Made by a program: the position numbers and the translations under genes
Origin: Halichondria panicea
Taxonomy: Eukaryota > Porifera > Demospongiae > Suberitida > Halichondriidae
Length of the DNA stretch: 64,000 nucleotides
Direction of reading: 5' to 3'
Assembly: GCF_963675165.1 (NCBI RefSeq)
Contig: NC_087383.1
Span: 1,093,399-1,157,398, forward strand
The notes under the pieces: model-generated
What the model was told of the DNA's origin: nothing
The model's database searches: none
The model's input: only the letters and a program-made list of their open reading frames with translations
Part shown: positions 1 through 64,000 of the stretch, piece after piece
Layout: every line of letters starts with the position of its first letter
Position numbering within the stretch: position 1 is the first letter of the stretch

Positions 1-68
1 GGATTGGTCAGTTATCAATTATAGGAATTCACATTACTTTCCGAATACATGATATATAGTTATTATTA

Positions 69-420
69 TGCCTCGGTGCACATGCGCAAACAAGGTATAT
101 ACGGTAGTGTGTTTATGTGTGTGTGTGTGTGTAGACTGCTACAGCTGCTCAAGGATGAATGAAATGCAAGTAAGAGTTTTTATAGGCTCTTATGTCATAT
201 TTTATTCGTGGATTTGCAAAATAAAGCTTTGTTCTCAAGTTATGCCTAGTTTTGCTTACTTGGAATGCCATTGCAGCCTTTTCAGAAGAGCACGTAGCCA
301 AACTTGTTTACCGAGTGTTGCTACTCTACTTAGTAGTTAGCTCTATACTAGAACGCTAGCTATTGGTAGCTGCAAGAGTGAGAAGAGAGCTGCAAGGCTC
401 TGCTGATGCAGCCCTTAATT
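69..420 (+). repeat. Dispersed repeat, TGCCTCGGTG family
   Basis: The element starts with TGCCTCGGTG, contains a palindromic TGCACATGCGCA-like core and a GT run, then the phrases CTACAGCTGCTCAA and AGCTGCAAGAGTGAGAA. Related shorter copies lie at about 3790-3915, 7492-7735, 14323-14420, 17205-17420 and 21400-21500. Those near 3790, 14323 and 21400 occupy the same place in the three tandem units, so they were inserted before the duplications. Confidence 0.6.
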
Positions 421-863
421 TTAGACTTGAACTTTGGCATCTATCATTTTTAACAACAATCATGGTCGATCATTACCCACTCTTTGAGTTTGCATGCAGC
501 AAATAAATGTTCATCATGTGTATAAAAGCTATTTGGGTCATTCCCAATTCAACGAAATTTAAAACGTGACTGACTGCTGTTAGTAACTTTCTAACCATTA
601 ACATTCAAGACTAAGAATGTATATATCATCTTGTTGCCTAAGAAATTCCGCATCATTTGGCATGTTATATGGCTTCACTCGATAAAGTTTGGGTATTACA
701 TCTAATTAGTGTAAAGTCTGGCTTCTCAAAAAGCACTGTTTTTTTTTCTGTACAGGTACATTGTATTAGTATTATCATTATTATTACATTGTATTATTAG
801 ATTGTATTATCAGATATAATTATATTATCATTATTATTATTATTATTGTATTAGATATGGTGT

Positions 864-1070
864 ACCGTATAGCGCTTAATTTTCGCGGATTTCGTGGGTT
901 AGCAATCCTACACGAAAATTAAGTCCACGAAAATTGTTCTTTAATTAGAATTATCTGCTATAACGTGCAAATATTTAAAGGCGTGGCTTCTGGTAAGCAT
1001 GCAGTCTTTCCGCGAACATTGTGCCACGAAATATAAGTGCCTCGAAAATTTCATGCTGTACGATATTGTA
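864..1070. mobile_element. MITE-like element (copy also in DHX34 intron 9)
   Basis: The ends are imperfect inverted repeats: the left end contains GCTTAATTTTCGCGG and the right end contains AAATATAAGTGCCTCGAAAA. The inner phrases TTAGCAATCCTACA and AAAGGCGTGGCTTC recur in the second copy at about 43294-43501. No coding capacity is visible. Confidence 0.55.
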
Positions 1071-1467
1071 TTAGATATAGTACATTGTATTATCACCCCT
1101 CAGATCGACTGTATAGTGTCCCGGCCTATAACGTAAGATTGTGAAAGGGTGATATACATGTACAGTAGTATATAAGATATAGTATATTGATAATTATTAA
1201 TAGTATGGCTAAGAGTGCAATATGGGATTAATAGCACGAGTAACAAGCATGGTGAAGGTCAGTGGAGGATAAGAGACACCTGAGCAAATTGCACTAAGCG
1301 GCTCATACCAGAGATAATGGGGTCACTGATTGATTGCAGCCTACCATGCCATTTATGCACATTGTCATTAGCAAGGCACATATTTTCTAATTGTACTGCA
1401 TTAAAATTAATTGACGGTCAGTGGAGGATAGAGACACCTGAGCAGATATACATTGTATTAGATATAG

Positions 1468-1475
1468 TATAAAAG
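1468..1475 (+). promoter_or_regulatory. TATA box of DRE-TIM gene copy 1
   Basis: TATAAAAG lies 49 bp upstream of the ATG at 1524, which implies a very short 5' UTR. The aligned position is TATTAAAG in copies 2 and 4 (about 9643 and 19130), and the segment is deleted before copy 3. Copy 1 therefore has the best-matching core promoter of the four. Confidence 0.5.
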
Positions 1476-1523
1476 TGGAGTGATTATTGTTAAAGACTGC
1501 ATTTCTGCTGCTGTGCACATGCA

Positions 1524-3206
1524 ATGTATCAAGAAGAGCTGGAACACATGAAGGCTGCCATTGCAGATGAAGGAAAGAAGAGACACACACTCCAAAACCT
1601 CGACTGCTTTGTACTAGACAATTCCATAAGAGAGAGCACTGTAGGCCAATTGCGCGGTCACACCATCGAGAACAAATGGAAAATCTACAATGAAGTGAAG
1701 AAATGCGGCTTTAAGAACATCGTAGTCGCGGCTTTCTCACATATGACACGAGTTGATGACACGTTCATCAAAGAGCTGATGGAAAATGGTGAAGATCCAA
1801 GCACACTCTATGCATTCTCTGAAGTCACAGCAGGCATTTCGAAAGGAGTGATCGACAAAGAAACCGTACCAGTTGGTTTAGCTAAGATGAAAGAACATGG
1901 GCTAATAAACCCAATCATTGAAGTCGATCTTGCCAACACATCTGTCAATTGGGAGTCATGTTCAGTGAAAGATATTTGCGATTTGGTCATAAAATGGATT
2001 GAATGGTCTCGTACTAATCTTTCAAAGGATTCCAAAACATTCATCAACTTTAGGGATTTCCCGATAGCAATGACTCAAGTGCCAGAACGTGTGCTCGCTG
2101 CAGTTGACTACTTTGCATCCCTGCTACAGGAGAAACGATTGCTGGGTATCATTTTTGAGGAACCCACTGGAGACTACTTACCGGAAGAAGTTGGAGCATG
2201 GACGACTGCTGTACGAAAAGTGATGAATGCCAGGAAATGGAATGACGGGCTTTTGCTGGTTCACGTGCACAAGAAGTGGGGACTGGCTGAAACTGTACAA
2301 CTGGAGAGTTTATGCTGTGGAGCTGATGGTATTTGGGCCAGTCTAGCTGAAGAGGGAGCAGCCATGGGCCATGCTTGCTCATCCATCACCTTGATGAATC
2401 TAATTCGAATGGGGAACAAGAAAGTACTTGAGCGATATAACTGCACTCATCTGCGAAAAGCTGCAATAGCTGTTACTAATATCACTACCGGTGATGACCC
2501 TCACTCCAAGCAGGTGGTGTACGGGGAGAGAGCTTTAGATATTAGCTTTGATTTTGGCAGCATTGCTGGGGGCCTTGTGGGAAAAGGTGAATTCGATATT
2601 GCGGAATTCTTTGGTGAGAAGCCACCGGTTAGGATCAGCACACTTGCTTCAACTGCCATGATTATCACTCGGCTTAATGAGTTGTTTGGAAGCAATCCAC
2701 AATTCAACGAGCAGATCGCTGAAAAGATGAAAGAAGTTATGCTAGAAGATCTCCGTAGCAACAGGAAGGAAGAATACATGAGTGAAGCAGGCCTGGGTGT
2801 GTTGTTTGATCGATCTGGAGGAGAACTAACGAAGAAGATGGGAGATGTAATCGCTGACATGGAAGCAGGAACAGATCTTGAGAAACGCCTCGTTATGGAA
2901 GTTAAAGAGAGGTGGGACACATGGGACCTTCAAGATGAGGTACAGGGGGATGATGCCCTGCAGTTTGACTCATTCTACAATGGCTTCATGGCACCCTACT
3001 TTGGTTGTTTCAAATGCGATGATACTATGGCAGGACTAAAGGCAATAGACATGGATAATGATGGGTTAGTCGATTGGAACGAATTCCTTGTCTATCTGAA
3101 GTGGGCTATTCACGAATATGACATCAAAACTGCTGATGAGCTGTTGTCGATCACATTTCGTAAAGGAATTATTCCTGCCATGCGTGATGAACTACAACAG
3201 TCTTAA
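1524..3206 (+). CDS. DRE-TIM (HMGL-like) protein with C-terminal EF-hand, copy 1 (alpha subtype)
   Basis: This is a 560-residue intronless ORF. Residues about 25-300 look like a DRE-TIM barrel of the HMG-CoA lyase, isopropylmalate synthase and pyruvate carboxyltransferase superfamily. The first-strand motif is D32-N-S-I-R36-E37, where the family has D-x-T-L-R-(D/E). The metal-binding HxH is H247/H249 in VHVHKKWGLAE, matching the family pattern HxHxxxGxA. Near residue 509 a canonical EF-hand loop, DMDNDGLVDWNE, has acidic residues at positions 1, 3, 5 and 12 and glycine at 6. No signal peptide or membrane segment is visible. The substrate is unknown; a C-C bond lyase or acyltransferase possibly tuned by calcium is an inference. 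The start is the ATG of MYQEEL, the same in all copies. This is the first of four copies and is followed by POLG 3' exons. Confidence 0.85.
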   Translation: MYQEELEHMKAAIADEGKKRHTLQNLDCFVLDNSIRESTVGQLRGHTIENKWKIYNEVKKCGFKNIVVAAFSHMTRVDDTFIKELMENGEDPSTLYAFSEVTAGISKGVIDKETVPVGLAKMKEHGLINPIIEVDLANTSVNWESCSVKDICDLVIKWIEWSRTNLSKDSKTFINFRDFPIAMTQVPERVLAAVDYFASLLQEKRLLGIIFEEPTGDYLPEEVGAWTTAVRKVMNARKWNDGLLLVHVHKKWGLAETVQLESLCCGADGIWASLAEEGAAMGHACSSITLMNLIRMGNKKVLERYNCTHLRKAAIAVTNITTGDDPHSKQVVYGERALDISFDFGSIAGGLVGKGEFDIAEFFGEKPPVRISTLASTAMIITRLNELFGSNPQFNEQIAEKMKEVMLEDLRSNRKEEYMSEAGLGVLFDRSGGELTKKMGDVIADMEAGTDLEKRLVMEVKERWDTWDLQDEVQGDDALQFDSFYNGFMAPYFGCFKCDDTMAGLKAIDMDNDGLVDWNEFLVYLKWAIHEYDIKTADELLSITFRKGIIPAMRDELQQS

Positions 3207-4012
3207 AAAATTGCTCTCTGGAACACATAATTAGTAGCTTAATTAGATCTATAGTAATGTTAACATACTATTTGTAGTGTGAACTTATAGCAACACAATT
3301 ATAATTACTCCAACGGTTCTCTTTGTACCTTGTGTAATTAATTAATGTTTATAATTATTTGACTACGCCAAAACATCATTATAATTATATGCAATTAGCT
3401 ATATGATACCCAGACAGATGTAATAGTCATCAGTTTCAATGTTTACACAAGTATATACAATATGCACAGTGTCGCGTTATAGGCCCATCACCTCATAAGT
3501 GCATGCACTGACATATAATAGGACTCAGGTGAAAAGGACACTCGTTCCACTCTCAGCAACCAGGGTTGTAGTCACACCAGCTAGCTGAAAGTGATGGGGC
3601 ATGGAGTGTTACAATGATTACCAATATCAGTAACATTGAAAGAAGCGCAGTTGTACAATTTGTAAACAGAAGCCTTATTAATGCTGTACGGCACAACATT
3701 TTAATAATGTTAAAAAAACCTCAAGTTTAGCTATACATAGCTGATATAATTATCGCCTTTAAAAACAGGACTACTATAGGCATAAATTATGCCTCGGTGT
3801 GCGCATGCACAAGCGAGGTATACGGTATAGCGTGTTTGTGTGTCTGTCTGTGTAGATTGCTACAGCTGTTCAATCTGTTTTAAATACAAGTAAGAGCGCT
3901 TCCATAGTTCTAGTCACGGATTTCGTTTTTTGGATTTTGATTCTGCTTTCATAGTGTTGTTGTTAAGAATCATAAAGCTGGAAGTTCATATATACCCTCT
4001 CAATGGTTGCAG
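3207..4012. other. Spacer between DRE-TIM copy 1 and POLG exons
   Basis: No gene is seen. The stretch is AT-rich and about 90 percent like 13741-14594, the same place in unit 2. It contains the TGCCTCGGTG repeat near 3790. If DRE-TIM is nested in POLG, this is POLG intron sequence. Confidence 0.5.
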
Positions 4013-5774
4013 GTACAAGCTGAGCAAAAAGGGTCAGAGTGTGGCAGGGGACATGGATCTGCCTCTGGTGGACAGCTGTCTAGTCTCCCACGACAACTGG
4101 AAGCTAATCTGTGACGTGCATGGATACCACAGGTATACACGACTACCCAGCATCAGATTACCCTAATTAGCCTTGTATGTACATGTACGTGTGCACTCAG
4201 AATTGGAATGTTCATGTAGCTATTATTATAATAGTTATCGCCTCTTGATCACCATTTTTTAAAGACGGCGATGCATGTACATGTATTTTAGCAGATCGTG
4301 CCATGCAGTAACTACCACCCTGGCCTCCTAGTTGTCGACCTAGCATTATGATTATTTTCATTGCCCCCCCCCTTCTCTTTCCTCCCTCCAGTGCCAGTAA
4401 GATGCTCTCCTCCCGAGTGTGGTACGGTGGTAGTGAGTCTCACCTGTTCAACAAGCTGGAGAGTATTGCCCTCTCTGACCATCCCTCCACCCCCGTACTG
4501 GCCGCCTCCCTCACAAGAGCACTCGAGAAACAACACGTCGGAAATCAGGTGACTAAATATTGCATCTTATTTAGCTATTGAAACATTAAAGCTGTATAGA
4601 AGAATTTTACAAGCAAGGAACTACTGTACACTAGCTCTGTATGCAGTAAATTATTTGATCTATATTGTACTACGCAACTTTATTTGTATTTTGTCTATTT
4701 TCTTGGCTCTCGATTAGTATTATTTCTGCTATTCCCCGCTCTCACACGCACACAACAGTTCCAGCCCAGTCGAGTGAACTGGGTGGTCCAGTCGTCAGCC
4801 GTCGACTATCTCCATCTTCTCCTCGTCTCTTGTCAATGGATGTTTCGATGCTTCAACATCTCCGGCCGTTTCTGCATCAGCATCCATGATGAGGTAACTA
4901 TAGGTCATACACACATGTACACATGTACTGCTCAAGTCGTACTATGTATAGCTAGCTATACACATATAATATGACATTATGTGTATAATATTTTCCATAT
5001 CTTTCATATTAGCATGAAATTTAGAAATCAGAAGTTAGGCCACTAGAACTATGACTGTCTGAAGCTGCTGTATAATTATATGCTAATTGTACATACATGT
5101 GTGTGTATTAACGACACTCCCCCCACACGCAGGTACGCTATCTAGTAAAGAGTGAGGACCGGTACAGAGCAGGCCTAGCTCTCCAGTACGCCAACCTGTA
5201 CACCAGAGCTATGTTCTCACACAAGCTGGGACTTCAAGACCTACCAATGGTACACGATTATCCGGCCGCTATTGATAATTTTTGTAGTGTACGGTACTTT
5301 CGTAATTGTACGTGTAATTCATGACTGTGTTATTAGGAAAGGGGCGTGTAAAATGTGTGTGTGGCTTATTATTACCCCACCCCCTCTCTCCCTTGCAGTC
5401 TGTGGCGTTCTTCAGTGGTGTGGATGTGGACAGAGTACTTAGGAAGGAGGCCACCCTCGATTGCAAGACGCCCTCCAACCCTCTCGGCATGGAAAAAGGA
5501 CACGGCATCCCCAATGGTAACGACACATGCACGAGTATAAATCAAGCTATATATGGTACAAAGAGTTAAAAGTGCATATTTCCATCCTATAATTATACAA
5601 TACCTTAAATTGGTTGATACTTCTCATAAAGACCCCACGAAATATGCTGAGTTAGCACTCCTACTTCATTCCTATACTTATTATTTATTCATGTTATGTT
5701 TTTACCACTCTCCAGGTGAGGTGCTGGATATCTATCAACTGATTGACAAGACAAACGGACAATTAATTAAATAA
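4013..5774 (+). CDS. POLG: DNA polymerase gamma catalytic subunit, last six exons (unit 1, partial)
   Basis: Six exons join in frame: 4013-4132, 4392-4548, 4759-4893, 5133-5249, 5399-5516 and 5716-5774, giving about 235 residues to a TAA. The protein matches the C-terminal part of the mitochondrial replicative polymerase: [29 protein letters not shown], the catalytic motif C SIHDE (end of exon 3), [58 protein letters not shown] and [12 protein letters not shown]. The exonuclease domain, linker and motifs A and B are absent. All splice sites are GT-AG. The upstream exons would lie left of the window, with DRE-TIM copy 1 inside the intervening intron. Unit 1 is the best candidate for the working 3' end, because units 2 and 3 have broken upstream exons; this is an inference. 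Confidence 0.8.
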
Positions 5775-5881
5775 TTTGTGTTTTATTTTTGTGGTATCAA
5801 AGACTGTCACATTGTATCATTTTTTATGCTCGTAAAATGATTAACAATAATTTATTGACAGTCAGGACATATTAAAGTGAT

Positions 5882-5981
5882 CGTTGGCAATTTCTTTCTT
5901 TACTGCCTCCACCCCGCGCTGACAGCTGCCGACAATACTCTACTTCCGTCTATCCATCACACTCTCCGCCATTGCCTTCAC
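5882..5981 (-). pseudogene. ARL15: Relic of ARL15 last exon (unit 1)
   Basis: Read on the minus strand from 5981 after a CAG acceptor, the sequence gives VKAMAESVMDRRK and then a TAG in place of the tryptophan codon found in the intact gene. It goes on as SIVGSCQRGVEAVKKEIAN. The rest of ARL15 is missing. The same nonsense change is found in unit 2, so units 1 and 2 share an ancestor that excludes unit 3. Confidence 0.75.
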
Positions 5982-6157
5982 CTGCATACACGGGGGAGTT
6001 ATTGTTTACCACTAATTTGTGCTAATTATAACTGTAGCTATAAATGAGTATAATACGCCCACGCACTACTTCCGGTCTGACATCTCTACTGTAGCCACAA
6101 TCACAGCTTTTGCTATTTTTAAATCCTCAATCTCAATTCAACTGACACACATTGGCC

Positions 6158-6985
6158 TTTTCTTATGGAAAGCCACCTGGGTCAAAAATAGAGTATCAGC
6201 ATCAAGGGCCAGACTGTTAGCAATCAGTGATTCCAGGAAATCATGTACTAGCAATCAGTGATTCCAGGAAATCGATCCAGCAATCAGTGATTCTAGGAAA
6301 TGGATAGGCCTGCAATTGATTACCAGTACAGTACTGTGATCCTGTAATCGATGCACACCCGCAGTGGCTAGTGATGTCGCAATGCTTGCAGCTTTGCAGT
6401 CACGTGACCCATTGCCAAAGTCAGATGTTGACAGGATACTACTTTTAACACAGAAATCCCTTCCTGCAGCTTTTTTGCTTGGTCTTCTGTGAAGGACATA
6501 GTTGTTGTAGGGAGCAACTGCCACGTGGCCGTGGCTTGTCTTGCAATAACTTTGTCATGTGACTAGACTAATATGCCATGAGGCCCATGACTGGAGGAGC
6601 ACCGATTACCTGAAATCACTGGTTTGCTAGGGGTGCATGCATCAGTTACCTGGAATCAGTTGCTGGCGCATCGATTCACTAGGTCTAGATGTTGCAGGCC
6701 CCCACCCATTTCCTAGCATCACTGATTGCTAGTACATCGATTTCCTGGAATCACTGATTGCTAGTACATCGATTTCCTGGAATCATTGATTGCTAGTACA
6801 TCGATTTCCTGGAATCACTGATTGCTAGTACATCGATTTCCTGGAATCATTGATTGCTAGTACATCGATTTCCTGGAATCACTGATTGCTAGTACATGGA
6901 TTTCCTGGAATCACTGATTGCTGACAGTCTGGTCCTTGATGCTGATACTCTATTTTTGACCCAGGTGGCGTTCCATATTTTCTTA
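6158..6985. mobile_element. Foldback/MITE insertion with long inverted repeats and target duplication
   Basis: The element spans about 6166-6977 and is flanked by TTTTCTTA at 6158-6165 and 6978-6985. The sister unit near 16705 has the uninterrupted empty site with a single TTTTCTTA. The terminal inverted repeats are about 70 bp, starting with GGAAAGCCACCTGGGTC and its counterpart near 6972. Inside each arm are tandem copies of an approximately 32-bp unit containing AATCACTGATTGCTAGTACA (three inverted copies at 6210-6300, about seven at 6700-6920). An alternative reading is a 6-bp duplication with TATGG...CCATA ends. No transposase is encoded, so it is non-autonomous. Confidence 0.85.
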
Positions 6986-7244
6986 CTAAGGCCACACCAA
7001 ATTGATCTTATGTTTCACGGACTTTTAATCCAAAACAGACCAGGGTGGCAGGCAAAAAAAGAAAAAAATTGATGAATATCATTATTAAACCATAAACGGA
7101 GTCACAACACACCACAAAAAATCACTTTACACAACAAGGTAGTAATTTTAAATTTGGCAAATTTTGATGTTAAATTAAAGCTTCCTTGTCTAATAAAAGC
7201 GAAGCAAAAGCTAAAAAGCTTGAACTTACACGTTGGCAGCTAGC

Positions 7245-7414
7245 TAACTACACACGGCCTTTATTTGACTAAATTATGGTCGTTTCTATGGAGCAGGGAC
7301 ACCGTTCATCGAGCTGCTCCTACGGACGTTTAACCCCTCCCTCACTGCGGCAGAGGTAACGGAGAAAGCTGAGCTACCGGCTGTATATACATGATCCACC
7401 AAAGGAGTTAGAAT
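7245..7414 (+). pseudogene. POLG: POLG exon with polymerase motif B, broken (unit 2)
   Basis: In frame the exon reads [17 protein letters not shown] and [18 protein letters not shown], which matches helix O/motif B of family A polymerases and the following region of animal POLG. It ends with a GTAAGT donor after 7414, in phase with the POLG exon at 14595. One TGA lies just before NYGR, and a second lies within a 9-bp insertion near 7391, so this copy is dead. The 5' edge of the exon is approximate. Confidence 0.7.
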
Positions 7415-7899
7415 GTAAGTAGCCAATCGTGTAATGTGCTGTTCTAAGAACTCTGTGTGTGATTATGCCATGGTGTGTGTGTGTATAATTATAATTATGC
7501 GCAAGTGAGGTATACGGTACATTAGCCTCGATCCCAGGCCGCTCTTCCTCGAAGGCTTTTTGAGGCCTTGTGAAGGAGGCTAACGGTGTGTCTGTCTGTG
7601 TATAGAGTGTTACAGCTGCTCAATAATAAATGAAGTGCAAGTAAGAGCTTCTATATAGGCTAGTTGTTTGTTAGCTGCAAGAGTCAGAAAATAGCTGCAA
7701 AGCTGTATGCCAGAACAGCAGCCATTGTGAACTCTGACCTCTATGCAGCAATGTCATAACAATACTAAACTTCCTGTCATCATAGATCTATCCTTGAAAA
7801 TTGAAGATCATCTCTAGCCATTAGACTGCTGTTTCATTAAGCTTCTCTTCCATAACACTGTTTTACTCGTTGCTCTAAATTGTGTTTAATGTATATGGA

Positions 7900-8780
7900 A
7901 TTATGTACATGGAATTGTATTGTCACTGTCAACAATACTATAATTATTATACAATATACAAAGTAAACAAATGACATACACTGTAAACCAAGCTGATGTT
8001 GAGCAAGGCTCTGTGTTGAACTTGGGACATAGACATTGTTATGCAATAAGAAGAAAGAATATATTCAGTACATTAAAGATTCAAGTATAAATGTTACCCT
8101 AAGCTAAAGTTTGTGCACAAATTGATCTTGAAACCAATGGACAGCAGAAGTATTTCCAGCCAGGAAGTACTTACATGGAATTGTATTGTCACTGTCAACA
8201 ATACTATAACTATTATACAATATACAAAGTAAACAAATGACATACACTGTAAACCAAGCTGATGTTGAGCAAGGCTCTGTGTTGAACTTGGGACATAGAC
8301 ATTGTTATGCAATAAGAAGAAAGAATATTCAAGATTCAAGTATAAATGTTACCCTAAGCTAAAGTTTGTGCACAAATTGATCTTGAAACCAATGGACAGC
8401 AGGAAGTATTTCTAGCCAGGAAGTACTTACATGGAATTGTATTGTCACTGTCAACAATACTATAATTATTATACAATATACAAAGTAAACAAATGACATA
8501 CACTGTAAACCAAGCTGATGTTGAGCAAGGCTCTGTGTTGAACTTGGGACATAGACATTGTTATGCAATAAGAAGAAAGAGTACATTCAAGATTCAAGTA
8601 TAAATGTTACACTAAGCTAAAGTTTGTGCACAAATTGATCTTGAAACCAATGGACAGCAGGGAGTATTTCCAGCCAGGAAGTTTGTGCACAAATTGATCT
8701 TGAAACCAATGGACAGCAGGGAGTATTTCCAGCCAGGAAGTTTGTGCACAAATTGATCTTGAAACCAATGGACAGCAGGA
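7900..8780. repeat. Tandem repeats of about 240 bp with nested 60-bp repeats
   Basis: Three head-to-tail copies of a unit of about 240 bp, with starts near 7905, 8170 and 8428, contain TGGAATTGTATTGTCACTGT and CAAGCTGATGTTGAGCAAGG. At 8620-8780 a sub-segment of about 60 bp, GTTTGTGCACAAATTGATCT onward, is repeated three times. The orthologous stretch of unit 3 (17620-18290) has only two copies. Confidence 0.8.
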
Positions 8781-8969
8781 AGTACTTCTGACCATTCTAC
8801 TGTGGGCATTGTATATAGAAGTGCATCCATGGTGGTCAGATATACTCCTATTCATGGCACTCAGCTTGTTGTACCTACCGGATTCTTGTGCATTAATTGT
8901 CTATATATAGAAGTGCATGGAAGTTGGATGCTCCCCTATTCATGCACCTAACCGGATAAAGTAGCCTTG

Positions 8970-9187
8970 TGCATTGTCTAGAATGTTTTGCGAGCATCAA
9001 ACATTTGCGAACTTTGCGATGGTTGATCAATTCGCAACAATAAAATCCGCAAAACCTAGATTATTACTAGTAAATACACACGATCCTTGCCAGAACGCAA
9101 TAGTTAGATCGCAAAGGGTCAACATTTCTGCTGATTTGGCTCATTTGCAAAGGTTTTTCATCCGCAAAACATTCTAGTAATACGGTA
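8970..9187. mobile_element. MITE with TCTAGAATGTTTTGCG terminal inverted repeats
   Basis: The left end TCTAGAATGTTTTGCG and the right end CGCAAAACATTCTAGT are inverted repeats. A near-identical copy sits at 18470-18681 in unit 3. A degenerate relative with the same right end is at about 42225-42390 in DHX34 intron 6. No coding capacity is visible. Confidence 0.65.
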
Positions 9188-9690
9188 TATAGAAGTGCGT
9201 AGGAATTGGATACTCCTATTTGTGCACTCCTACCCACACGTAATTTGATAGTTACGCAACTTTGTTAAACCGCACACGCCACATGATGATGTTATGCAGC
9301 TAGTTAAATTCCACTAGAACAAAACTTGATTAGTCCCTTCCCTTGTGTATGTAGGACTGCGTGGCCAGCGAGTCTACTGGACAACGTAGCCATTGTCTAG
9401 ATTGAACTGCAGAGATACTACTTTCAACCTTGACTACAACATTTCCTGGGCCATAAGTTTACTCAATTTTAAAACTTCAAATACCATTGGATTCCTTCCT
9501 TTCAACCTTGACCATAGAATTTCCGGGGCCAAACTCAACGTAAATAAACAAATAAACATGGTAATTATATAAGCACCATAGACTATAATAATATATAGTG
9601 TCCTTTAAACTGCCTGAACGTGATAAGTTAAGATTGTAACGGTATTAAAGTGGAGCAGTTTATTGTTAAGCTTAGTGTTGTGCACATGCA

Positions 9691-11373
9691 ATGTATCAAG
9701 AAGAGCTGGAACACATGAAGGCTACCATTGCAGATGAAGGGAAGAAGAGACACACACTCCAAAACCTCGACTGCTTTGTACTAGACAATTCCATAAGAGA
9801 GAGCACTGTAGGCCAATTGCGCGGTCACACCATCGAGAACAAATGGAAAATCTACAATGAAGCGAAGAAATGCGGCTTTAAGAACATCATAGTCGCGGCC
9901 TTCTCGCATATGACACAAGTTGATGACATGTTCATCAAAGAGCTAATGGAAAATGGTGAAGATCCAAGCACACTCTATGCATTCTCTGAAGTCACAGCAG
10001 GCATTTCGAAAGGAGTGATCGACAGAGAAACCATACCAGTTGGTTTAGCTAAGATGAAAGAACATGGGCTAATAAACCCAATCATTGAAGTCGATCTTGC
10101 CAACAAATCTATCAACTGGGAGTCATGTTCAGTGAAAGATATTTGCGATTTGGTCATGAAATGGATTGAATGGTCTCGTACTAATCTTTCAAAGGATTCC
10201 AAAATTTTTGTCAACTTTAGGGATTTCCCGATAGCAATGACTCAAGTGCCAGAACGTGTACTCGCTGCAGTTGACTACTTTGCATCCCTGCCACAGGAGA
10301 AACGATTGCTGGGTATCATTTTTGAGGACCCTACTGGAGACTACTTACCGGAAGAAGTTGGAGCATGGACGACAGCTGTACGAAAAGTGATGAATGCCAG
10401 GAAATGGAATGACGGGCTTTTGCTGGTTCACGTGCACAAGAAGTGGGGACTGGCTGAAACTGTACAACTGGAGAGCTTATCCTGTGGAGCTGATGGTATT
10501 TGGGCCAGTCTAGCTGAAGAGGGAGCAGCCATGGGCCATGCTTGCTCATCCATCACCCTGATGAATTTAATTCGAATGGGAAACAAAAAAGTACTTGAGC
10601 GATATAACTGCACCTATCTGCGAAAAGCTGCAATAGCTGTTACTAATATCACTACTGGTGATGACCCTCACCCCAAGCAGGTGGTGTACGGGGAGAGAGC
10701 TTTAGATATTAGTTTTGATTTTGGTGGTATCGCTGGGGGCCGTGTGGGAAAAGGTGAATTTGATATTGCGAAATTCTTTGGTGAGGAACCACCTGTTAGA
10801 ATCAGCACACTTGCTTCAACTGCCATGATTATCACTCGGCTCAAAGAGCTGTTTGGAAGCAATCCACAATTCAACGAGCAGATAGCTGAAAAGATGAAAG
10901 AAGTTATGCTGGAAGATCTCCGTAACAACAGGAAGGAAGAGTACATGAGTGAAGCAGGCCTGGGTGTGCTGTTTGATCGATCTGGAGGGAAACTAACGAA
11001 GAAGATGGGAGATGTAATTGCTGACATGGAAGCAGGAACAGATTTTGAGAAACTCCTAGTTGAGGAAGTCAAAGAGAGGTGGAACACATGGGACCTTCAA
11101 GACGAGGTACATGGGAACGATGCTCTGCAGTTTGACTCGTTCTACAATGGCTTCATGGCACCCTACTTTGGTTGTTTCATATGCGACGATACTATGGCAG
11201 GACTAAAGGCAATAGACATGGATAATGATGGGTTGGTCGAATGGAAGGAATTCCTTGCCTATCTGAAGTGGGCTATTCGCGAATATAAGGTCAAGACGGC
11301 TGATGAGCTGTTGTCGATCACATTTCGTAAAGGAATCATTCCTGCTATGCGTGATGAACTATGTCAGTCTTAA
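9691..11373 (+). CDS. DRE-TIM (HMGL-like) protein with EF-hand, copy 2 (beta subtype)
   Basis: This is a 560-residue intact, intronless ORF, collinear with copy 1. The DNSIRE, VHVHKKWGLAE and EF-hand (DMDNDGLVEWKE) motifs are all kept. It shares with copy 4, against copies 1 and 3, IIFEDPTGDY, the C-terminal stretch EYKVKTADELL and the end DELCQS, so it is the beta subtype. It lies in the interval between a broken POLG motif-B exon (7245) and POLG 3' exons (14595). Unlike copy 1 it is followed directly by another family member, not by POLG exons. Function is inferred only at superfamily level. Confidence 0.85.
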   Translation: MYQEELEHMKATIADEGKKRHTLQNLDCFVLDNSIRESTVGQLRGHTIENKWKIYNEAKKCGFKNIIVAAFSHMTQVDDMFIKELMENGEDPSTLYAFSEVTAGISKGVIDRETIPVGLAKMKEHGLINPIIEVDLANKSINWESCSVKDICDLVMKWIEWSRTNLSKDSKIFVNFRDFPIAMTQVPERVLAAVDYFASLPQEKRLLGIIFEDPTGDYLPEEVGAWTTAVRKVMNARKWNDGLLLVHVHKKWGLAETVQLESLSCGADGIWASLAEEGAAMGHACSSITLMNLIRMGNKKVLERYNCTYLRKAAIAVTNITTGDDPHPKQVVYGERALDISFDFGGIAGGRVGKGEFDIAKFFGEEPPVRISTLASTAMIITRLKELFGSNPQFNEQIAEKMKEVMLEDLRNNRKEEYMSEAGLGVLFDRSGGKLTKKMGDVIADMEAGTDFEKLLVEEVKERWNTWDLQDEVHGNDALQFDSFYNGFMAPYFGCFICDDTMAGLKAIDMDNDGLVEWKEFLAYLKWAIREYKVKTADELLSITFRKGIIPAMRDELCQS

Positions 11374-12058
11374 AAGATTGCTCTCTGGAACACATAATTA
11401 TAGTAGCTTAATTAGTAATGTTGTACATGAACATAATTTTTATTGCATGCATTATCTATAGAAGTGCGTGGGAGTTAGATACTCCAAAATAAATATATAC
11501 ATAAAGTACATTCAAGATTCCAAGTATAAAACGTTGAATCTGAAACTGCATAACCAAATGACAACAGGAAGTATTTCCCCTTTACTATGTGTACGCACTT
11601 CTATAAACAATGCACACAGTAAACAGGAAATACTTCCTGTTGTCATTTGGTTATGCAGTTTCAAATTCCATTTGTGTAACATTTTATACTTGGAATCTAT
11701 ATTTATTTCGGAGTATATCCGACTCCCACTGTGTGCATGGCCAGCTATAGTCTTCTTGACAACGAAGCCTTGTGCATTGCATGTCTATATATAGATATAG
11801 AACTGCAGAGATATACTCCTTTCTTGACTATAGAATTTCCGAGGCCATAGTTTAAAAATTCCTTCTTTATAACCTTGAATTTCCGGGATCGATTTCAACG
11901 CAAATATAGACTTTAGTCTGCATATAAATATGATAGTTATAAGCACCTCAGACTATATATATATATATATAGTTTCCTTTAAACTGCCTGAACGTGATAA
12001 GTTAAGATTGTGAAACGGTGAAGCAGTTTATTGTTAAGCTTAGTGTTGTGCACATGCA
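11374..12058. other. Spacer between DRE-TIM copies 2 and 3
   Basis: No gene is seen. It holds the palindromic element at 11460-11745. After it comes a degenerate version of the upstream region of the beta copies (TGCAGAGATA...CCTTTAAACTGCCTGAACGTG, 11800-12000). The TATTAAAG box seen before copies 2 and 4 has been deleted here. Confidence 0.5.
11460..11745. mobile_element. Palindromic (foldback) element
   Basis: The two halves are imperfect reverse complements. The left arm contains CTGCATAACCAAATGACAAC and the right arm GTTGTCATTTGGTTATGCAG; the outer parts GGGAGTTAGATACTCC and GGAGTATATCCGACTCCC also pair. It could form a hairpin of about 125 bp per arm. It lies just downstream of copy 2. 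Confidence 0.75.
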
Positions 12059-13740
12059 ATGTATCAAGAAGAGCTGGAACACATAAAGGCTGTCATTGCA
12101 GATGAAGGAAAGAAGAGACACACACTCCAAAACCTCGACTGCTTTGTACTGGACAATTCCATAAGAGAGAGCACTGTAGGCCAATTGCGTGGTCACACCA
12201 TCGAGAACAAATGGAAAATCTACAATGAAGTGAAGAAATGCGGCTTTAAGAACATTATAGTCGCGGCTTTCTCGCATATGACACGAGTTGATGACATGTT
12301 TATCAAAGAGCTAATGGAAAATGGTGAAGATCCAAGCACACTCTATGCATTCTCTGAAGTCACAGAAGGCATTTCGAAAGGATTGATCGACAGAGAAACC
12401 ATACCAGTTGGTCTAGCTAAGATGAAAGAACATGGGCTAATGAACCCAATCATTGAAGTCGATCTTGCCAACACATCTGTCAATTGGGAGTCATGTTCAG
12501 TGAAAGATATTTGCGATTTGGTCATAAAATGGATGAATGGTCTCGTACTAATCTTTCAAAGGATTCCAAAACATTCATCAACTTTAGGGATTTCCCAATA
12601 GCAATGACTCAAGTGCCAGAACGTGTGCTCGCTGCAGTTGACTACTTTGCATCCCTGCTACAGGAGAAACGATTGCTGGGTATCATTTTTGAGGAACCCA
12701 CTGGAGACTACTTACCGGAAGAAGTTGGAGCATGGACGACTGCTGTACAAAAAGTGATGAATGCCAGGAAATGGAATGACGGGCTTTTGCTGGTTCACGT
12801 GCACAAGAAGTGGGGACTGGCTGAAACTGTACAACTGGAGAGCTTATGCTGTGGAGCTGATGGTATTTGGGCCAGTCTAGCTGAAGAGGGAGCAGCCATG
12901 GGCCATGCTTGCTCATCCATCACCTTGATGAATCTAATTCGAATGGGGAACAAGAAAGTACTTGAGCGATATAACTGCACTCATCTGCGAAAAGCTGCAA
13001 TAGCTGTTACTAATATCACTACCGGTGATGACCCTCACTCCAAGCAGGTGGTGTACAGGGAGAGAGCTTTAGATATTAGCTTTGATTTTGGCAGCATTGC
13101 TGGGGGCCTTGTGGGAAAAGGTGAATTTGATATTGCGGAATTCTTTGGTGAGAAACCACCGGTTAGGATCAGCACACTTGCTTCAACTGCCATGATTATC
13201 ACTCGGCTCAAAGAGCTGTTTGGAAGCAATCCACAATTCAACGAGCAGATCGCTGAAAAGATGAAAGAAGTTATGCTGGAAGATCTCTGTAGCAACAGGA
13301 AGGAAGAATACATGAGTGAAGCAGGCCTGGGTGTGTTGTTTGATCGATCTGGAGGGAAACTAACGAAGAAGATGAGAGATGTAATCGCTGACATGGAAGC
13401 AGGAACAGATCTTGAGAAACGCCTCGTTATGGAAGTTAAAGAGAGGTGGGACACATGGGACCTTCAAGACGAGGTACAGGGGGATGATGCTCTGCAGTTT
13501 GACTCGTTCTACAATGGCTTCATGGCACCCTACTTTGGTTGTTTCAAATGCGACGATACTATGGCAGGACTAAAGGCAATAGACATGGATAATGATGGGT
13601 TGGTCGATTGGAACGAATTCCTTGTCTATCTGAAGTGGGCTATTCACGAATATGACATCAAAACTGCTGATGAGCTGTTGTCGATCACATTTCGTAAAGG
13701 AATCATTCCTGCCATGCGTGATGAACTACGACAGTCTTAA
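12059..13740 (+). pseudogene. DRE-TIM/EF-hand gene, copy 3 (alpha subtype), 1-bp frameshift
   Basis: The copy is collinear and nearly identical to copy 1, including the EEPTGDYLPEE and DWNEF residues typical of the alpha subtype. One T is missing at about 12533, in the codons for KWIEWS. The frame from the ATG therefore ends at 12601 after 180 residues, while the downstream frame is open from 12484 to 13740. The predicted short product would lack the HxH motif and the EF-hand. Apart from this one base the copy looks intact, so the frameshift is either recent or an assembly error. The TATA-like box present before copies 2 and 4 is also missing upstream. Confidence 0.8.
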
Positions 13741-14594
13741 AAAATTGCTGTCTGGAACACATAATTAGTAGCTTAATTAGATCTATAGTAATGTTAACAT
13801 ACTATTTGTAGTGTGAACTTATAGCAACACAATTATAATTACTCCAACGTTTCTCTTTGTACCTTGTGTACTTATAAGTAATGTTTATAATTATTTGACT
13901 ACGCCAAAACATCATTATAATTATATGCAATTAGCTATATGATACCCAGACAGATGTAATAGTCATCAGTTTCAATGTTTACACAAGTATATACAATATG
14001 CACAGTGGTCGCGTTATAGGGCCATCACCTCATAAGTGCACTGATATATAATAGGACTCAGGTGAAAAGGACACTCGTTCCACTCTCAGCAACCAGGGTT
14101 GTAGTCACACCAGCTAGCTGAAAGTGATGGGGCATGGAGTGTTACAATGATTACCAATATCAGTAACATTGAAAGAAGCGCAGTTGTACAATTTGTAAAC
14201 AGAAGCCTTATTAATGCTGTACTGCACAACATTTTAATAATGTTAAAAAAACCTCCAGTTTAGCTATACATAGCTGATATAATTATCGCCTTTAAAAACA
14301 GGACTACTATAGGCATAAATTATGCCTCGGTGTGCGCATGCACAAGCGTAGCGTGTTTGTGTGTCTGTCTGTGTAGATTGCTACAGCTGTTCAATCTGTT
14401 TTAAATACAAGTAAGAGCGCTTCCATAGTTCTAGTCACGGATTTCATTTTTTGGATTTTGATTCGCAAAATAATGCTTAGAGGTTTGGTGTCTCCACCCA
14501 GGTATTAGCACCCGTGGTGCTTTCATAGTGTTATAGTATTGTTGTTAAGAATCATAAAGCTGGAAGTTCATATATACCCTCACAACGGTTGCAG
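13741..14594. other. Spacer between DRE-TIM copy 3 and POLG exons (unit 2)
   Basis: No gene is seen. It is collinear with 3207-4012. It differs by an extra segment of about 55 bp at 14462-14520. The TGCCTCGGTG repeat lies at about 14323. Confidence 0.5.
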
Positions 14595-16371
14595 GTACAA
14601 GCTGAGCAAAAAGGGTCAGAGTGTGGCAGGGGACATGGATCTGCCTCTGGTGGACAGCTGTCTAGTCTCCCACGACAACTGGAAGCTAATCTGTGAAGTG
14701 CATGGATACCACAGGTACACGACTACCCAGCATCAGATTACCCTAATTAGCCTTGTATGTACATGTACGTGCATGTGCACTTAGAATTGGAATGTTCATG
14801 TAGCTATTATTATAATAGTTATCGCCTCTTGATCACCATTTTTTAAAGACGGCGATGCATGTACATGTATTTTAGCAGATCGTGCCATGCAGCAACTTCC
14901 ACCCTGGCCTCCTAGTTGTCGACCTAGCATTATGATTATTTTCATTGCCCCCCCCTCCCTCTTCTTTTTCCTCCCTCTAGTGCCAGCAAGATGCTCTCCT
15001 CCCGAGTGTGGTACGGTGGTAGTGAGTCTCACCTGTTCAACAAGCTGGAGAGTATTGCCCTCTCTAACCATCCCTCCACCCCCGTACTGGCCGCCTCCCT
15101 CACAAGAGCACTCGAGAAACAACACGTCGGAAATCAGGTGACTAAATATTGCATCTTATTTAGCTATTGAGCTGTATAGAAGAATTTTACAAGCAAGGAA
15201 CTATACTGTACACTAGCTCTGTATGCAGTAAATTATTTGATCTATATTGTACTACGCAATTTTATTTGTATTTTGTCTATTTTCTTGCCTCTCGATCAGC
15301 TGCAATAGTATTATTTCTGCTATTCCCCGCTCTCACACACACACAACAGTTCCAGCCCAGTCGAGTGAACTGGGTGGTCCAGTCATCAGCCGTTGACTAC
15401 CTCCATCTTCTCCTCGTCTCTTGTCAATGGATGTTCCAATGCTTCAACATCTCCGGCCGTTTCTGCATCAGCATCCATGATGAGGTAACTAGGTCATACA
15501 CACATGTACACATGTACTGCTCAAGTCGTACTATGTAGCTAGCTATACACATATAATATGACATTATGTGTATAATATTTTCCATATCTTTCATATTAGC
15601 ATGAAATTTAGAAATCAGAAGTTAGGCCACTAGAACTATGACTGTCTGAAGCTGCTGTATAATTATATGCTAATTGTACATATATGTATGTGTAGTAACG
15701 ACACTCTCCCCACACGCAGGTACGCTATCTAGTGAAGAGTGAGGATCGGTACAGAGCAGGCCTAGCTCTCCAGTATGCCAACCTGTACACCAGAGCTATG
15801 TTCTCCCACAAGCTGGGACTTCAAGACCTACCAATGGTACACGATTATCTGCATGGCCGCTGTTGATGATTTTTGTAGTGTACGGTACTTTCGTAATTGT
15901 ACGTGTAATTCATGACTGTGTTATTAGGAAAGGGGCGTGTAAAATGTGTGTGGCTTATTATTGCCCCACCCCCTCTCTCCCTTGCAGTCTGTGGCGTTCT
16001 TCAGTGGTGTGGATGTGGACAGAGTACTTAGGAAGGAGGCCACCCTCGATTGCAAGACGCCCTCCAACCCTCTCGGTATGGAAAAAGGACACGGCATCCC
16101 CAATGGTAACGACACATGCACGAGTATAAATCAAGCTATATATGGTACAAAGAGTTAAAAGTGCATGCATATTTCCATCCTATAATTATACAATACCTTA
16201 AATTGGTTGGTACTTCTCATAAAGACCCCACGAAATATGCTGAGTTAGCACTCCTACTTCATTCCTATATATACTTATTATTTGTTCATGTTATGTTTTT
16301 ACCACTCTCCAGGTGAGGTGCTGGATATCTATCAACTGATTGACAAGACAAACGGACAATTAATTAAATGA
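14595..16371 (+). pseudogene. POLG: POLG last six exons, unit 2
   Basis: The exons 14595-14714, 14981-15137, 15350-15484, 15720-15836, 15988-16105 and 16313-16371 have exactly the lengths of unit 1 (120, 157, 135, 117, 118, 59) and join in one open frame ending in TGA instead of TAA. Motif C (SIHDE) is kept. The exon that should precede it (7245-7414) has two stops, and two DRE-TIM genes lie in between, so a full polymerase cannot be made from this unit. Transcribed as an alternative 3' end it could still matter, but that needs RNA evidence. I call it a duplicated gene fragment rather than a decayed gene. Confidence 0.7.
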
Positions 16372-16479
16372 TTTGTGTTTATTTTTGTGGTATCAAAGAC
16401 TGTCACAGTGTATCATTTTTTATGCTCGTAAAGTGATTAACAATAATTGATTGACCGTCAGGACATAATTATTAAAGTG

Positions 16480-16585
16480 ATCGTTGGCAATTTCTTTCTT
16501 TACTGCCTCCACCCCGCGCTGACAGCTGCCGACAATACTCTACTTCCGTCTATCCATCACACTCTCCGCCATTGCCTTCACCTGC
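16480..16585 (-). pseudogene. ARL15: Relic of ARL15 last exon (unit 2)
   Basis: Like the unit 1 relic, it reads VKAMAESVMDRRK and then TAG on the minus strand, followed by SIVGSCQRGVEAVKKEIAN. It has the same AGG and TAG changes against the intact exon at 23587-23712. No other ARL15 exon is near. Confidence 0.75.
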
Positions 16586-16974
16586 ATACACGGGAGAGTT
16601 TAATATTGTTTACCATTAATTTGTGCTAATTATAACTGTAGCTATAATCACAGCTTTCGCTATTTTTAACCTCAATCTCAATTTTCAACACACATTGGCC
16701 TTTTCTTACTAAGGCCACACCAAATTGATCTTATATTTCACGGACTTTTAATCCAAAACAGACCAGGGTGGCGGGCAAAAAAAGAAAAAAATTGATGAAT
16801 ATCATTATAAAACCACAAACGGAGTCACAACACACCACAAAAAGTCACTTTACACAACAAGGTAGTAGTTTTAAATTTGGCAAATTTTGATGTTAAAGCT
16901 TCCTTGTCTATACTAATGAAAGCGAAGCAAAAGCTAAAAAGCTTGAACTTACACGTTAGCAGCTAGCTAACTAC

Positions 16975-17126
16975 ACACGGCCTTTATTCGACTCAATTAT
17001 GGTCGTTTCTATGGAGCAGGGACACTGTTCATCGATGCTCCTACGGACGTTTAACCCCTCCCTCACTGCGGCAGAGGTAACGGAGAAAGCTGAGCTACTG
17101 TATATATCCACCAAAGGAGTTAGAAT
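16975..17126 (+). pseudogene. POLG: POLG exon with polymerase motif B, broken (unit 3)
   Basis: The frame gives [14 protein letters not shown] and, after a 2-bp deletion at about 17035, EKAELLYISTKGVR ending in a GTAAGT donor after 17126. The end joins in phase to the exon at 21587 (MYKLSKKGQ), as in animal POLG. The 5' end (RLNYGR) and 3' end are better kept than in unit 2, but the deletion leads to TAA a few codons later, so the exon is dead. The left border is approximate. Confidence 0.7.
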
Positions 17127-17995
17127 GTAAGTAGCCAATCGTGTAATGTGCTGTTCTAAGAACTCTGTGTGTGATTATGCCATGGACTGGTGTGTGTGTG
17201 TGTATAATTATATGCGCAAGTGAGGTATACGGTGCATTAGCCTCGATCCCAGGCCGCTTTTCCTCGAAGGCTTTTGAGGCCTTGTGAAGGAGGCTAACGG
17301 TGTGTCTGTCTGTGTATAGAGTGTTACAGCTGCTCAATGATAAATGAAGTGCAAGTAAGAGCTTCTATAGGCTAGTTGTTTGTTAGCTGCAAGAGTCAGA
17401 AAATAGCTGCAAAGCTGTACGGCAGCAGCCATTGTGAACTCTGACCTCTATGCAGCAATGTCATAACAATACTAAACTTCCTGTCATCATAGATCTATCC
17501 TTGAAAATTGAAGATCATGCATCTCTAGCCATTAGACTGCTGTTTCATTAATTAAGCTCCTCTTCCATAACACTGTTTTACTCGTTGCTCTAAATTGTGT
17601 TTAATGTATATGGAATTATGTACATGGAATTGTATTGTCACTGTCAACAATACTATAATTATTATACAATATACAAAGTAAATAAAATATTAATGACATA
17701 CACTGTAAACCAAGCTGATGTTGAGCAAGGCTCTGTGTTGAACTTGGGACATAGACATTGTTATGCAATAAGAAGAAAGAATATATTCAGTACATTAAAG
17801 ATTCAAGTATAAATGTTACCCTAAGCTAAAGTTTGTGCACAAATTGATCTTGAAACCAATGGACAGCAGGAAGTATTTCCAGCCAGGAAGTACTTACATG
17901 GAATTGTATTGTCACTGTCAACAATACTATAATTATTATACAATATACAAAGTAAACAAATGACATACACTGTAAACCAAGCTGATGTTGAGCAA

Positions 17996-18120
17996 GGCTC
18001 TGTGTAGCCTCGGTCCCAGGCCGTTTTTTTTTAATAGAACGAAGTTGAAAAATACGTAGTAGGCGACCTATAGTGTTCAATTGGAGACGGATCGGCCTGG
18101 GATCGAGGCTAGGCTCTGTG
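17996..18120. mobile_element. 107-bp MITE with 9-bp target duplication
   Basis: The element at 18005-18111 has inverted ends TAGCCTCGGTCCCAGGCCG and CGGCCTGGGATCGAGGCTA. It is flanked by GGCTCTGTG at 17996-18004 and 18112-18120. The empty site occurs in the sister repeats near 8270 and 17735. A 9-bp duplication suggests a Mutator-like relation. Fragments with the same end lie near 7525, 17236 and 21910. Confidence 0.85.
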
Positions 18121-18469
18121 TTGAACTTGGGACATAGACATTGTTATGCAATAAGAAGAAAGAATATATTCAGTACATTCAAGATTCAAGTATAAATGTT
18201 ACACTAAGCTAAAGTTTGTGCACAAATTGATCTTGAAACCAATGGACAGCAGGAAGTATTTCCAGCCAGGAAGTACTTCTGACCATTCTACTGTGTGCAT
18301 TGTATATAGAAGTGCATGGGGTCGGATATACTCCTATTCATGGCACTCAGCTTGTCGTACCCACCACCGGATAAAGTATATCCTTGTGCATTGTCTATAT
18401 ATAGAAGTGCATGGAAGTTGGATGCTCCCCTGTTCATACACCTAACCGGATAAAGTAGTCTTGTGCATT

Positions 18470-18681
18470 GTCTAGAATGTTTTGCGAGCATCAAACATTT
18501 GCAAACTTTGCGATGGTTGATCAATTCGCAACAATAAAATCCGCAAAACCTATATTATTACTAGTAAATACACACGATCCTTGCCAGAACGCAATAGTTA
18601 GATCGCAAAGGGTCAAAATTTCTGCTGATTTGGCTCATTTGCAAAGGTTTTTCATCCGCAAAACATTCTAGTAATACGGTA
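18470..18681. mobile_element. MITE with TCTAGAATGTTTTGCG ends, unit 3 copy
   Basis: This is the same element as at 8970-9187, in the same place relative to the following DRE-TIM gene. It was therefore present before the unit duplication. Confidence 0.6.
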
Positions 18682-19166
18682 TATAGAAGTGCGTAGGAGT
18701 TGGATACTCCTATTCGTGCACTCCTACCCACACATCATTTGATAGTTACGCAACTTTGGTCAATCGCACACGCCACATGATGATGTTATGTAGCTAGTTA
18801 AATTCCACTAGAACAAAACTTGATTAGTCCCTTCCCTTGTGGATGTAGGACTGTGTTGCCAGCCAGTCTACTGGACAACGTAGCCATTGTCTAGATTGAA
18901 CTGCAGAGATACTCCTTTCAACCTTGACTACAACATTTCCTGGGCCATAAGTTTAGTCAATTTTAAAACTTCAAATACCATTGGATTCCTTCCTTTCAAC
19001 CTTGACCACAGAATTTCCGGGGCCGAACTCAACATAAATAAACATGGTAATTATATAAGCACCATAGACTATATAATATAGTGTCCTTTAAACTGCCTGA
19101 ACGTGATAAGTTAAGATATTGTGAAACGGTATTAAAGTGAAGCAGTTTATTAGTGTTGTACATGCA

Positions 19167-20879
19167 ATGTATCAAGAAGAGCTGGAACACATAAAGGCTG
19201 CCATTGCAGATGAAGGAAAGAAGAGACACACACTCCAAAACCTCGACTGCTTTGTACTGGACAATTCCATAAGAGAGAGTACTGTAGGCCAATTGCGCGG
19301 TCACACCATTGAGAACAAATGGAAAATCTACAATGAAGTGAAGAAATGCGGCTTTAAGAACATCATAGTCGCGGCTTTCTCACATATGACACGAGTTGAT
19401 GACATGTTCATCAAAGAGCTGATGGAAAATGGTGAAGATCCAAGCACACTCTATGCATTCTCTGAAGTCACAGCATGCATTTCGAAAGGAGTGATCGACA
19501 GAGAAACCATACCAGTTGGTTTAGCTAAGATGAAAGAACATGGGCTAATAAACCCAATCATTGAAGTCGATCTTGCCAATAAATCTGTCAACTGGGAGTC
19601 ATGTTCAGTGAAAGATATTTGCGATTTGGTCATGAAATGGATTGAATGGTCTCGTACTAATCTTTCAAAGGATTCCCAAATTTTCGTCAACTTTAGGGAT
19701 TTCCCGATAGCAATGACTCAAGTGCCAGAACGTGTACTCGCTACAGTTGACTACTTTGCATCCCTGCCACAGGAGAAACGATTGCTGGGTATCATTTTCG
19801 AGGACCCTACTGGAGACTACTTACCGGAAGAAGTTGGAGCATGGACAACAGCTGTACGAAAACTGATGAATGCCAGGAAATGGAATAACGGGCTTTTGCT
19901 GGTTCACGTGCACAAGAAGTGGGGACTGGCTGAAACTGTACAACTGGAGAGCTTATCCTGTGGAGCTGATGGTATTTGGGCCAGTCTAGCTGAAGAGGGA
20001 GCAGCCATGGGCCATGCTTGCTCATCCATCACCCTGACGAATTTAATTCGAATGGGAAACAAAAAAGTACTTGAGCGATATAACTGCACCTATCTGCGAA
20101 AAGCTGCAATAGCTGTTACTAATATCACTACTGGTGATGACCCTCACCCTAAGCAGGTGGTGTACGGGGAGAGAGCTTTAGATATTAGTTTTGATTTTGG
20201 TGGTATCGCTGGGGGCCGTGTGGGAAAAGGTGAATTCGATATTGCGAAATTCTTTGGTGAGAAACCACCGGTTAGAATCAGCACACTTGCTTCAACTGCC
20301 ATGATTATCACTCGGCTCAAAGAGCTGTTTGGAAGCAATCCACAATTCAACGAGCAGATAGCTGAAAAGATGAAAGAAGTTATGCTGGAAGATCTCCGTA
20401 GCAACAGGAAGGAAGAGTACATGAGTGAAGCAGGCCTGGGTGTGTTGTTTGATCGATCTGGAGGGAAACTAACGAAGAAGATGGGAGATGTAATTGCTGA
20501 CATGGAAGCAGGAACAGATTTTGAGAAACTCCTGGTTGCGGAAGTCAAAGAGAGATGGGACACATGGGACCTTCAAGACGAGGTACAGGGGGATGATGCC
20601 ATGCAGTTCGACTCATTCTACAATGGCTTCATGGCACCCTACTTTGGTTGTTTCAAATGCGACGATACTATGGCAGGACTAAAGGCAATAGACATGGATA
20701 ATGATGGGTTGGTCGAATGGAAGGAATTCCTTGCCTATCTGAAGTGGGCTATTCGCGAATATAAGGTCAAGACTGCTGATGAGCTGTTGTCGATCACATT
20801 TCGTAAAGGAATCATTCCTGCTATGCGTGATGAACTATGTCAGTCTGAAAAGATTGCTGTCTGGAAATTAGTAGCTTAA
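19167..20879 (+). CDS. DRE-TIM (HMGL-like) protein with EF-hand, copy 4 (beta subtype), extended C-terminus
   Basis: The ORF is intact and intronless from the MYQEEL ATG at 19167; 19137 is a GTG in frame upstream and an unlikely start. It is 570 residues. The first 560 are collinear with copy 2 (EDPTGDY, EYKVKTADELL, DELCQS). The TAA of the other copies is GAA here, so ten residues, EKIAVWKLVA, are added before a new TAA. DNSIRE, the HxH and the EF-hand loop are kept. One odd change is a cysteine in EVTACISKGV where the others have glycine. It is followed by POLG unit 3. Function is inferred only at superfamily level. Confidence 0.85.
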   Translation: MYQEELEHIKAAIADEGKKRHTLQNLDCFVLDNSIRESTVGQLRGHTIENKWKIYNEVKKCGFKNIIVAAFSHMTRVDDMFIKELMENGEDPSTLYAFSEVTACISKGVIDRETIPVGLAKMKEHGLINPIIEVDLANKSVNWESCSVKDICDLVMKWIEWSRTNLSKDSQIFVNFRDFPIAMTQVPERVLATVDYFASLPQEKRLLGIIFEDPTGDYLPEEVGAWTTAVRKLMNARKWNNGLLLVHVHKKWGLAETVQLESLSCGADGIWASLAEEGAAMGHACSSITLTNLIRMGNKKVLERYNCTYLRKAAIAVTNITTGDDPHPKQVVYGERALDISFDFGGIAGGRVGKGEFDIAKFFGEKPPVRISTLASTAMIITRLKELFGSNPQFNEQIAEKMKEVMLEDLRSNRKEEYMSEAGLGVLFDRSGGKLTKKMGDVIADMEAGTDFEKLLVAEVKERWDTWDLQDEVQGDDAMQFDSFYNGFMAPYFGCFKCDDTMAGLKAIDMDNDGLVEWKEFLAYLKWAIREYKVKTADELLSITFRKGIIPAMRDELCQSEKIAVWKLVA

Positions 20880-21586
20880 TTAGATCTATAGTAATGTTGT
20901 ACATGAACATAATTTTTATTGTATTGTGAACTTATATACTGAGCTACACAATTAACTACTCTCTTTTTGCCGTATGTACTTATAAGTAATGTTTATAATT
21001 ATTTGACTACACCAAAACATCATTATAATTTTATACCCCGACAGATGTAATAGTCATCATTTCAATGTTTACACAAATATGCACAGTGTCGCATTATAGG
21101 CCCATCACCTCATATAAGTGCACTGACATGAGGAGGTGAAAAGGACACTCGTTCCACTCTCTCAGCAACCAGGGTTGTAGTCACACCAGCTAGCTGAAAA
21201 TGATGGGGCTGGAGTGTTACAATGAATTACCATTAGCGGTAACATTGAAATGGTAACATTGAAAGCACATGCAGGAATTTGCTTTGTAGCACGGTTGTAC
21301 AATTTGTAAACAGAGCCTTAGTAAATTAATGCTGTACTGCACTAGAAAAACCTCAAGTTTAGCTAATATAATTATCGCCTTTACAGGACTACTATAATTA
21401 TGCCTCGGTGTGCGCATGCATAAGTGAGGTATACGGTAGCGTGTTTATGTGTCTGTCTGTAGCTGTTCAATCTATTTTAAATACGAGTAAGAGCGCTTCC
21501 ATAATTATATAGTTATAGTCACAGATTTCAGATATAGAATCATATAAAGCTGAAAGTTCATGTTGCTACCCTCTCAACCGTTGCAG
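20880..21586. other. Spacer between DRE-TIM copy 4 and POLG exons (unit 3)
   Basis: No gene is seen. The first 40 bp resemble the 3' flank of copy 2 (ATGTTGTACATGAACATAAT). From about 20925 the sequence follows the 3' flank of copies 1 and 3. The TGCCTCGGTG repeat is at about 21400. Confidence 0.5.
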
Positions 21587-23449
21587 GTACAAGCTGAGCA
21601 AGAAGGGTCAGAGTGTGGCAGAGGACATGGATCTGCCTCTGGTGGACAGCTGTCTAGTCTCCCACGACAACTGGAAGCTAATCTGTGACGTGCATGGATA
21701 CCACAGGTACACAACTACCCAGCATCAGATTGCCCTTAGCGTTGTATGTACATGCATGTACGTATATGCACTCAGAATTGGAATCTAGTGTTCATGCAGC
21801 TATTATTATAACTATTCTTGATCACCATTTTTTAAAGACGGCGATGTACATGTATCTTAGCAGATTGTGCCATGCAGTAACTGCCCTCTAGCCTCCTAAT
21901 TGTCGACCTAGAGACAAATCAGCCTGGGAACGAGGCTACTGCCACCCAAATGATTATTTTCATTGCCCCCCCCCCCTTCTCTTTCCTCCCTCCAGTGCCA
22001 GCAAGATGCTCTCCTCCCGAGTGTGGTACGGTGGTAGTGAGTCTCACCTGTTCAACAAGCTGGAGAGTATTGCCCTCTCTGACCACCCCTCTACCCCCGT
22101 ACTGGCCGCCTCCCTCACAAGGGCACTCGAGAAACAACATGTCGGAAATCAGGTAACTAACTATTAGCTATAACACACTGATACAAGAGATATTATTATA
22201 TATAGAAGAATTTTGCAAGCAAGGAACTACTGTGCACTAGCTAGCTCTGTATGAAGTAACTGTGTGTCAGTTATATCAAGGGCGTATACGCCCTTGGTTA
22301 TATTAATAGATCTCTAAATGATAAATGTTTGTACTACGCAACTTGATGATTATGTTTTGTGTATTTTCTTGGCTCAGCTACCCTAGTATCATTGTTGCTA
22401 TGATCCCCCCCCCCCCCCACACACACGCACAGTTCCAGCCCAGTCGAGTGAACTGGGTAGTCCAGTCGTCAGCTGTCGACTACCTCCATCTTCTTCTCGT
22501 CTCTTGTCAATGGATGTTTCGATGCTTCGACATCTCCGGCCGTTTTTGCATCAGTATCCATGATGAGGTAAGTCATACACACATGTACACTTACCGCTCA
22601 AGTCATACCATGTGTATATAGCTAGCTATATACACATAATATAATACGACAGTGTGCATAATTATAATTATAATTCATATCTCTCGTATTAGCATGAAAA
22701 TTAATGTAGAAATCACAAAACCCTTCAATGTGGACCACTAGAAATCTCAAAAGCTGCTGTATAAGTACGTACATGTGTGTGTATTAACGACACTCCCCCA
22801 ACATGTAGGTACGCTATCTAGTGAAGAGTGAGGACCGGTACAGAGCAGGCCTAGCTCTCCAGTACGCCAACCTGTACACCAGAGCTATGTTCTCCCACAA
22901 GCTGGGCCTTCGAGACCTACCAATGGTACACGATTATCTGCATGGCCGCTATTGATTTTTGTAGTGTACTTTTTGTAATTGTATACGTGTAGATCTAACT
23001 CATGACTGCATATTGTGTTATTAGGAAAGGGGCGTATAAATTGTGGGTGTGGTTTATTATTGCCCCACCCCTCTCTCCCTTGCAGTCTGTGGCGTTCTTC
23101 AGTGGTGTGGATGTGGACAGAGTACTTAGGAAGGAGGCCACCCTTGATTGCAAGACGCCCTCCAACCCTATCGGCATGGAAAAAGGACACGGCATCCCCA
23201 ACGGTAACGACACATCACGCAGCAATCATTAGTGATGTGTGAGTATAAATCAAGCTAGTGCATGGTACGAAGAGGTACCTATAATATACATGGTTGATAC
23301 ATCGTATAATATAAAGACCCCAAGAAAAATTATATTGATTTTGCATTCTATTATACCCTTTTTTCACAATATGTTTTTACCACTCTGCAGGTGAGGTGCT
23401 GGATATCTATCAACTGGTTAACAAGACAAACGGACAATTAAGAAAATAA
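21587..23449 (+). pseudogene. POLG: POLG last six exons, unit 3
   Basis: The exons 21587-21706, 21996-22152, 22433-22567, 22809-22925, 23086-23203 and 23391-23449 again have lengths 120, 157, 135, 117, 118 and 59 and form one open frame to TAA. Motif C SIHDE is kept. Small replacements against units 1 and 2 include [14 protein letters not shown] and LGLRDLP. This unit is convergent with intact ARL15, with stops 137 bp apart, which is probably the ancestral neighbourhood. The preceding motif-B exon (16975-17126) is frameshifted, so a complete polymerase is not expected from here. Confidence 0.7.
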
Positions 23450-23586
23450 TTTGTGTTTTATTTTTGTGGTATCAATTCAAAGACTGTCACATTGTTTCAT
23501 TTTTATGCTCGTAAGGTGATTAACAATTTATTGACAGTCAGGATATAAGTGATCGGGTTACAGTAACATAGTTTTTAGGCACGTAA

Positions 23587-25021
23587 CTAATTATCAATAA
23601 TAGAGTTGGCAATTTCTTCCAATTCTTTCTTTACTGCCTCTACCCCACGCTGACTGCTGCCGACAATGCTCCACTTCCGTCCATCCATCACACTCTCCAC
23701 CATTGCCTTCACCTGCATACACGGGAGAGTTTGTGTTGAGAATTTGCTAATGTATAACTGTAGCTTTAATCACAGCTATATATAGCCTTTAAGAAGTATC
23801 ATCATAACATGGCTATAACATACACACTGAGAACATTATACATTAATTACTTACTAAAGTATACATGATTGCTTACTAGATTACTTACTAAGGTATACAT
23901 GATATTTCAAGTGTTAGACTAGACCTGCTTGTCACAGAGCAGTGACTGTCTTTGCAGTGATTCACAGCAAGACAGTCAGTGCTCTGTACTGTGGCTAGAG
24001 AACTTTGTTAAACAGAACATTGTCAATTATCCGTTCGTTCCCTCCATTAGAGCGTAGTTGCTCTGTAGCAAGTGAGGCTGTGACCCTATGAAATACATTT
24101 GACCCTTTCTTGTACACTATCCATGGCAAACTGTACATTAATTGCTTACTAAAGTATACATGATATTTCAACTGTCATGTAATCATTCTCCTCACATGAT
24201 CGACGCTCTTTGAGCCTGTTTTGTCCTGTTTTGAGCACACCACCAGCACGGGTAGACCACGTAGGGCGGAGCTAGCCAGACAGCGGGAGAGACAGGTCAC
24301 ACTCTCAGACAGCTGCTCATCACTTGACATACTGTCTATCACAAATATCTACAAGTGTGTGTGTAGTATGGATGAAAGTAGACAATAATGATATTATAAC
24401 GAAAGATTTTTGTGAAGCTAGAAGAATCACTATTTTTGCATGTACTGTTCAGCAGGTAAACACACCATCAACCAAAAATAGAGTGCAGTTTGTGCAGTGG
24501 TCAACACAAACTAACAAGTATTAAATTGGCCTCACCACTGCATCATGGCCGCTGAAGTACCTCTCCCAGTATTCTCGTATCGTTGGACCTCCTCCCAGCT
24601 CCTTCACACTCAACACTACTCTCTCCATGAGGACAGCCTTGATGGAGAAGCCGATGGTGGGTTCTGCCTCAGGCACTGTCTCCCCTGCCAACTCGGCCAG
24701 GAGGGTGGACTTGCCCGCCCCCTCCAGTCCCAGACAAAGGAGCGTCAGTTCTTCCTTGGGCTGTGTGGCAGGTCGGCATGCTCGACAACAAATCTGAGGT
24801 GGGAATAAGCAGAATATGAGGTCAACATGACAAGCCAAGCTATAAGAATCCACAACTACTGATTTTATCAGTGTTACTGAGTTGACCATAATTATTTCTA
24901 GATACTCGTCTATAGTTAGACTCACAGTGTAGCAGAGGATCTTGCAGATACCACAGGCCAGACAGCAGCCGGCATACCTAGACCTAGCAATGGAAATGCT
25001 CTCATATTCAGTAGAATTCAT
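23587..25021 (-). CDS. ARL15: ARL15-like small GTPase
   Basis: Four exons on the minus strand, 25021-24926, 24793-24536, 24348-24196 and 23712-23587, all phase 0, give about 210 residues (human ARL15 has 204). The ATG at 25042, seven codons upstream in frame, is an alternative start. The cysteine-rich N-terminus (CCLACGICKILC, CCRAC) suggests palmitoylation instead of the usual ARF myristoylation. The P-loop is GLEGAGKST at 54-62. The GFSIKAV segment and switch II VKELGG at 95-100, in place of the ARF motif DVGG, are ARL15 signatures. The base-binding motif is CSKQDK. ARL15 is a membrane-linked regulator of trafficking and of CNNM magnesium transporters in vertebrates; the role here is inferred. 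The last exon exists as relics in units 1 and 2. It shares an upstream region of about 360 bp with endophilin. Confidence 0.9.
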
Positions 25022-25042
25022 CTTCTTCCTTCCATCACACAC

Positions 25043-25401
25043 AGCTCAGAGGTTTTGCAAGAAAAAAGGGGGCGGAGCTCAAAATTAGCTGAGACATGTG
25101 AATAGTCCTGGTAATCACATGACGGGCTAATAAAGTTACTAGCTGCAAGCAAAGCAAACCAAAGCAAAGAGAAAAGCAGTTGAGTCGCCAAAGCACTAAT
25201 AAAGGTAAGTAGAGCTATGAGATGCTCTAACTAGATGAATTAAGGTGGTCTTTAATCCGTTGTTGTACTCTTAGTCAAGCACTGAATGTCAATATACAGT
25301 AGACCATAGTATAGTATAGTACATGTACATTGGCCTGGGTATATACAAATATAAACACTCTGTAAAAAAGATCCCTCTGCAGTTTGCAGACCTGAGGCAA
25401 G
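25043..25401. promoter_or_regulatory. Head-to-head intergenic region, ARL15 / endophilin
   Basis: The region of about 360 bp separates two divergent genes. A likely non-coding first exon of endophilin ends at AAAG before GTAAGT (25205), and a CTCTGCAG acceptor lies at about 25380, just before the coding ATG. Confidence 0.4.
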
Positions 25402-28400
25402 ATGCAGGGAATAAAGAAGCAGTACAACAAGGTCACTCAGGTGAGGGAGCACACTGTAGGCAGGCGTCCAATGAGTTTATTCATATTGTGTTTATACACT
25501 TGCTCCCATGGTACAATTGTCAGAAACACAATTTGTTGCTGGCCGTTACTATCAAAGTGTGTAATAAGTGCCACTCATTGTATGCAACTTGCCAAAAGTG
25601 TAGACACTGTACATTCCAAGAAGTGTTTATTTGTGTAAATTGAAGATATAAACTGTCTTATTTATTTGACAGCCATATGTCACTAATGTATGTTTATAAA
25701 CCTGCACCTTTTATCTGGTACAAATGCTGCTTGAGCAATGGTCTGTCGTGTGTTTCTTGATAATTATCTCTATTTTGTTTGTACCTGTAGTTCATGACTG
25801 AGAAGATGGGGAAGGACGAGGGGACAACCATTGAGGAAGATTATAGGGATCTGGAAAAGGTGCTTTCATAGCTACTTCTCTTTGAACACAGCTGATTAAA
25901 GTGTACATGTGCTAGTACATTGTGTACTGAACATGTACATGTTTGGTGGACCCCCCACAGCTTGTACTGTGTATGTACCAGTATGTTAGGTAGACCCCCT
26001 GGGCTATTAAGGGAACATCCTGTGGAAGTGTGGAATGGGTTTCCAGTAATTGAGGTTGAATATCTACGGTAGACCCCCTGGGCTATTGAGGGAACATCCT
26101 GTGGAAGTGTGGAATGGGTTTCCTTCAGTAATTGAGGTTGAATATCTACATCGAGTTATGCACTGCGTTTGTGTTAATAATTTGAACTATGCTGAGCTTC
26201 GATCGATGTAGTTTAACTTGCCCCACTGTATTGTCTATCTGTAGTATTAACAGTCACTACTTATGAGGTCATTATACTGTTGCTAGTAGAGAGCCTGCTG
26301 CTAGTGTGTGTGTGTGTACATGCAACTAGAACTACACATGTATAATCATTTAATGAGTAATAGGAGTGGAACCATGTGATAGTGCTATTGCCATACATGA
26401 CCTTATTTGTACGGGTCTCTCTCAAAGTGGGCGTGTGCGTTGTGAATGTAATATCCTATAGTAAGTGTAAATGAATATCCCTAATTGATCTGTAGCAGTT
26501 GTTTGAACGGCAATAACTCGTGTACCGTTGGTCCTATTTCAGTGATATTTTGATTTTCTTGAAGCTTAGAAAGAAATCTTTCAAAATAATGGTACCTTTA
26601 GCTCAAACATTTCAACCTGGCCCAAATTTCCCCCACTTATATAGTCCACGCTGTTTTGTTAAAATTGACCTCAAAAAAATGACCTCTTATTTTAACACAC
26701 CATCTTCAAGGGCTATCTTTAAGCTTTCATAAAAGTACTTAAATTGGACTAGCAGAACTCAATTTACGGCCATTCAACTATTATAAACGATACTTTACTC
26801 TCTGCCCCCCCCCCCCCACACACAATACACACACACAGTTGACTGACGCCACTGCCAACATCATCAGCACAATCGATAGCAAAACCAAAGAATTCCTTCA
26901 TCCCAACCCAAGTAAGGATGCCTCCATACACAAATGATATCTCTGTTTGTATGCTTGGTATCTGACCACTCTTGCTCTCGTACAGACGCTCGACTCAAGT
27001 TGAGTATGAAGAAAGGATCAGCGTATCCTCACGTAGAAGGTGTGTTGGGAGACGCTCTAGGCAGGAACGAACTAGGGGAGACTCATTTTGGACAAGCACT
27101 AACGGAAGTAGGGGAGGGTCTGGCCAACATCTCTGAAGCCAAGGATGAACTGGTAAGAGAGTACATAATTATATTCTTGGAACATGCAACAGTGTGTACC
27201 ACATTCACTGTGTTCGTGTCCCCCTGCAGGATGTAGTGGTGAAGACCAACTTCCTAGACCCCCTCTCACAGCTTCTCTCTAAAGACATCAAGGAGATCAT
27301 GGTAAGCTTCTTTGAGACAGCATCCTTAGTGCCCATGCAGAAAAAATGTGAAGACTGCTACTTTTATTGTTGTGCGATAGCGTTTCAGTATTGAACGCAT
27401 TTACTATGTGTATGTACAAAATATAGGTACATATAAGTACAAGCGGTGGTACTGTATTGCCAATGTTTTTGTTGAGTGCTTCTGGTTTTATACATGTATA
27501 TTCCAAGTTTGCATTTGAGTACTTGTAGTACTAGCATGTACTCACAGTGTTGAACTCACAGAGTAGGAACTAAGCGTATGATTGTCTTTGCAGCATCACC
27601 GAAAGAAGATGAATGGACGAAGGCTCGACCTTGACGCCAAGAAGAGGAGGCAGGCTAAGGGCAGTAGCATCACTGACGATGAGATTGGACAGGCCCTGGA
27701 AAAGTTTGAGGAGTCTAAAGAACTGGCAGAGAGTGGAATGATAAACCTCCTGGATAATGAGGTACTAACATTTTTGATCTGTTCCCGAAGGTGTTTAATG
27801 TCGTCCTCTGTTGCCGACGCTTATGGCTTGGGAGTGGGGATGACAAAAGATAATAACCGAGCAACAATAGGAGGTCCTTCCTCACTATATATATATATTT
27901 AATTACACGTGTACAGTATTGGTATGACTTCAGAAAATAGGCTTTCCAATTCTTAGGCTAATAAATATCTCCAGTCAACTTTAAAGTCCCCATAACTTCA
28001 CTTTAGATTGTCTATTCGGTGTTTTAATTATATTACTGGAATCACTGAATACTGGTAAAGGGTCATCAATGTAATATCAACACGATCACAGGTGGAGCAG
28101 GTGACACAGCTGCACTACTTTGTGGACGCCTTGTTGGACTATCATCGCAAGGCCACTGACATTCTGGAGAGTTTAAATACAGCGGTTCAGGAACACATAG
28201 ACCAAGCCTCTTCTCAACCACCGCGTCAGAGAACGGCGAAGTCCTTCAGCCCTAGGTAAAGGTTTGAACTGATCTGTGCATGTACTACTTAATACTGCAG
28301 TCAATCTCTTGCAAATCTTTACAGTACGTATATTAATTCCCCTAGTAAATGTGTAGGATTTTAGGATTATGTATTTTCAAAAAATCTTATTACATTGTGT

Positions 28401-28977
28401 AATTGTTACAATCCCAATGAATTTTCATCTCTACTGTACAAGTCAACAAAACACACAGTTTAATGTTTTCCCCAGAGTAACTCACACGTGTAGTAATTAT
28501 TATACCTGCTATAAGCCCCTCCCTCTCTCAGTACAGTGCCCTCCCTCTCTATCTCAGTACAGTGCCCTCCCTCTCTATCTCAGTACAGTGCCAGTATATG
28601 CCCCGCTTGAGACCTGTCCCCACACACACACTGTACTAAAGTTCCCCCTGTCCCCCTGTCCCCACACACACACTATACTAAAGTTCCTCATGTCCCCCTG
28701 TTCCCACACACACAGGTACAGTAGTCAGCCTGACTCTGACGATGATGACGGACACCCTCCCTACAGCCCACCAGCCCCAGCCGCTAGTTCCAACTCCACC
28801 CCCTCTGCACAAGCTGTCTACGACTTCGAGCCCGAGAACGAGGGAGAGCTTGCTTTTAACGAAGGAGACATCATCACACTCACATCTCGTATTGATGAGA
28901 ACTGGCTGGAAGGAGAGGTCAACGGTCGCCATGGATTTTTCCCCGACAACTACGTCAAGATTATTGTGGACATTTGA
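25402..28977 (+). CDS. SH3GL: Endophilin-A (N-BAR and SH3 protein)
   Basis: Eight coding exons, 25402-25440, 25791-25859, 26839-26911, 26986-27152, 27230-27301, 27594-27761, 28092-28255 and 28716-28977, join in frame to 337 residues (human endophilin-A1 has 352). The N-terminal amphipathic helix is [19 protein letters not shown]. The BAR core shows [29 protein letters not shown] and [14 protein letters not shown] short acidic, proline-rich linker ([14 protein letters not shown]) leads to a C-terminal SH3 domain, [19 protein letters not shown] to [10 protein letters not shown]. Endophilins bind curved membranes and recruit dynamin and synaptojanin in clathrin-mediated endocytosis. Introns hold a duplicated 80-bp segment and simple repeats. 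It is convergent with INTS14. Confidence 0.93.
25988..26151. repeat. Tandem duplication of about 80 bp in endophilin intron 2
   Basis: GGTAGACCCCCTGGGCTATT onward occurs twice, starting near 25988 and 26069, with only a few differences. Confidence 0.8.
26490..26760. repeat. Intronic dispersed repeat relatives
   Basis: Segments of the type GCTTAGAAAGAAATCTTTCAAA are related in style to stretches in DHX34 intron 15 (about 44870-45170) and NPHP1 intron 4 (about 39835-39890), which share AATTTGGA..AATCAGAACTTT. The element borders are not clear. Confidence 0.3.
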
Positions 28978-29383
28978 TTAACTATTGATGGATGACTAGC
29001 ACTTATTAGTACTTTTTTGAAGAGTGCAGTTTTCTTGCACTTACGTATGAGCTTTAGAGACCATTTTGAGTATAATATGCTGTAGTTTCATGCGTTTATG
29101 GTATTGCGTATTAATAGTGTTTTTAAGTTGAGATTGTTGATCCACAAACATTTATATTTTTGTTTGATCTTGTTCACTTTGTGTATATATTACTCGATGG
29201 TATTATTTTCATGAAAAAAATTTGTTCTCGATGTTAATTGCAATGCTGAGGTTCATGCTTAACTATAGGCTGTGTATACATGTAGGTAAGTACTGCTCAT
29301 ACAATAAAATTATTATTATAGGCAATATATTATTATTAGATTGCAAATTAAAATTAAATGATATTATAATTTATAAGTGTGTG
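28978..29383. other. Convergent 3' region, endophilin / INTS14
   Basis: No gene is seen. It should hold the 3' UTRs of both genes. An AATAAA at 29303 could serve as a polyadenylation signal for endophilin. Confidence 0.4.
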
Positions 29384-29583
29384 TTAGCTCTTGCTAGAGT
29401 TCACTACAAGTCTCTCAGTGGGGCTCTTGTTGCTGCTTAGGAAGGTGACACATTGCTGCAGCATCTTCTTCGTGGCTGGGCTCGGGTGAGGACTAGCCAC
29501 CTCCTTGCCCAGGACGATACACAGCAACTCCACTAGCTCGGGGATGTGGAACGTCAGCGAGACCTGTCGCAACTTGTTCAACT

Positions 29584-29646
<63 letters not shown>

Positions 29647-29689
29647 AGGGAGGGAGGGAGGAGTACATTTGAAACCAAACATTAGATGG

Positions 29690-29723
<34 letters not shown>

Positions 29724-31497
29724 AGGAGGTACGACAGGCAGCGGTGCAGCTCTAGTAATTAGTCTTTGATGATTGAACACTAATTATCCGCCCACGCCCG
29801 CCCACATCGTGTGTTATTGCTGAGTGTAATCAGAGGCTAATTGCTTGAGTTTCACCGCACCTGTCGGACCTCCTCTGGTGTGTGTGTGTATACGAGCGGT
29901 GGAGTAGAATGGATAGATAGATATCAGCATAAAATCAGTAATTTGTATTCCATTGAATACTACTGTATACCTTTACAAGAGATGCTTCTTTGTCAGGCAA
30001 TTTCCTACAGTATCTTATGACCTTGGAAACATCAGTCTGCAAACAATAAATGACAATTAACACAGAGAGAAAGAGGGCAGGCATTTAATTTCCTCACCTG
30101 TAAGAGAGCTTCTTTGGCCCAGAGCATGTTGCTAGGAGTGTGGTAGCTAGGTAAATGTGAAGGTATCACTGGAAAAGACTTGTCAGTAGTCTGTGGTTTT
30201 GTTTGACGTGGGTCAGACGCTGCAGCTGTCTTTGGTCCGAGGTAGGGGAAAGGCCCTAGCCAGGGGAGGTCAGAGCTTGGGTGAAACACACAAAGGACAA
30301 GATTGGATTTCTTAGCAGTTGATGTTTGTGAGAATAGTAGACCGTACCAGTCATCACTGCAGTGGGGTACATGTACGTAGAGGGAGGCAATAAAGGTTGA
30401 CAAAAAACGAAGAAATAGTTGTATAATTATTATTTCACCCCTAAAATGCATATCCCAAAAACAACTACATGAATAGTGAATAATAATAAGTCATACACAC
30501 AAACTCTACTTGTGCAAACTCACTCTAATTTGAGCAGTGCGGCTTTAGTTTCACATTTCAGTCCACCATGGAGCAGGACTCTAAACGAAGGTTTCTGACT
30601 CTCCTCCGACTGTTGTTGAGGTTTTTCTTGGCCCAACTCAAAAGACTCACTGAGTGTGACTGGATCGAGTACGAAATGTCTTGAGTAATGAGGGGGGGCG
30701 GGAATTGCACTGATGTCGATAAACCCACACACTTTCATTTCACTGGGGTACGATAAATCGCGGAGGCTGCTCTCAAGAGGTGGAAACGTCTGGTCGACGG
30801 AAACAGAGAGGTTAAAATTCGTCTGCAGCATGTGTGGGGAGGGGGTTAAGCCAACAGGGACACTCAAATGACCACATTTGATACAAGTCGTGAACGGTAA
30901 AAAGCATTTTCTAACTAGTCGAGTAACTGCATCTTTCACACCGTCTTCGCACAGGTCATCATTTGGTAGGTAAACATCCGCTCTAGATATACCGACCGTT
31001 TCACACAGTCTTTCAATTCCACCTCTTCTAGCCGGTGATGTCATCTCACTCTTTGACGCTACACACACAACACTAATCTGACAAGGAAACGGAGTGAAGA
31101 ACGAGTGTTTAGAACGTCTAGCCGAATCCTGATGCCTCACGCCAGGGGAGCCGTCTGTCACCACGACAACTTGACAGGGGGCAAAAGAGCCCCATTCGTT
31201 AACAATGACATCCACCATTATGCACAGTGCAGAGTGCAAATCGGTTCGATCTTGAATAGACACTTCGTCGAGTTTCGTCTTTAGCGTTTCGTAATCGCGA
31301 GTAAACGGCACAACAATGTCACAGCTGGAGGAGAAGGTTAAGAGAGAGGTGTACTCTAGGGGGTAGTACTGGGCAAGGTAGTCGAAGAACCACGACACTC
31401 CTTGGCGAGCTAGTTTCAGTCTTGATGGAGAGCTCTCTTCTGAGGATACAGGCCTCATCATTGATAGGGAGCAGTCCACAAGAAACACAGTAGGCAT
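29384..31497 (-). CDS. INTS14: Integrator complex subunit 14 (VWA9)
   Basis: Four exons on the minus strand, 31497-30524, 30356-30098, 30036-29971 and 29584-29384, give 499 residues (human 518). The N-terminal VWA domain starts [18 protein letters not shown], with the MIDAS motif D8-x-S10-x-S12 intact and [12 protein letters not shown] further on. Then follow [17 protein letters not shown], a LLHGGLK segment, [19 protein letters not shown] and a helical C-terminus ([21 protein letters not shown]). INTS14 forms a module with INTS13 and INTS10 in the Integrator complex, which cuts nascent RNA Pol II transcripts. Intron 3 is full of GT repeats. It is downstream of ABHD17 on the same strand, with a gap of 285 bp. 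Confidence 0.92.
29586..29730. repeat. (GT)n microsatellites in INTS14 intron 3
   Basis: Runs of about 58 bp at 29587-29644 and 27 bp at 29692-29720 are separated by GGAGG repeats. The first run directly abuts the acceptor CAG of the last exon on the minus strand, so its polypyrimidine tract is a (CA)n stretch. Confidence 0.9.
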
Positions 31498-31782
31498 TAT
31501 GTATCAATGGCGGCGACAGTTTATCTACCAAAGGACAAAAGATCAGTGAGATAAGAACCATATCGCATGGCGAATTCTAATCCTCCACCCAACCAGCCCC
31601 ACCCACCCACAATCGGATTCACACACAGTGTAAGTGATTAAAACACAAGGAGCTAGATTTTTTTGTGCTGATTACAAGCAAAAACAAAAGGAAAAACACA
31701 TTAATGAGATGAGACACATGCAATAGCATACTTGATAACTACACACTATACAGTGCATGGAGAATAGAAATTGAAACTGAAT

Positions 31783-33780
31783 TTAACTAGACGACGACGA
31801 CGACAACATCTCAACGTTAACGAATCTCCTAATTCTATCCATGTATTGTCCGTACAGCTCGATGTCGTTATGCCCTGCCCCCTCCACCCAGAGGGGCTCG
31901 ACTGTGTTCGGGGCTGCCTCGTGAATTGCCAGGCCGTGGGAGAAATCAATGACCTCATCGTCACTGCCATGGATGACCAGAACCTTGGAGTTCACTCGTC
32001 TCACCTTGTCAATGCTGCACAGGGAGAGAGAGAGAGAGTAGGGTGACTTAACATGACAGAAATATATTGGGTCAACTTTGTGTTGCTCAACTAGTTCTTT
32101 CACAACACAGCCAGCTTGCCCCACCAACAAGAGCTTAGTCTAAGTTCGGAGAGATTCGCCAGGAATTTTAATGTAATGTTATACACAGATGAATGATAAT
32201 ATAATTATAGGACATGTTTAAATTATGAAATATGCAGGAGCTTCAACAAACACTGCACTTAATTCAGTGTTCTATTCTTAACCTTTGCCCAAGAATCTAG
32301 GCATGGTAATGCAACCAAGTGGCAAAGTACTAATTACTACAAAGGTGACACGGAACACCTGCCAACTTGTGACATCACACTAAATATAGTATATGTACTG
32401 GATATGACACTCATACCAACATAAACCCAAGGCATGTCCTTTCATCATGACCTATTACATTCCGATCATGGCTAGAGCCTAAGGCGTTCCAGTAAACATA
32501 CACACATAATTATTGCACTGCACACAAACCAGCTAACAAGTGTATACCAACACACACAATATACTGAGAGAACACTAGCAATACTTGAATGGACAGTTTA
32601 CAAAAGAACACGTGGGAATGACATGGTCAATAATCTAAGCTCTCCTACATACATTTGGAATGTTTGTACAATGATGTAGGTGGTATTGAGTGTCAGGGAA
32701 TAGACCTCACACACAATTAATCTCACTGACTAACAAACACAGTACTAGCATCTCTTTTGACATTTAGTGTACATGTATTTTCTACGGCTTATACATCTCA
32801 AATCGAAAGTTTTTGTTTCCAATACAGTACTAATAATATATTTATACATGTAAGTATTACAAGCTAGTAATCAACTACCGTCTACAGATGCAGATGCCAT
32901 ATTTATTATAATTATAGGAAGAGCCACACAGTGCATGCGATACATGCCACCTGCTACACACATTCGTTTAATTAAATAATGGGGAACAATTTCCATTACC
33001 ATCCTAAAAAACATGTTTGCAACATCAAACCGACATATGTAACAATGCTGTTAATCAACATGTGTACAAAACACTGGCACACAACAATGGGATATAATTA
33101 TACAAACAAGACTGATATAGAGAGAAGACTTACTTTGGGAAAGGGTCAAAGAACCAGGTCCTCTGAGTGTCAGGGAAGGCCACCCTCATTCCAGACATTA
33201 ACGGAGAATGGAGAATCACTCCGCCCACCTCATACTTTGTACCCAAGTCAATAGCGGCCACCGTCCCAATGCTCTGTCCGTACAATATGACCTTGTTTGG
33301 AGGTACGTTGTACTTGTCCCTGAGAACCCTCCAAGCCGCTTCAGCGTCAGCATACACGTTCTTCTCTGAAGGTTTCCCCGTGCTTATCCCGTAGCCGGAA
33401 TAGTCGAACGCAAACACATTACAATCTATTCTTGACCCGAGTGCTACGAAAAAACTCGACATCTGACCCAGATCAACTGCATTACCGTGTGTGAAGAGTA
33501 AGGTGAATTTCGGGTTGGAGGTGTTTTTCACGTACATACATCCAATTGTGTTGCGTCGGCTAGTTTGAGTCGTGAAAATGTCAATGCCTTCGAGTTCACT
33601 GTGTGTGTACTGCCATTCTGAACGATCAGTGAGGTGTAGAGTGCACGATCCATCTTGATCCTTGTCCACAGAGTAAGTAGGCGGGTCAGGCGGGAGAAAT
33701 GCTAGCTTGGCTGCTATTCTTGACGGTAGTGGAGGACAGCAAAACAGATAGCAAAGTTCTGGGACTGAGAGGCCGTTCAT
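31783..33780 (-). CDS. ABHD17: ABHD17-type protein depalmitoylase
   Basis: Two exons on the minus strand, 33780-33134 and 32014-31783, give 292 residues (human ABHD17B has 288). The N-terminus [20 protein letters not shown] has the palmitoylated cysteine cluster that anchors the family to membranes. The alpha/beta-hydrolase catalytic triad is visible: S170 in YGQSIGT, D235 in GSDDEVID and H264 in GAGHND. The oxyanion-side motif is [16 protein letters not shown]17 enzymes remove palmitate from N-Ras and PSD-95. The C-terminus ends in six serines encoded by an imperfect GAC/GTC repeat. The single intron of 1.1 kb holds nothing recognisable. It is head-to-head with the LRR gene. Confidence 0.93.
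32015..33133. other. ABHD17 intron
   Basis: I see no gene, RNA gene or clear repeat in this 1.1-kb AT-rich intron. The ORFs within it are short and have no codon pattern. Confidence 0.5.
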
Positions 33781-34083
33781 AGTTCATACAGTCTCTATCC
33801 AGAGAGTCACAATCTTGAGCTTGATAGTAGAACTTCGAATGGGCAACAACAAAACCCTACAATGAACTAAGACTAGCAGAGAATAGTGATTCGAGTTGCA
33901 GTAACCAGTATTACCAGCTAGCTCTGTAGCTAGCTTGTTGATCTCAGGAAGTTGCTTATCTACCGACCACGCCTCCTGTTTATCCCAGTCACGCCCCTCT
34001 TTAAAAGGTGGGCGTGTTGGTTTGGAGGATAGCAAGCAAATGGTGTGGATCTGAGCTCCTAAAATGATACCAAAGCTTCAGTA
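33781..34083. promoter_or_regulatory. Head-to-head promoter, ABHD17 / LRR gene
   Basis: This region of 303 bp between two divergent ATGs contains CACGCC and GGGCGTG boxes in both orientations at 33967-34018, as in shared GC-box promoters. Confidence 0.4.
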
Positions 34084-34851
34084 ATGACTGCAGAAGGTAC
34101 ACAGCTGGAGAAAATCCTGGAAACATCATCCAAGAGCAAGAGTACAGTTCTCAATCTGAGCCACAGGAGTATGAAAATCATCCCAGCTCAAATCTCCACC
34201 CTTGATCATGTGCAAGTACTCTTACTCAATAATAACAGCATTATCATGCCACCAGAAGAGATTACACACCTCAAGAACCTTGTGCATTTGTCACTAGAAT
34301 GCAATCAATTGACACTGTTACCGTCTGATCTACACAAACTCTCTACGACATTAACATTCTTGAATCTGAGTCACAATCCGCTAACTTTCTTACCTCCCTA
34401 TGTCTCCAAGATGGTCAATTTAAAGGAGCTGTGGTTAGAAGATATTGGACTATCAAGTTTACCAAATGAATTTTTGACGTTAATTCAGCTTCAAAGGCTC
34501 TCGTTGAAAGGCAATGATTTGTTTGAGATTAATACAGATACTTTGAATCGACTAAGCAACCTACAGTGGTTGTCTTTGGCTAAGAATCAGTTGCAAAGTA
34601 TTGATACACTTCATTTAAAGAGCTTGACAGTGCTGAGTCTGGCAGAAAATCAATTCATTTCGTTTGCAAGTGCTCTACCATTCAAATGTACTGCTTTGGA
34701 GTATGTAGACCTTCATCAGAATAAAATATCATCTTTGCTACCTGAAGACATTACTGCGTTATCTCATTCTTGTTTATCAAAGATAGATCTAAGAAACAAT
34801 GTAATCATAGACAATTCCTCATTATTATCATTGAAAGTTATTATTTTATAG
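34084..34851 (+). CDS. Leucine-rich repeat protein
   Basis: This single-exon ORF codes for 255 residues. It has about eight LRRs of the type LxxLxLxxNxLxxLPxx, for example VLNLSHRSMKIIPAQI, HLSLECNQLTLLPSDL, FLNLSHNPLTFLPPYV, RLSLKGNDLFEI and YVDLHQNKISSL. There is no signal peptide or membrane segment, so it is probably cytoplasmic, of the Ras-group/SHOC2-like LRR style. No catalytic domain or cap is seen. I cannot name an ortholog. It is convergent with AF9/ENL, with a gap of 278 bp. Confidence 0.85.
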   Translation: MTAEGTQLEKILETSSKSKSTVLNLSHRSMKIIPAQISTLDHVQVLLLNNNSIIMPPEEITHLKNLVHLSLECNQLTLLPSDLHKLSTTLTFLNLSHNPLTFLPPYVSKMVNLKELWLEDIGLSSLPNEFLTLIQLQRLSLKGNDLFEINTDTLNRLSNLQWLSLAKNQLQSIDTLHLKSLTVLSLAENQFISFASALPFKCTALEYVDLHQNKISSLLPEDITALSHSCLSKIDLRNNVIIDNSSLLSLKVIIL

Positions 34852-35129
34852 TTGTACAGTCAAACAAGAACGTGTCAAGTAACAATAAAATAGAATTGAC
34901 AGACATACATACAAGCATATGTACAAGAAAATAACACGACATGACATTGTGTATATAAATTAATAGTACGGTGTGAATGGATTAGAGCGTTAGTGGTGAA
35001 TGGAATACGTATAGCAGGATAATCAAAAGTAAAAAAAGGAGAAATGTGTAACTAATAATAGAGATCTAAATCATGACGGGTACAACCTACAGCAGTACTC
35101 TACCAATATAGACAAATCTCTCTTAAAAT

Positions 35130-36349
35130 CTAACTTGTGGGTTCAACGAATTTCCGTAGCTTGTCCAGAGTGTCATTGTCTAGTTTACACAAATCAAAGT
35201 CGAACGTGGATGCTGTGAGGTTATATAGCCCTGTCTGTTCAATGATGTTCACAATCTCCTGTAACTGTGTTGGGTCCTGCAGAGAATTAAGTCGCTTGTG
35301 CAGTCGCTTGAGCTCAAAAGTGTTCCAAGTGTTTGAGGTCTGCTTCTTGCCGCCGCTTTTCTTTGTCGCCACGACACCGTCATCTCCCCCACTCTCGCTC
35401 TCACTACTGGAATCAACGTCACTCGATTCACTACTACTCGAACCAGCCGGCTTTTTCTTTGGTTTGTCCTTCCTTCGTTTCTTTGGAGCGTTGCTTTCCA
35501 GTTCTTCGCCGGATCTCTTTTTTTGCAGAAATGCTGGTTGGCTAGGAGGCGGCTTCTTCTCGACAACTGCTGGAGGACCACCGCTCACAACACCGCCAGA
35601 ATCCACTAGTTTTTGTCTGAATTCCTCGGAAGGGTTTTGAAAAGTAAGACATTCGCTCCTGATCTGACTGATAGGAGGGTCGTTGAGATTGGGCAAGAGG
35701 AGATCGTATTCGAATCTCACTTTCTTTGGCTCGTCCTTGTTTCGGAAGTGGACTTCAACGGGCAACATAAAGCTTCCGTAGCCAGACTCAGACACATGAT
35801 AAGGAGGTTCTTTATAAACTGCACAGGGATTGTGAAAATAAATTATGTGTAAAAATAATGAATAAACAAACTGAAAAAGGCACAAACACAGTGTAGAAGT
35901 CAATGCGTAAACATAGAACAAGGTGCAACAACTTTTACTTTCAAAATTATACCTCGCTTAGGCTTTGGAAAGCTCTCGTGCAAATGAAAAACGACTTTCT
36001 CGACAAAGTGTTTTATTTCTTGCCCATCCTCGCCCCTGACGACCACCGTCCAATCGTGCGTAAAACCCTCTTGAGTCGGTCGCTTCCTCCACTGGGCAGA
36101 GTGACCCAACACTAGCTTAATTTGAACAGACTGCAATGGGCGGATAAAAACATGTAACAGAACAGAACATGAATTTAATTAACACACATCATACACACTA
36201 ACATTTCCAATAATTATGTTGGCCTGACGAAAACAACAAAATACTAAATATAATCCCTGCACCAAATGCAACTTATAATACATATAGAAATCTCATATTG
36301 TATGACTTTAGCAGCTTTAATAGGTATCATTTCTCACCTGGGCAGCCAT
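35130..36349 (-). CDS. MLLT1/MLLT3: AF9/ENL YEATS-domain protein of the super elongation complex
   Basis: Three exons on the minus strand, 36349-36338 (only MAAQ), 36130-35953 and 35818-35130, give 292 residues, against about 560 for human AF9/ENL. The YEATS domain (about 5-140) reads [31 protein letters not shown] and [12 protein letters not shown]27, S57, F58, G76 and Y77 stand where AF9 has its acyl-lysine cage (F28, S58, F59, G77, Y78). A basic and serine/aspartate-rich linker ([27 protein letters not shown]) follows. The C-terminal AHD is [19 protein letters not shown] to [10 protein letters not shown], which binds AF4, DOT1L or CBX8 in vertebrates. The protein reads acylated histones and promotes Pol II elongation. 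The short linker is the main difference from vertebrates. Confidence 0.92.
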
Positions 36350-36676
36350 CTTGATAAAAAGGGTATTTGTCGAGAGAGTAGATGACTTTTAGGCTTTTTT
36401 CTTGTACTTTTGCTTTTTTAAATAGAACTTTCCTCCGTAGGATACTAAACTATGACGCTAGCTTATGTTGCGAGGAGTTTCAGAGAGCTGTCAAAGTTAT
36501 CAAAAGTTACAACTTGGCCGCCATTTTAGAGAAATCCGTTTCTTCCGAGTATCCGGAGTAATAAGAACTCAGTATACTAAGCATCAATTTTTCATTACAT
36601 CATTGCAGAAACAATGAATACAATTAAAATAATTATAAGTGACCACCAGGTTGCATTTCATGCAAATGCATACACA

Positions 36677-39600
36677 TTAGGGATATGGTATAATGAAAAA
36701 TTGTTCACTTATATCTACAGAATTCTGCACACACTCTGCCGAAACAAGGGCAGCCAGATGAGCCTTTTTGGAAATCTCTTCAATAAAACGCATCCTTTCC
36801 TATATTTGAGTGAAACAAAATGCAATTAGACGACTTGCTACTATCGTTCATTTACCTTTTCCTGGCTATCATCCGCCCATATCTGTTTTGGAAATTTGTT
36901 GAGAGAGAGAAGAGGATAAATCTTCTGCAGTAGAACACATTCAAGTTGCTCTGTCTTATACTTCAAATTAGTCTGCAGCCAAAAACAAAACGTAAACCAG
37001 CATAATTTATTAATGAAACAATATACAATACCTTATCAGCTCTTTTAGCTAGTCTCATTCTTTCACTGAAGAGTGCCTGTAAGTATTGAGACAAGTCAGT
37101 TCGTACTTGGTACACACTCGCATGAATAATTATGACTAAAATTTTCATACATTTTTGTTATATAGCCTAAACGCGGTAAACTATTTTTGTCTAGAAGTGG
37201 TTAGTACCGACCACCACCGACCAGTGTGGGCATACGTAACTATCCCTGACTTTTACATGATCACCCAACTCACCAGAGTAGCGTCAATAACATCAGGTTG
37301 GTCGATGGCCCACAGGAACACATTCAGAGAAGGCTTCGTTATGCAGGCTACAAGAAGAAACAAATAAACCACCATGTGTGTCTAGTCTCACGGGCCATAC
37401 GTACAAAGGGGAAGGTGTGCATCTAGTCTCGCTGTATTATACAGTAACTGTACGGAACTAAATATATACTTGCATAAGCATTTTCTACAACATTTGTAAA
37501 TGTACATGTACTTAATGCCTACGTACACTCTAACGGTAGCCCATGTCTGCCTCTTAAGAAGGCTACTCCCACAAGGTGCCTGAAAAAACCCAGTAGCTGT
37601 GCATACAGGGCACTGGTGACGATTCTCGGAGGGATGAGATCATAGACTGCCTTTCTTGCTCGGGGGACGTTCAAGAGACGGACGTACAAGCGAGGCGTCT
37701 GATTGGTGCGTAGTATCGCAGGAATAAACCCTCCAGAGGACTTGATATTCCTAGCTGGGTCTAATTCCACATCACTCTCAAAGGGGGTCCCACCGTGAAC
37801 CTTCAGTTCGTACGTTCTAAGGAGAGGATGTTATAGTACGATGTGAACAGCACTAGCTTCATCTTACTTGTTGGGTGTTGGATTTCCAGTTGCCTCGTAT
37901 AAAGGTAATGAGCTCCAGCCACAACTGATCTCGCCCACCTCCCCAGTTTTCTGTGAATAAAGTGACAAAAAGTACACAAATTAATAATCAAATAGTACAT
38001 GTAGCCTGTCCCTCCCTTTTCTACCTAGTTCACAAAGTGTACAACGATTCATGCACACTAAACAGTAACTGTAATTTACCTCTCTTTGGAAAGTCACTCC
38101 AAGCTCAAATAAAAGCTCTGAAAAGTGAACATAAAGTTGAATCATAAACATAACAAACAACTGAGAAGTGAAAAAAACACATTGAAACCAGTCGCTCTCA
38201 CCAATATTAGTATCCTCCGAGTTCATTCTGACCACACCTACAGGATGCAGCAAGCTGTCTGTGGAGCTCTGAGCCCTTGGGGAGAACTTCCAGCTCCTCT
38301 CCTCTGTGGGTAGCCAGACCGCCCTCACCGTGTGAATGTTGCTCAGAACCTGAGTGTGTGTGTGTGTGTGTATGGGCAGAGGGGCGGAGCTATAAGTATA
38401 AGCATTGGTCATTTTCACAACCGAAATTTTGAACAATGCACAAAATAGTTGTCTTGCTGAAAAAAATTTTGCCGTTTTGGGGATGACTTCCAGTAAGAAA
38501 TACCTCGAGATACATTAGAAAAACATTGCCAGGTATTAGAGTGCAACACTAAACGCACATCATTCTTGTTGAAGACAGCCACTCGTACATGTCGTGAGAG
38601 GACTTTGACCCCTTTACCAGGGAGGGGGATGCTCTTGGCGGCCAGCACTGAAAACTCCCGACTCACTTTAGTAGCCTTCGGTTGAAGCTACAAGGGAAAA
38701 ATCGATAAGAGTACTCTTGTGTGGACACACTTATTGTACCTGATCCTGCACAAAGTCCCAGTGCAAATCTTTGAAGGCCATTCCAGTGACTGACAATTTA
38801 GGAGTAGCAGATGTGGAGCAGAGATAGTTGCCTGTAGAGACACGTTTACCAATCAAATACGTCAACAGCTGAGGGTCTTACGAGAGCTGCTCAATAGTTT
38901 GGAGAGGGTGGAGTCCCTGAAGCCAGACGGTATAGCCCCCAGGGCATTCAGGACATCAGCCAGACTGGTCTGTGTGACGGTGGCCTTCAGTTTGGCCCAA
39001 AGATCTCGGCTATTTTTAGGGGCGATTGAAGTCCCACCTACTGGTGTGCAAAGATACGTACGTTAATGGTCAGGAGCAAATGTGGTCGATGGTATTTTAC
39101 CTGCAGGTGATGCTGCTCTGGCCGTTTTATCAGAAAATGGCAACCTCTATAGTTATAACATAAAAAATTATTATCATAGAGAATCATACATGTACTGTAT
39201 ATGTACAAAAAATAATCCAACCCAATGTGCATCGATCAATGATTGATACATATTGTGTTGAATTATTTTTTCCTGACGTGACATAATTATATACATGGTT
39301 TTTCATCTGGTTTATTACTGTTGTCGGTGTACTTCCCGATACTCGTTTTTTAGACAACTGTCCGCCTAATCCAACTGGCCGCCTAATCGCTGAGCTATAA
39401 TTATTGATCATTGATAAACCGAAAAACTTTTTGCTATTGACAGGAATCGAACTCGCAACCAACCGATCTATAAACAGAACGCCTTAACCACTTCGCCACC
39501 GTACAACCGTGGTGAATGGTACGATATTATTATGGTACACTATAAAGGGGGGGGGGGGGGGGGGGGAACAGTAGAGGCTACAAAAAATGCAAAATTTAAC

Positions 39601-40447
39601 TGAGAAAATGCACAATCTTTAACTCAACTCAAGACTGAAGTTATGAAAACAGGCCATGCTTTTCTTGGAGAATGGAGCTAATCTAATGAATTTTTATCTA
39701 CACACGTACGCATCATTAGAAGCATGTTTATATACCTGGACATAGTTGCTGGGAATGTAGCCCCTCTCTCCCAGTGCATTTTGAGCCAGAAGCCATCCAT
39801 CCACAAAGCTGCATAAAATTCAGACTCAAAACCACCTTCTAAACTTTCAGAAAATCAGAAAATCGTTGAATTTGGACAATCAGAACTTTAGTTACAGAGC
39901 CGATTCTAGTAAATGAAAGGGGACTCCCTTTCTTTCCTACTCAAATTATGAAAAGAAGTTACAAAAATGCATTCATACCTTGTTTCCATGATGACGAGTA
40001 TCTCCCTGTCCTTGAAGCCAAGGTCTTTATCCTCAATGGCCACAAAGTCACTAAGTGCCTGCACCTCGCACAGCACTCTGGTACTACTCTCACTACTGCA
40101 GCTGTCCTCATACGGTGTAGCATTTCTTAGCCTGAATGGAGGGATGGAGGAGTGGAGGAATAAAATGGAGCACGACTAGTATAGTACCACTCACAGGTAT
40201 TCTTCGTCCTCGTCCTCTAACTCCTCATCGTCACTATAGGCACCACCCTCTTCAGTATCTACTGGCTCCTCCCTACACAAATACATACACCATACTTATA
40301 AATAGATAGACTTCATTTGTCTTGCATTGAAAGGTTGCCTGCTAGCTACCTCAGGCTGAGATCTTCCAACTGCTTTCTTTGGTGAGTGGAGACCAACTGG
40401 GAGAGCTTTGAGCCAGCACTTCTACTGTCAGCAGGCCAACCAGACAT
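36677..40447 (-). CDS. NPHP1: Nephrocystin-1
   Basis: Sixteen exons on the minus strand: 40447-40350, 40272-40195, 40131-39979, 39808-39736, 39146-39101, 39040-38882, 38831-38740, 38687-38559, 38349-38202, 38117-38080, 37950-37868, 37816-37527, 37347-37274, 37076-37032, 36972-36856 and 36799-36677. They join in frame to about 581 residues (human about 730). An acidic stretch (DDEELEDEDEEY) precedes an SH3 domain at about 75-135 (VLCEVQALSDFVAIEDKDLG to GERGYIPSNYVQ). The nephrocystin homology region follows: LNALGAIPSGFR, KSIPLPGKGVKVLSRHVR, VLSNIHTVRAVW, YELKVHGGTPFE and IDQPDVIDA. NPHP1 works at the ciliary transition zone. The N-terminal coiled coil of vertebrate NPHP1 is not found; the start at 40447 is my choice and could lie further upstream. 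It is head-to-head with DHX34. Confidence 0.88.
39200..39505 (-). mobile_element. tRNA-related SINE candidate in NPHP1 intron 4
   Basis: On the minus strand, GGTGGCGAAGTGGTTAAGGC (39500-39481) matches a Pol III A box. GAGTTCGATTCC (about 39454-39443) matches a B box at normal spacing. The anticodon arm does not pair well, so this is more likely a tRNA-derived SINE head than a working tRNA. The tail border near 39200 is a guess. Confidence 0.5.
39547..39566 (+). repeat. G20 homopolymer
   Basis: There is an uninterrupted run of 20 G in NPHP1 intron 4 (C20 in the transcript). Its length may be uncertain in the assembly. Confidence 0.9.
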
Positions 40448-40651
40448 CTCAGTAGGACAGTCAGGAGGGGGGCAGAGTTTACTGTAGGTATCCAATGGAG
40501 AAGGGGTTTCCCCTCTACAGCAAGGGGAAATCCCATAGCACTCCACATGGCCTTGTAAAAGGTGTGTTCAGACTAGCTTTACAGTTTTAATAGCTCTGAG
40601 CCAGCTACGTCGCTGTCTTGCATTCCCTCAGCCGTGGATCAAGGGATCAGG
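40448..40651. promoter_or_regulatory. Head-to-head promoter, NPHP1 / DHX34
   Basis: Only 204 bp separate the chosen NPHP1 ATG from the DHX34 ATG at 40652. The first 100 bp are open in the NPHP1 frame, so the NPHP1 coding start could lie closer to DHX34. No TATA box is seen. Confidence 0.4.
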
Positions 40652-43600
40652 ATGCAAGGCTTTGACTGGGAGCAGCACCGGGTGGAGTTAGACAGGATCT
40701 TCTTCAAAGACTTCAATTTGGTACCAAGGCAAGTGTCCACATATACTCATATCAGCAATTACATCTCTCACTTGCAGGGGTAGCCAGGAGCATACTGAAT
40801 TCTGGGCTTTCTTTCGTCGTTATCAACAGTTTCAATTTCGGAAACCGCCTCAAGCACGCCCCCCAGAAGGTAGGGATACTCTTAACTTCCTCTTGAAGTG
40901 AGTGTGGAGACGAGGCTATGGCAGAATGATAGATTTATAATTCTCCCCCAATGCAGACAAAAGTAGGGGGTTCGGAAAATTCGACCTCCCACAGACGTAT
41001 GACCGTTCCTATCGAATACCATTCTCCATAGTACCGCCCGACCTTGCATACAAGTTACGTTTAGAGCAAGATAGGAGGTCTGAAAAACGAAGAGATGGTT
41101 CGCTGACCCTGGATCACCTCCATGAAGTCAGAACCGTCCTGAGACATTTTATCCTCTTCAAACAAAAACAAAAGGTACAATCTGTTGTACTTATAAAAGA
41201 AATTATAATAAGCCTTTTTTTGTTTAGTTTGAGAAGCTGTTGAAGATTCGTCGAGACCAAAGCAATCTGCCCATCCACTCGTACAAGTCGTCCATAGTGT
41301 CAGCTGTGTTCTCACACCAGGTGGTCATCGTGGCGGGGGACACTGGCTGCGGCAAATCAACTCAGGTGAGGGCCCTGATACTGCTGTACGCTTGAGTGCT
41401 CGTTGTAGGATTGTGCATTTTCACAATTAAAATTAATGGTGCAGTTTTCATTTTGCGTAGTTCCGACTTTCTACAGATTCCTAGCCACAGGGCCAATAAA
41501 TTTATGTTTGCGTACTAAAATTACATCCTAAGGAGATTCCCATAACTCACATACTCGGTGTTATGTATCAGTAAGTATTGTTTTAATATATCACAGGTGC
41601 CCCAGTTTCTGCTCGATGCCGGTGTCCAGAAGATAGCGTGCACTCAGCCTCGGAGAATAGCCTGCATCTCTCTGGCCAAGAGGGTGGGCTACGAAACACT
41701 CAACGAGTTCAGCTCGGAGATTGCTTATCAGGTGATGATGATCAATAGCAAACTAAGTCCAGCATCACAAAAAGTGTACATGTACAGTATATAAGCTAGT
41801 ACAAGGAGTTCACTATTTTGTTTCCGTTTAGGATGACGCTTTGATTAATATTGTCTCCTCATGTTCATGTATATACGTAGGTTCGGTTTGAGCGCAGTCG
41901 GACACTAGCCACTCGTATAGTGTTTCTGACGGAGGGCCTCCTCCTGCGGCAACTCTCCACAGACTCTGACCTCTCCCAATACGACGTGGTGATTGTTGAC
42001 GAGGTACATGAACGACATATCCATGGTGACTTCTTGCTGGGCATTCTGAAGGGGCTGATTGAGAAACGGAAGACGTTGAAACTCGTCCTCATGTCGGCAA
42101 CCATCAACATACAGCTGTTCTCTACCTATTTTGAGGGAGCTCCTGTCATTAGGGTGAGTGGAATTTGCAAGGAATGTACCATATTACTAGAATCTTTCGC
42201 TGATGAAGAACCATTGCGAATATAATATAATAAGCCAGCCAAATCAGCAGAAAATTGTACACTTTGCAATCTCGTTTTGGCAAGGATCATAATGTCATAC
42301 AAATACTGGTATAGGTTTTTTCGTTTGCGAAACGAGCAAAATTTGCTTATGTTTGATACTCGCAAACATAACATTCTAGTAATACGGTACATACACTTCA
42401 GACGTGATATATTCTTTGCTACAGGTTCCTGGTAGGCTGTACCCGATTGAGCTGGAGTACCATCCTGTCTCCTCGACCCAGGTGCTCCAGGGGGAGGGGT
42501 CCAGTGGTCGGTCACGCCCAGAGAGACTCAACCCAAAGCCTTATCTCAGAATCATGCAGGGAATAGACGCTAAGGTGTGTGATAGTTAGCGTACACACAC
42601 CAAGAAATGAAGAAGCAGCGTAAGAAATAATAGTGTAGCCGTGCTCACCCTTACGGCTAGTGTACATTGTAGATCCTCACAACAGTCACAAACATACCCC
42701 CACAGTCACACCACTCACCCACCACCCACACACACACACACACACCAGTACCCGTCTGACGAGAGGGGTGACCTGCTCATCTTCCTCAGTGGTATGAACG
42801 AGATATCCACCCTGATGGAGGAAGCAAAGACGTACGCTACTCAGACTCAGCATTGGATAATCCTGCCTCTACACAGCGCCCTCTCTATTGAGGAACAGGA
42901 CAGAGTGAGTCGGCCAATAAGTTCTGATCTGAAAACTTAGAGGCTTAGAAGAATCGAAACGTTCATCGAAATTGAAAAGTCAACCACCAACTTTTTTTGT
43001 GAAGATGGAATTTAGTTCTATTTATTTGTTCAATGTTCAATGATTACAATTATTACTGAAAGCACCCCCCATCCACTCTACCACCCACTCCACCACACAC
43101 ACAATGACAGGTGTTTGACGTTGCCCCGGATGGAGTGAGAAAGTGTATCATCTCAACCAACATTGCCGAGACCTCAGTCACTATCGATGGCGTACGCTTC
43201 GTTGTGGATTCTGGAAAGGTGTGTGTTTCACCCTCCAATAAGTCAATGCATCAATTTGACCACTTTTCTTCCCAACTACATGTACATTGTACCATGTAGC
43301 GCGAAATTTTCAAGGGGCTTAATTTTCACTGTTTTCGTTGGTTAGCAATCCTACATGAAAATTAAGTCCACGATTAATTACCTGCTATAGCGTGCAAACA
43401 TTAAAGGCGTGGCTTCCGGTAGGCACGAACATTATGCAACGAAATACTTTTAGAGGCCATTCCACGAAATATAAGTGCCTCGAAAATTTCATGCTATACA
43501 GTACCCCCCACTCTTTTCTTCCCCACTATCTGTATCCTTATTCCGGCCTAGGTGAAGGAGATGAGTTTTGACTCTCAGCTTAAAATGAGACGTCTGCAAG

Positions 43601-46297
43601 AGTTCTGGATCAGTCGTGCCAGTGCCGAGCAACGCAAGGGGAGGGCAGGGCGTACTGGGCCAGGGGTGTGCTTCAGAATGTACGCTGAGTCCGATTATGA
43701 TTCTTTCAACGAGTACTCCACACCAGAGATTTTGAGGGTTCCTCTCGACTCTCTTGTGCTGCAAGTGAAGGCACTGGACAATGGCAACGTGCGGAAGTGG
43801 GTGGAGCTTCAGCTCTATAGTATAGTAGCCATGAGTTGTCTCCACAAATTTATTATTTTTTTAACTTACAGATTTCCATTTCTGGAGCCCCCCGCTCTAG
43901 CGAGTATTGAGACAGCTGTTGCCTTCCTCAAGGAACAAGTGCGTCCAACAATACACCCAATAAACTGTTTCAATACATGTTTGTTAGGGTGCTCTAACTA
44001 GCGACGAATGCCTCACTCCGATTGGTCGGATGCTGTCACAGCTGCCTGTGGATGTGCTCATCGGCAAGATACTCATCATGGGCACTGTATTCCACGTAAG
44101 CAGTGGACAAATTATATAATACCACTGTTGCAAATTTTTTTTTCACTTTATAGAAATTGCATAAAATTTTTTTCTGATTGCTGCAGGTGATAGGTCCGAT
44201 CCTAGTGGTGGCAGCTGCACTGAGTGTCCAGTCACCATTCAGTAGAGTGCTCATGGGGCAGAGTGACATCTCTGTACGTGTATTGTATCTACCCGTAACC
44301 TTAGTTACTGTATATCGTAGAGTCCTAGAAATAATCATATGCGAGCATAAAATATTACGTTTTGGCCAATCTTATAGCTACGAAAATGTTATGCAATTTA
44401 TTTAATTATATACGCCGCGATTTCAATAGAGACTGTAGGATACACATTGATGTAATATATGATGCGCTCACTTAGTTAGTATCACGCATAAATTCCTAGT
44501 ACTATGATAGTACGTCTTTGTCTATATCGGCCTGCAGATTGCTAGGAGACCATTGGAGTCCGAGCAAGGAGATCCCTTCACTCTCCTGAATGCTTACGAC
44601 GAATGGATACAGGTGAGCAATCAATGGTGGACGTGTCTGTTAGCCTGACATGACCCACCACTCACCCTGGCTGTATAGATGAAAGCGGAGGGTTCTGGCT
44701 CAGTGCATCGCTGGTGTAGGAGGAGGGGCCTGGAACAACAGAGGTTCTATGAGATCACCAAACTCAAGGAACAGTTCCAAGAGATTCTACTGGTATGTTA
44801 AGTTTCTTTGAAGACCATAATTATGTACACCGGTAATGCATAAACTTGAATTCCGTCGATCTAATTCCCTGCTTTTGAAAGCTTATAGAGAGACCTTTCA
44901 AATGATGCCATCAATGTTTACATTGGGGAGATAACAGTTGGGAAATTTTATTTCACTTCTTTTGTGATTTTCTGAAAGCTTAGATGACCTTTCAAGTGAT
45001 ACCATCAATTTTTGGAATTTGCCAATTTTGGCCAAATACCATGGATTATAGCCCAGCATAGTCCAAGGGCAAAAAATAGGATTTAAACACATCATTTCAA
45101 AAGTATCTTGCTAAGCTTTCAGAAAATCATAAAATTGTTGAATTTGGATCACCAGAACTTTGACTCTAGTCCATATCTACCACTGTTTATTTCTCTACAG
45201 GAGTATGGGCTCCTACCCCGAGGCTATGTTGAGAGTGTCCCCAGTGACAGAGGAGGGCGTGGTCTCACAGAGGACCAGCGGAGGGAGCTCCGACAGATGA
45301 GGAAGAGACAACGAGCCGAGCATCGGAAGAAGAAGATATTGCGACTGGACGATGAGGGGGTAGGTGGTCTAGGGCTAACAAGTCATGTGACTGTCACATG
45401 ACTTTTGTAGGGAGCACTCAGTGATAACGAAGAGGAGTCTGTCACATCGGATCTCAAAGACCTTGAGTTTAAACTATTACACGACCTTTCCCAGCTACAG
45501 GTGAGTGAGTGGTTACCCCTGCATGGCTACCCCCTGCATAGCAGGTTAATGTGTTTGCGTGTGTGTAGGAGGCCAGTAATGTGAGACGAAATTTCACGCT
45601 CAAGGACATCAACCTGCTCAAGATTGTCCTATGCAGGTACGTACACAAAGCTATATATACATGTATAGGAGCGTTATAATATTAATAATCATGACAATTG
45701 TAACCCCCCCCCCCCCTACCACTTAGTGGCTTGTACCCTCAGCTGGCCATTGCTGACGACTGTAACTCCAACAGAAAAGACTCAGAGCAAGTCTACCACA
45801 CAAAGGTATGTTTCTCTCAACAGCATCTCTATTCCACTGCAAATCTCTCTCTCTTAATTTCCATAGATGAAGTCGTTTGTACTATTACATCCGACCAGTA
45901 TATTCTCCACCAGTCCGGAGTACCTTCACCCTGAGGGCACGGACAAGTGCAAGGAGCTACTGGCTTATGTGTGAGTACAGTAGACTAGTGTTTCTTTATA
46001 CTTATACTACTTATGTGTTAGTAACTACAGTGGTGTTCCTGTAGAGAAACTGTACCTATAATCAGTATATGAACAGGTACAGTTTATGTCAAGGCCTTAC
46101 TAGTTAATAGAACTTTAGAAATGTGTTGCTATCCCGATGAGGATGATCAGTGTTACTTTACTGTGACTGTAGTGATCTCCTGGAGACCAACAAACCGTAC
46201 CTGGTCAATGCCGTGAGGGTGCCAGCTCTCCAGACCATCTCCTTGTTCTCACAGAGTTTGGACACTAACAACGACTGTACCAGGTTTGTATGTGTGC

Positions 46298-46380
<83 letters not shown>

Positions 46381-47466
46381 GTGTGTGTGTGTTGTGTGTG
46401 TGTGTGTGCATGTGTGTGTGTTGTGTGTAGTGACAACACACATGTACCAGATATGCGTGTGTTGTGCAGTTAATTGAAGTGTATTTTAATGTCACATTGT
46501 CGTTATTATGTGTAATAATCTGTCTTGTTTGCTATAGGCTAATTGCTGACAGCTGGTTGGAGCTCAAGTTCCCCAGTGCGGAGGTGGGGGAGAGGGTGAT
46601 GGGTGTGGTCCAGACCCTGAGGGCCACTTGGGCTGAGCTATTGGACACCAAACTGACGGCCTCTCAAAGTAAGTATAAGGTCACCCACCGTATTTGACCT
46701 TTCTTTTCTGCTAGTTTGTTTTTCTTAGAAATATTGCATGCAGGCGTTTTAGAGCCGTGCAAAGCATGTGCTAGCGTGTGGGAGATCAACTCGTGACTGA
46801 AAGATTTCTAATAGTCAGCTTTTGTAATGAGATTCATTGTTCGTTAACAATATTCGTGACATTTTGCTGAGCAGCCGGCACTATAAGGTACACCACCTTT
46901 AATTAACACATACCTAAAGGTCTTTAACACGTACCATCAGCAGTTTATCTTTTATCACGCATGTCTACATACCTTCAGAGCGTTCTAAGGAGGATCGTTT
47001 CCACGACGATTTTGATGACACTTCAAAGACAGCTGCCCTCGAGACGTTACTAGCGTCCAAACTGGCCGAGTTTCTGGACAGCTCTTTCCCCTACAAACTC
47101 GGTCAGTTGTCAGCAGCTGGCAAGGAGCATCTCTACAAGGGACCACCCCCTGATGACCAAGAGGGTACGTGGATCATGGAATTGAAATTGCCTATTGATT
47201 CTTTTTATGCCCGTTACAGGATTTGTCACTACAATTATCTTAACTTTTAATCACCTGTGTAGGAGAAGCTGTTTCTAAAGAAGAGTTGAAAGAATCTGAT
47301 ACTGTAAAACCAGACATGAAGCGACACCCACTGAAGGGGGGGTGGGCCATCACTGATTACCTCACTTATGATTGGTACGTTACTCAGTATCAATTATTAT
47401 GTCACTATACACACTACACACGCCCACACACACACACGCACACACATACACACGCATGCACACACG

Positions 47467-47498
<32 letters not shown>

Positions 47499-47549
47499 CA
47501 CACGCACGCACGCAAACACACACACATACACACGCACACGACACACACG

Positions 47550-47595
<46 letters not shown>

Positions 47596-48117
47596 CTAGA
47601 TGATGGCACTTTAAGTACTTCGAGTAGCAGTGATCACATCAGTCGAGTGTGGAGCTGCCCTCAGTGTGAACAGAGACTGGCTGTTACCCTGGCAGAGCAG
47701 CTGCAGCATCAGGCCACCTGCAAGAAAGACATGGAACAAGGTACTACAGTTGATTGATCCTTTACTATAATTATCACCACAAAAAGAATGCATTCTCTGG
47801 CAAGAGTCAAAATAGCATTCGCGTGGGTGGACTGTAAAATAATAGTAACCACAAGAATTTTGTTGAGTAGTCTGAGTTGTGAACTGTGGTTAAATTTTAA
47901 GAGGTCACTTTTATCTGTACAGAAGGCTTTGCATTCCACTGTATTGAGCTTTTCTCTTTTCAACACAGTTGCTGAACAAGACCTCGCTGCCAAGTCAGTA
48001 GACCCTGCCCACCTCAAGTCCTACCATTGCCCCGTGTGTGAACAGACCCTCCAACTGACTCCCATAGATATCCTCAAACATAAACGTAAACACGCTAAAC
48101 AATTAGTGCACAAATAA
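40652..48117 (+). CDS. DHX34: DHX34, DEAH-box RNA helicase of nonsense-mediated decay
   Basis: Twenty-six exons join in frame to 1125 residues (human 1143): 40652-40728, 40778-40869, 40957-41174, 41228-41365, 41597-41731, 41881-42153, 42425-42574, 42749-42904, 43111-43218, 43552-43796, 43872-43938, 43988-44095, 44187-44273, 44538-44612, 44679-44792, 45201-45359, 45411-45500, 45569-45636, 45727-45805, 45867-45970, 46173-46283, 46538-46668, 46979-47164, 47263-47374, 47595-47740, 47969-48117. Walker A is GDTGCGKST (166-174), motif II DEVH (260-263), motif III SAT (292-294), motif [10 protein letters not shown] (476-483). The C-terminus has Cys/His clusters ([28 protein letters not shown]). In animals DHX34 activates UPF1 in NMD. 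Intron 1 seems to be GC-AG (AAG|GCAAGT); the rest are GT-AG. The last exon is copied three times downstream. Confidence 0.95.
42225..42390. mobile_element. Degenerate MITE in DHX34 intron 6
   Basis: The right end CATTCTAGTAATACGGTA and internal CGTTTGCGAAACGAGC resemble the elements at 8970 and 18470. The left end is not conserved enough to place exactly. Confidence 0.4.
43294..43501. mobile_element. MITE-like element in DHX34 intron 9
   Basis: This is the second copy of the element at 864-1070, with the shared phrases TTAGCAATCCTACA, AAAGGCGTGGCTTC and AAATATAAGTGCCTCGAAAA. The ends are inverted repeats with GCGAAATTTTC and GAAAATTTCATGC. Confidence 0.6.
46298..46430. repeat. (GT)n microsatellite in DHX34 intron 21
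   Basis: About 80 bp of uninterrupted GT (46299-46379) are followed by interrupted GT. Length is likely polymorphic. Confidence 0.9.
47415..47593. repeat. (CA)n microsatellite in DHX34 intron 24
   Basis: A CA/CG-interrupted run of about 175 bp fills most of intron 24 and runs into the acceptor at 47594, acting as its polypyrimidine tract. Confidence 0.9.
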
Positions 48118-48590
48118 AAGTTTATTTTATGTCACTAGCTTCCATTATAGTTAATTCTGCTTTTTGGCATCAGTAAAGTTATGTCTATATTCACGAGTTA
48201 TCATGAATCAAAACAAATTGAAATGCTGTGGTAGTTTCCCTGGGTATTTTGTAGACATGCATGCTGCCATAACGTTGGATGTACATCCCTACATGTACAT
48301 GACAGATGGGTAATGATACATGTACTTACAAGACAACAGATGTTATAGGGTCATAGGTGGTGGTTTCCCTGGGGTTTTGCTGTATTCCAATAATGACAAA
48401 GCACTGCAGTACTATAAAAATAGTTAGTGCTCATGTACTTTGTGTCGAAGCTAAATCTGAATCTATAGTAAGTAAGTTGCTAATAAATTTGACATTGCTA
48501 TGCAATACACATCTATAGTATGCATCTTAATTGTGTAGTGTTATAGGTATATAATTATTCATGCATGATTGTTCTTACATCTCCAGCAAG
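48118..48590 (+). promoter_or_regulatory. Promoter and leader region of A1
   Basis: Upstream motifs GGTAGTTTCCC (48230-48240) and GGTGGTTTCCC (48359-48369) are followed by GCACTGCAG, then TATAAAAA (48413-48420). A possible leader exon ends at GTAAGT (48469), and a TCTCCAG acceptor lies just before CAAGATG (48591). The same order is found before A2 and A3. The element names are inferred from conservation. Confidence 0.5.
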
Positions 48591-50255
48591 ATGTTGTCTA
48601 CAAAAGCTGAAGTCTGCGATATGGATGAGTACGAAGATGGTCTCGCTTTCAGATTTGAAATGCCCAAAGAGGATCTATCTTTGAGGGGTGTTTGCATTGA
48701 AGATGGTGTGCCTACGCTGCTTTTCAGTGTTGCTAAGAAAGTACCAACGATTATAGAGGAAGAAGTGGCTATGTGTATTCGTTTGAGCCAAGAAAACAAG
48801 CGTCCCGAGTTCTACTACAACGGGTTTCTCCCTGACCACCCTCTTGCAGGAACTGGCCGACATTTCAAGCAATACAAGCCACTCTACATGAGACGCACTT
48901 CTATTGGGGAAACTCTTGCTGAAATTGACTGGCAAATGAAGTGCCTAATGGTTGGTGTCCGTAGTGACAAGAATAAGGAGAAATTCTGGTCATGGACTGA
49001 AAAAAGCAATGTTGATGGTTTGGCAAGTTTCGAAAACTTTGAACGTGATCCATCAAAGCATGGTGGTGTGTACATGAAATGCAAGGGTGTATCTGTTTGT
49101 GAAGATTCAAACCAGATTCTCTTTGAAGGAGAACCAGAAATGGCAATTGATTCTGTGGAATTTCCAGCATATTCACGTTACATCACAGAACATTTTGATT
49201 CTATTGCATACTATGACGAGCCACTTTTTCTCAAAATGAAGGAGTACATAAAGCTTATTCTTGCTGTTGAGTGGCTGAAAGAAAAAGGAGTTCACTTCAG
49301 TCAGAACTGGATACGAGAGCATACAGCACCCACGTACGATCCCCCCAAATCGTTACAAGTGGAACTCTCAGCTGAAGAAACCAACTCAATCATGAAGCAG
49401 CTAAAAGAAGAGGCAAAGAAGGCAATGAAAGGGCCTGAAGTGTTGCAAGCCCTCTCCCAGAGCAAGTACGTGGATCGAGTCTCTGTTACAAAACCCACAG
49501 TGAAAGTCAAAAGCAAAAATTTTGAAGCTAAGTTTGAGCAAACGATTGCTCATCCTGATTTTGAAAGAACAGCAGACTTATATGTGCCTCTTGTACAGAA
49601 GATAGTAGTGAGAGCTACCACACATGATTTCGATTTTCTCTATGAAGGTATGGACCCAAACATGGCAGTCACCCTTGACCCAGACACTAAAGAAACTGTT
49701 ACACCAGAAGTGAAATCTTGGTCTGAGCTTATGGGGGAAACTGAATTCTTTCCTTGCAAGTGGCTACAAGATCCTAGCAATGTGATGGTCAGATCTCCAG
49801 CTCTCACTGGTGGCATTTCAACTACTAACATTCCTGTCCATCGAGTAAACGAACCTGTACCTGTTCAATCAACGCCATGCCCACTTCAAGTGAAAGCATC
49901 TAATTTTCGATCGGTGGAGAAAATACCATCTTCTTCTGTTCCACCACAGCCTGTGGTTAATGCACCATCAAGTAGTGCTCTTATTAACAGGTCAGCTATT
50001 GCAGGTGGAGCACAGTTAATGCATGGACGGGAAGATTCTTGCTCAAGTGTTGGAACGTCAAGAAATGGGACAACAATTAAACAACCATCACTACACACTC
50101 ACGGACTAATAACACAGCTTATTGCCGGGAAGGAGGTTGGGCCTCCTTTGAATATATCCATGCACCTCCGTCTCCCCCCTAAAGCTGAAGCATCAGGCAA
50201 CTGTGATAGCGGATACTCAAGCATTGCAAGTACCCCTATGTCTGGATCTCGTTGA
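48591..50255 (+). CDS. Tandem family protein A1 (unrecognised family)
   Basis: The coding part has no introns and gives 554 residues from MLSTKAEVCDMDEYEDG. The ATG at 48561 is in frame but lies before a conserved acceptor-like CCAG, so I prefer 48591. I do not recognise the family. Conserved blocks shared by subtypes A and B are RRTSIGETLAEIDWQMKC, VGVRSDKNKEKFWSW, a central YSRYITEHFDSIAYYDEP with LKMKEYIKLILAVEWLKEKG (about 190-235), VVRATTHDFDFLYEGMDPN, VKSWSELMGETEFFPC and SPALTGGISTTN. The last 150 residues are Ser/Pro-rich and disordered-looking. They carry one copy of EVGPPLNISMHLRLPPKAEA and end in CDSGYSSIASTPMSGSR. There is no signal peptide or membrane segment. It lies directly after DHX34 on the same strand. 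Confidence 0.8.
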   Translation: MLSTKAEVCDMDEYEDGLAFRFEMPKEDLSLRGVCIEDGVPTLLFSVAKKVPTIIEEEVAMCIRLSQENKRPEFYYNGFLPDHPLAGTGRHFKQYKPLYMRRTSIGETLAEIDWQMKCLMVGVRSDKNKEKFWSWTEKSNVDGLASFENFERDPSKHGGVYMKCKGVSVCEDSNQILFEGEPEMAIDSVEFPAYSRYITEHFDSIAYYDEPLFLKMKEYIKLILAVEWLKEKGVHFSQNWIREHTAPTYDPPKSLQVELSAEETNSIMKQLKEEAKKAMKGPEVLQALSQSKYVDRVSVTKPTVKVKSKNFEAKFEQTIAHPDFERTADLYVPLVQKIVVRATTHDFDFLYEGMDPNMAVTLDPDTKETVTPEVKSWSELMGETEFFPCKWLQDPSNVMVRSPALTGGISTTNIPVHRVNEPVPVQSTPCPLQVKASNFRSVEKIPSSSVPPQPVVNAPSSSALINRSAIAGGAQLMHGREDSCSSVGTSRNGTTIKQPSLHTHGLITQLIAGKEVGPPLNISMHLRLPPKAEASGNCDSGYSSIASTPMSGSR

Positions 50256-51448
50256 TTGCTCTAACAGAAAAACAGTATAACTTGAGTATAGTGACACCTC
50301 ACTAGTGATATATAGATGCAACTTTTTTAGTTAGGCTAGTGGCTAGTAACGTATATTGTTCAGTCTTGTTTACAATGATTATTGATATTTTATTTGGTTG
50401 AGCATTATTATTGCAATGGGCAGGGCTGGTTCTCATTATGTTGCATTGGCAACTGTATTATTTGGTCAAAGAGAAACAAAGCTCAAGTCACTAGACTGCA
50501 GTGGTGCAGCCTCCTTGTGTAACTGTTCTCACTGTCAGTCCAATAAATGAGGGGTAGTATAGTATTACTATATAGACTATACCATGTATAGTGTTGTATG
50601 CTACTAGGCCTGACTTGGTTAATGTGTATTTGTCAAGAGTCATAGTAGAGTCTACTTAACTTAGAGTCTACTGATTATGACCCCCTGGAAATTTTTCCCA
50701 TAAATATAAATGCATACACGAGAGGTCACTTTTATCTATACAAGATCTTTAAATTATGGGACTTGCATTCCACTGTATCAAGCTTTTCTCTTTCAACACA
50801 GTTGCTGAACAAGACCTCGCTGCCAAGTCAGTAGACCCTGCCCACCTCAAGTCCTACCATTGCCCCGTGTGTGAACAGACCCTCCAACTGACTCCCATAG
50901 ACATAAACGTAAACATGCTAAACAATTAGTGCACAAGTAAAAGTTCATTTTTATGTCACTAGCTTCCATTATAGTTGCTTATGCCTTTTGGTATCAGTAC
51001 AGTTATGTCTATATTCATGAATTATGAATCAAAACAAATTGGGAATGCTATGGTAGTTTCCCTGGGTATTTTGTAGACATGCTGCTGTAAAGTTGTGTGA
51101 CTACATGCACCCCCACCCGTCAGATGAAAATCATGCATTACCAGACAGGTGTCAGATTGTGTAATAGGTGGTGGTTTCCCGGGGGTTTTTTACTGTAATC
51201 TTATTCATGACAAAGCACTGCAGCACTATAAAAAAAATCAGTGCTCGTGTTATTAATCTGCGTTAAACGAGAAAATTGTGGAAGCTGAATCTAGTATGTA
51301 AGTTGCTTAATCAATTTGACATTGCTATGCAATGCACATGCAGGTTCGGTAGTATCACTGCAGCAGTATAATTATAGCTATGTAGTATGCATGCAAGAAT
51401 GCTTAGGTATATTCATGCATGATTGTTCTTACATGCATTTCCAGCAAG
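50256..51448. other. Spacer A1 to A2, with DHX34 exon relic and A2 promoter
   Basis: The 3' flank of A1 (to about 50640) recurs after A2 and B1. It is followed by a short DHX34 intron 25 segment and the exon relic at 50802-50940. The A2 promoter holds GGTAGTTTCCC (51052-51062), GGTGGTTTCCC (51170-51180) and TATAAAAAAA (51227). Confidence 0.55.
50802..50940 (+). pseudogene. DHX34: Duplicated DHX34 last exon, copy 2 (10-bp deletion)
   Basis: It keeps the CTTTCAACACAG acceptor and reads [34 protein letters not shown], then a 10-bp deletion shifts the frame to an early TAG. The histidine pair of the zinc-finger-like motif is lost. Confidence 0.85.
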
Positions 51449-53671
51449 ATGTTATCTACAAAAGCTGAAGTCTGCGATATGGATGAGTACAAAGATGGTC
51501 TCGCCTTCCGATTTAAAATGCCCAAAAAGGACCTATCTTTGAGAGGTGTTAGCATTGAAGACGGTGTGCCTACGCTGCTTTTCAGTGTTGCTAAGAAAGT
51601 ACCAAGTATTCAGGAAGAAGAAGTGGCTATGTGTATTCGTCTGAGCCAAGAAAATAAGCGTCCCGAGTTCTCCTACAACGGGTTTCTCCCTGACCACCCT
51701 CTTGCAGGAACTGGCCGACAATTCAAGAATTACAAGCCACTCTACACGAGACGCACTTCTATCGGAGAAACTCTTGCTGAAATTGACTGGCAAATGAAGT
51801 GCCTAATGGTTGGTGTCCGTAGTGACAAGAATAAGGAGAAATTCTGGTCATGGACTGAAAAAAGCAATGTTGATGGTTTGGCAAGTTTCGAAAACTTTGA
51901 ACGTGATCCTTCAAAGGATGGTGGTGTGTACATGAAATGCAAGCGAGTATCTATTTGTGAAGATGCAAACCAGATTCTCTTTGAAGGAGAACCAGAAATG
52001 GCAATTAATTCTGTGAAATATCCAGCATATTCACGTTACATCACAGAACATTTTGATTCAGTTGCATACTATGACGAGCCACTTTTTCTCAAAATGAAGG
52101 AGTACATAAAGCTTATTCTTGCTGTTGAGTGGCTGAAAGAAAAAGGAGTTCACTTTAGTCAGAACTGGATACAAGAGCATACAGCACCCACGTACGATCC
52201 CCCCAAGTCGTTACAAGTGGAACTCTCAGCTGAAGAAACCAACTCGTTAAAAGAAGAGGAGCTAAAAGAAGAGGCAAAGAAGGAAGTGTTGCAAGGCCTC
52301 TCCCAATTCAAGTACATACGAGTCCCTGAAGAACCCACAGTGACGGTGAATAGCAAGGGTTTTGAAATCACGTTGAAGCAAACGATTGATTTTTTTCATG
52401 TACCTCTTGTGCAGAAGATAGTAGTGAGAGCTACTACACATGATTTTGATTTTCTCTACGAAGGTATAGACCCAAACATGCCTGTCACCCTTAACCCAGA
52501 CACTAAAGAAACTATTATACCAGAAGTGAAATCTTGGTCTGAGCTTATGGGGGAAACTGAATTCTTTCCTTGCAAATGGCTACAAGATCCTAGCAATGTG
52601 ATGGTCAGATCTCCAGCTCTCACTGGTGGCATTTCAACTACTAATATTCCTGTCCATCGAGTGAACAAGTCTGCACCTGTCCGATCAACGCCAGTTACAG
52701 TGAAAGCATCAAAGAATCTAAAAGCTCAGAAAATACATACTTCTGCTGTACCAACACAGAATGTAGTTAATGCACCATCAAGTAGTGCTCTTGTTAACAG
52801 GCCAGCTATTGCAACAGGTGGAGCACAGTGGGTGCATGGACGGAAAGATGCTAGCTCAAGTGTTGGAATGTCAAGAGATGGAATAACAATTAAACAATCA
52901 TCAATACACGTTCACGGACAAATAACACAGCTCATTGACGGGAGGGAGGTTGGGCCTCGTTTGAGTTTACCCATGCACCTCCGTCTCCCCCCTAAACCTG
53001 AAGCATCAGATAATGAGGTCGGGCCTCCTTCCATGCACCTCCGTCTCCCCCCTAAAGCTGAAGCATCAGACAATGAGGTTGGACCACCTCCATCCAAGCA
53101 CCTCCGTCTCTCCCCTAAAGCTGAAGCATCAGACAATAAGGTCGGGCCTCCTTCCATGCACCTCCGTCTCCGCCCTAAAGCTAAAGCATCAGACAATGAG
53201 GTTGGACCACCTCCTTCCATGCACCTCCGTCTCCGCCCTAAAGCTAAAGCATCAGACAATAAGGTCGGGCCTCCTTCCATGCACCTCCGTCTCCCCCCTA
53301 AACCTAAAGCATCAGACAATGAGGTCGGGCCTCCTTCCATGCACCTCCATCTCCCCCCTAAAGCTGAAGCATCAGACAATGAGGTTGGACCACCTCCATC
53401 CAAGCACCTCCGTCTCTCCCCTAAAGCTGAAGCATCAGACAATAAGGTCGGGCCTCCTTCCATGCACCTCCGTCTCCGCCCTAAAGCTAAAGCATCAGAC
53501 AATAAGGTCGGGCCTCCTTCCATGCACCTCCGTCTCCGCCCTAAAGCTAAAGCATCAGACAATAAGGTCGGGCCTCCTTCCATGCACCTCCGTCTCCGCC
53601 CTAAAGCTAAAGCATCAGACAATGAGGTCGGGCCTCCTTCCATGCACCTCCGTCTCCGTCCTAAATCGTGA
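51449..53671 (+). CDS. Tandem family protein A2 with expanded 20-residue repeats
   Basis: The protein has 740 residues from MLSTKAEVCDMDEYKDG. The N-terminal about 400 residues match A1 closely, with some small in-frame differences around LKEEELKEEAKKEVLQG and a shorter IDFFHVPLVQK segment. From about residue 499 (52945) there are 12 units of 20-21 residues of the type EVGPPSMHLRLPPKAEASDN, where A1 has one. Units 2-4 and 7-9 match each other, so blocks of units were copied. A small deletion at about 53663 shifts the frame, and the protein stops at TGA after RLRPKS. The DSGYS tail of A1 persists only in another frame. The family is not recognised. Confidence 0.8.
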   Translation: MLSTKAEVCDMDEYKDGLAFRFKMPKKDLSLRGVSIEDGVPTLLFSVAKKVPSIQEEEVAMCIRLSQENKRPEFSYNGFLPDHPLAGTGRQFKNYKPLYTRRTSIGETLAEIDWQMKCLMVGVRSDKNKEKFWSWTEKSNVDGLASFENFERDPSKDGGVYMKCKRVSICEDANQILFEGEPEMAINSVKYPAYSRYITEHFDSVAYYDEPLFLKMKEYIKLILAVEWLKEKGVHFSQNWIQEHTAPTYDPPKSLQVELSAEETNSLKEEELKEEAKKEVLQGLSQFKYIRVPEEPTVTVNSKGFEITLKQTIDFFHVPLVQKIVVRATTHDFDFLYEGIDPNMPVTLNPDTKETIIPEVKSWSELMGETEFFPCKWLQDPSNVMVRSPALTGGISTTNIPVHRVNKSAPVRSTPVTVKASKNLKAQKIHTSAVPTQNVVNAPSSSALVNRPAIATGGAQWVHGRKDASSSVGMSRDGITIKQSSIHVHGQITQLIDGREVGPRLSLPMHLRLPPKPEASDNEVGPPSMHLRLPPKAEASDNEVGPPPSKHLRLSPKAEASDNKVGPPSMHLRLRPKAKASDNEVGPPPSMHLRLRPKAKASDNKVGPPSMHLRLPPKPKASDNEVGPPSMHLHLPPKAEASDNEVGPPPSKHLRLSPKAEASDNKVGPPSMHLRLRPKAKASDNKVGPPSMHLRLRPKAKASDNKVGPPSMHLRLRPKAKASDNEVGPPSMHLRLRPKS
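52945..53663 (+). repeat. Coding minisatellite of A2, 12 units of 60-63 bp
   Basis: The units are in frame; the 63-bp ones have an extra proline codon (VGPPPSKHLRL, VGPPPSMHLRL). Because the unit length is a multiple of three and the unit has no stops, one more plus frame and a minus frame are open across it. Those long ORFs are shadows. Confidence 0.95.
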
Positions 53672-54734
53672 TAGCGGATACTCAAGAATTGCAAGTACCC
53701 CTATGTCTGAATGTCGTCAATTGCTCTAACAGAAAAAACTATATTTATTTAGTACTGCTATTGATACTATATTGATATATACTTTTATGTAGCTCGAATA
53801 TAGCGACACCTCACTATATATAGTGATGTATATATTGCAACCTTTTTAGTTGATTTTTTCATGTGACTATTAATAGTAACGTATAATTATTGTTCTTGTT
53901 CACACTTATTAAATTGTTATGATTATTGATATTAATTTTTATTTGGTTGAGCATTATTATTGCATGAAAATAATGGGCAGGGCTGGTTCTCATGTTGCAT
54001 TGGCAACTGTATATATTTAATGTGTCGAAGAGAAACAAAGCTCAAGTCACTAGACTGCCTCCTTGTGACTATTCACTGTCAGTCCAATAAATGAGGGGTA
54101 GTAGTATTACTATATACCATGTAGTGTTGTTTTGTTGTATGCTACTGCCTATAGGCCTGACTCAGGTAATGTGTATTTCAAGAGTTAATTAATGTTTAAA
54201 AGAATAGAGTCTACTTACTACTTGATTGGTAATTACGACCCCTTCTCATAAATATAATGCATACACGATAAAAAGCAGTAGCTTTTCTCTTTCAACACAG
54301 TTGCTGAACAAGACCTCGCTGCCAAGTCAGTTGACCCTGCCTACCTCAAGTCCTACCATTGCCCCGTGTACGTGTGTGAACAGACCCTCCAACTGACTCC
54401 CATAGATATCCTCAAACATAAACGTAAACACGCTAAACAATTAGTGCACAAGTAAAATTTAGCAACTAATTTGCTTATGCACTTTGCTTTAGTTATGTCA
54501 TCTATACCTATTATACGTATATTCACGTGTTTTGGATCAGATTGCGCAACAGAGTGCAATTCAACAAATTCTGTGGTAGTTTCCCAGGGTATTTTGTACT
54601 GAGGCTCGCTGTACCGTATATGCATGACTACATTGCTGATTAAGCATTACCAAACATTTGTGCTATAAACACGCTTCGTATACTGTTTTAAGTAATTATT
54701 TTAGTTTTAGCAGTTATTAAGATCTAGAAGAACC
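53672..54734. other. Spacer A2 to B1, with DHX34 exon copy
   Basis: It starts with the A-type 3' flank, then carries the DHX34 exon copy at 54301-54455. A promoter-like part follows, with GGTAGTTTCCC (54575-54585) and TATAAAC (about 54663). No other gene is seen. Confidence 0.5.
54301..54455 (+). pseudogene. DHX34: Duplicated DHX34 last exon, copy 3 (open frame, +2 codons)
   Basis: The frame is open from the CAACACAG acceptor to a TAA. Six extra bases turn the CPVCE of the metal-binding motif into CPVYVCE, changing the spacing of the two cysteines. One H is replaced by Y (DPAYLKSYH). It could still serve as an alternative last exon. Confidence 0.8.
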
Positions 54735-57487
54735 ATGTCTTGCTCCAAGTTGAGGAAGTTTGCTCATGCTGATGAGTACAAGTAGATCTACAACGATGGT
54801 GTTGCCTTACAATTCAAGTTCTCCATGGGAGCAAATTTGGCCCTGAGATCTGTTGACTTCAAAAATGGTGTCCCAAAATTTCATTTTGAACCGTCACAAA
54901 ATGTGTCTGTGCTGACCGAAGAAGATGTGGCTGTCATTATCAAGCTTAAACGCCCTGGATTCTTCTACGAAGGATTTCACCTACGTCATCCATTCTCTAA
55001 ATGGGTCGACTCTTCAAAGGCTACAGCCCAAGGTGGCTGCGAGGTACTTCTGTGGGAGAGCTGCTAGCTGAAGTCGATTGGTCAATGAAGTGCCTTCACG
55101 TAGGTGTGAAAAGTGACAAGGAAAAGAAAAACTTCTCAGCATGGAACGAAACTAGCAATCTGAGAGGGTTGAGAACTCGAGAGGATTTTCCTGAAGATTG
55201 TCCCGGTGATACCATCATTATGTCTTGCCAGTCAGTCGATGTTGACAAACGAAATGATGAGCTTTCCTTTGTGGCCGAACCCAAGATGCGATGCGGATTG
55301 ACTGTGTGCGGGATGGACACAATTTGGAGTACTCAAAGTACATCACTGAGATTTTCGACAGTGTGGCATACCACGATGAGCCAAAGTTTCTGAAAATAAA
55401 AGAAATCATCAAGCTTGTTCTCGCAGTAGAGTGGCTTAAGGAGAAGATGGATGAGAAAGACATGAAATTCAGCCAAGTTTGGATCGAAGAGCACGTTCAA
55501 AAGCGAAAGCAATTCCCAACCGAACGAATCCAAGTGACTGTTCCTCCCCAAGAGGCTCAACGCCTTATGAACAAAATTGTGGAAGCCAAGAACGATAAAC
55601 AGCTTGCTCTGCCTAATTTGTGTGGATTGAGCAAGAAAGTATCAAAGACAGGCTTTGAAGTTGGAACCACAACAAATGTACTCGGCTATAACATTCCAGT
55701 TGCATGCAGAGCATCGTTCAATGACTACGATTCCCTTTTTGAAGGCCAAGATCCAAACCAGCCAACTGAACTCGGTCTGCACAAAGACACCGGAAAACTA
55801 GTAATTGGTCCACGACCCAATGTGAAGTCTTGGAACGAGTTGTACAGTCAGACGGTCCCCCTGCCATGCTCTGTTCCTTACACTGCTGATGGTCTCATAG
55901 GCCCCGCTATAACTGGAGGTGTCTCTACCAGCAGCTTTAAAACAAATCAAGTAAGACGTGAACACACTCGAACTACGGAGGAAGTTGTGGTACCAGCTGG
56001 ACAGAGAGTAAAGATGAAATATGCTGATACTCCCAAGCCGAAGGCAACCGTTGCTCCAACTTCTGATGTGGGTGTTACTACAGTACAATTACTTTAAGAT
56101 CTGGAATGATTTGCAAAAATCAACTGGTATGAAAAACGGAGCAGGGTTTATTGACAGGGTTTCCCACTCAATCTCAACCGAAAATGGAGCACAAACATTG
56201 ACTAAGAGGAAGGAAGTTGAAACACATATCTCAGCAAGAATACCACAGCTTGAAAGACCTCGTTTGAATCCATCTATGGAAAATGAGGTTGGGCCTCCTT
56301 CCATGCACCTCCGTCTTCCCCCTAAAACTGAAGCATCAGACAATGAAGTTGGACCTCCTTCCATGCACCTCCGTCTCCCTCCTAAAACTGAAGCATCAGA
56401 CAATAAGGTTGGACCTCCTTCCATGCACCTCCGTCTCCCCCCTAAAGCTGAAGCATCAGACAATGAGGTTGGACCTCCTTCCATGCACCTCCGTCTCCCT
56501 CCTAAAACTGAAGCATCAGACAATAAGGTTGGACCTCCTTCCATGCACCTCCGTCTCCCCCCTAAAGCTGAAGCATCAGACAATGAGGTTGGACCTCCTT
56601 CCATGCACCTCCGTCTCCCCCCTAAAACTGAAGCATCAGACAATGAGGTTGGGCCTCCTTCCATGCACCTCCGTCTCCCCCCTAAAGCTGAAGCATCAGA
56701 CAATGAAGTTGGACCTCCTTCCATGCACCTCCGTCTCCCCCCTAAAGCTGAAGCATCAGACAATGAAGTTGGACCTCCTTCCATGCACCTCCGTCTCCCC
56801 CCTAAAGCTGAAGCATCAGACAATGAGGTTGGACCTCCTTCCATGCACCTCCGTCTCCCCCCTAAAACTGAAGCATCAGACAATGAGGTTGGGCCTCCTT
56901 CCATGCACCTCCGTCTCCCCCCTAAAGCTGAAGCATCAGACAATGAAGTTGGACCTCCTTCCATGCACCTCCGTCTCCCCCCTAAAGCTGAAGCATCAGA
57001 CAATGAGGTTGGACCTCCTTCCATGCACCTCCGTCTCCCCCCTAAAACTGAAGCATCAGACAATGAGGTTGGGCCTCCTTCCATGCACCTCCGTCTCCCC
57101 CCTAAAGCTGAAGCATCAGACAATGAAGTTGGACCTCCTTCCATGCACCTCCGTCTCCCCCCTAAAGCTGAAGCATCAGACAATGAGGTTGGACCTCCTT
57201 CCATGCACCTCCGTCTCCCCCCTAAAGCTGAAGCATCAGACAATGAGGTTGGACCTCCTTCCATGCACCTCCGTCTCCCCCCTAAAGCTGAAGCATCAGA
57301 CAATGAGGTTGGACCTCCTTCCATGCACCTCCGTCTCCCCCCTAAAACTGAAGCATCAGGCAATGAGGTTGGACCTCTATCCATGCACCTCGCACTGCCC
57401 CCTAAAGCTGAAGTATCAGGCAATTGTGATAGCGGATACTCAAGCATTGCAAGTACCCCTATGTCTGGATCTCGTCGATTGCTGTAA
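54735..57487 (+). pseudogene. Tandem family member B1, disabled B/A chimera
   Basis: The start MSCSKLRKFAHADEYK is followed at once by TAG. Further frameshifts against B2 lie at about 55000 (KWVDSS region) and about 55290 (a short ATGCG duplication). The stretch 55291-56097 is open and B-like (YSKYITEIFDSVAYHDEP) and ends in TTVQLL and a stop. After another shift, 56021-57487 is open and carries 19 repeat units. Its end, CDSGYSSIASTPMSGSRRLL, and the 3' flank are of A type, not B type. So the 5' part is from a B gene and the 3' part from an A gene. Five kinds of damage argue against assembly error. Confidence 0.85.
56281..57420 (+). repeat. Coding minisatellite of B1, 19 units of exactly 60 bp
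   Basis: Nineteen 60-bp units encode NEVGPPSMHLRLPPKAEASD or the variant with KTEAS. Most differ by only one to three bases. Two plus frames and one minus frame are open across the whole array. The last unit (LSMHLALPPKAEVSG) is the most diverged and is like the single unit of A1. Confidence 0.97.
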
Positions 57488-58833
57488 CAGAAAAAACGAT
57501 TTATTCGATATTTTTAGTACTGCTATTGATACTTTTATGTAGCTCGAGTATAGCAACACCTCACTAGTGATGTATAGATGCAACCTTTTTAAGTTAGGCT
57601 AGTGGCTAGTAACGTATATTGTTCAGTGACTGTCTTGTTTACAATTAATTATGATTATTGATATTTTATTTGGTTGAGCATTATTATTGCATGAAAGTAA
57701 TGTGCAGGGCTGGTTCTCATGTTTACATTGGCAACTGTACTTGTATTATTATGTCAAAGAGAAATAAAGCTCAAGTCACTAGTCTATAGACTGCAGTGCA
57801 GCCTCCTCGTGACTGTTCACTGTCAGTCCAATAAATGAGTGGTAGTAGTATTACTATATACCATATAGTGTTGTTGTGTTGTATGCTATTGTCTAATGCA
57901 TGTGTATGTCAAGAGTTAATTAAAAAAAAGAGTCTACTTAGAGTCTACGACTTTATTGGTAATTACGACCCCCTGGAAATTTCTTCTATAAATATAATGC
58001 ATACACGATAAAAAGCAGTACCTTAATACGTAGTTTTTTTAGGATTCTGGACAATGCAAAATGCATTCACACCCACACAATGGCAATGTGGTATAATTTT
58101 AAGAGGTCACTTTTATCTATACAAGATCTTATAATTTGGGGCTTGCATTCCACTGTATTGAACTTTTCTCTTTCAACACAGTTGCTGAACAAGACCTCGC
58201 TGCCAAGTCAGTTGACCCTGCCCACCTCAAGTCCTACCATTGCCCCGTGTGTGAACAGACCCTCCAACTGACTCCTATAGATATCCTCAAACATAAATGT
58301 AAACACGCTAAACAGTTAGTGCACAAATTTGTATGGACTATATAGCTTCCACATGATTAGTTGCTTATACCTTTTGGCATCAGTACAGTTATGTCTATAT
58401 TTGAAATGCTGTGGTAGTTTCCCTGGGTATTTTGTAAACGTGCTGCTGTAGCGTTGTAATGTACATCTCTACTGAATGAGATCATGTGCAGATGGGTAAT
58501 TATACATTATTATGTAATAGGTGGTGGTTTCCCGGGGGGTTTTACTGTTCATGATGACCAAGCACTGCAGCACTATAAAAATAGTTAGTGCTTATGTATT
58601 AAACTGCATTTATTGAGAAATTGTGTGGAAGCTGGAATCTAAATCTACATGTACGTATAAGTAAGTTGATTATAATCAATTTGACATTGCTATGCAATGC
58701 ACATGCCTATATATATACACGTGTATAGGTTTTGGTAGTATCACTCACTGTGTAGCTAGATGTATGCATGCAAGAATGCATGTGTATAGTGCACTGTATA
58801 TTCATGCATGATTGTTTTTACATTTCCAGCAAG
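57488..58833. other. Spacer B1 to A3, with DHX34 exon copy and A3 promoter
   Basis: It holds the A-type 3' flank to about 57950, then DHX34 intron 25 sequence, the exon copy (58182-58345), GGTAGTTTCCC (58413-58423), GGTGGTTTCCC (58523-58533), TATAAAA (58574-58580) and the CCAGCAAG leader before the ATG. Confidence 0.55.
58182..58345 (+). pseudogene. DHX34: Duplicated DHX34 last exon, copy 4 (stop lost)
   Basis: It is open from the acceptor, with [22 protein letters not shown] kept in frame apart from one R-to-C change. The original TAA is replaced, so the frame runs on as HKFVWTI to TAG. Confidence 0.8.
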
Positions 58834-60755
58834 ATGTTGTCTACAAAAGCTAAAGTCTGCGATATGGATGAGTATTACGATGGTCTTGCCTTCCGATTTG
58901 AAATGCCCAAAGAGGATCTATCTTTGAGGGGTGTTCGCATTGAAGATGGTGTGCCTACGCTGCTTTTCAGTGTTGCTAATAAAGTACCAACTATTATAGA
59001 GGAAGAAGTGGCCATGTGTATTCGTCTAAGCCAAGAAAACAAGCGTCCCGAGTTCTCCTACAATAGTTTTCTCCCTGGCCACCCTCTTGAAAGAACTGGC
59101 CGACATTTCAAGAATTACAAACCGCTCTGCACGAGACGCACTTCTATCGGAGAAACTCTTGCTGAAATCGACTGGCAAATGAAGTGCCTAATGGTTGGTG
59201 TCCGTAGTGACAAGAATAAGGAGAAATTCTGGTCATGGACTGAAAAAAGCGATGTTGATGGTTTGGTAAGTTACGAAAACTTTAAAAGTGATCCATCAAA
59301 GGAGGGTGGTATTTTCATGAAATGCAAGGGCGTATCTATTTGTGAAGATTCAAACCAGATCGTCTTTGAAGGAGAACCAGAAATGGCAATTGATTCCGTG
59401 AAATTTCCAGCATATTCACGTTACATCACAGAACATTTTGATTCTATTGCATACTATGACGAGCCGCTGTTTCTCAAAATGAAGGAGTACATAAAGCTCA
59501 TTCTTGCTGTTGAGTGGTTGAAAGAAAAAGGAGTTCACTTTAGCCAGAACTGGATACAAGAGCATACAGCACCCACGTACGATCCCCCCAAGTCGTTACA
59601 AGTGGAACTCTCAGCTGAAGAAACCAACTCAATCATGAAGAAGCTAAAAAAAGAGGCAAAGAAGGTAATGAAAAGGCCTGAAGTGTTGCAAGCCCTCTCC
59701 CAAAGCAAGTACGTGGATCGATTTCTGTTACGAAACCCACAGTGACAATGAATAGTAAAGGTGTTGAAGCTAAGTTTGAGCAAACCATTGCTGATCCTAC
59801 CTTTGAAATACTAACAGACTTGTATGTACCTCTTGTACAGAAGATAGTAGTGAGAGCAACTACACATGATTTTGATTTTCTCTATGAAGGTATGGACCCA
59901 AACATGCCAGTCACTGTTGACCCAGGTGCTAAAGAATTTGTTATACCAGAAGTGAAATCTTGGTCTGAGCTTATGGGGGAAACTGAATTCTTTCCTTGCA
60001 AGTGGCTACAAGATACTAGCGATGTGATGGTCAGATCTCCAGCTCTCACTGGTGGCATTTCAACTGCTAAAATTCCTGTCCATCGAGTGAACAAGCCTGT
60101 ACCTGTCCGATCAACGCCGGTTACGGTGAAAGCATCAAAGAATCGAAAAGCTCAGAAAATATATACTCCTGCTGTACATCCAACACAGGATGTAGTTAAT
60201 GCACCAACAACTAGCGCTCGTGTAAACACGCAAGCTGTCGCAACCGGTGGAGCACAGTGGATGCATGGACTGGAAGATTCTTACTCAAGTGTTGGAATGT
60301 CAAGAGATGGGACAACAATTAAACAACCATCACTACATATTCACGGACAAATAACACAGCTTATTGCTGGGAAAGAGTTTGGGCCTCCTTTGAGTCTATC
60401 CATGCATCTCCGTCTGCCCCCTAAAGAGGAATCATCATACGATCATGATAGCGGATGCTCAAGCCTTGCAAGGACCCCTATGTTTGGATCTCGTGAATCA
60501 TCGATTGCGGCTGCAAAAGACAAAGATGATTCATCCTCTATATTTTCTGATAGTGGTGTTAGCACTGCTTCAAACGAAAATAAGGGGAAGAAAATTGAAA
60601 CACACATCTTAGCAGGAGGTGGCATTGGATATCTTGGTTGCAATCATGAGGTGGTGGAGCTAAGACGTGATGGGAAGAAAGGACTACGAGTGAAACTGCA
60701 TAATCATTTACTTCCAGACAAAAATCTAGCTAGTGAGTGTATTGCTATGTCCTGA
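58834..60755 (+). pseudogene. Tandem family member A3, 1-bp frameshift
   Basis: The first part is open from MLSTKAKVCDMDEYYDG to about 59720 and matches A1. There A1 has CGAGTCTCTG and A3 has CGATTTCTG, one base fewer. The start frame then ends at 59745 (about 303 residues). The rest is open in the other frame to 60755. The tail has one VGPPLSLSMHLRLPPKEES-like unit and DSGCSSLARTPMFGS. It then adds a B-like stretch (KDKDDSSSIFSDSGVSTASN) and an extra end with GYLGCNHEVVELRRDGKKG not seen in A1 or A2. Recent inactivation or a sequencing error are both possible. Confidence 0.75.
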
Positions 60756-61464
60756 ACAAAAAATTAGTTTAATACTTGATATGTGTGTATATGCATTGTT
60801 GTTGTTTGATGTTTACACCTAAACCTGTACCTACATGTATCTTTGCGTCACTCTTGCCAACAGCTGCAGGTGTTTACGTGGAACACCCACTCAATGATGT
60901 TAACAGTGGTAATTCCCCTGGTAATTCCCCTGGTATTTTCCCTGCATGCTGGTGATGGTTTCTCTGGTGGTTTCCCCGGCTTAAATTACTATAAAATAGT
61001 TGTTGAGTAGATAATGCATGCATTTGTTGCATTTGTTGAGCAGTTAGTGTTTGCGATACTGAAACGCTGAGTCTGAAAACTACACTGCATGGTCTATGTA
61101 AGTTGCTCTAATCAATGGACTATAATAATGACATTGCTGCATAATTAATTGCATGTGTGCATACTGTATACTGCACTGCACTGTAGCTGCAATACTATGC
61201 TATTTACAGTCTATAGCTATCTATGCAGCATAGATAGCATATAGACTATAAATACGCTCCATCGGTCCCCTCACCTGTTTTTTCCAGTGGTCATATAATC
61301 ATGTGTACGTGTGACAATACATTGATTGTAAAGGAAAGGAAAGTTATAGTCCCCTCACCTGTACATGTACATGTATATAACAATGAAATCTTGCATTATA
61401 ATTTTATATAAGAAATTAAGTCCGTCATTTTTGCAGTTAACATCATCATTTGATCAACAAGGTA
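60756..61464 (+). promoter_or_regulatory. Promoter and leader region of B2
   Basis: GGTAATTCCCC is repeated at 60908-60918 and 60920-60930, followed by GGTATTTTCCC (60932-60942), GGTGGTTTCCCC (60966-60977) and TATAAAA (60990-60996). A possible leader exon ends at GTAAGTTG (about 61098), and a TTTTTGCAG acceptor lies at about 61437. No DHX34 exon copy is present in this unit. Confidence 0.5.
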
Positions 61465-63636
61465 ATGTCTTGCTCTAAGATGAGGAGTTTTACTCATGCC
61501 GATGAGTGCAAGTACAGTGATGGCGTGGCTTTCCTATTCAAGTTTTCCATGGGGGCAAATTTGGCCCTAAGATCTGTTGACTTCAAAAACGGTGTCCCGA
61601 GATTTCATTTTGAACCATCGCAAAATGTACCTATGCTGACTGAAGAAGATGTAGCTGTCATTGTTAAACTTTGCTTAGAAAAAAAACGCCCTGGGTTCTT
61701 CTACGAAGGATTTCACCCATTTCATCCATTCTCTAATAAGGGTAGGCTCTTCAAAGGGTACAGTCCCAGGTGGCTGCGAGGTACTTCTGTTGGGGAGCTG
61801 CTAGCTGAAGCCGATTGGTCAATGAAGTGCATTCACGTGGGTGTGAAAAGTGACAAGGAAAAGAAAAAATTCTCGGCATGGAACGAAACTAGCAATCTGA
61901 GAGGGCTGAGAACTCGAGAGGATTTTCCTGAAGATTGTCCCGGTGATACCATCATTATGTCTTGCCAGTCTGTTGATGTTGACAAACGAAATGATGAGCT
62001 TTTCTTTGTGGCCGAACCCAAAATGCGGATTGACTGTGTGCGGGATGGACACAATTTGGAGTACTCAAAGTACATCACTGAGATTTTCGACAGTGTGGCG
62101 TACCACGATGAGCCAAAGTTTCTGAAAATAAAAGAAATCATCAAGCTTGTTCTCGCGGTAGAGTGGCTGAAAGAGAAACTGGATGAGAAGAACATAAAGT
62201 TCAGCCAAGTTTGGATTGATGAGCACCTTCAGAAGCGAAAGCAACGCCCAACCGAACGAATCCAAGTAACTGTCCCTCCACAAGAGGCTCAGCGCCTTAT
62301 GAATGAAATCGTGGAAGCTAAGATGGATAAACAACTTGCTATGCCTAATTTGTCTAGATTGAACAAAAAAGTATCAAAGACAGGCTTTGAAGTAGGAACC
62401 ACAGCAAATGTACTCGGCTATAACATTCCAGTTGCATGCAGAGCATCGTTCAATGACTACAATTACCTGTTTGATGGCCAAGATCCAAACCAGCCAACTA
62501 AGTTCGGTCTGGACAAAGACACCGGAAAACTAATACTTGGCCCCCGACCCAATGTGAAATCATGGAACGAGTTGTACAGTCAGACGGTCCCCCAACCATG
62601 CACAGCTCCTTACACTGCTGATGGTTTCATAGGCCCCGCTATAACTGGAGGTGTCTCCACAAGCAGCTTCAAAACAAATCAAGTAAGACATGAGCACACC
62701 ACTCAAACGAAAGAGGATGTCGTGGTATCAGCTGATGAGAGCCTCGAGATGAGATATGCGGGCACTCCCAAGCCGAAAGCAACCGTAGCTCCACCTTCTG
62801 ATGTGGGTGTTACTACGGCACAATCTGAGCTCCGGAATCGTTTGCGAGAATCAGCTGGTATAAAAAACGCAGTAGGGTATGCTGATAAGGTATCCCACTT
62901 ATTCTTGACCGAAAATGGAGCACAAACATTGACTCAGAGAAAGGAAGTTGAAACACATACCTCAGCAAGAATGCCACAGCTTGAGGAAGAGGTAAGACTT
63001 CGTTTTAATCCATCCATTTCTCTGCCCCCTAAAGGAGAACCATCAGGCGATCGTGATAGCGGATGTATTCCAAGTACCCCTATGTCTGTATCTCCTGAAC
63101 CATCGATCGCTGCAACAGACAAAGACGATTCATCGCCAGTATCTTCTGATAGCGGTGTTATCACTGCTACAAACGAAGATAAGGGGAAGAAAGTTAAAAC
63201 ACGTATCTTAGCAGAAAAAGCACAGCTGGAAGAGATAGGACCTTCATCCGTGGACCTCTCTATGCCCCCTGGCCCTAAAGGAGAACCATCAGACGATTGT
63301 GATAGTGGATACTCAAGTCCTATGTCTGGATCTCCTGAACCATCGATTGCTGAAACAGACAAAGACGATTCATTGTCAGTATCCTCTGATAGCGGTGTTA
63401 TCACTGCTACAAATGAAAATGGAGCACAAACATTGGGGAAGCAAGTTGAAACACATATCTCAGCAGGAAAAGCACAGCTGGAAGAGGTAGGACCTCTATC
63501 CACGGACCCCCCTAAAGAAGAACCATCAGGCGATTGTGATAGCGGATACTCAAGTCCTATGTCTGTATCTCCTGAACCATCGATTGCTGAAACAGACAAA
63601 GACGATGATATGGATATGGATATAGAAGAAAAATAA
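61465..63636 (+). CDS. Tandem family protein B2 (intact B subtype)
   Basis: The ORF codes for 723 residues from MSCSKMRSFTHADECKYSDG; a TTG-initiated extension upstream is unlikely. It is the only intact B member. The N-terminal about 430 residues share the family blocks with A: RGTSVGELLAEADWSMKC, VGVKSDKEKKKFSAWNETSN, YSKYITEIFDSVAYHDEP, LKIKEIIKLVLAVEWLKEKL, NVKSWNELYSQTVPQPC and GPAITGGVSTSSF. The C-terminal 200 residues hold three degenerate repeats of about 55-70 residues built from LPPKGEPSG, DSGYSSPMSGSPEPSIAETD and KDDSLSVSSDSGVITATNE, and end in an acidic DKDDDMDMDIEEK. No known catalytic motif, signal peptide or membrane segment is seen. The function is unknown. Confidence 0.8.
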   Translation: MSCSKMRSFTHADECKYSDGVAFLFKFSMGANLALRSVDFKNGVPRFHFEPSQNVPMLTEEDVAVIVKLCLEKKRPGFFYEGFHPFHPFSNKGRLFKGYSPRWLRGTSVGELLAEADWSMKCIHVGVKSDKEKKKFSAWNETSNLRGLRTREDFPEDCPGDTIIMSCQSVDVDKRNDELFFVAEPKMRIDCVRDGHNLEYSKYITEIFDSVAYHDEPKFLKIKEIIKLVLAVEWLKEKLDEKNIKFSQVWIDEHLQKRKQRPTERIQVTVPPQEAQRLMNEIVEAKMDKQLAMPNLSRLNKKVSKTGFEVGTTANVLGYNIPVACRASFNDYNYLFDGQDPNQPTKFGLDKDTGKLILGPRPNVKSWNELYSQTVPQPCTAPYTADGFIGPAITGGVSTSSFKTNQVRHEHTTQTKEDVVVSADESLEMRYAGTPKPKATVAPPSDVGVTTAQSELRNRLRESAGIKNAVGYADKVSHLFLTENGAQTLTQRKEVETHTSARMPQLEEEVRLRFNPSISLPPKGEPSGDRDSGCIPSTPMSVSPEPSIAATDKDDSSPVSSDSGVITATNEDKGKKVKTRILAEKAQLEEIGPSSVDLSMPPGPKGEPSDDCDSGYSSPMSGSPEPSIAETDKDDSLSVSSDSGVITATNENGAQTLGKQVETHISAGKAQLEEVGPLSTDPPKEEPSGDCDSGYSSPMSVSPEPSIAETDKDDDMDMDIEEK

Positions 63637-64000
63637 CTCCATTATTATAGCTGAGCAACTATTGTATTTATTATTGTTCTTGTATTAAATTTTTATGCGT
63701 TATGTTGAAATCATATCGATTCTGCAACAAAACTGACCAGCCTAGCTCCGAATCCAGGAGTATTTTTAATCGGCCTGGATTCGAGAACCAGTTTAGTATG
63801 GAATTGCTATATGCATGCTACTAGCTAACTGGCTGGGTTGCTTTCTTATTAATCTGTAGCTTGTTAATCTTCAATAAGATCAAATGTAGGTGTACTGTTG
63901 TGTTTGCATGGTGCCATCAGCTATGTAGCTTGCATATTATTATTATTGGTTGATAGCTGTTACTTGTAAGGTGGTCGATCTGTAGCCAGCCAGTTGCACA
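63637..64000. other. 3' flank of B2
   Basis: No gene is seen. A small palindrome at about 63740-63795 (AGCTCCGAATCCAGG with CCTGGATTCGAG) may be a degenerate relative of the 107-bp MITE at 18005. Confidence 0.4.

Follow-up and report, generated by a model that had tools for sequence, protein, structure and literature searches.

Tandem ilborin genes in the sponge Halichondria panicea, putative calcium-modulated metal enzymes with bacterial relatives

Ilborins and the array in the window

Ilborins are an animal protein family combining a TIM barrel with an EF-hand. A paper of 2022 described them in the sponge Halisarca (Borisenko et al., PMC8864356), and those of Halisarca dujardini were named A-D (PMC8864356). 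Many species have several paralogues (PMC8864356). Ilborins were defined by an aldolase-type TIM barrel, a C-terminal EF-hand and a length of 560-610 aa, were predicted to be cytosolic, and carry an Arg-Glu pair numbered Arg35 and Glu36 (PMC8864356). In the published tree, two cyanobacterial ilborins, the bacterial homologues named in the paper, form the outgroup to all animals (PMC8864356). Ilborin is of interest as a highly expressed sponge protein (PMC8864356) with a predicted enzyme-like barrel. Homocitrate synthase and 2-isopropylmalate synthase are like ilborin in the barrel, the HxH motif and an Arg followed by an acidic ligand, which in homocitrate synthase is Glu (PMC8864356).

A stretch of 64,000 nucleotides of the Halichondria panicea genome (GCF_963675165.1, contig NC_087383.1, positions 1,093,399 to 1,157,398; the window) was analysed. 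The tandem copies of a protein of about 560 aa described in an earlier note, made from the letters alone, were confirmed in the ORF listing as three full-length ORFs and a frameshifted one (Table 1), with 95-98% nucleotide identity to each other. Copy 3 appears as two ORF halves (12059-12601 and 12484-13740). The ORF of copy 4 spans 19137-20879 (580 aa), the ATG homologous to that of the other copies lying at 19167, and absence of the usual stop adds 10 residues. The family of four proved to be part of a larger one, with at least eight intact copies genome-wide.

Table 1. Features of the ilborin array, in window coordinates
Feature	Position	Strand	Remark
Ilborin copy 1	1524..3206	+	560 aa, intact single ORF
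R36-E37 of copy 1	1629..1634	+	columns of Arg and Asp in the DRE-TIM RD motif (alignment to LeuA and relatives)
H247-x-H249 of copy 1	2262..2270	+	DRE-TIM metal HxH
Degenerate first EF-hand of copy 1	2913..2981	+	read by eye; loop of variable length, Ser at expected twelfth position
Canonical EF-hand loop of copy 1	3048..3083	+	D509-x-D511-x-D513-G-x-x-D517-x-x-E520
Non-coding flank of copy 1	3504..6000		duplicate at 14037-16600, downstream of copy 3
Ilborin copy 2	9691..11373	+	560 aa, intact single ORF
Ilborin copy 3, pseudogene	12059..13740	+	frame split by 1-base deletion, ~CDS position 475
Flank of copy 3	14037..16600		duplicate of 3504-6000
Ilborin copy 4	19167..20879	+	570 aa, usual stop lost

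The window proteins are almost certainly ilborins, as judged by the architecture and the residues described for the published ones. Barrel and C-terminal EF-hand occur together within the 560-610 aa of the definition, EF-loop residues 1, 3, 5 and 12 (DxDxDG...E) are present in 8 of 8 intact copies, and the Arg-Glu pair and two metal histidines correspond to R36-E37 and H247/H249. The likeness to the published ilborins (PMC8864356) thus extends to architecture, length, the presence of several paralogues, the Arg-Glu pair, the metal histidines and the DxDxDG loop, whereas the copy number is at least eight here and one to four in the species for which that paper states a number. The two metal histidines are numbered 205 and 207 in the published proteins (PMC8864356), numbers that differ from ours. 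The domain pair, previously remarked on as unusual, is real but not new, because it was published in 2022 as ilborin (PMC8864356).

Barrel, metal site and EF-hand region

Single-sequence searches stayed below threshold for both domains. The HMGL-like Pfam scores of copies 1-4 were 18.1, 18.8, 12.1 (larger piece of copy 3 only) and 15.8 bits, so that no window copy reached the cut-off of 29 bits for the HMG-CoA lyase family (PF00682), and copy 1 scored 20.2 bits for EF-hand_8 (cut-off 28). The EF-hand is recognised by its loop residues together with these sub-threshold hits. In the profile-profile comparison, barrel residues 26-387 matched five canonical-type DRE-TIM enzymes (E 2.9e-10) at an identity of ~13%; 2-isopropylmalate synthase (6e1j) was matched with E 1.2e-4 and homocitrate synthase (2ztj) with E 0.013. 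The superfamily motifs, Arg-acid and HxH, are present in the barrel, which is homologous to the DRE-TIM metallolyases and Claisen-condensing enzymes, an assignment firm only by profile-profile comparison. HMG-CoA lyase belongs to the same superfamily, but ilborin lies below its Pfam cut-off; on contig C2 the host has a separate HMG-CoA-lyase-like gene, which was matched as two pieces and has a canonical PRDG.

A metal site of D32, H247 and H249 had been suggested. Both histidines fall on metal-site columns, but D32 stands in the column of the initial Asp of DxTLRD and E37 occupies the metal-ligand column, so that D32 was ruled out by the alignment and replaced by E37. Structure models (mean pLDDT 41.8 from a single sequence, 43.2 from a 4-row alignment) were too poor to place metal ligands. 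R36, E37, H247, H249 and H283 are invariant in the eight intact host copies; R36 and E37 are also kept in 3/3 bacterial relatives that have no EF-hand, and the three histidines in these relatives and in a protein with a missing start from a bacterial metagenome-assembled genome (MAG).

Ilborin differs from homocitrate and 2-isopropylmalate synthase in having a C-terminal EF-hand, hydrophobic residues in the beta-2 Glu column of LeuA (V67 in copy 1) and GH for GN, the Asn of the LeuA motif being replaced by His (H283). Because of these two substitutions, known reactions are not transferable to ilborin.

An EF-hand pair seems to make up the last ~100 residues, with Ca2+ expected to be held by the second hand only. 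Profile positions 466-537 and 447-556 weakly matched EF-hand proteins (E 0.16 and 0.24). Conservation of the EF residues, noted before for the window, extends to all eight intact host copies, in which residues 509, 511, 513, 514 and 520 are invariant. Only the second loop is canonical; in the first, read by eye, the residue expected to be the twelfth is not acidic.

We infer metal binding, catalysis, substrate and calcium control from these comparisons. The tandem ilborins, which are under purifying selection, are likely to be Ca2+-modulated, metal-dependent enzymes acting on carbon-carbon bonds. The N-terminal DRE-TIM barrel region of ~430 residues would hold a divalent metal through E37, H247 and H249, perhaps with H283 as fourth ligand and with the conserved R36 beside the site, and the predicted reaction is probably the formation or cleavage of a carbon-carbon bond, with a 2-oxo acid or an acyl thioester as substrate. 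Since only the second hand appears able to hold Ca2+, its binding there would probably modulate or stabilise the enzyme. That ilborin is an active metal enzyme we consider quite likely; regulation by Ca2+ is favoured less strongly, at slightly better than even.

Given V67 and H283, a loss of catalysis is possible, and ilborin, its reaction lost, might instead act as a structural protein or buffer Ca2+ through its abundance. The hydrophobic beta-2 Glu column and the replaced Asn would suit such a role, as would abundance: ilborin is reported to be the major protein of the flagellated cells of larvae, and one Amphimedon paralogue to account for ~20% of the transcript counts of a cell cluster (PMC8864356), which exceeds the needs of most metabolic enzymes. 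We regard this as improbable. R36, E37, HxH and H283 do not vary among the eight intact host copies, and bacterial relatives that have no EF-hand retain them, a pattern that speaks for selection acting on the active site itself.

Copies in the host genome and their origin

At least eight intact single-ORF copies were found on four contigs of the host genome; the 12 rows of the genome search comprised 8 intact ORFs, the 2 halves of copy 3, 1 truncated ORF and 1 stop-bearing fragment. Contig C9 carries a diverged paralogue (C9 below).

Long non-coding flank stretches are common to copies 1 and 3 and to copies 2 and 4. The flank blocks of copies 1 and 3 are 94-99% identical (among 20 of 32 repeat families listed), and the likeness of 3504-6000 and 14037-16600 is a segmental tandem duplication. 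The array thus arose by tandem DNA duplication, and the retrocopy origin offered in the earlier note was rejected because the copies have non-coding flanks in common.

Between host contigs, spread by retroposition would agree with the presence of one ORF in each of the eight intact copies, as had been observed for the window, and with blastn homology that barely exceeds the ORF (copy 1 and the copy L006 on contig C13 are alike over the ORF, ~28 nt upstream of its ATG and 30 nt downstream of its stop). Such spread is nevertheless unlikely in our estimate, given the long flank stretches common to copies inside the array, and a single ORF needs no retroposition because the bacterial relatives are naturally intronless. 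By-eye inspection also suggested upstream homology patches including TATA-like stretches, unexpected in an mRNA copy, but identities of upstream 20-nt ungapped blocks between contigs (0.10-0.75) gave no confirmation of these patches.

Selection for function, suspected earlier, was supported by dN/dS between copies of 0.19-0.32 (Fisher p 0.0041 or lower in 8/11 pairs, those with unsaturated dS), which points to purifying selection on the array.

Bacterial relatives and gene exchange

New here are an ilborin in one gammaproteobacterial MAG (SW42618; L015), with 61% identity to copy 1, and bacterial relatives of ~435 aa that have no EF-hand match (L018-L020; 28-31% identity to copy 1). The latter have R-E, HxH and GH in common with ilborin, and no NCBIfam model came near its cut-off for them. 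In the text of PMC8864356 the strings 'intron', 'horizontal' and 'proteobacteri' are absent, and in the main text of PMC4784904, on prokaryotic genes in Amphimedon, none of six terms, HMGL and EF-hand among them, occurs.

Bacterial scans with exact peptide patterns returned 32 stretches and no relative in the first and 94 stretches and one relative in the second. Since the cyanobacterial ilborins that PMC8864356 names were missed, the scans do not prove rarity in bacteria. No pattern match was found in phages, plasmids gave four records only (25-28% identity, E 0.3 or worse), and a viral source was discarded after three viral-contig scans with 11, 129 and 23 pattern stretches and no relatives.

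In both trees L015 joins the window copies and not C9 (support 88/91 and 81/80), its identity to copy 1 exceeds the 53% between copy 1 and C9 over the same columns, and in the GGIAGGRVGKGE region L015 has a stretch of 7 residues that is absent from C9. Because only 1/206 searched genomes of the MAG's family carries the gene, it was probably gained in the MAG lineage too. Together these observations would fit a passage of the window copies between sponge and bacteria, in either direction, in place of vertical inheritance together with C9, a reading we consider less likely than not. Against it, a single clade of all host copies was not rejected in AU tests (p 0.122; p 0.205), alignment around the indel is difficult and the relatives that have no EF-hand are also four columns shorter there, L015 is known from a single MAG contig that ends inside the gene, and the cyanobacterial outgroup position (PMC8864356) fits vertical descent within animals. 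The horizontal origin proposed earlier is possible, with a bacterial relative at 61% identity; the phylogeny with bacterial homologues placed L015 with the window copies but left host monophyly unrejected.

The host copies (at least eight), the diverged paralogue and the bacterial relatives with and without EF-hand provide comparisons toward the substrate, and these bear equally on whether early animals got ilborin from bacteria. The bacterial forms that have no EF-hand are simple assay targets that could part the action of the barrel from the contribution of the calcium hand.

A wider scenario, which we regard as doubtful, is that a signalling-linked bacterial DRE-TIM enzyme gained a Ca2+ switch and was exchanged by bacteria and early animals on more than one occasion, and that sponges expanded it into a multigene family of Ca2+-gated metabolic enzymes. 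A PAS-GGDEF gene adjoins 2/3 of the relatives that have no EF-hand, and L015 adjoins a bacterial cyclase-type gene (adenylate cyclase-like protein); the proposed signalling link refers to these neighbours, diguanylate cyclases beside the form that has no EF-hand and the adenylate cyclase-like protein beside the EF-hand form.

Ilborin genes of the window and the host genome

The four tandem genes of the window are, by domain architecture and described residues, new members of the known ilborin family, since the published account describes a protein with the same two domains, a TIM barrel and an EF-hand (PMC8864356). That paper identifies ilborin as the S-antigen found in flagellated cells of the Halisarca dujardini larva, with the same two domains, 560–610 aa and four paralogues, reports orthologues from sponges, cnidarians, ctenophores, echinoderms and Macrostomum, roots the tree on two cyanobacterial proteins and proposes, as a hypothesis, Ca2+-mediated regulation of energy metabolism (PMC8864356). 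What is new for the Halichondria genome is how many copies it has, their tandem mode of duplication, and a set of bacterial relatives with a bearing on the origin and function of ilborin.

Features of the window
Feature	Position	Strand	Description
Ilborin copy 1	1524-3206	+	intact ORF
Ilborin copy 2	9691-11373	+	intact ORF
Ilborin copy 3	12059-13740	+	frameshift from one deleted base
Ilborin copy 4	19167-20879	+	usual stop lost, 10 residues added
Flanking element	about 65-176		~110 bases
Flanking element	about 3786-3896		~110 bases
Tandem repeat array	6708-6922		period 32 bases
Tandem repeat array	7906-8682		period 256 bases
Tandem repeat array	8620-8788		period 59 bases
Region of paralogous ORFs	48555-63636		several long ORFs
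Long ORF	48591-50252		scanned against Pfam
Repeat-bearing ORF	51407-53671		in-frame repeat units
Repeat-bearing ORF	56018-57487		in-frame repeat units
Long ORF	61462-63633		scanned against Pfam

Pairwise nucleotide identity among the window copies was 95–98%. A genome-wide protein search (131 Mb, 39 contigs) returned at least 12 ilborin rows, all counts being lower bounds, with at least eight intact ORFs (three in the window, two each on contigs C13 and C14, one on C9); the remaining rows were both halves of copy 3 and, on C14, one truncated ORF and one stop-containing fragment. The C9 copy, at just 51% identity, is an uninterrupted single ORF of 593 aa. Each intact copy is one ORF (8/8), and an intron may lie within the 5' UTR. 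A separate HMG-CoA-lyase-like gene on contig C2 was matched as two pieces.

Tandem duplication of DNA produced the array, because the alignments of copies 1 and 3 (3.2 kb, 95%) and of copies 2 and 4 (2.75 kb, 94%) include the flanks, which sets aside for the array the retrocopy origin offered in the earlier note. Between contigs, detectable homology reaches barely beyond the ORF; inspection by eye hints at patches of homology farther out, for which ungapped block identities gave no confirmation, so that retroposition may have spread the genes among contigs. Tandem repeat arrays lie between copies 1 and 2, and a 79% identical element flanks copy 1 on both sides, with similar stretches near some other ilborin copies.

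Of the 11 pairs computed, eight had unsaturated dS, and their dN/dS values of 0.19–0.32 (Fisher p between 0.0041 and 7.7e-19) bear out the selection for function proposed in the earlier note. Synonymous sites were saturated in the other three, which involve C9 or a bacterial copy.

Barrel domain, putative metal site and EF-hand module

The HMM search proposed earlier failed with single sequences, whose Pfam scores for HMGL-like and EF-hand lay under the curated cut-offs, but profile comparison did reach barrel enzymes. The ilborin profile (A3, 8 rows) matched 2-isopropylmalate synthase at E 1.2e-4. Against a profile of five canonical-type DRE-TIM enzymes (A4: E. coli LeuA, a second LeuA-like protein, a Streptomyces plasmid carboxyltransferase and two that are 4-hydroxy-2-oxovalerate aldolases by appearance) it gave a probability of 96.8% and E 2.9e-10 over residues 26–387, and against E. 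coli LeuA alone 31.8% and E 4.9e-4.

These alignments place DNSIRE over DTTLRD, HVH over HTH and GHA over GNC. In enzymes of the DRE-TIM type, metal is bound by the Asp that follows the Arg, by the two His and by the Asn; in ilborin these columns hold E37, H247, H249 and H283. D32, previously put forward as a ligand beside H247 and H249, was misplaced, because it aligns to the first Asp of the DTTLRD motif; the ligand column holds E37. Hydrophobic residues occupy the beta-2 Glu column (V67 in copy 1). Arg35 and Glu36 were named independently for ilborin, and homocitrate synthase carries Glu at the Glu36 position, according to the published account (PMC8864356). AlphaFold2 models had a mean pLDDT of 41.8 (one sequence) and 43.2 (four rows); the former has barrel-compatible strands ending at residues 31 and 247, the latter no strand at 243–247, and neither model serves as evidence here.

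The EF loop, D509-x-D511-x-D513-G-x-x-D/E517-x-x-E520, is complete in 8/8 intact host copies. Read by eye, it is preceded by a degenerate hand, WDxWD...LxFDSF, whose loop varies in length and, in C9, is long with many Arg residues. Because a degenerate hand precedes a complete loop, the module resembles an EF-hand pair of which one site is predicted to work. The published description gives a single EF-hand motif inside an EF-hand pair domain (PMC8864356). The earlier note correctly recognised the barrel and EF-hand family, which is real and conserved.

Bacterial relatives and possible exchange

A pattern scan of a bacterial and archaeal collection gave one relative among 94 matches, L015, on contig JAAXKB010000050.1 of the gammaproteobacterial MAG SW42618_bin_3 (61% identical, residues 108–555), its start lost at the contig end and its EF loop complete. 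About 86 bases after it lies a 1358-aa ORF (L015:1458-5531) with class III cyclase and AAA_16 domains, matched at E 1e-40 or better in 20 of 206 genomes of the MAG's family, the MAG counted; in several, e.g. G261, G786 and G803, the match is near full length at 26–30% identity. As this neighbour has relatives in the family, the contig is very probably bacterial. It may nevertheless be misbinned among bacteria, since G+C is 0.50 in the ilborin gene and 0.51 in the neighbour, versus 0.54 and 0.56 in two other contigs of the MAG. The 1358-aa ORF also shows weak TPR matches and a GGGAG stretch right before its ATG.

Ilborin was found in one of 206 genomes of the family (limit E 1e-6), one of 390 of the order, one of 365 of the class (limit 1e-12) and one of 398 of the phylum (limit 1e-6), the same MAG throughout, in samples that may overlap; six other family genomes gave weak matches (27–39 bits). 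The order search also returned three EF-less proteins of ~435 aa (L018–L020, 28–31% identity); its two weak hits were L021, which is aldolase-like, and L022, a small EF-hand protein encoded separately in the MAG. In two genomes, an EF-less gene has a PAS-GGDEF gene directly downstream on the same strand (L019:2868-3809, domains scanned; L020:357-1295, similar by eye), and L018 lies near an Hcp gene. By eye, the weak hits L021, L023, L024 and L061 resemble ordinary aldolase or LeuA-type proteins.

In trees that had the EF-less proteins on the far side, L015 grouped with the window family and C9 fell outside, both on all columns (support 88/91) and on the common barrel part with locus L011 omitted (81/80). 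A constraint keeping all host copies together was not rejected (p 0.122 and 0.205, respectively). A 7-residue stretch common to L015 and the window copies and missing in C9 agrees with the grouping, in a region that aligns poorly with the EF-less proteins. Because the grouping is supported yet host monophyly stands unrejected, an exchange of ilborin between bacterium and host, in either direction, is suggested but not established by these sequences, and the horizontal origin raised in the earlier note keeps that standing.

Other loci of the window and host genome

Some genes neighbouring the array are animal-like by eye. A cathepsin-type search of the host genome gave 77 matches, and among the 20 loci inspected one, the cathepsin-like fragment L059, carries CGASYAF, a silicatein mark, at the active site in a stop-containing stretch; L053 reads CGSSWAF, and the rest are mostly of the ordinary CGSCWAF type. 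A demosponge host is likely. A Pfam scan of two of the paralogous long ORFs near the window's end found no match. The two repeat-bearing ORFs contain many in-frame units of ~20 residues resembling MHLRLPPKAEASDNEVGPPS.
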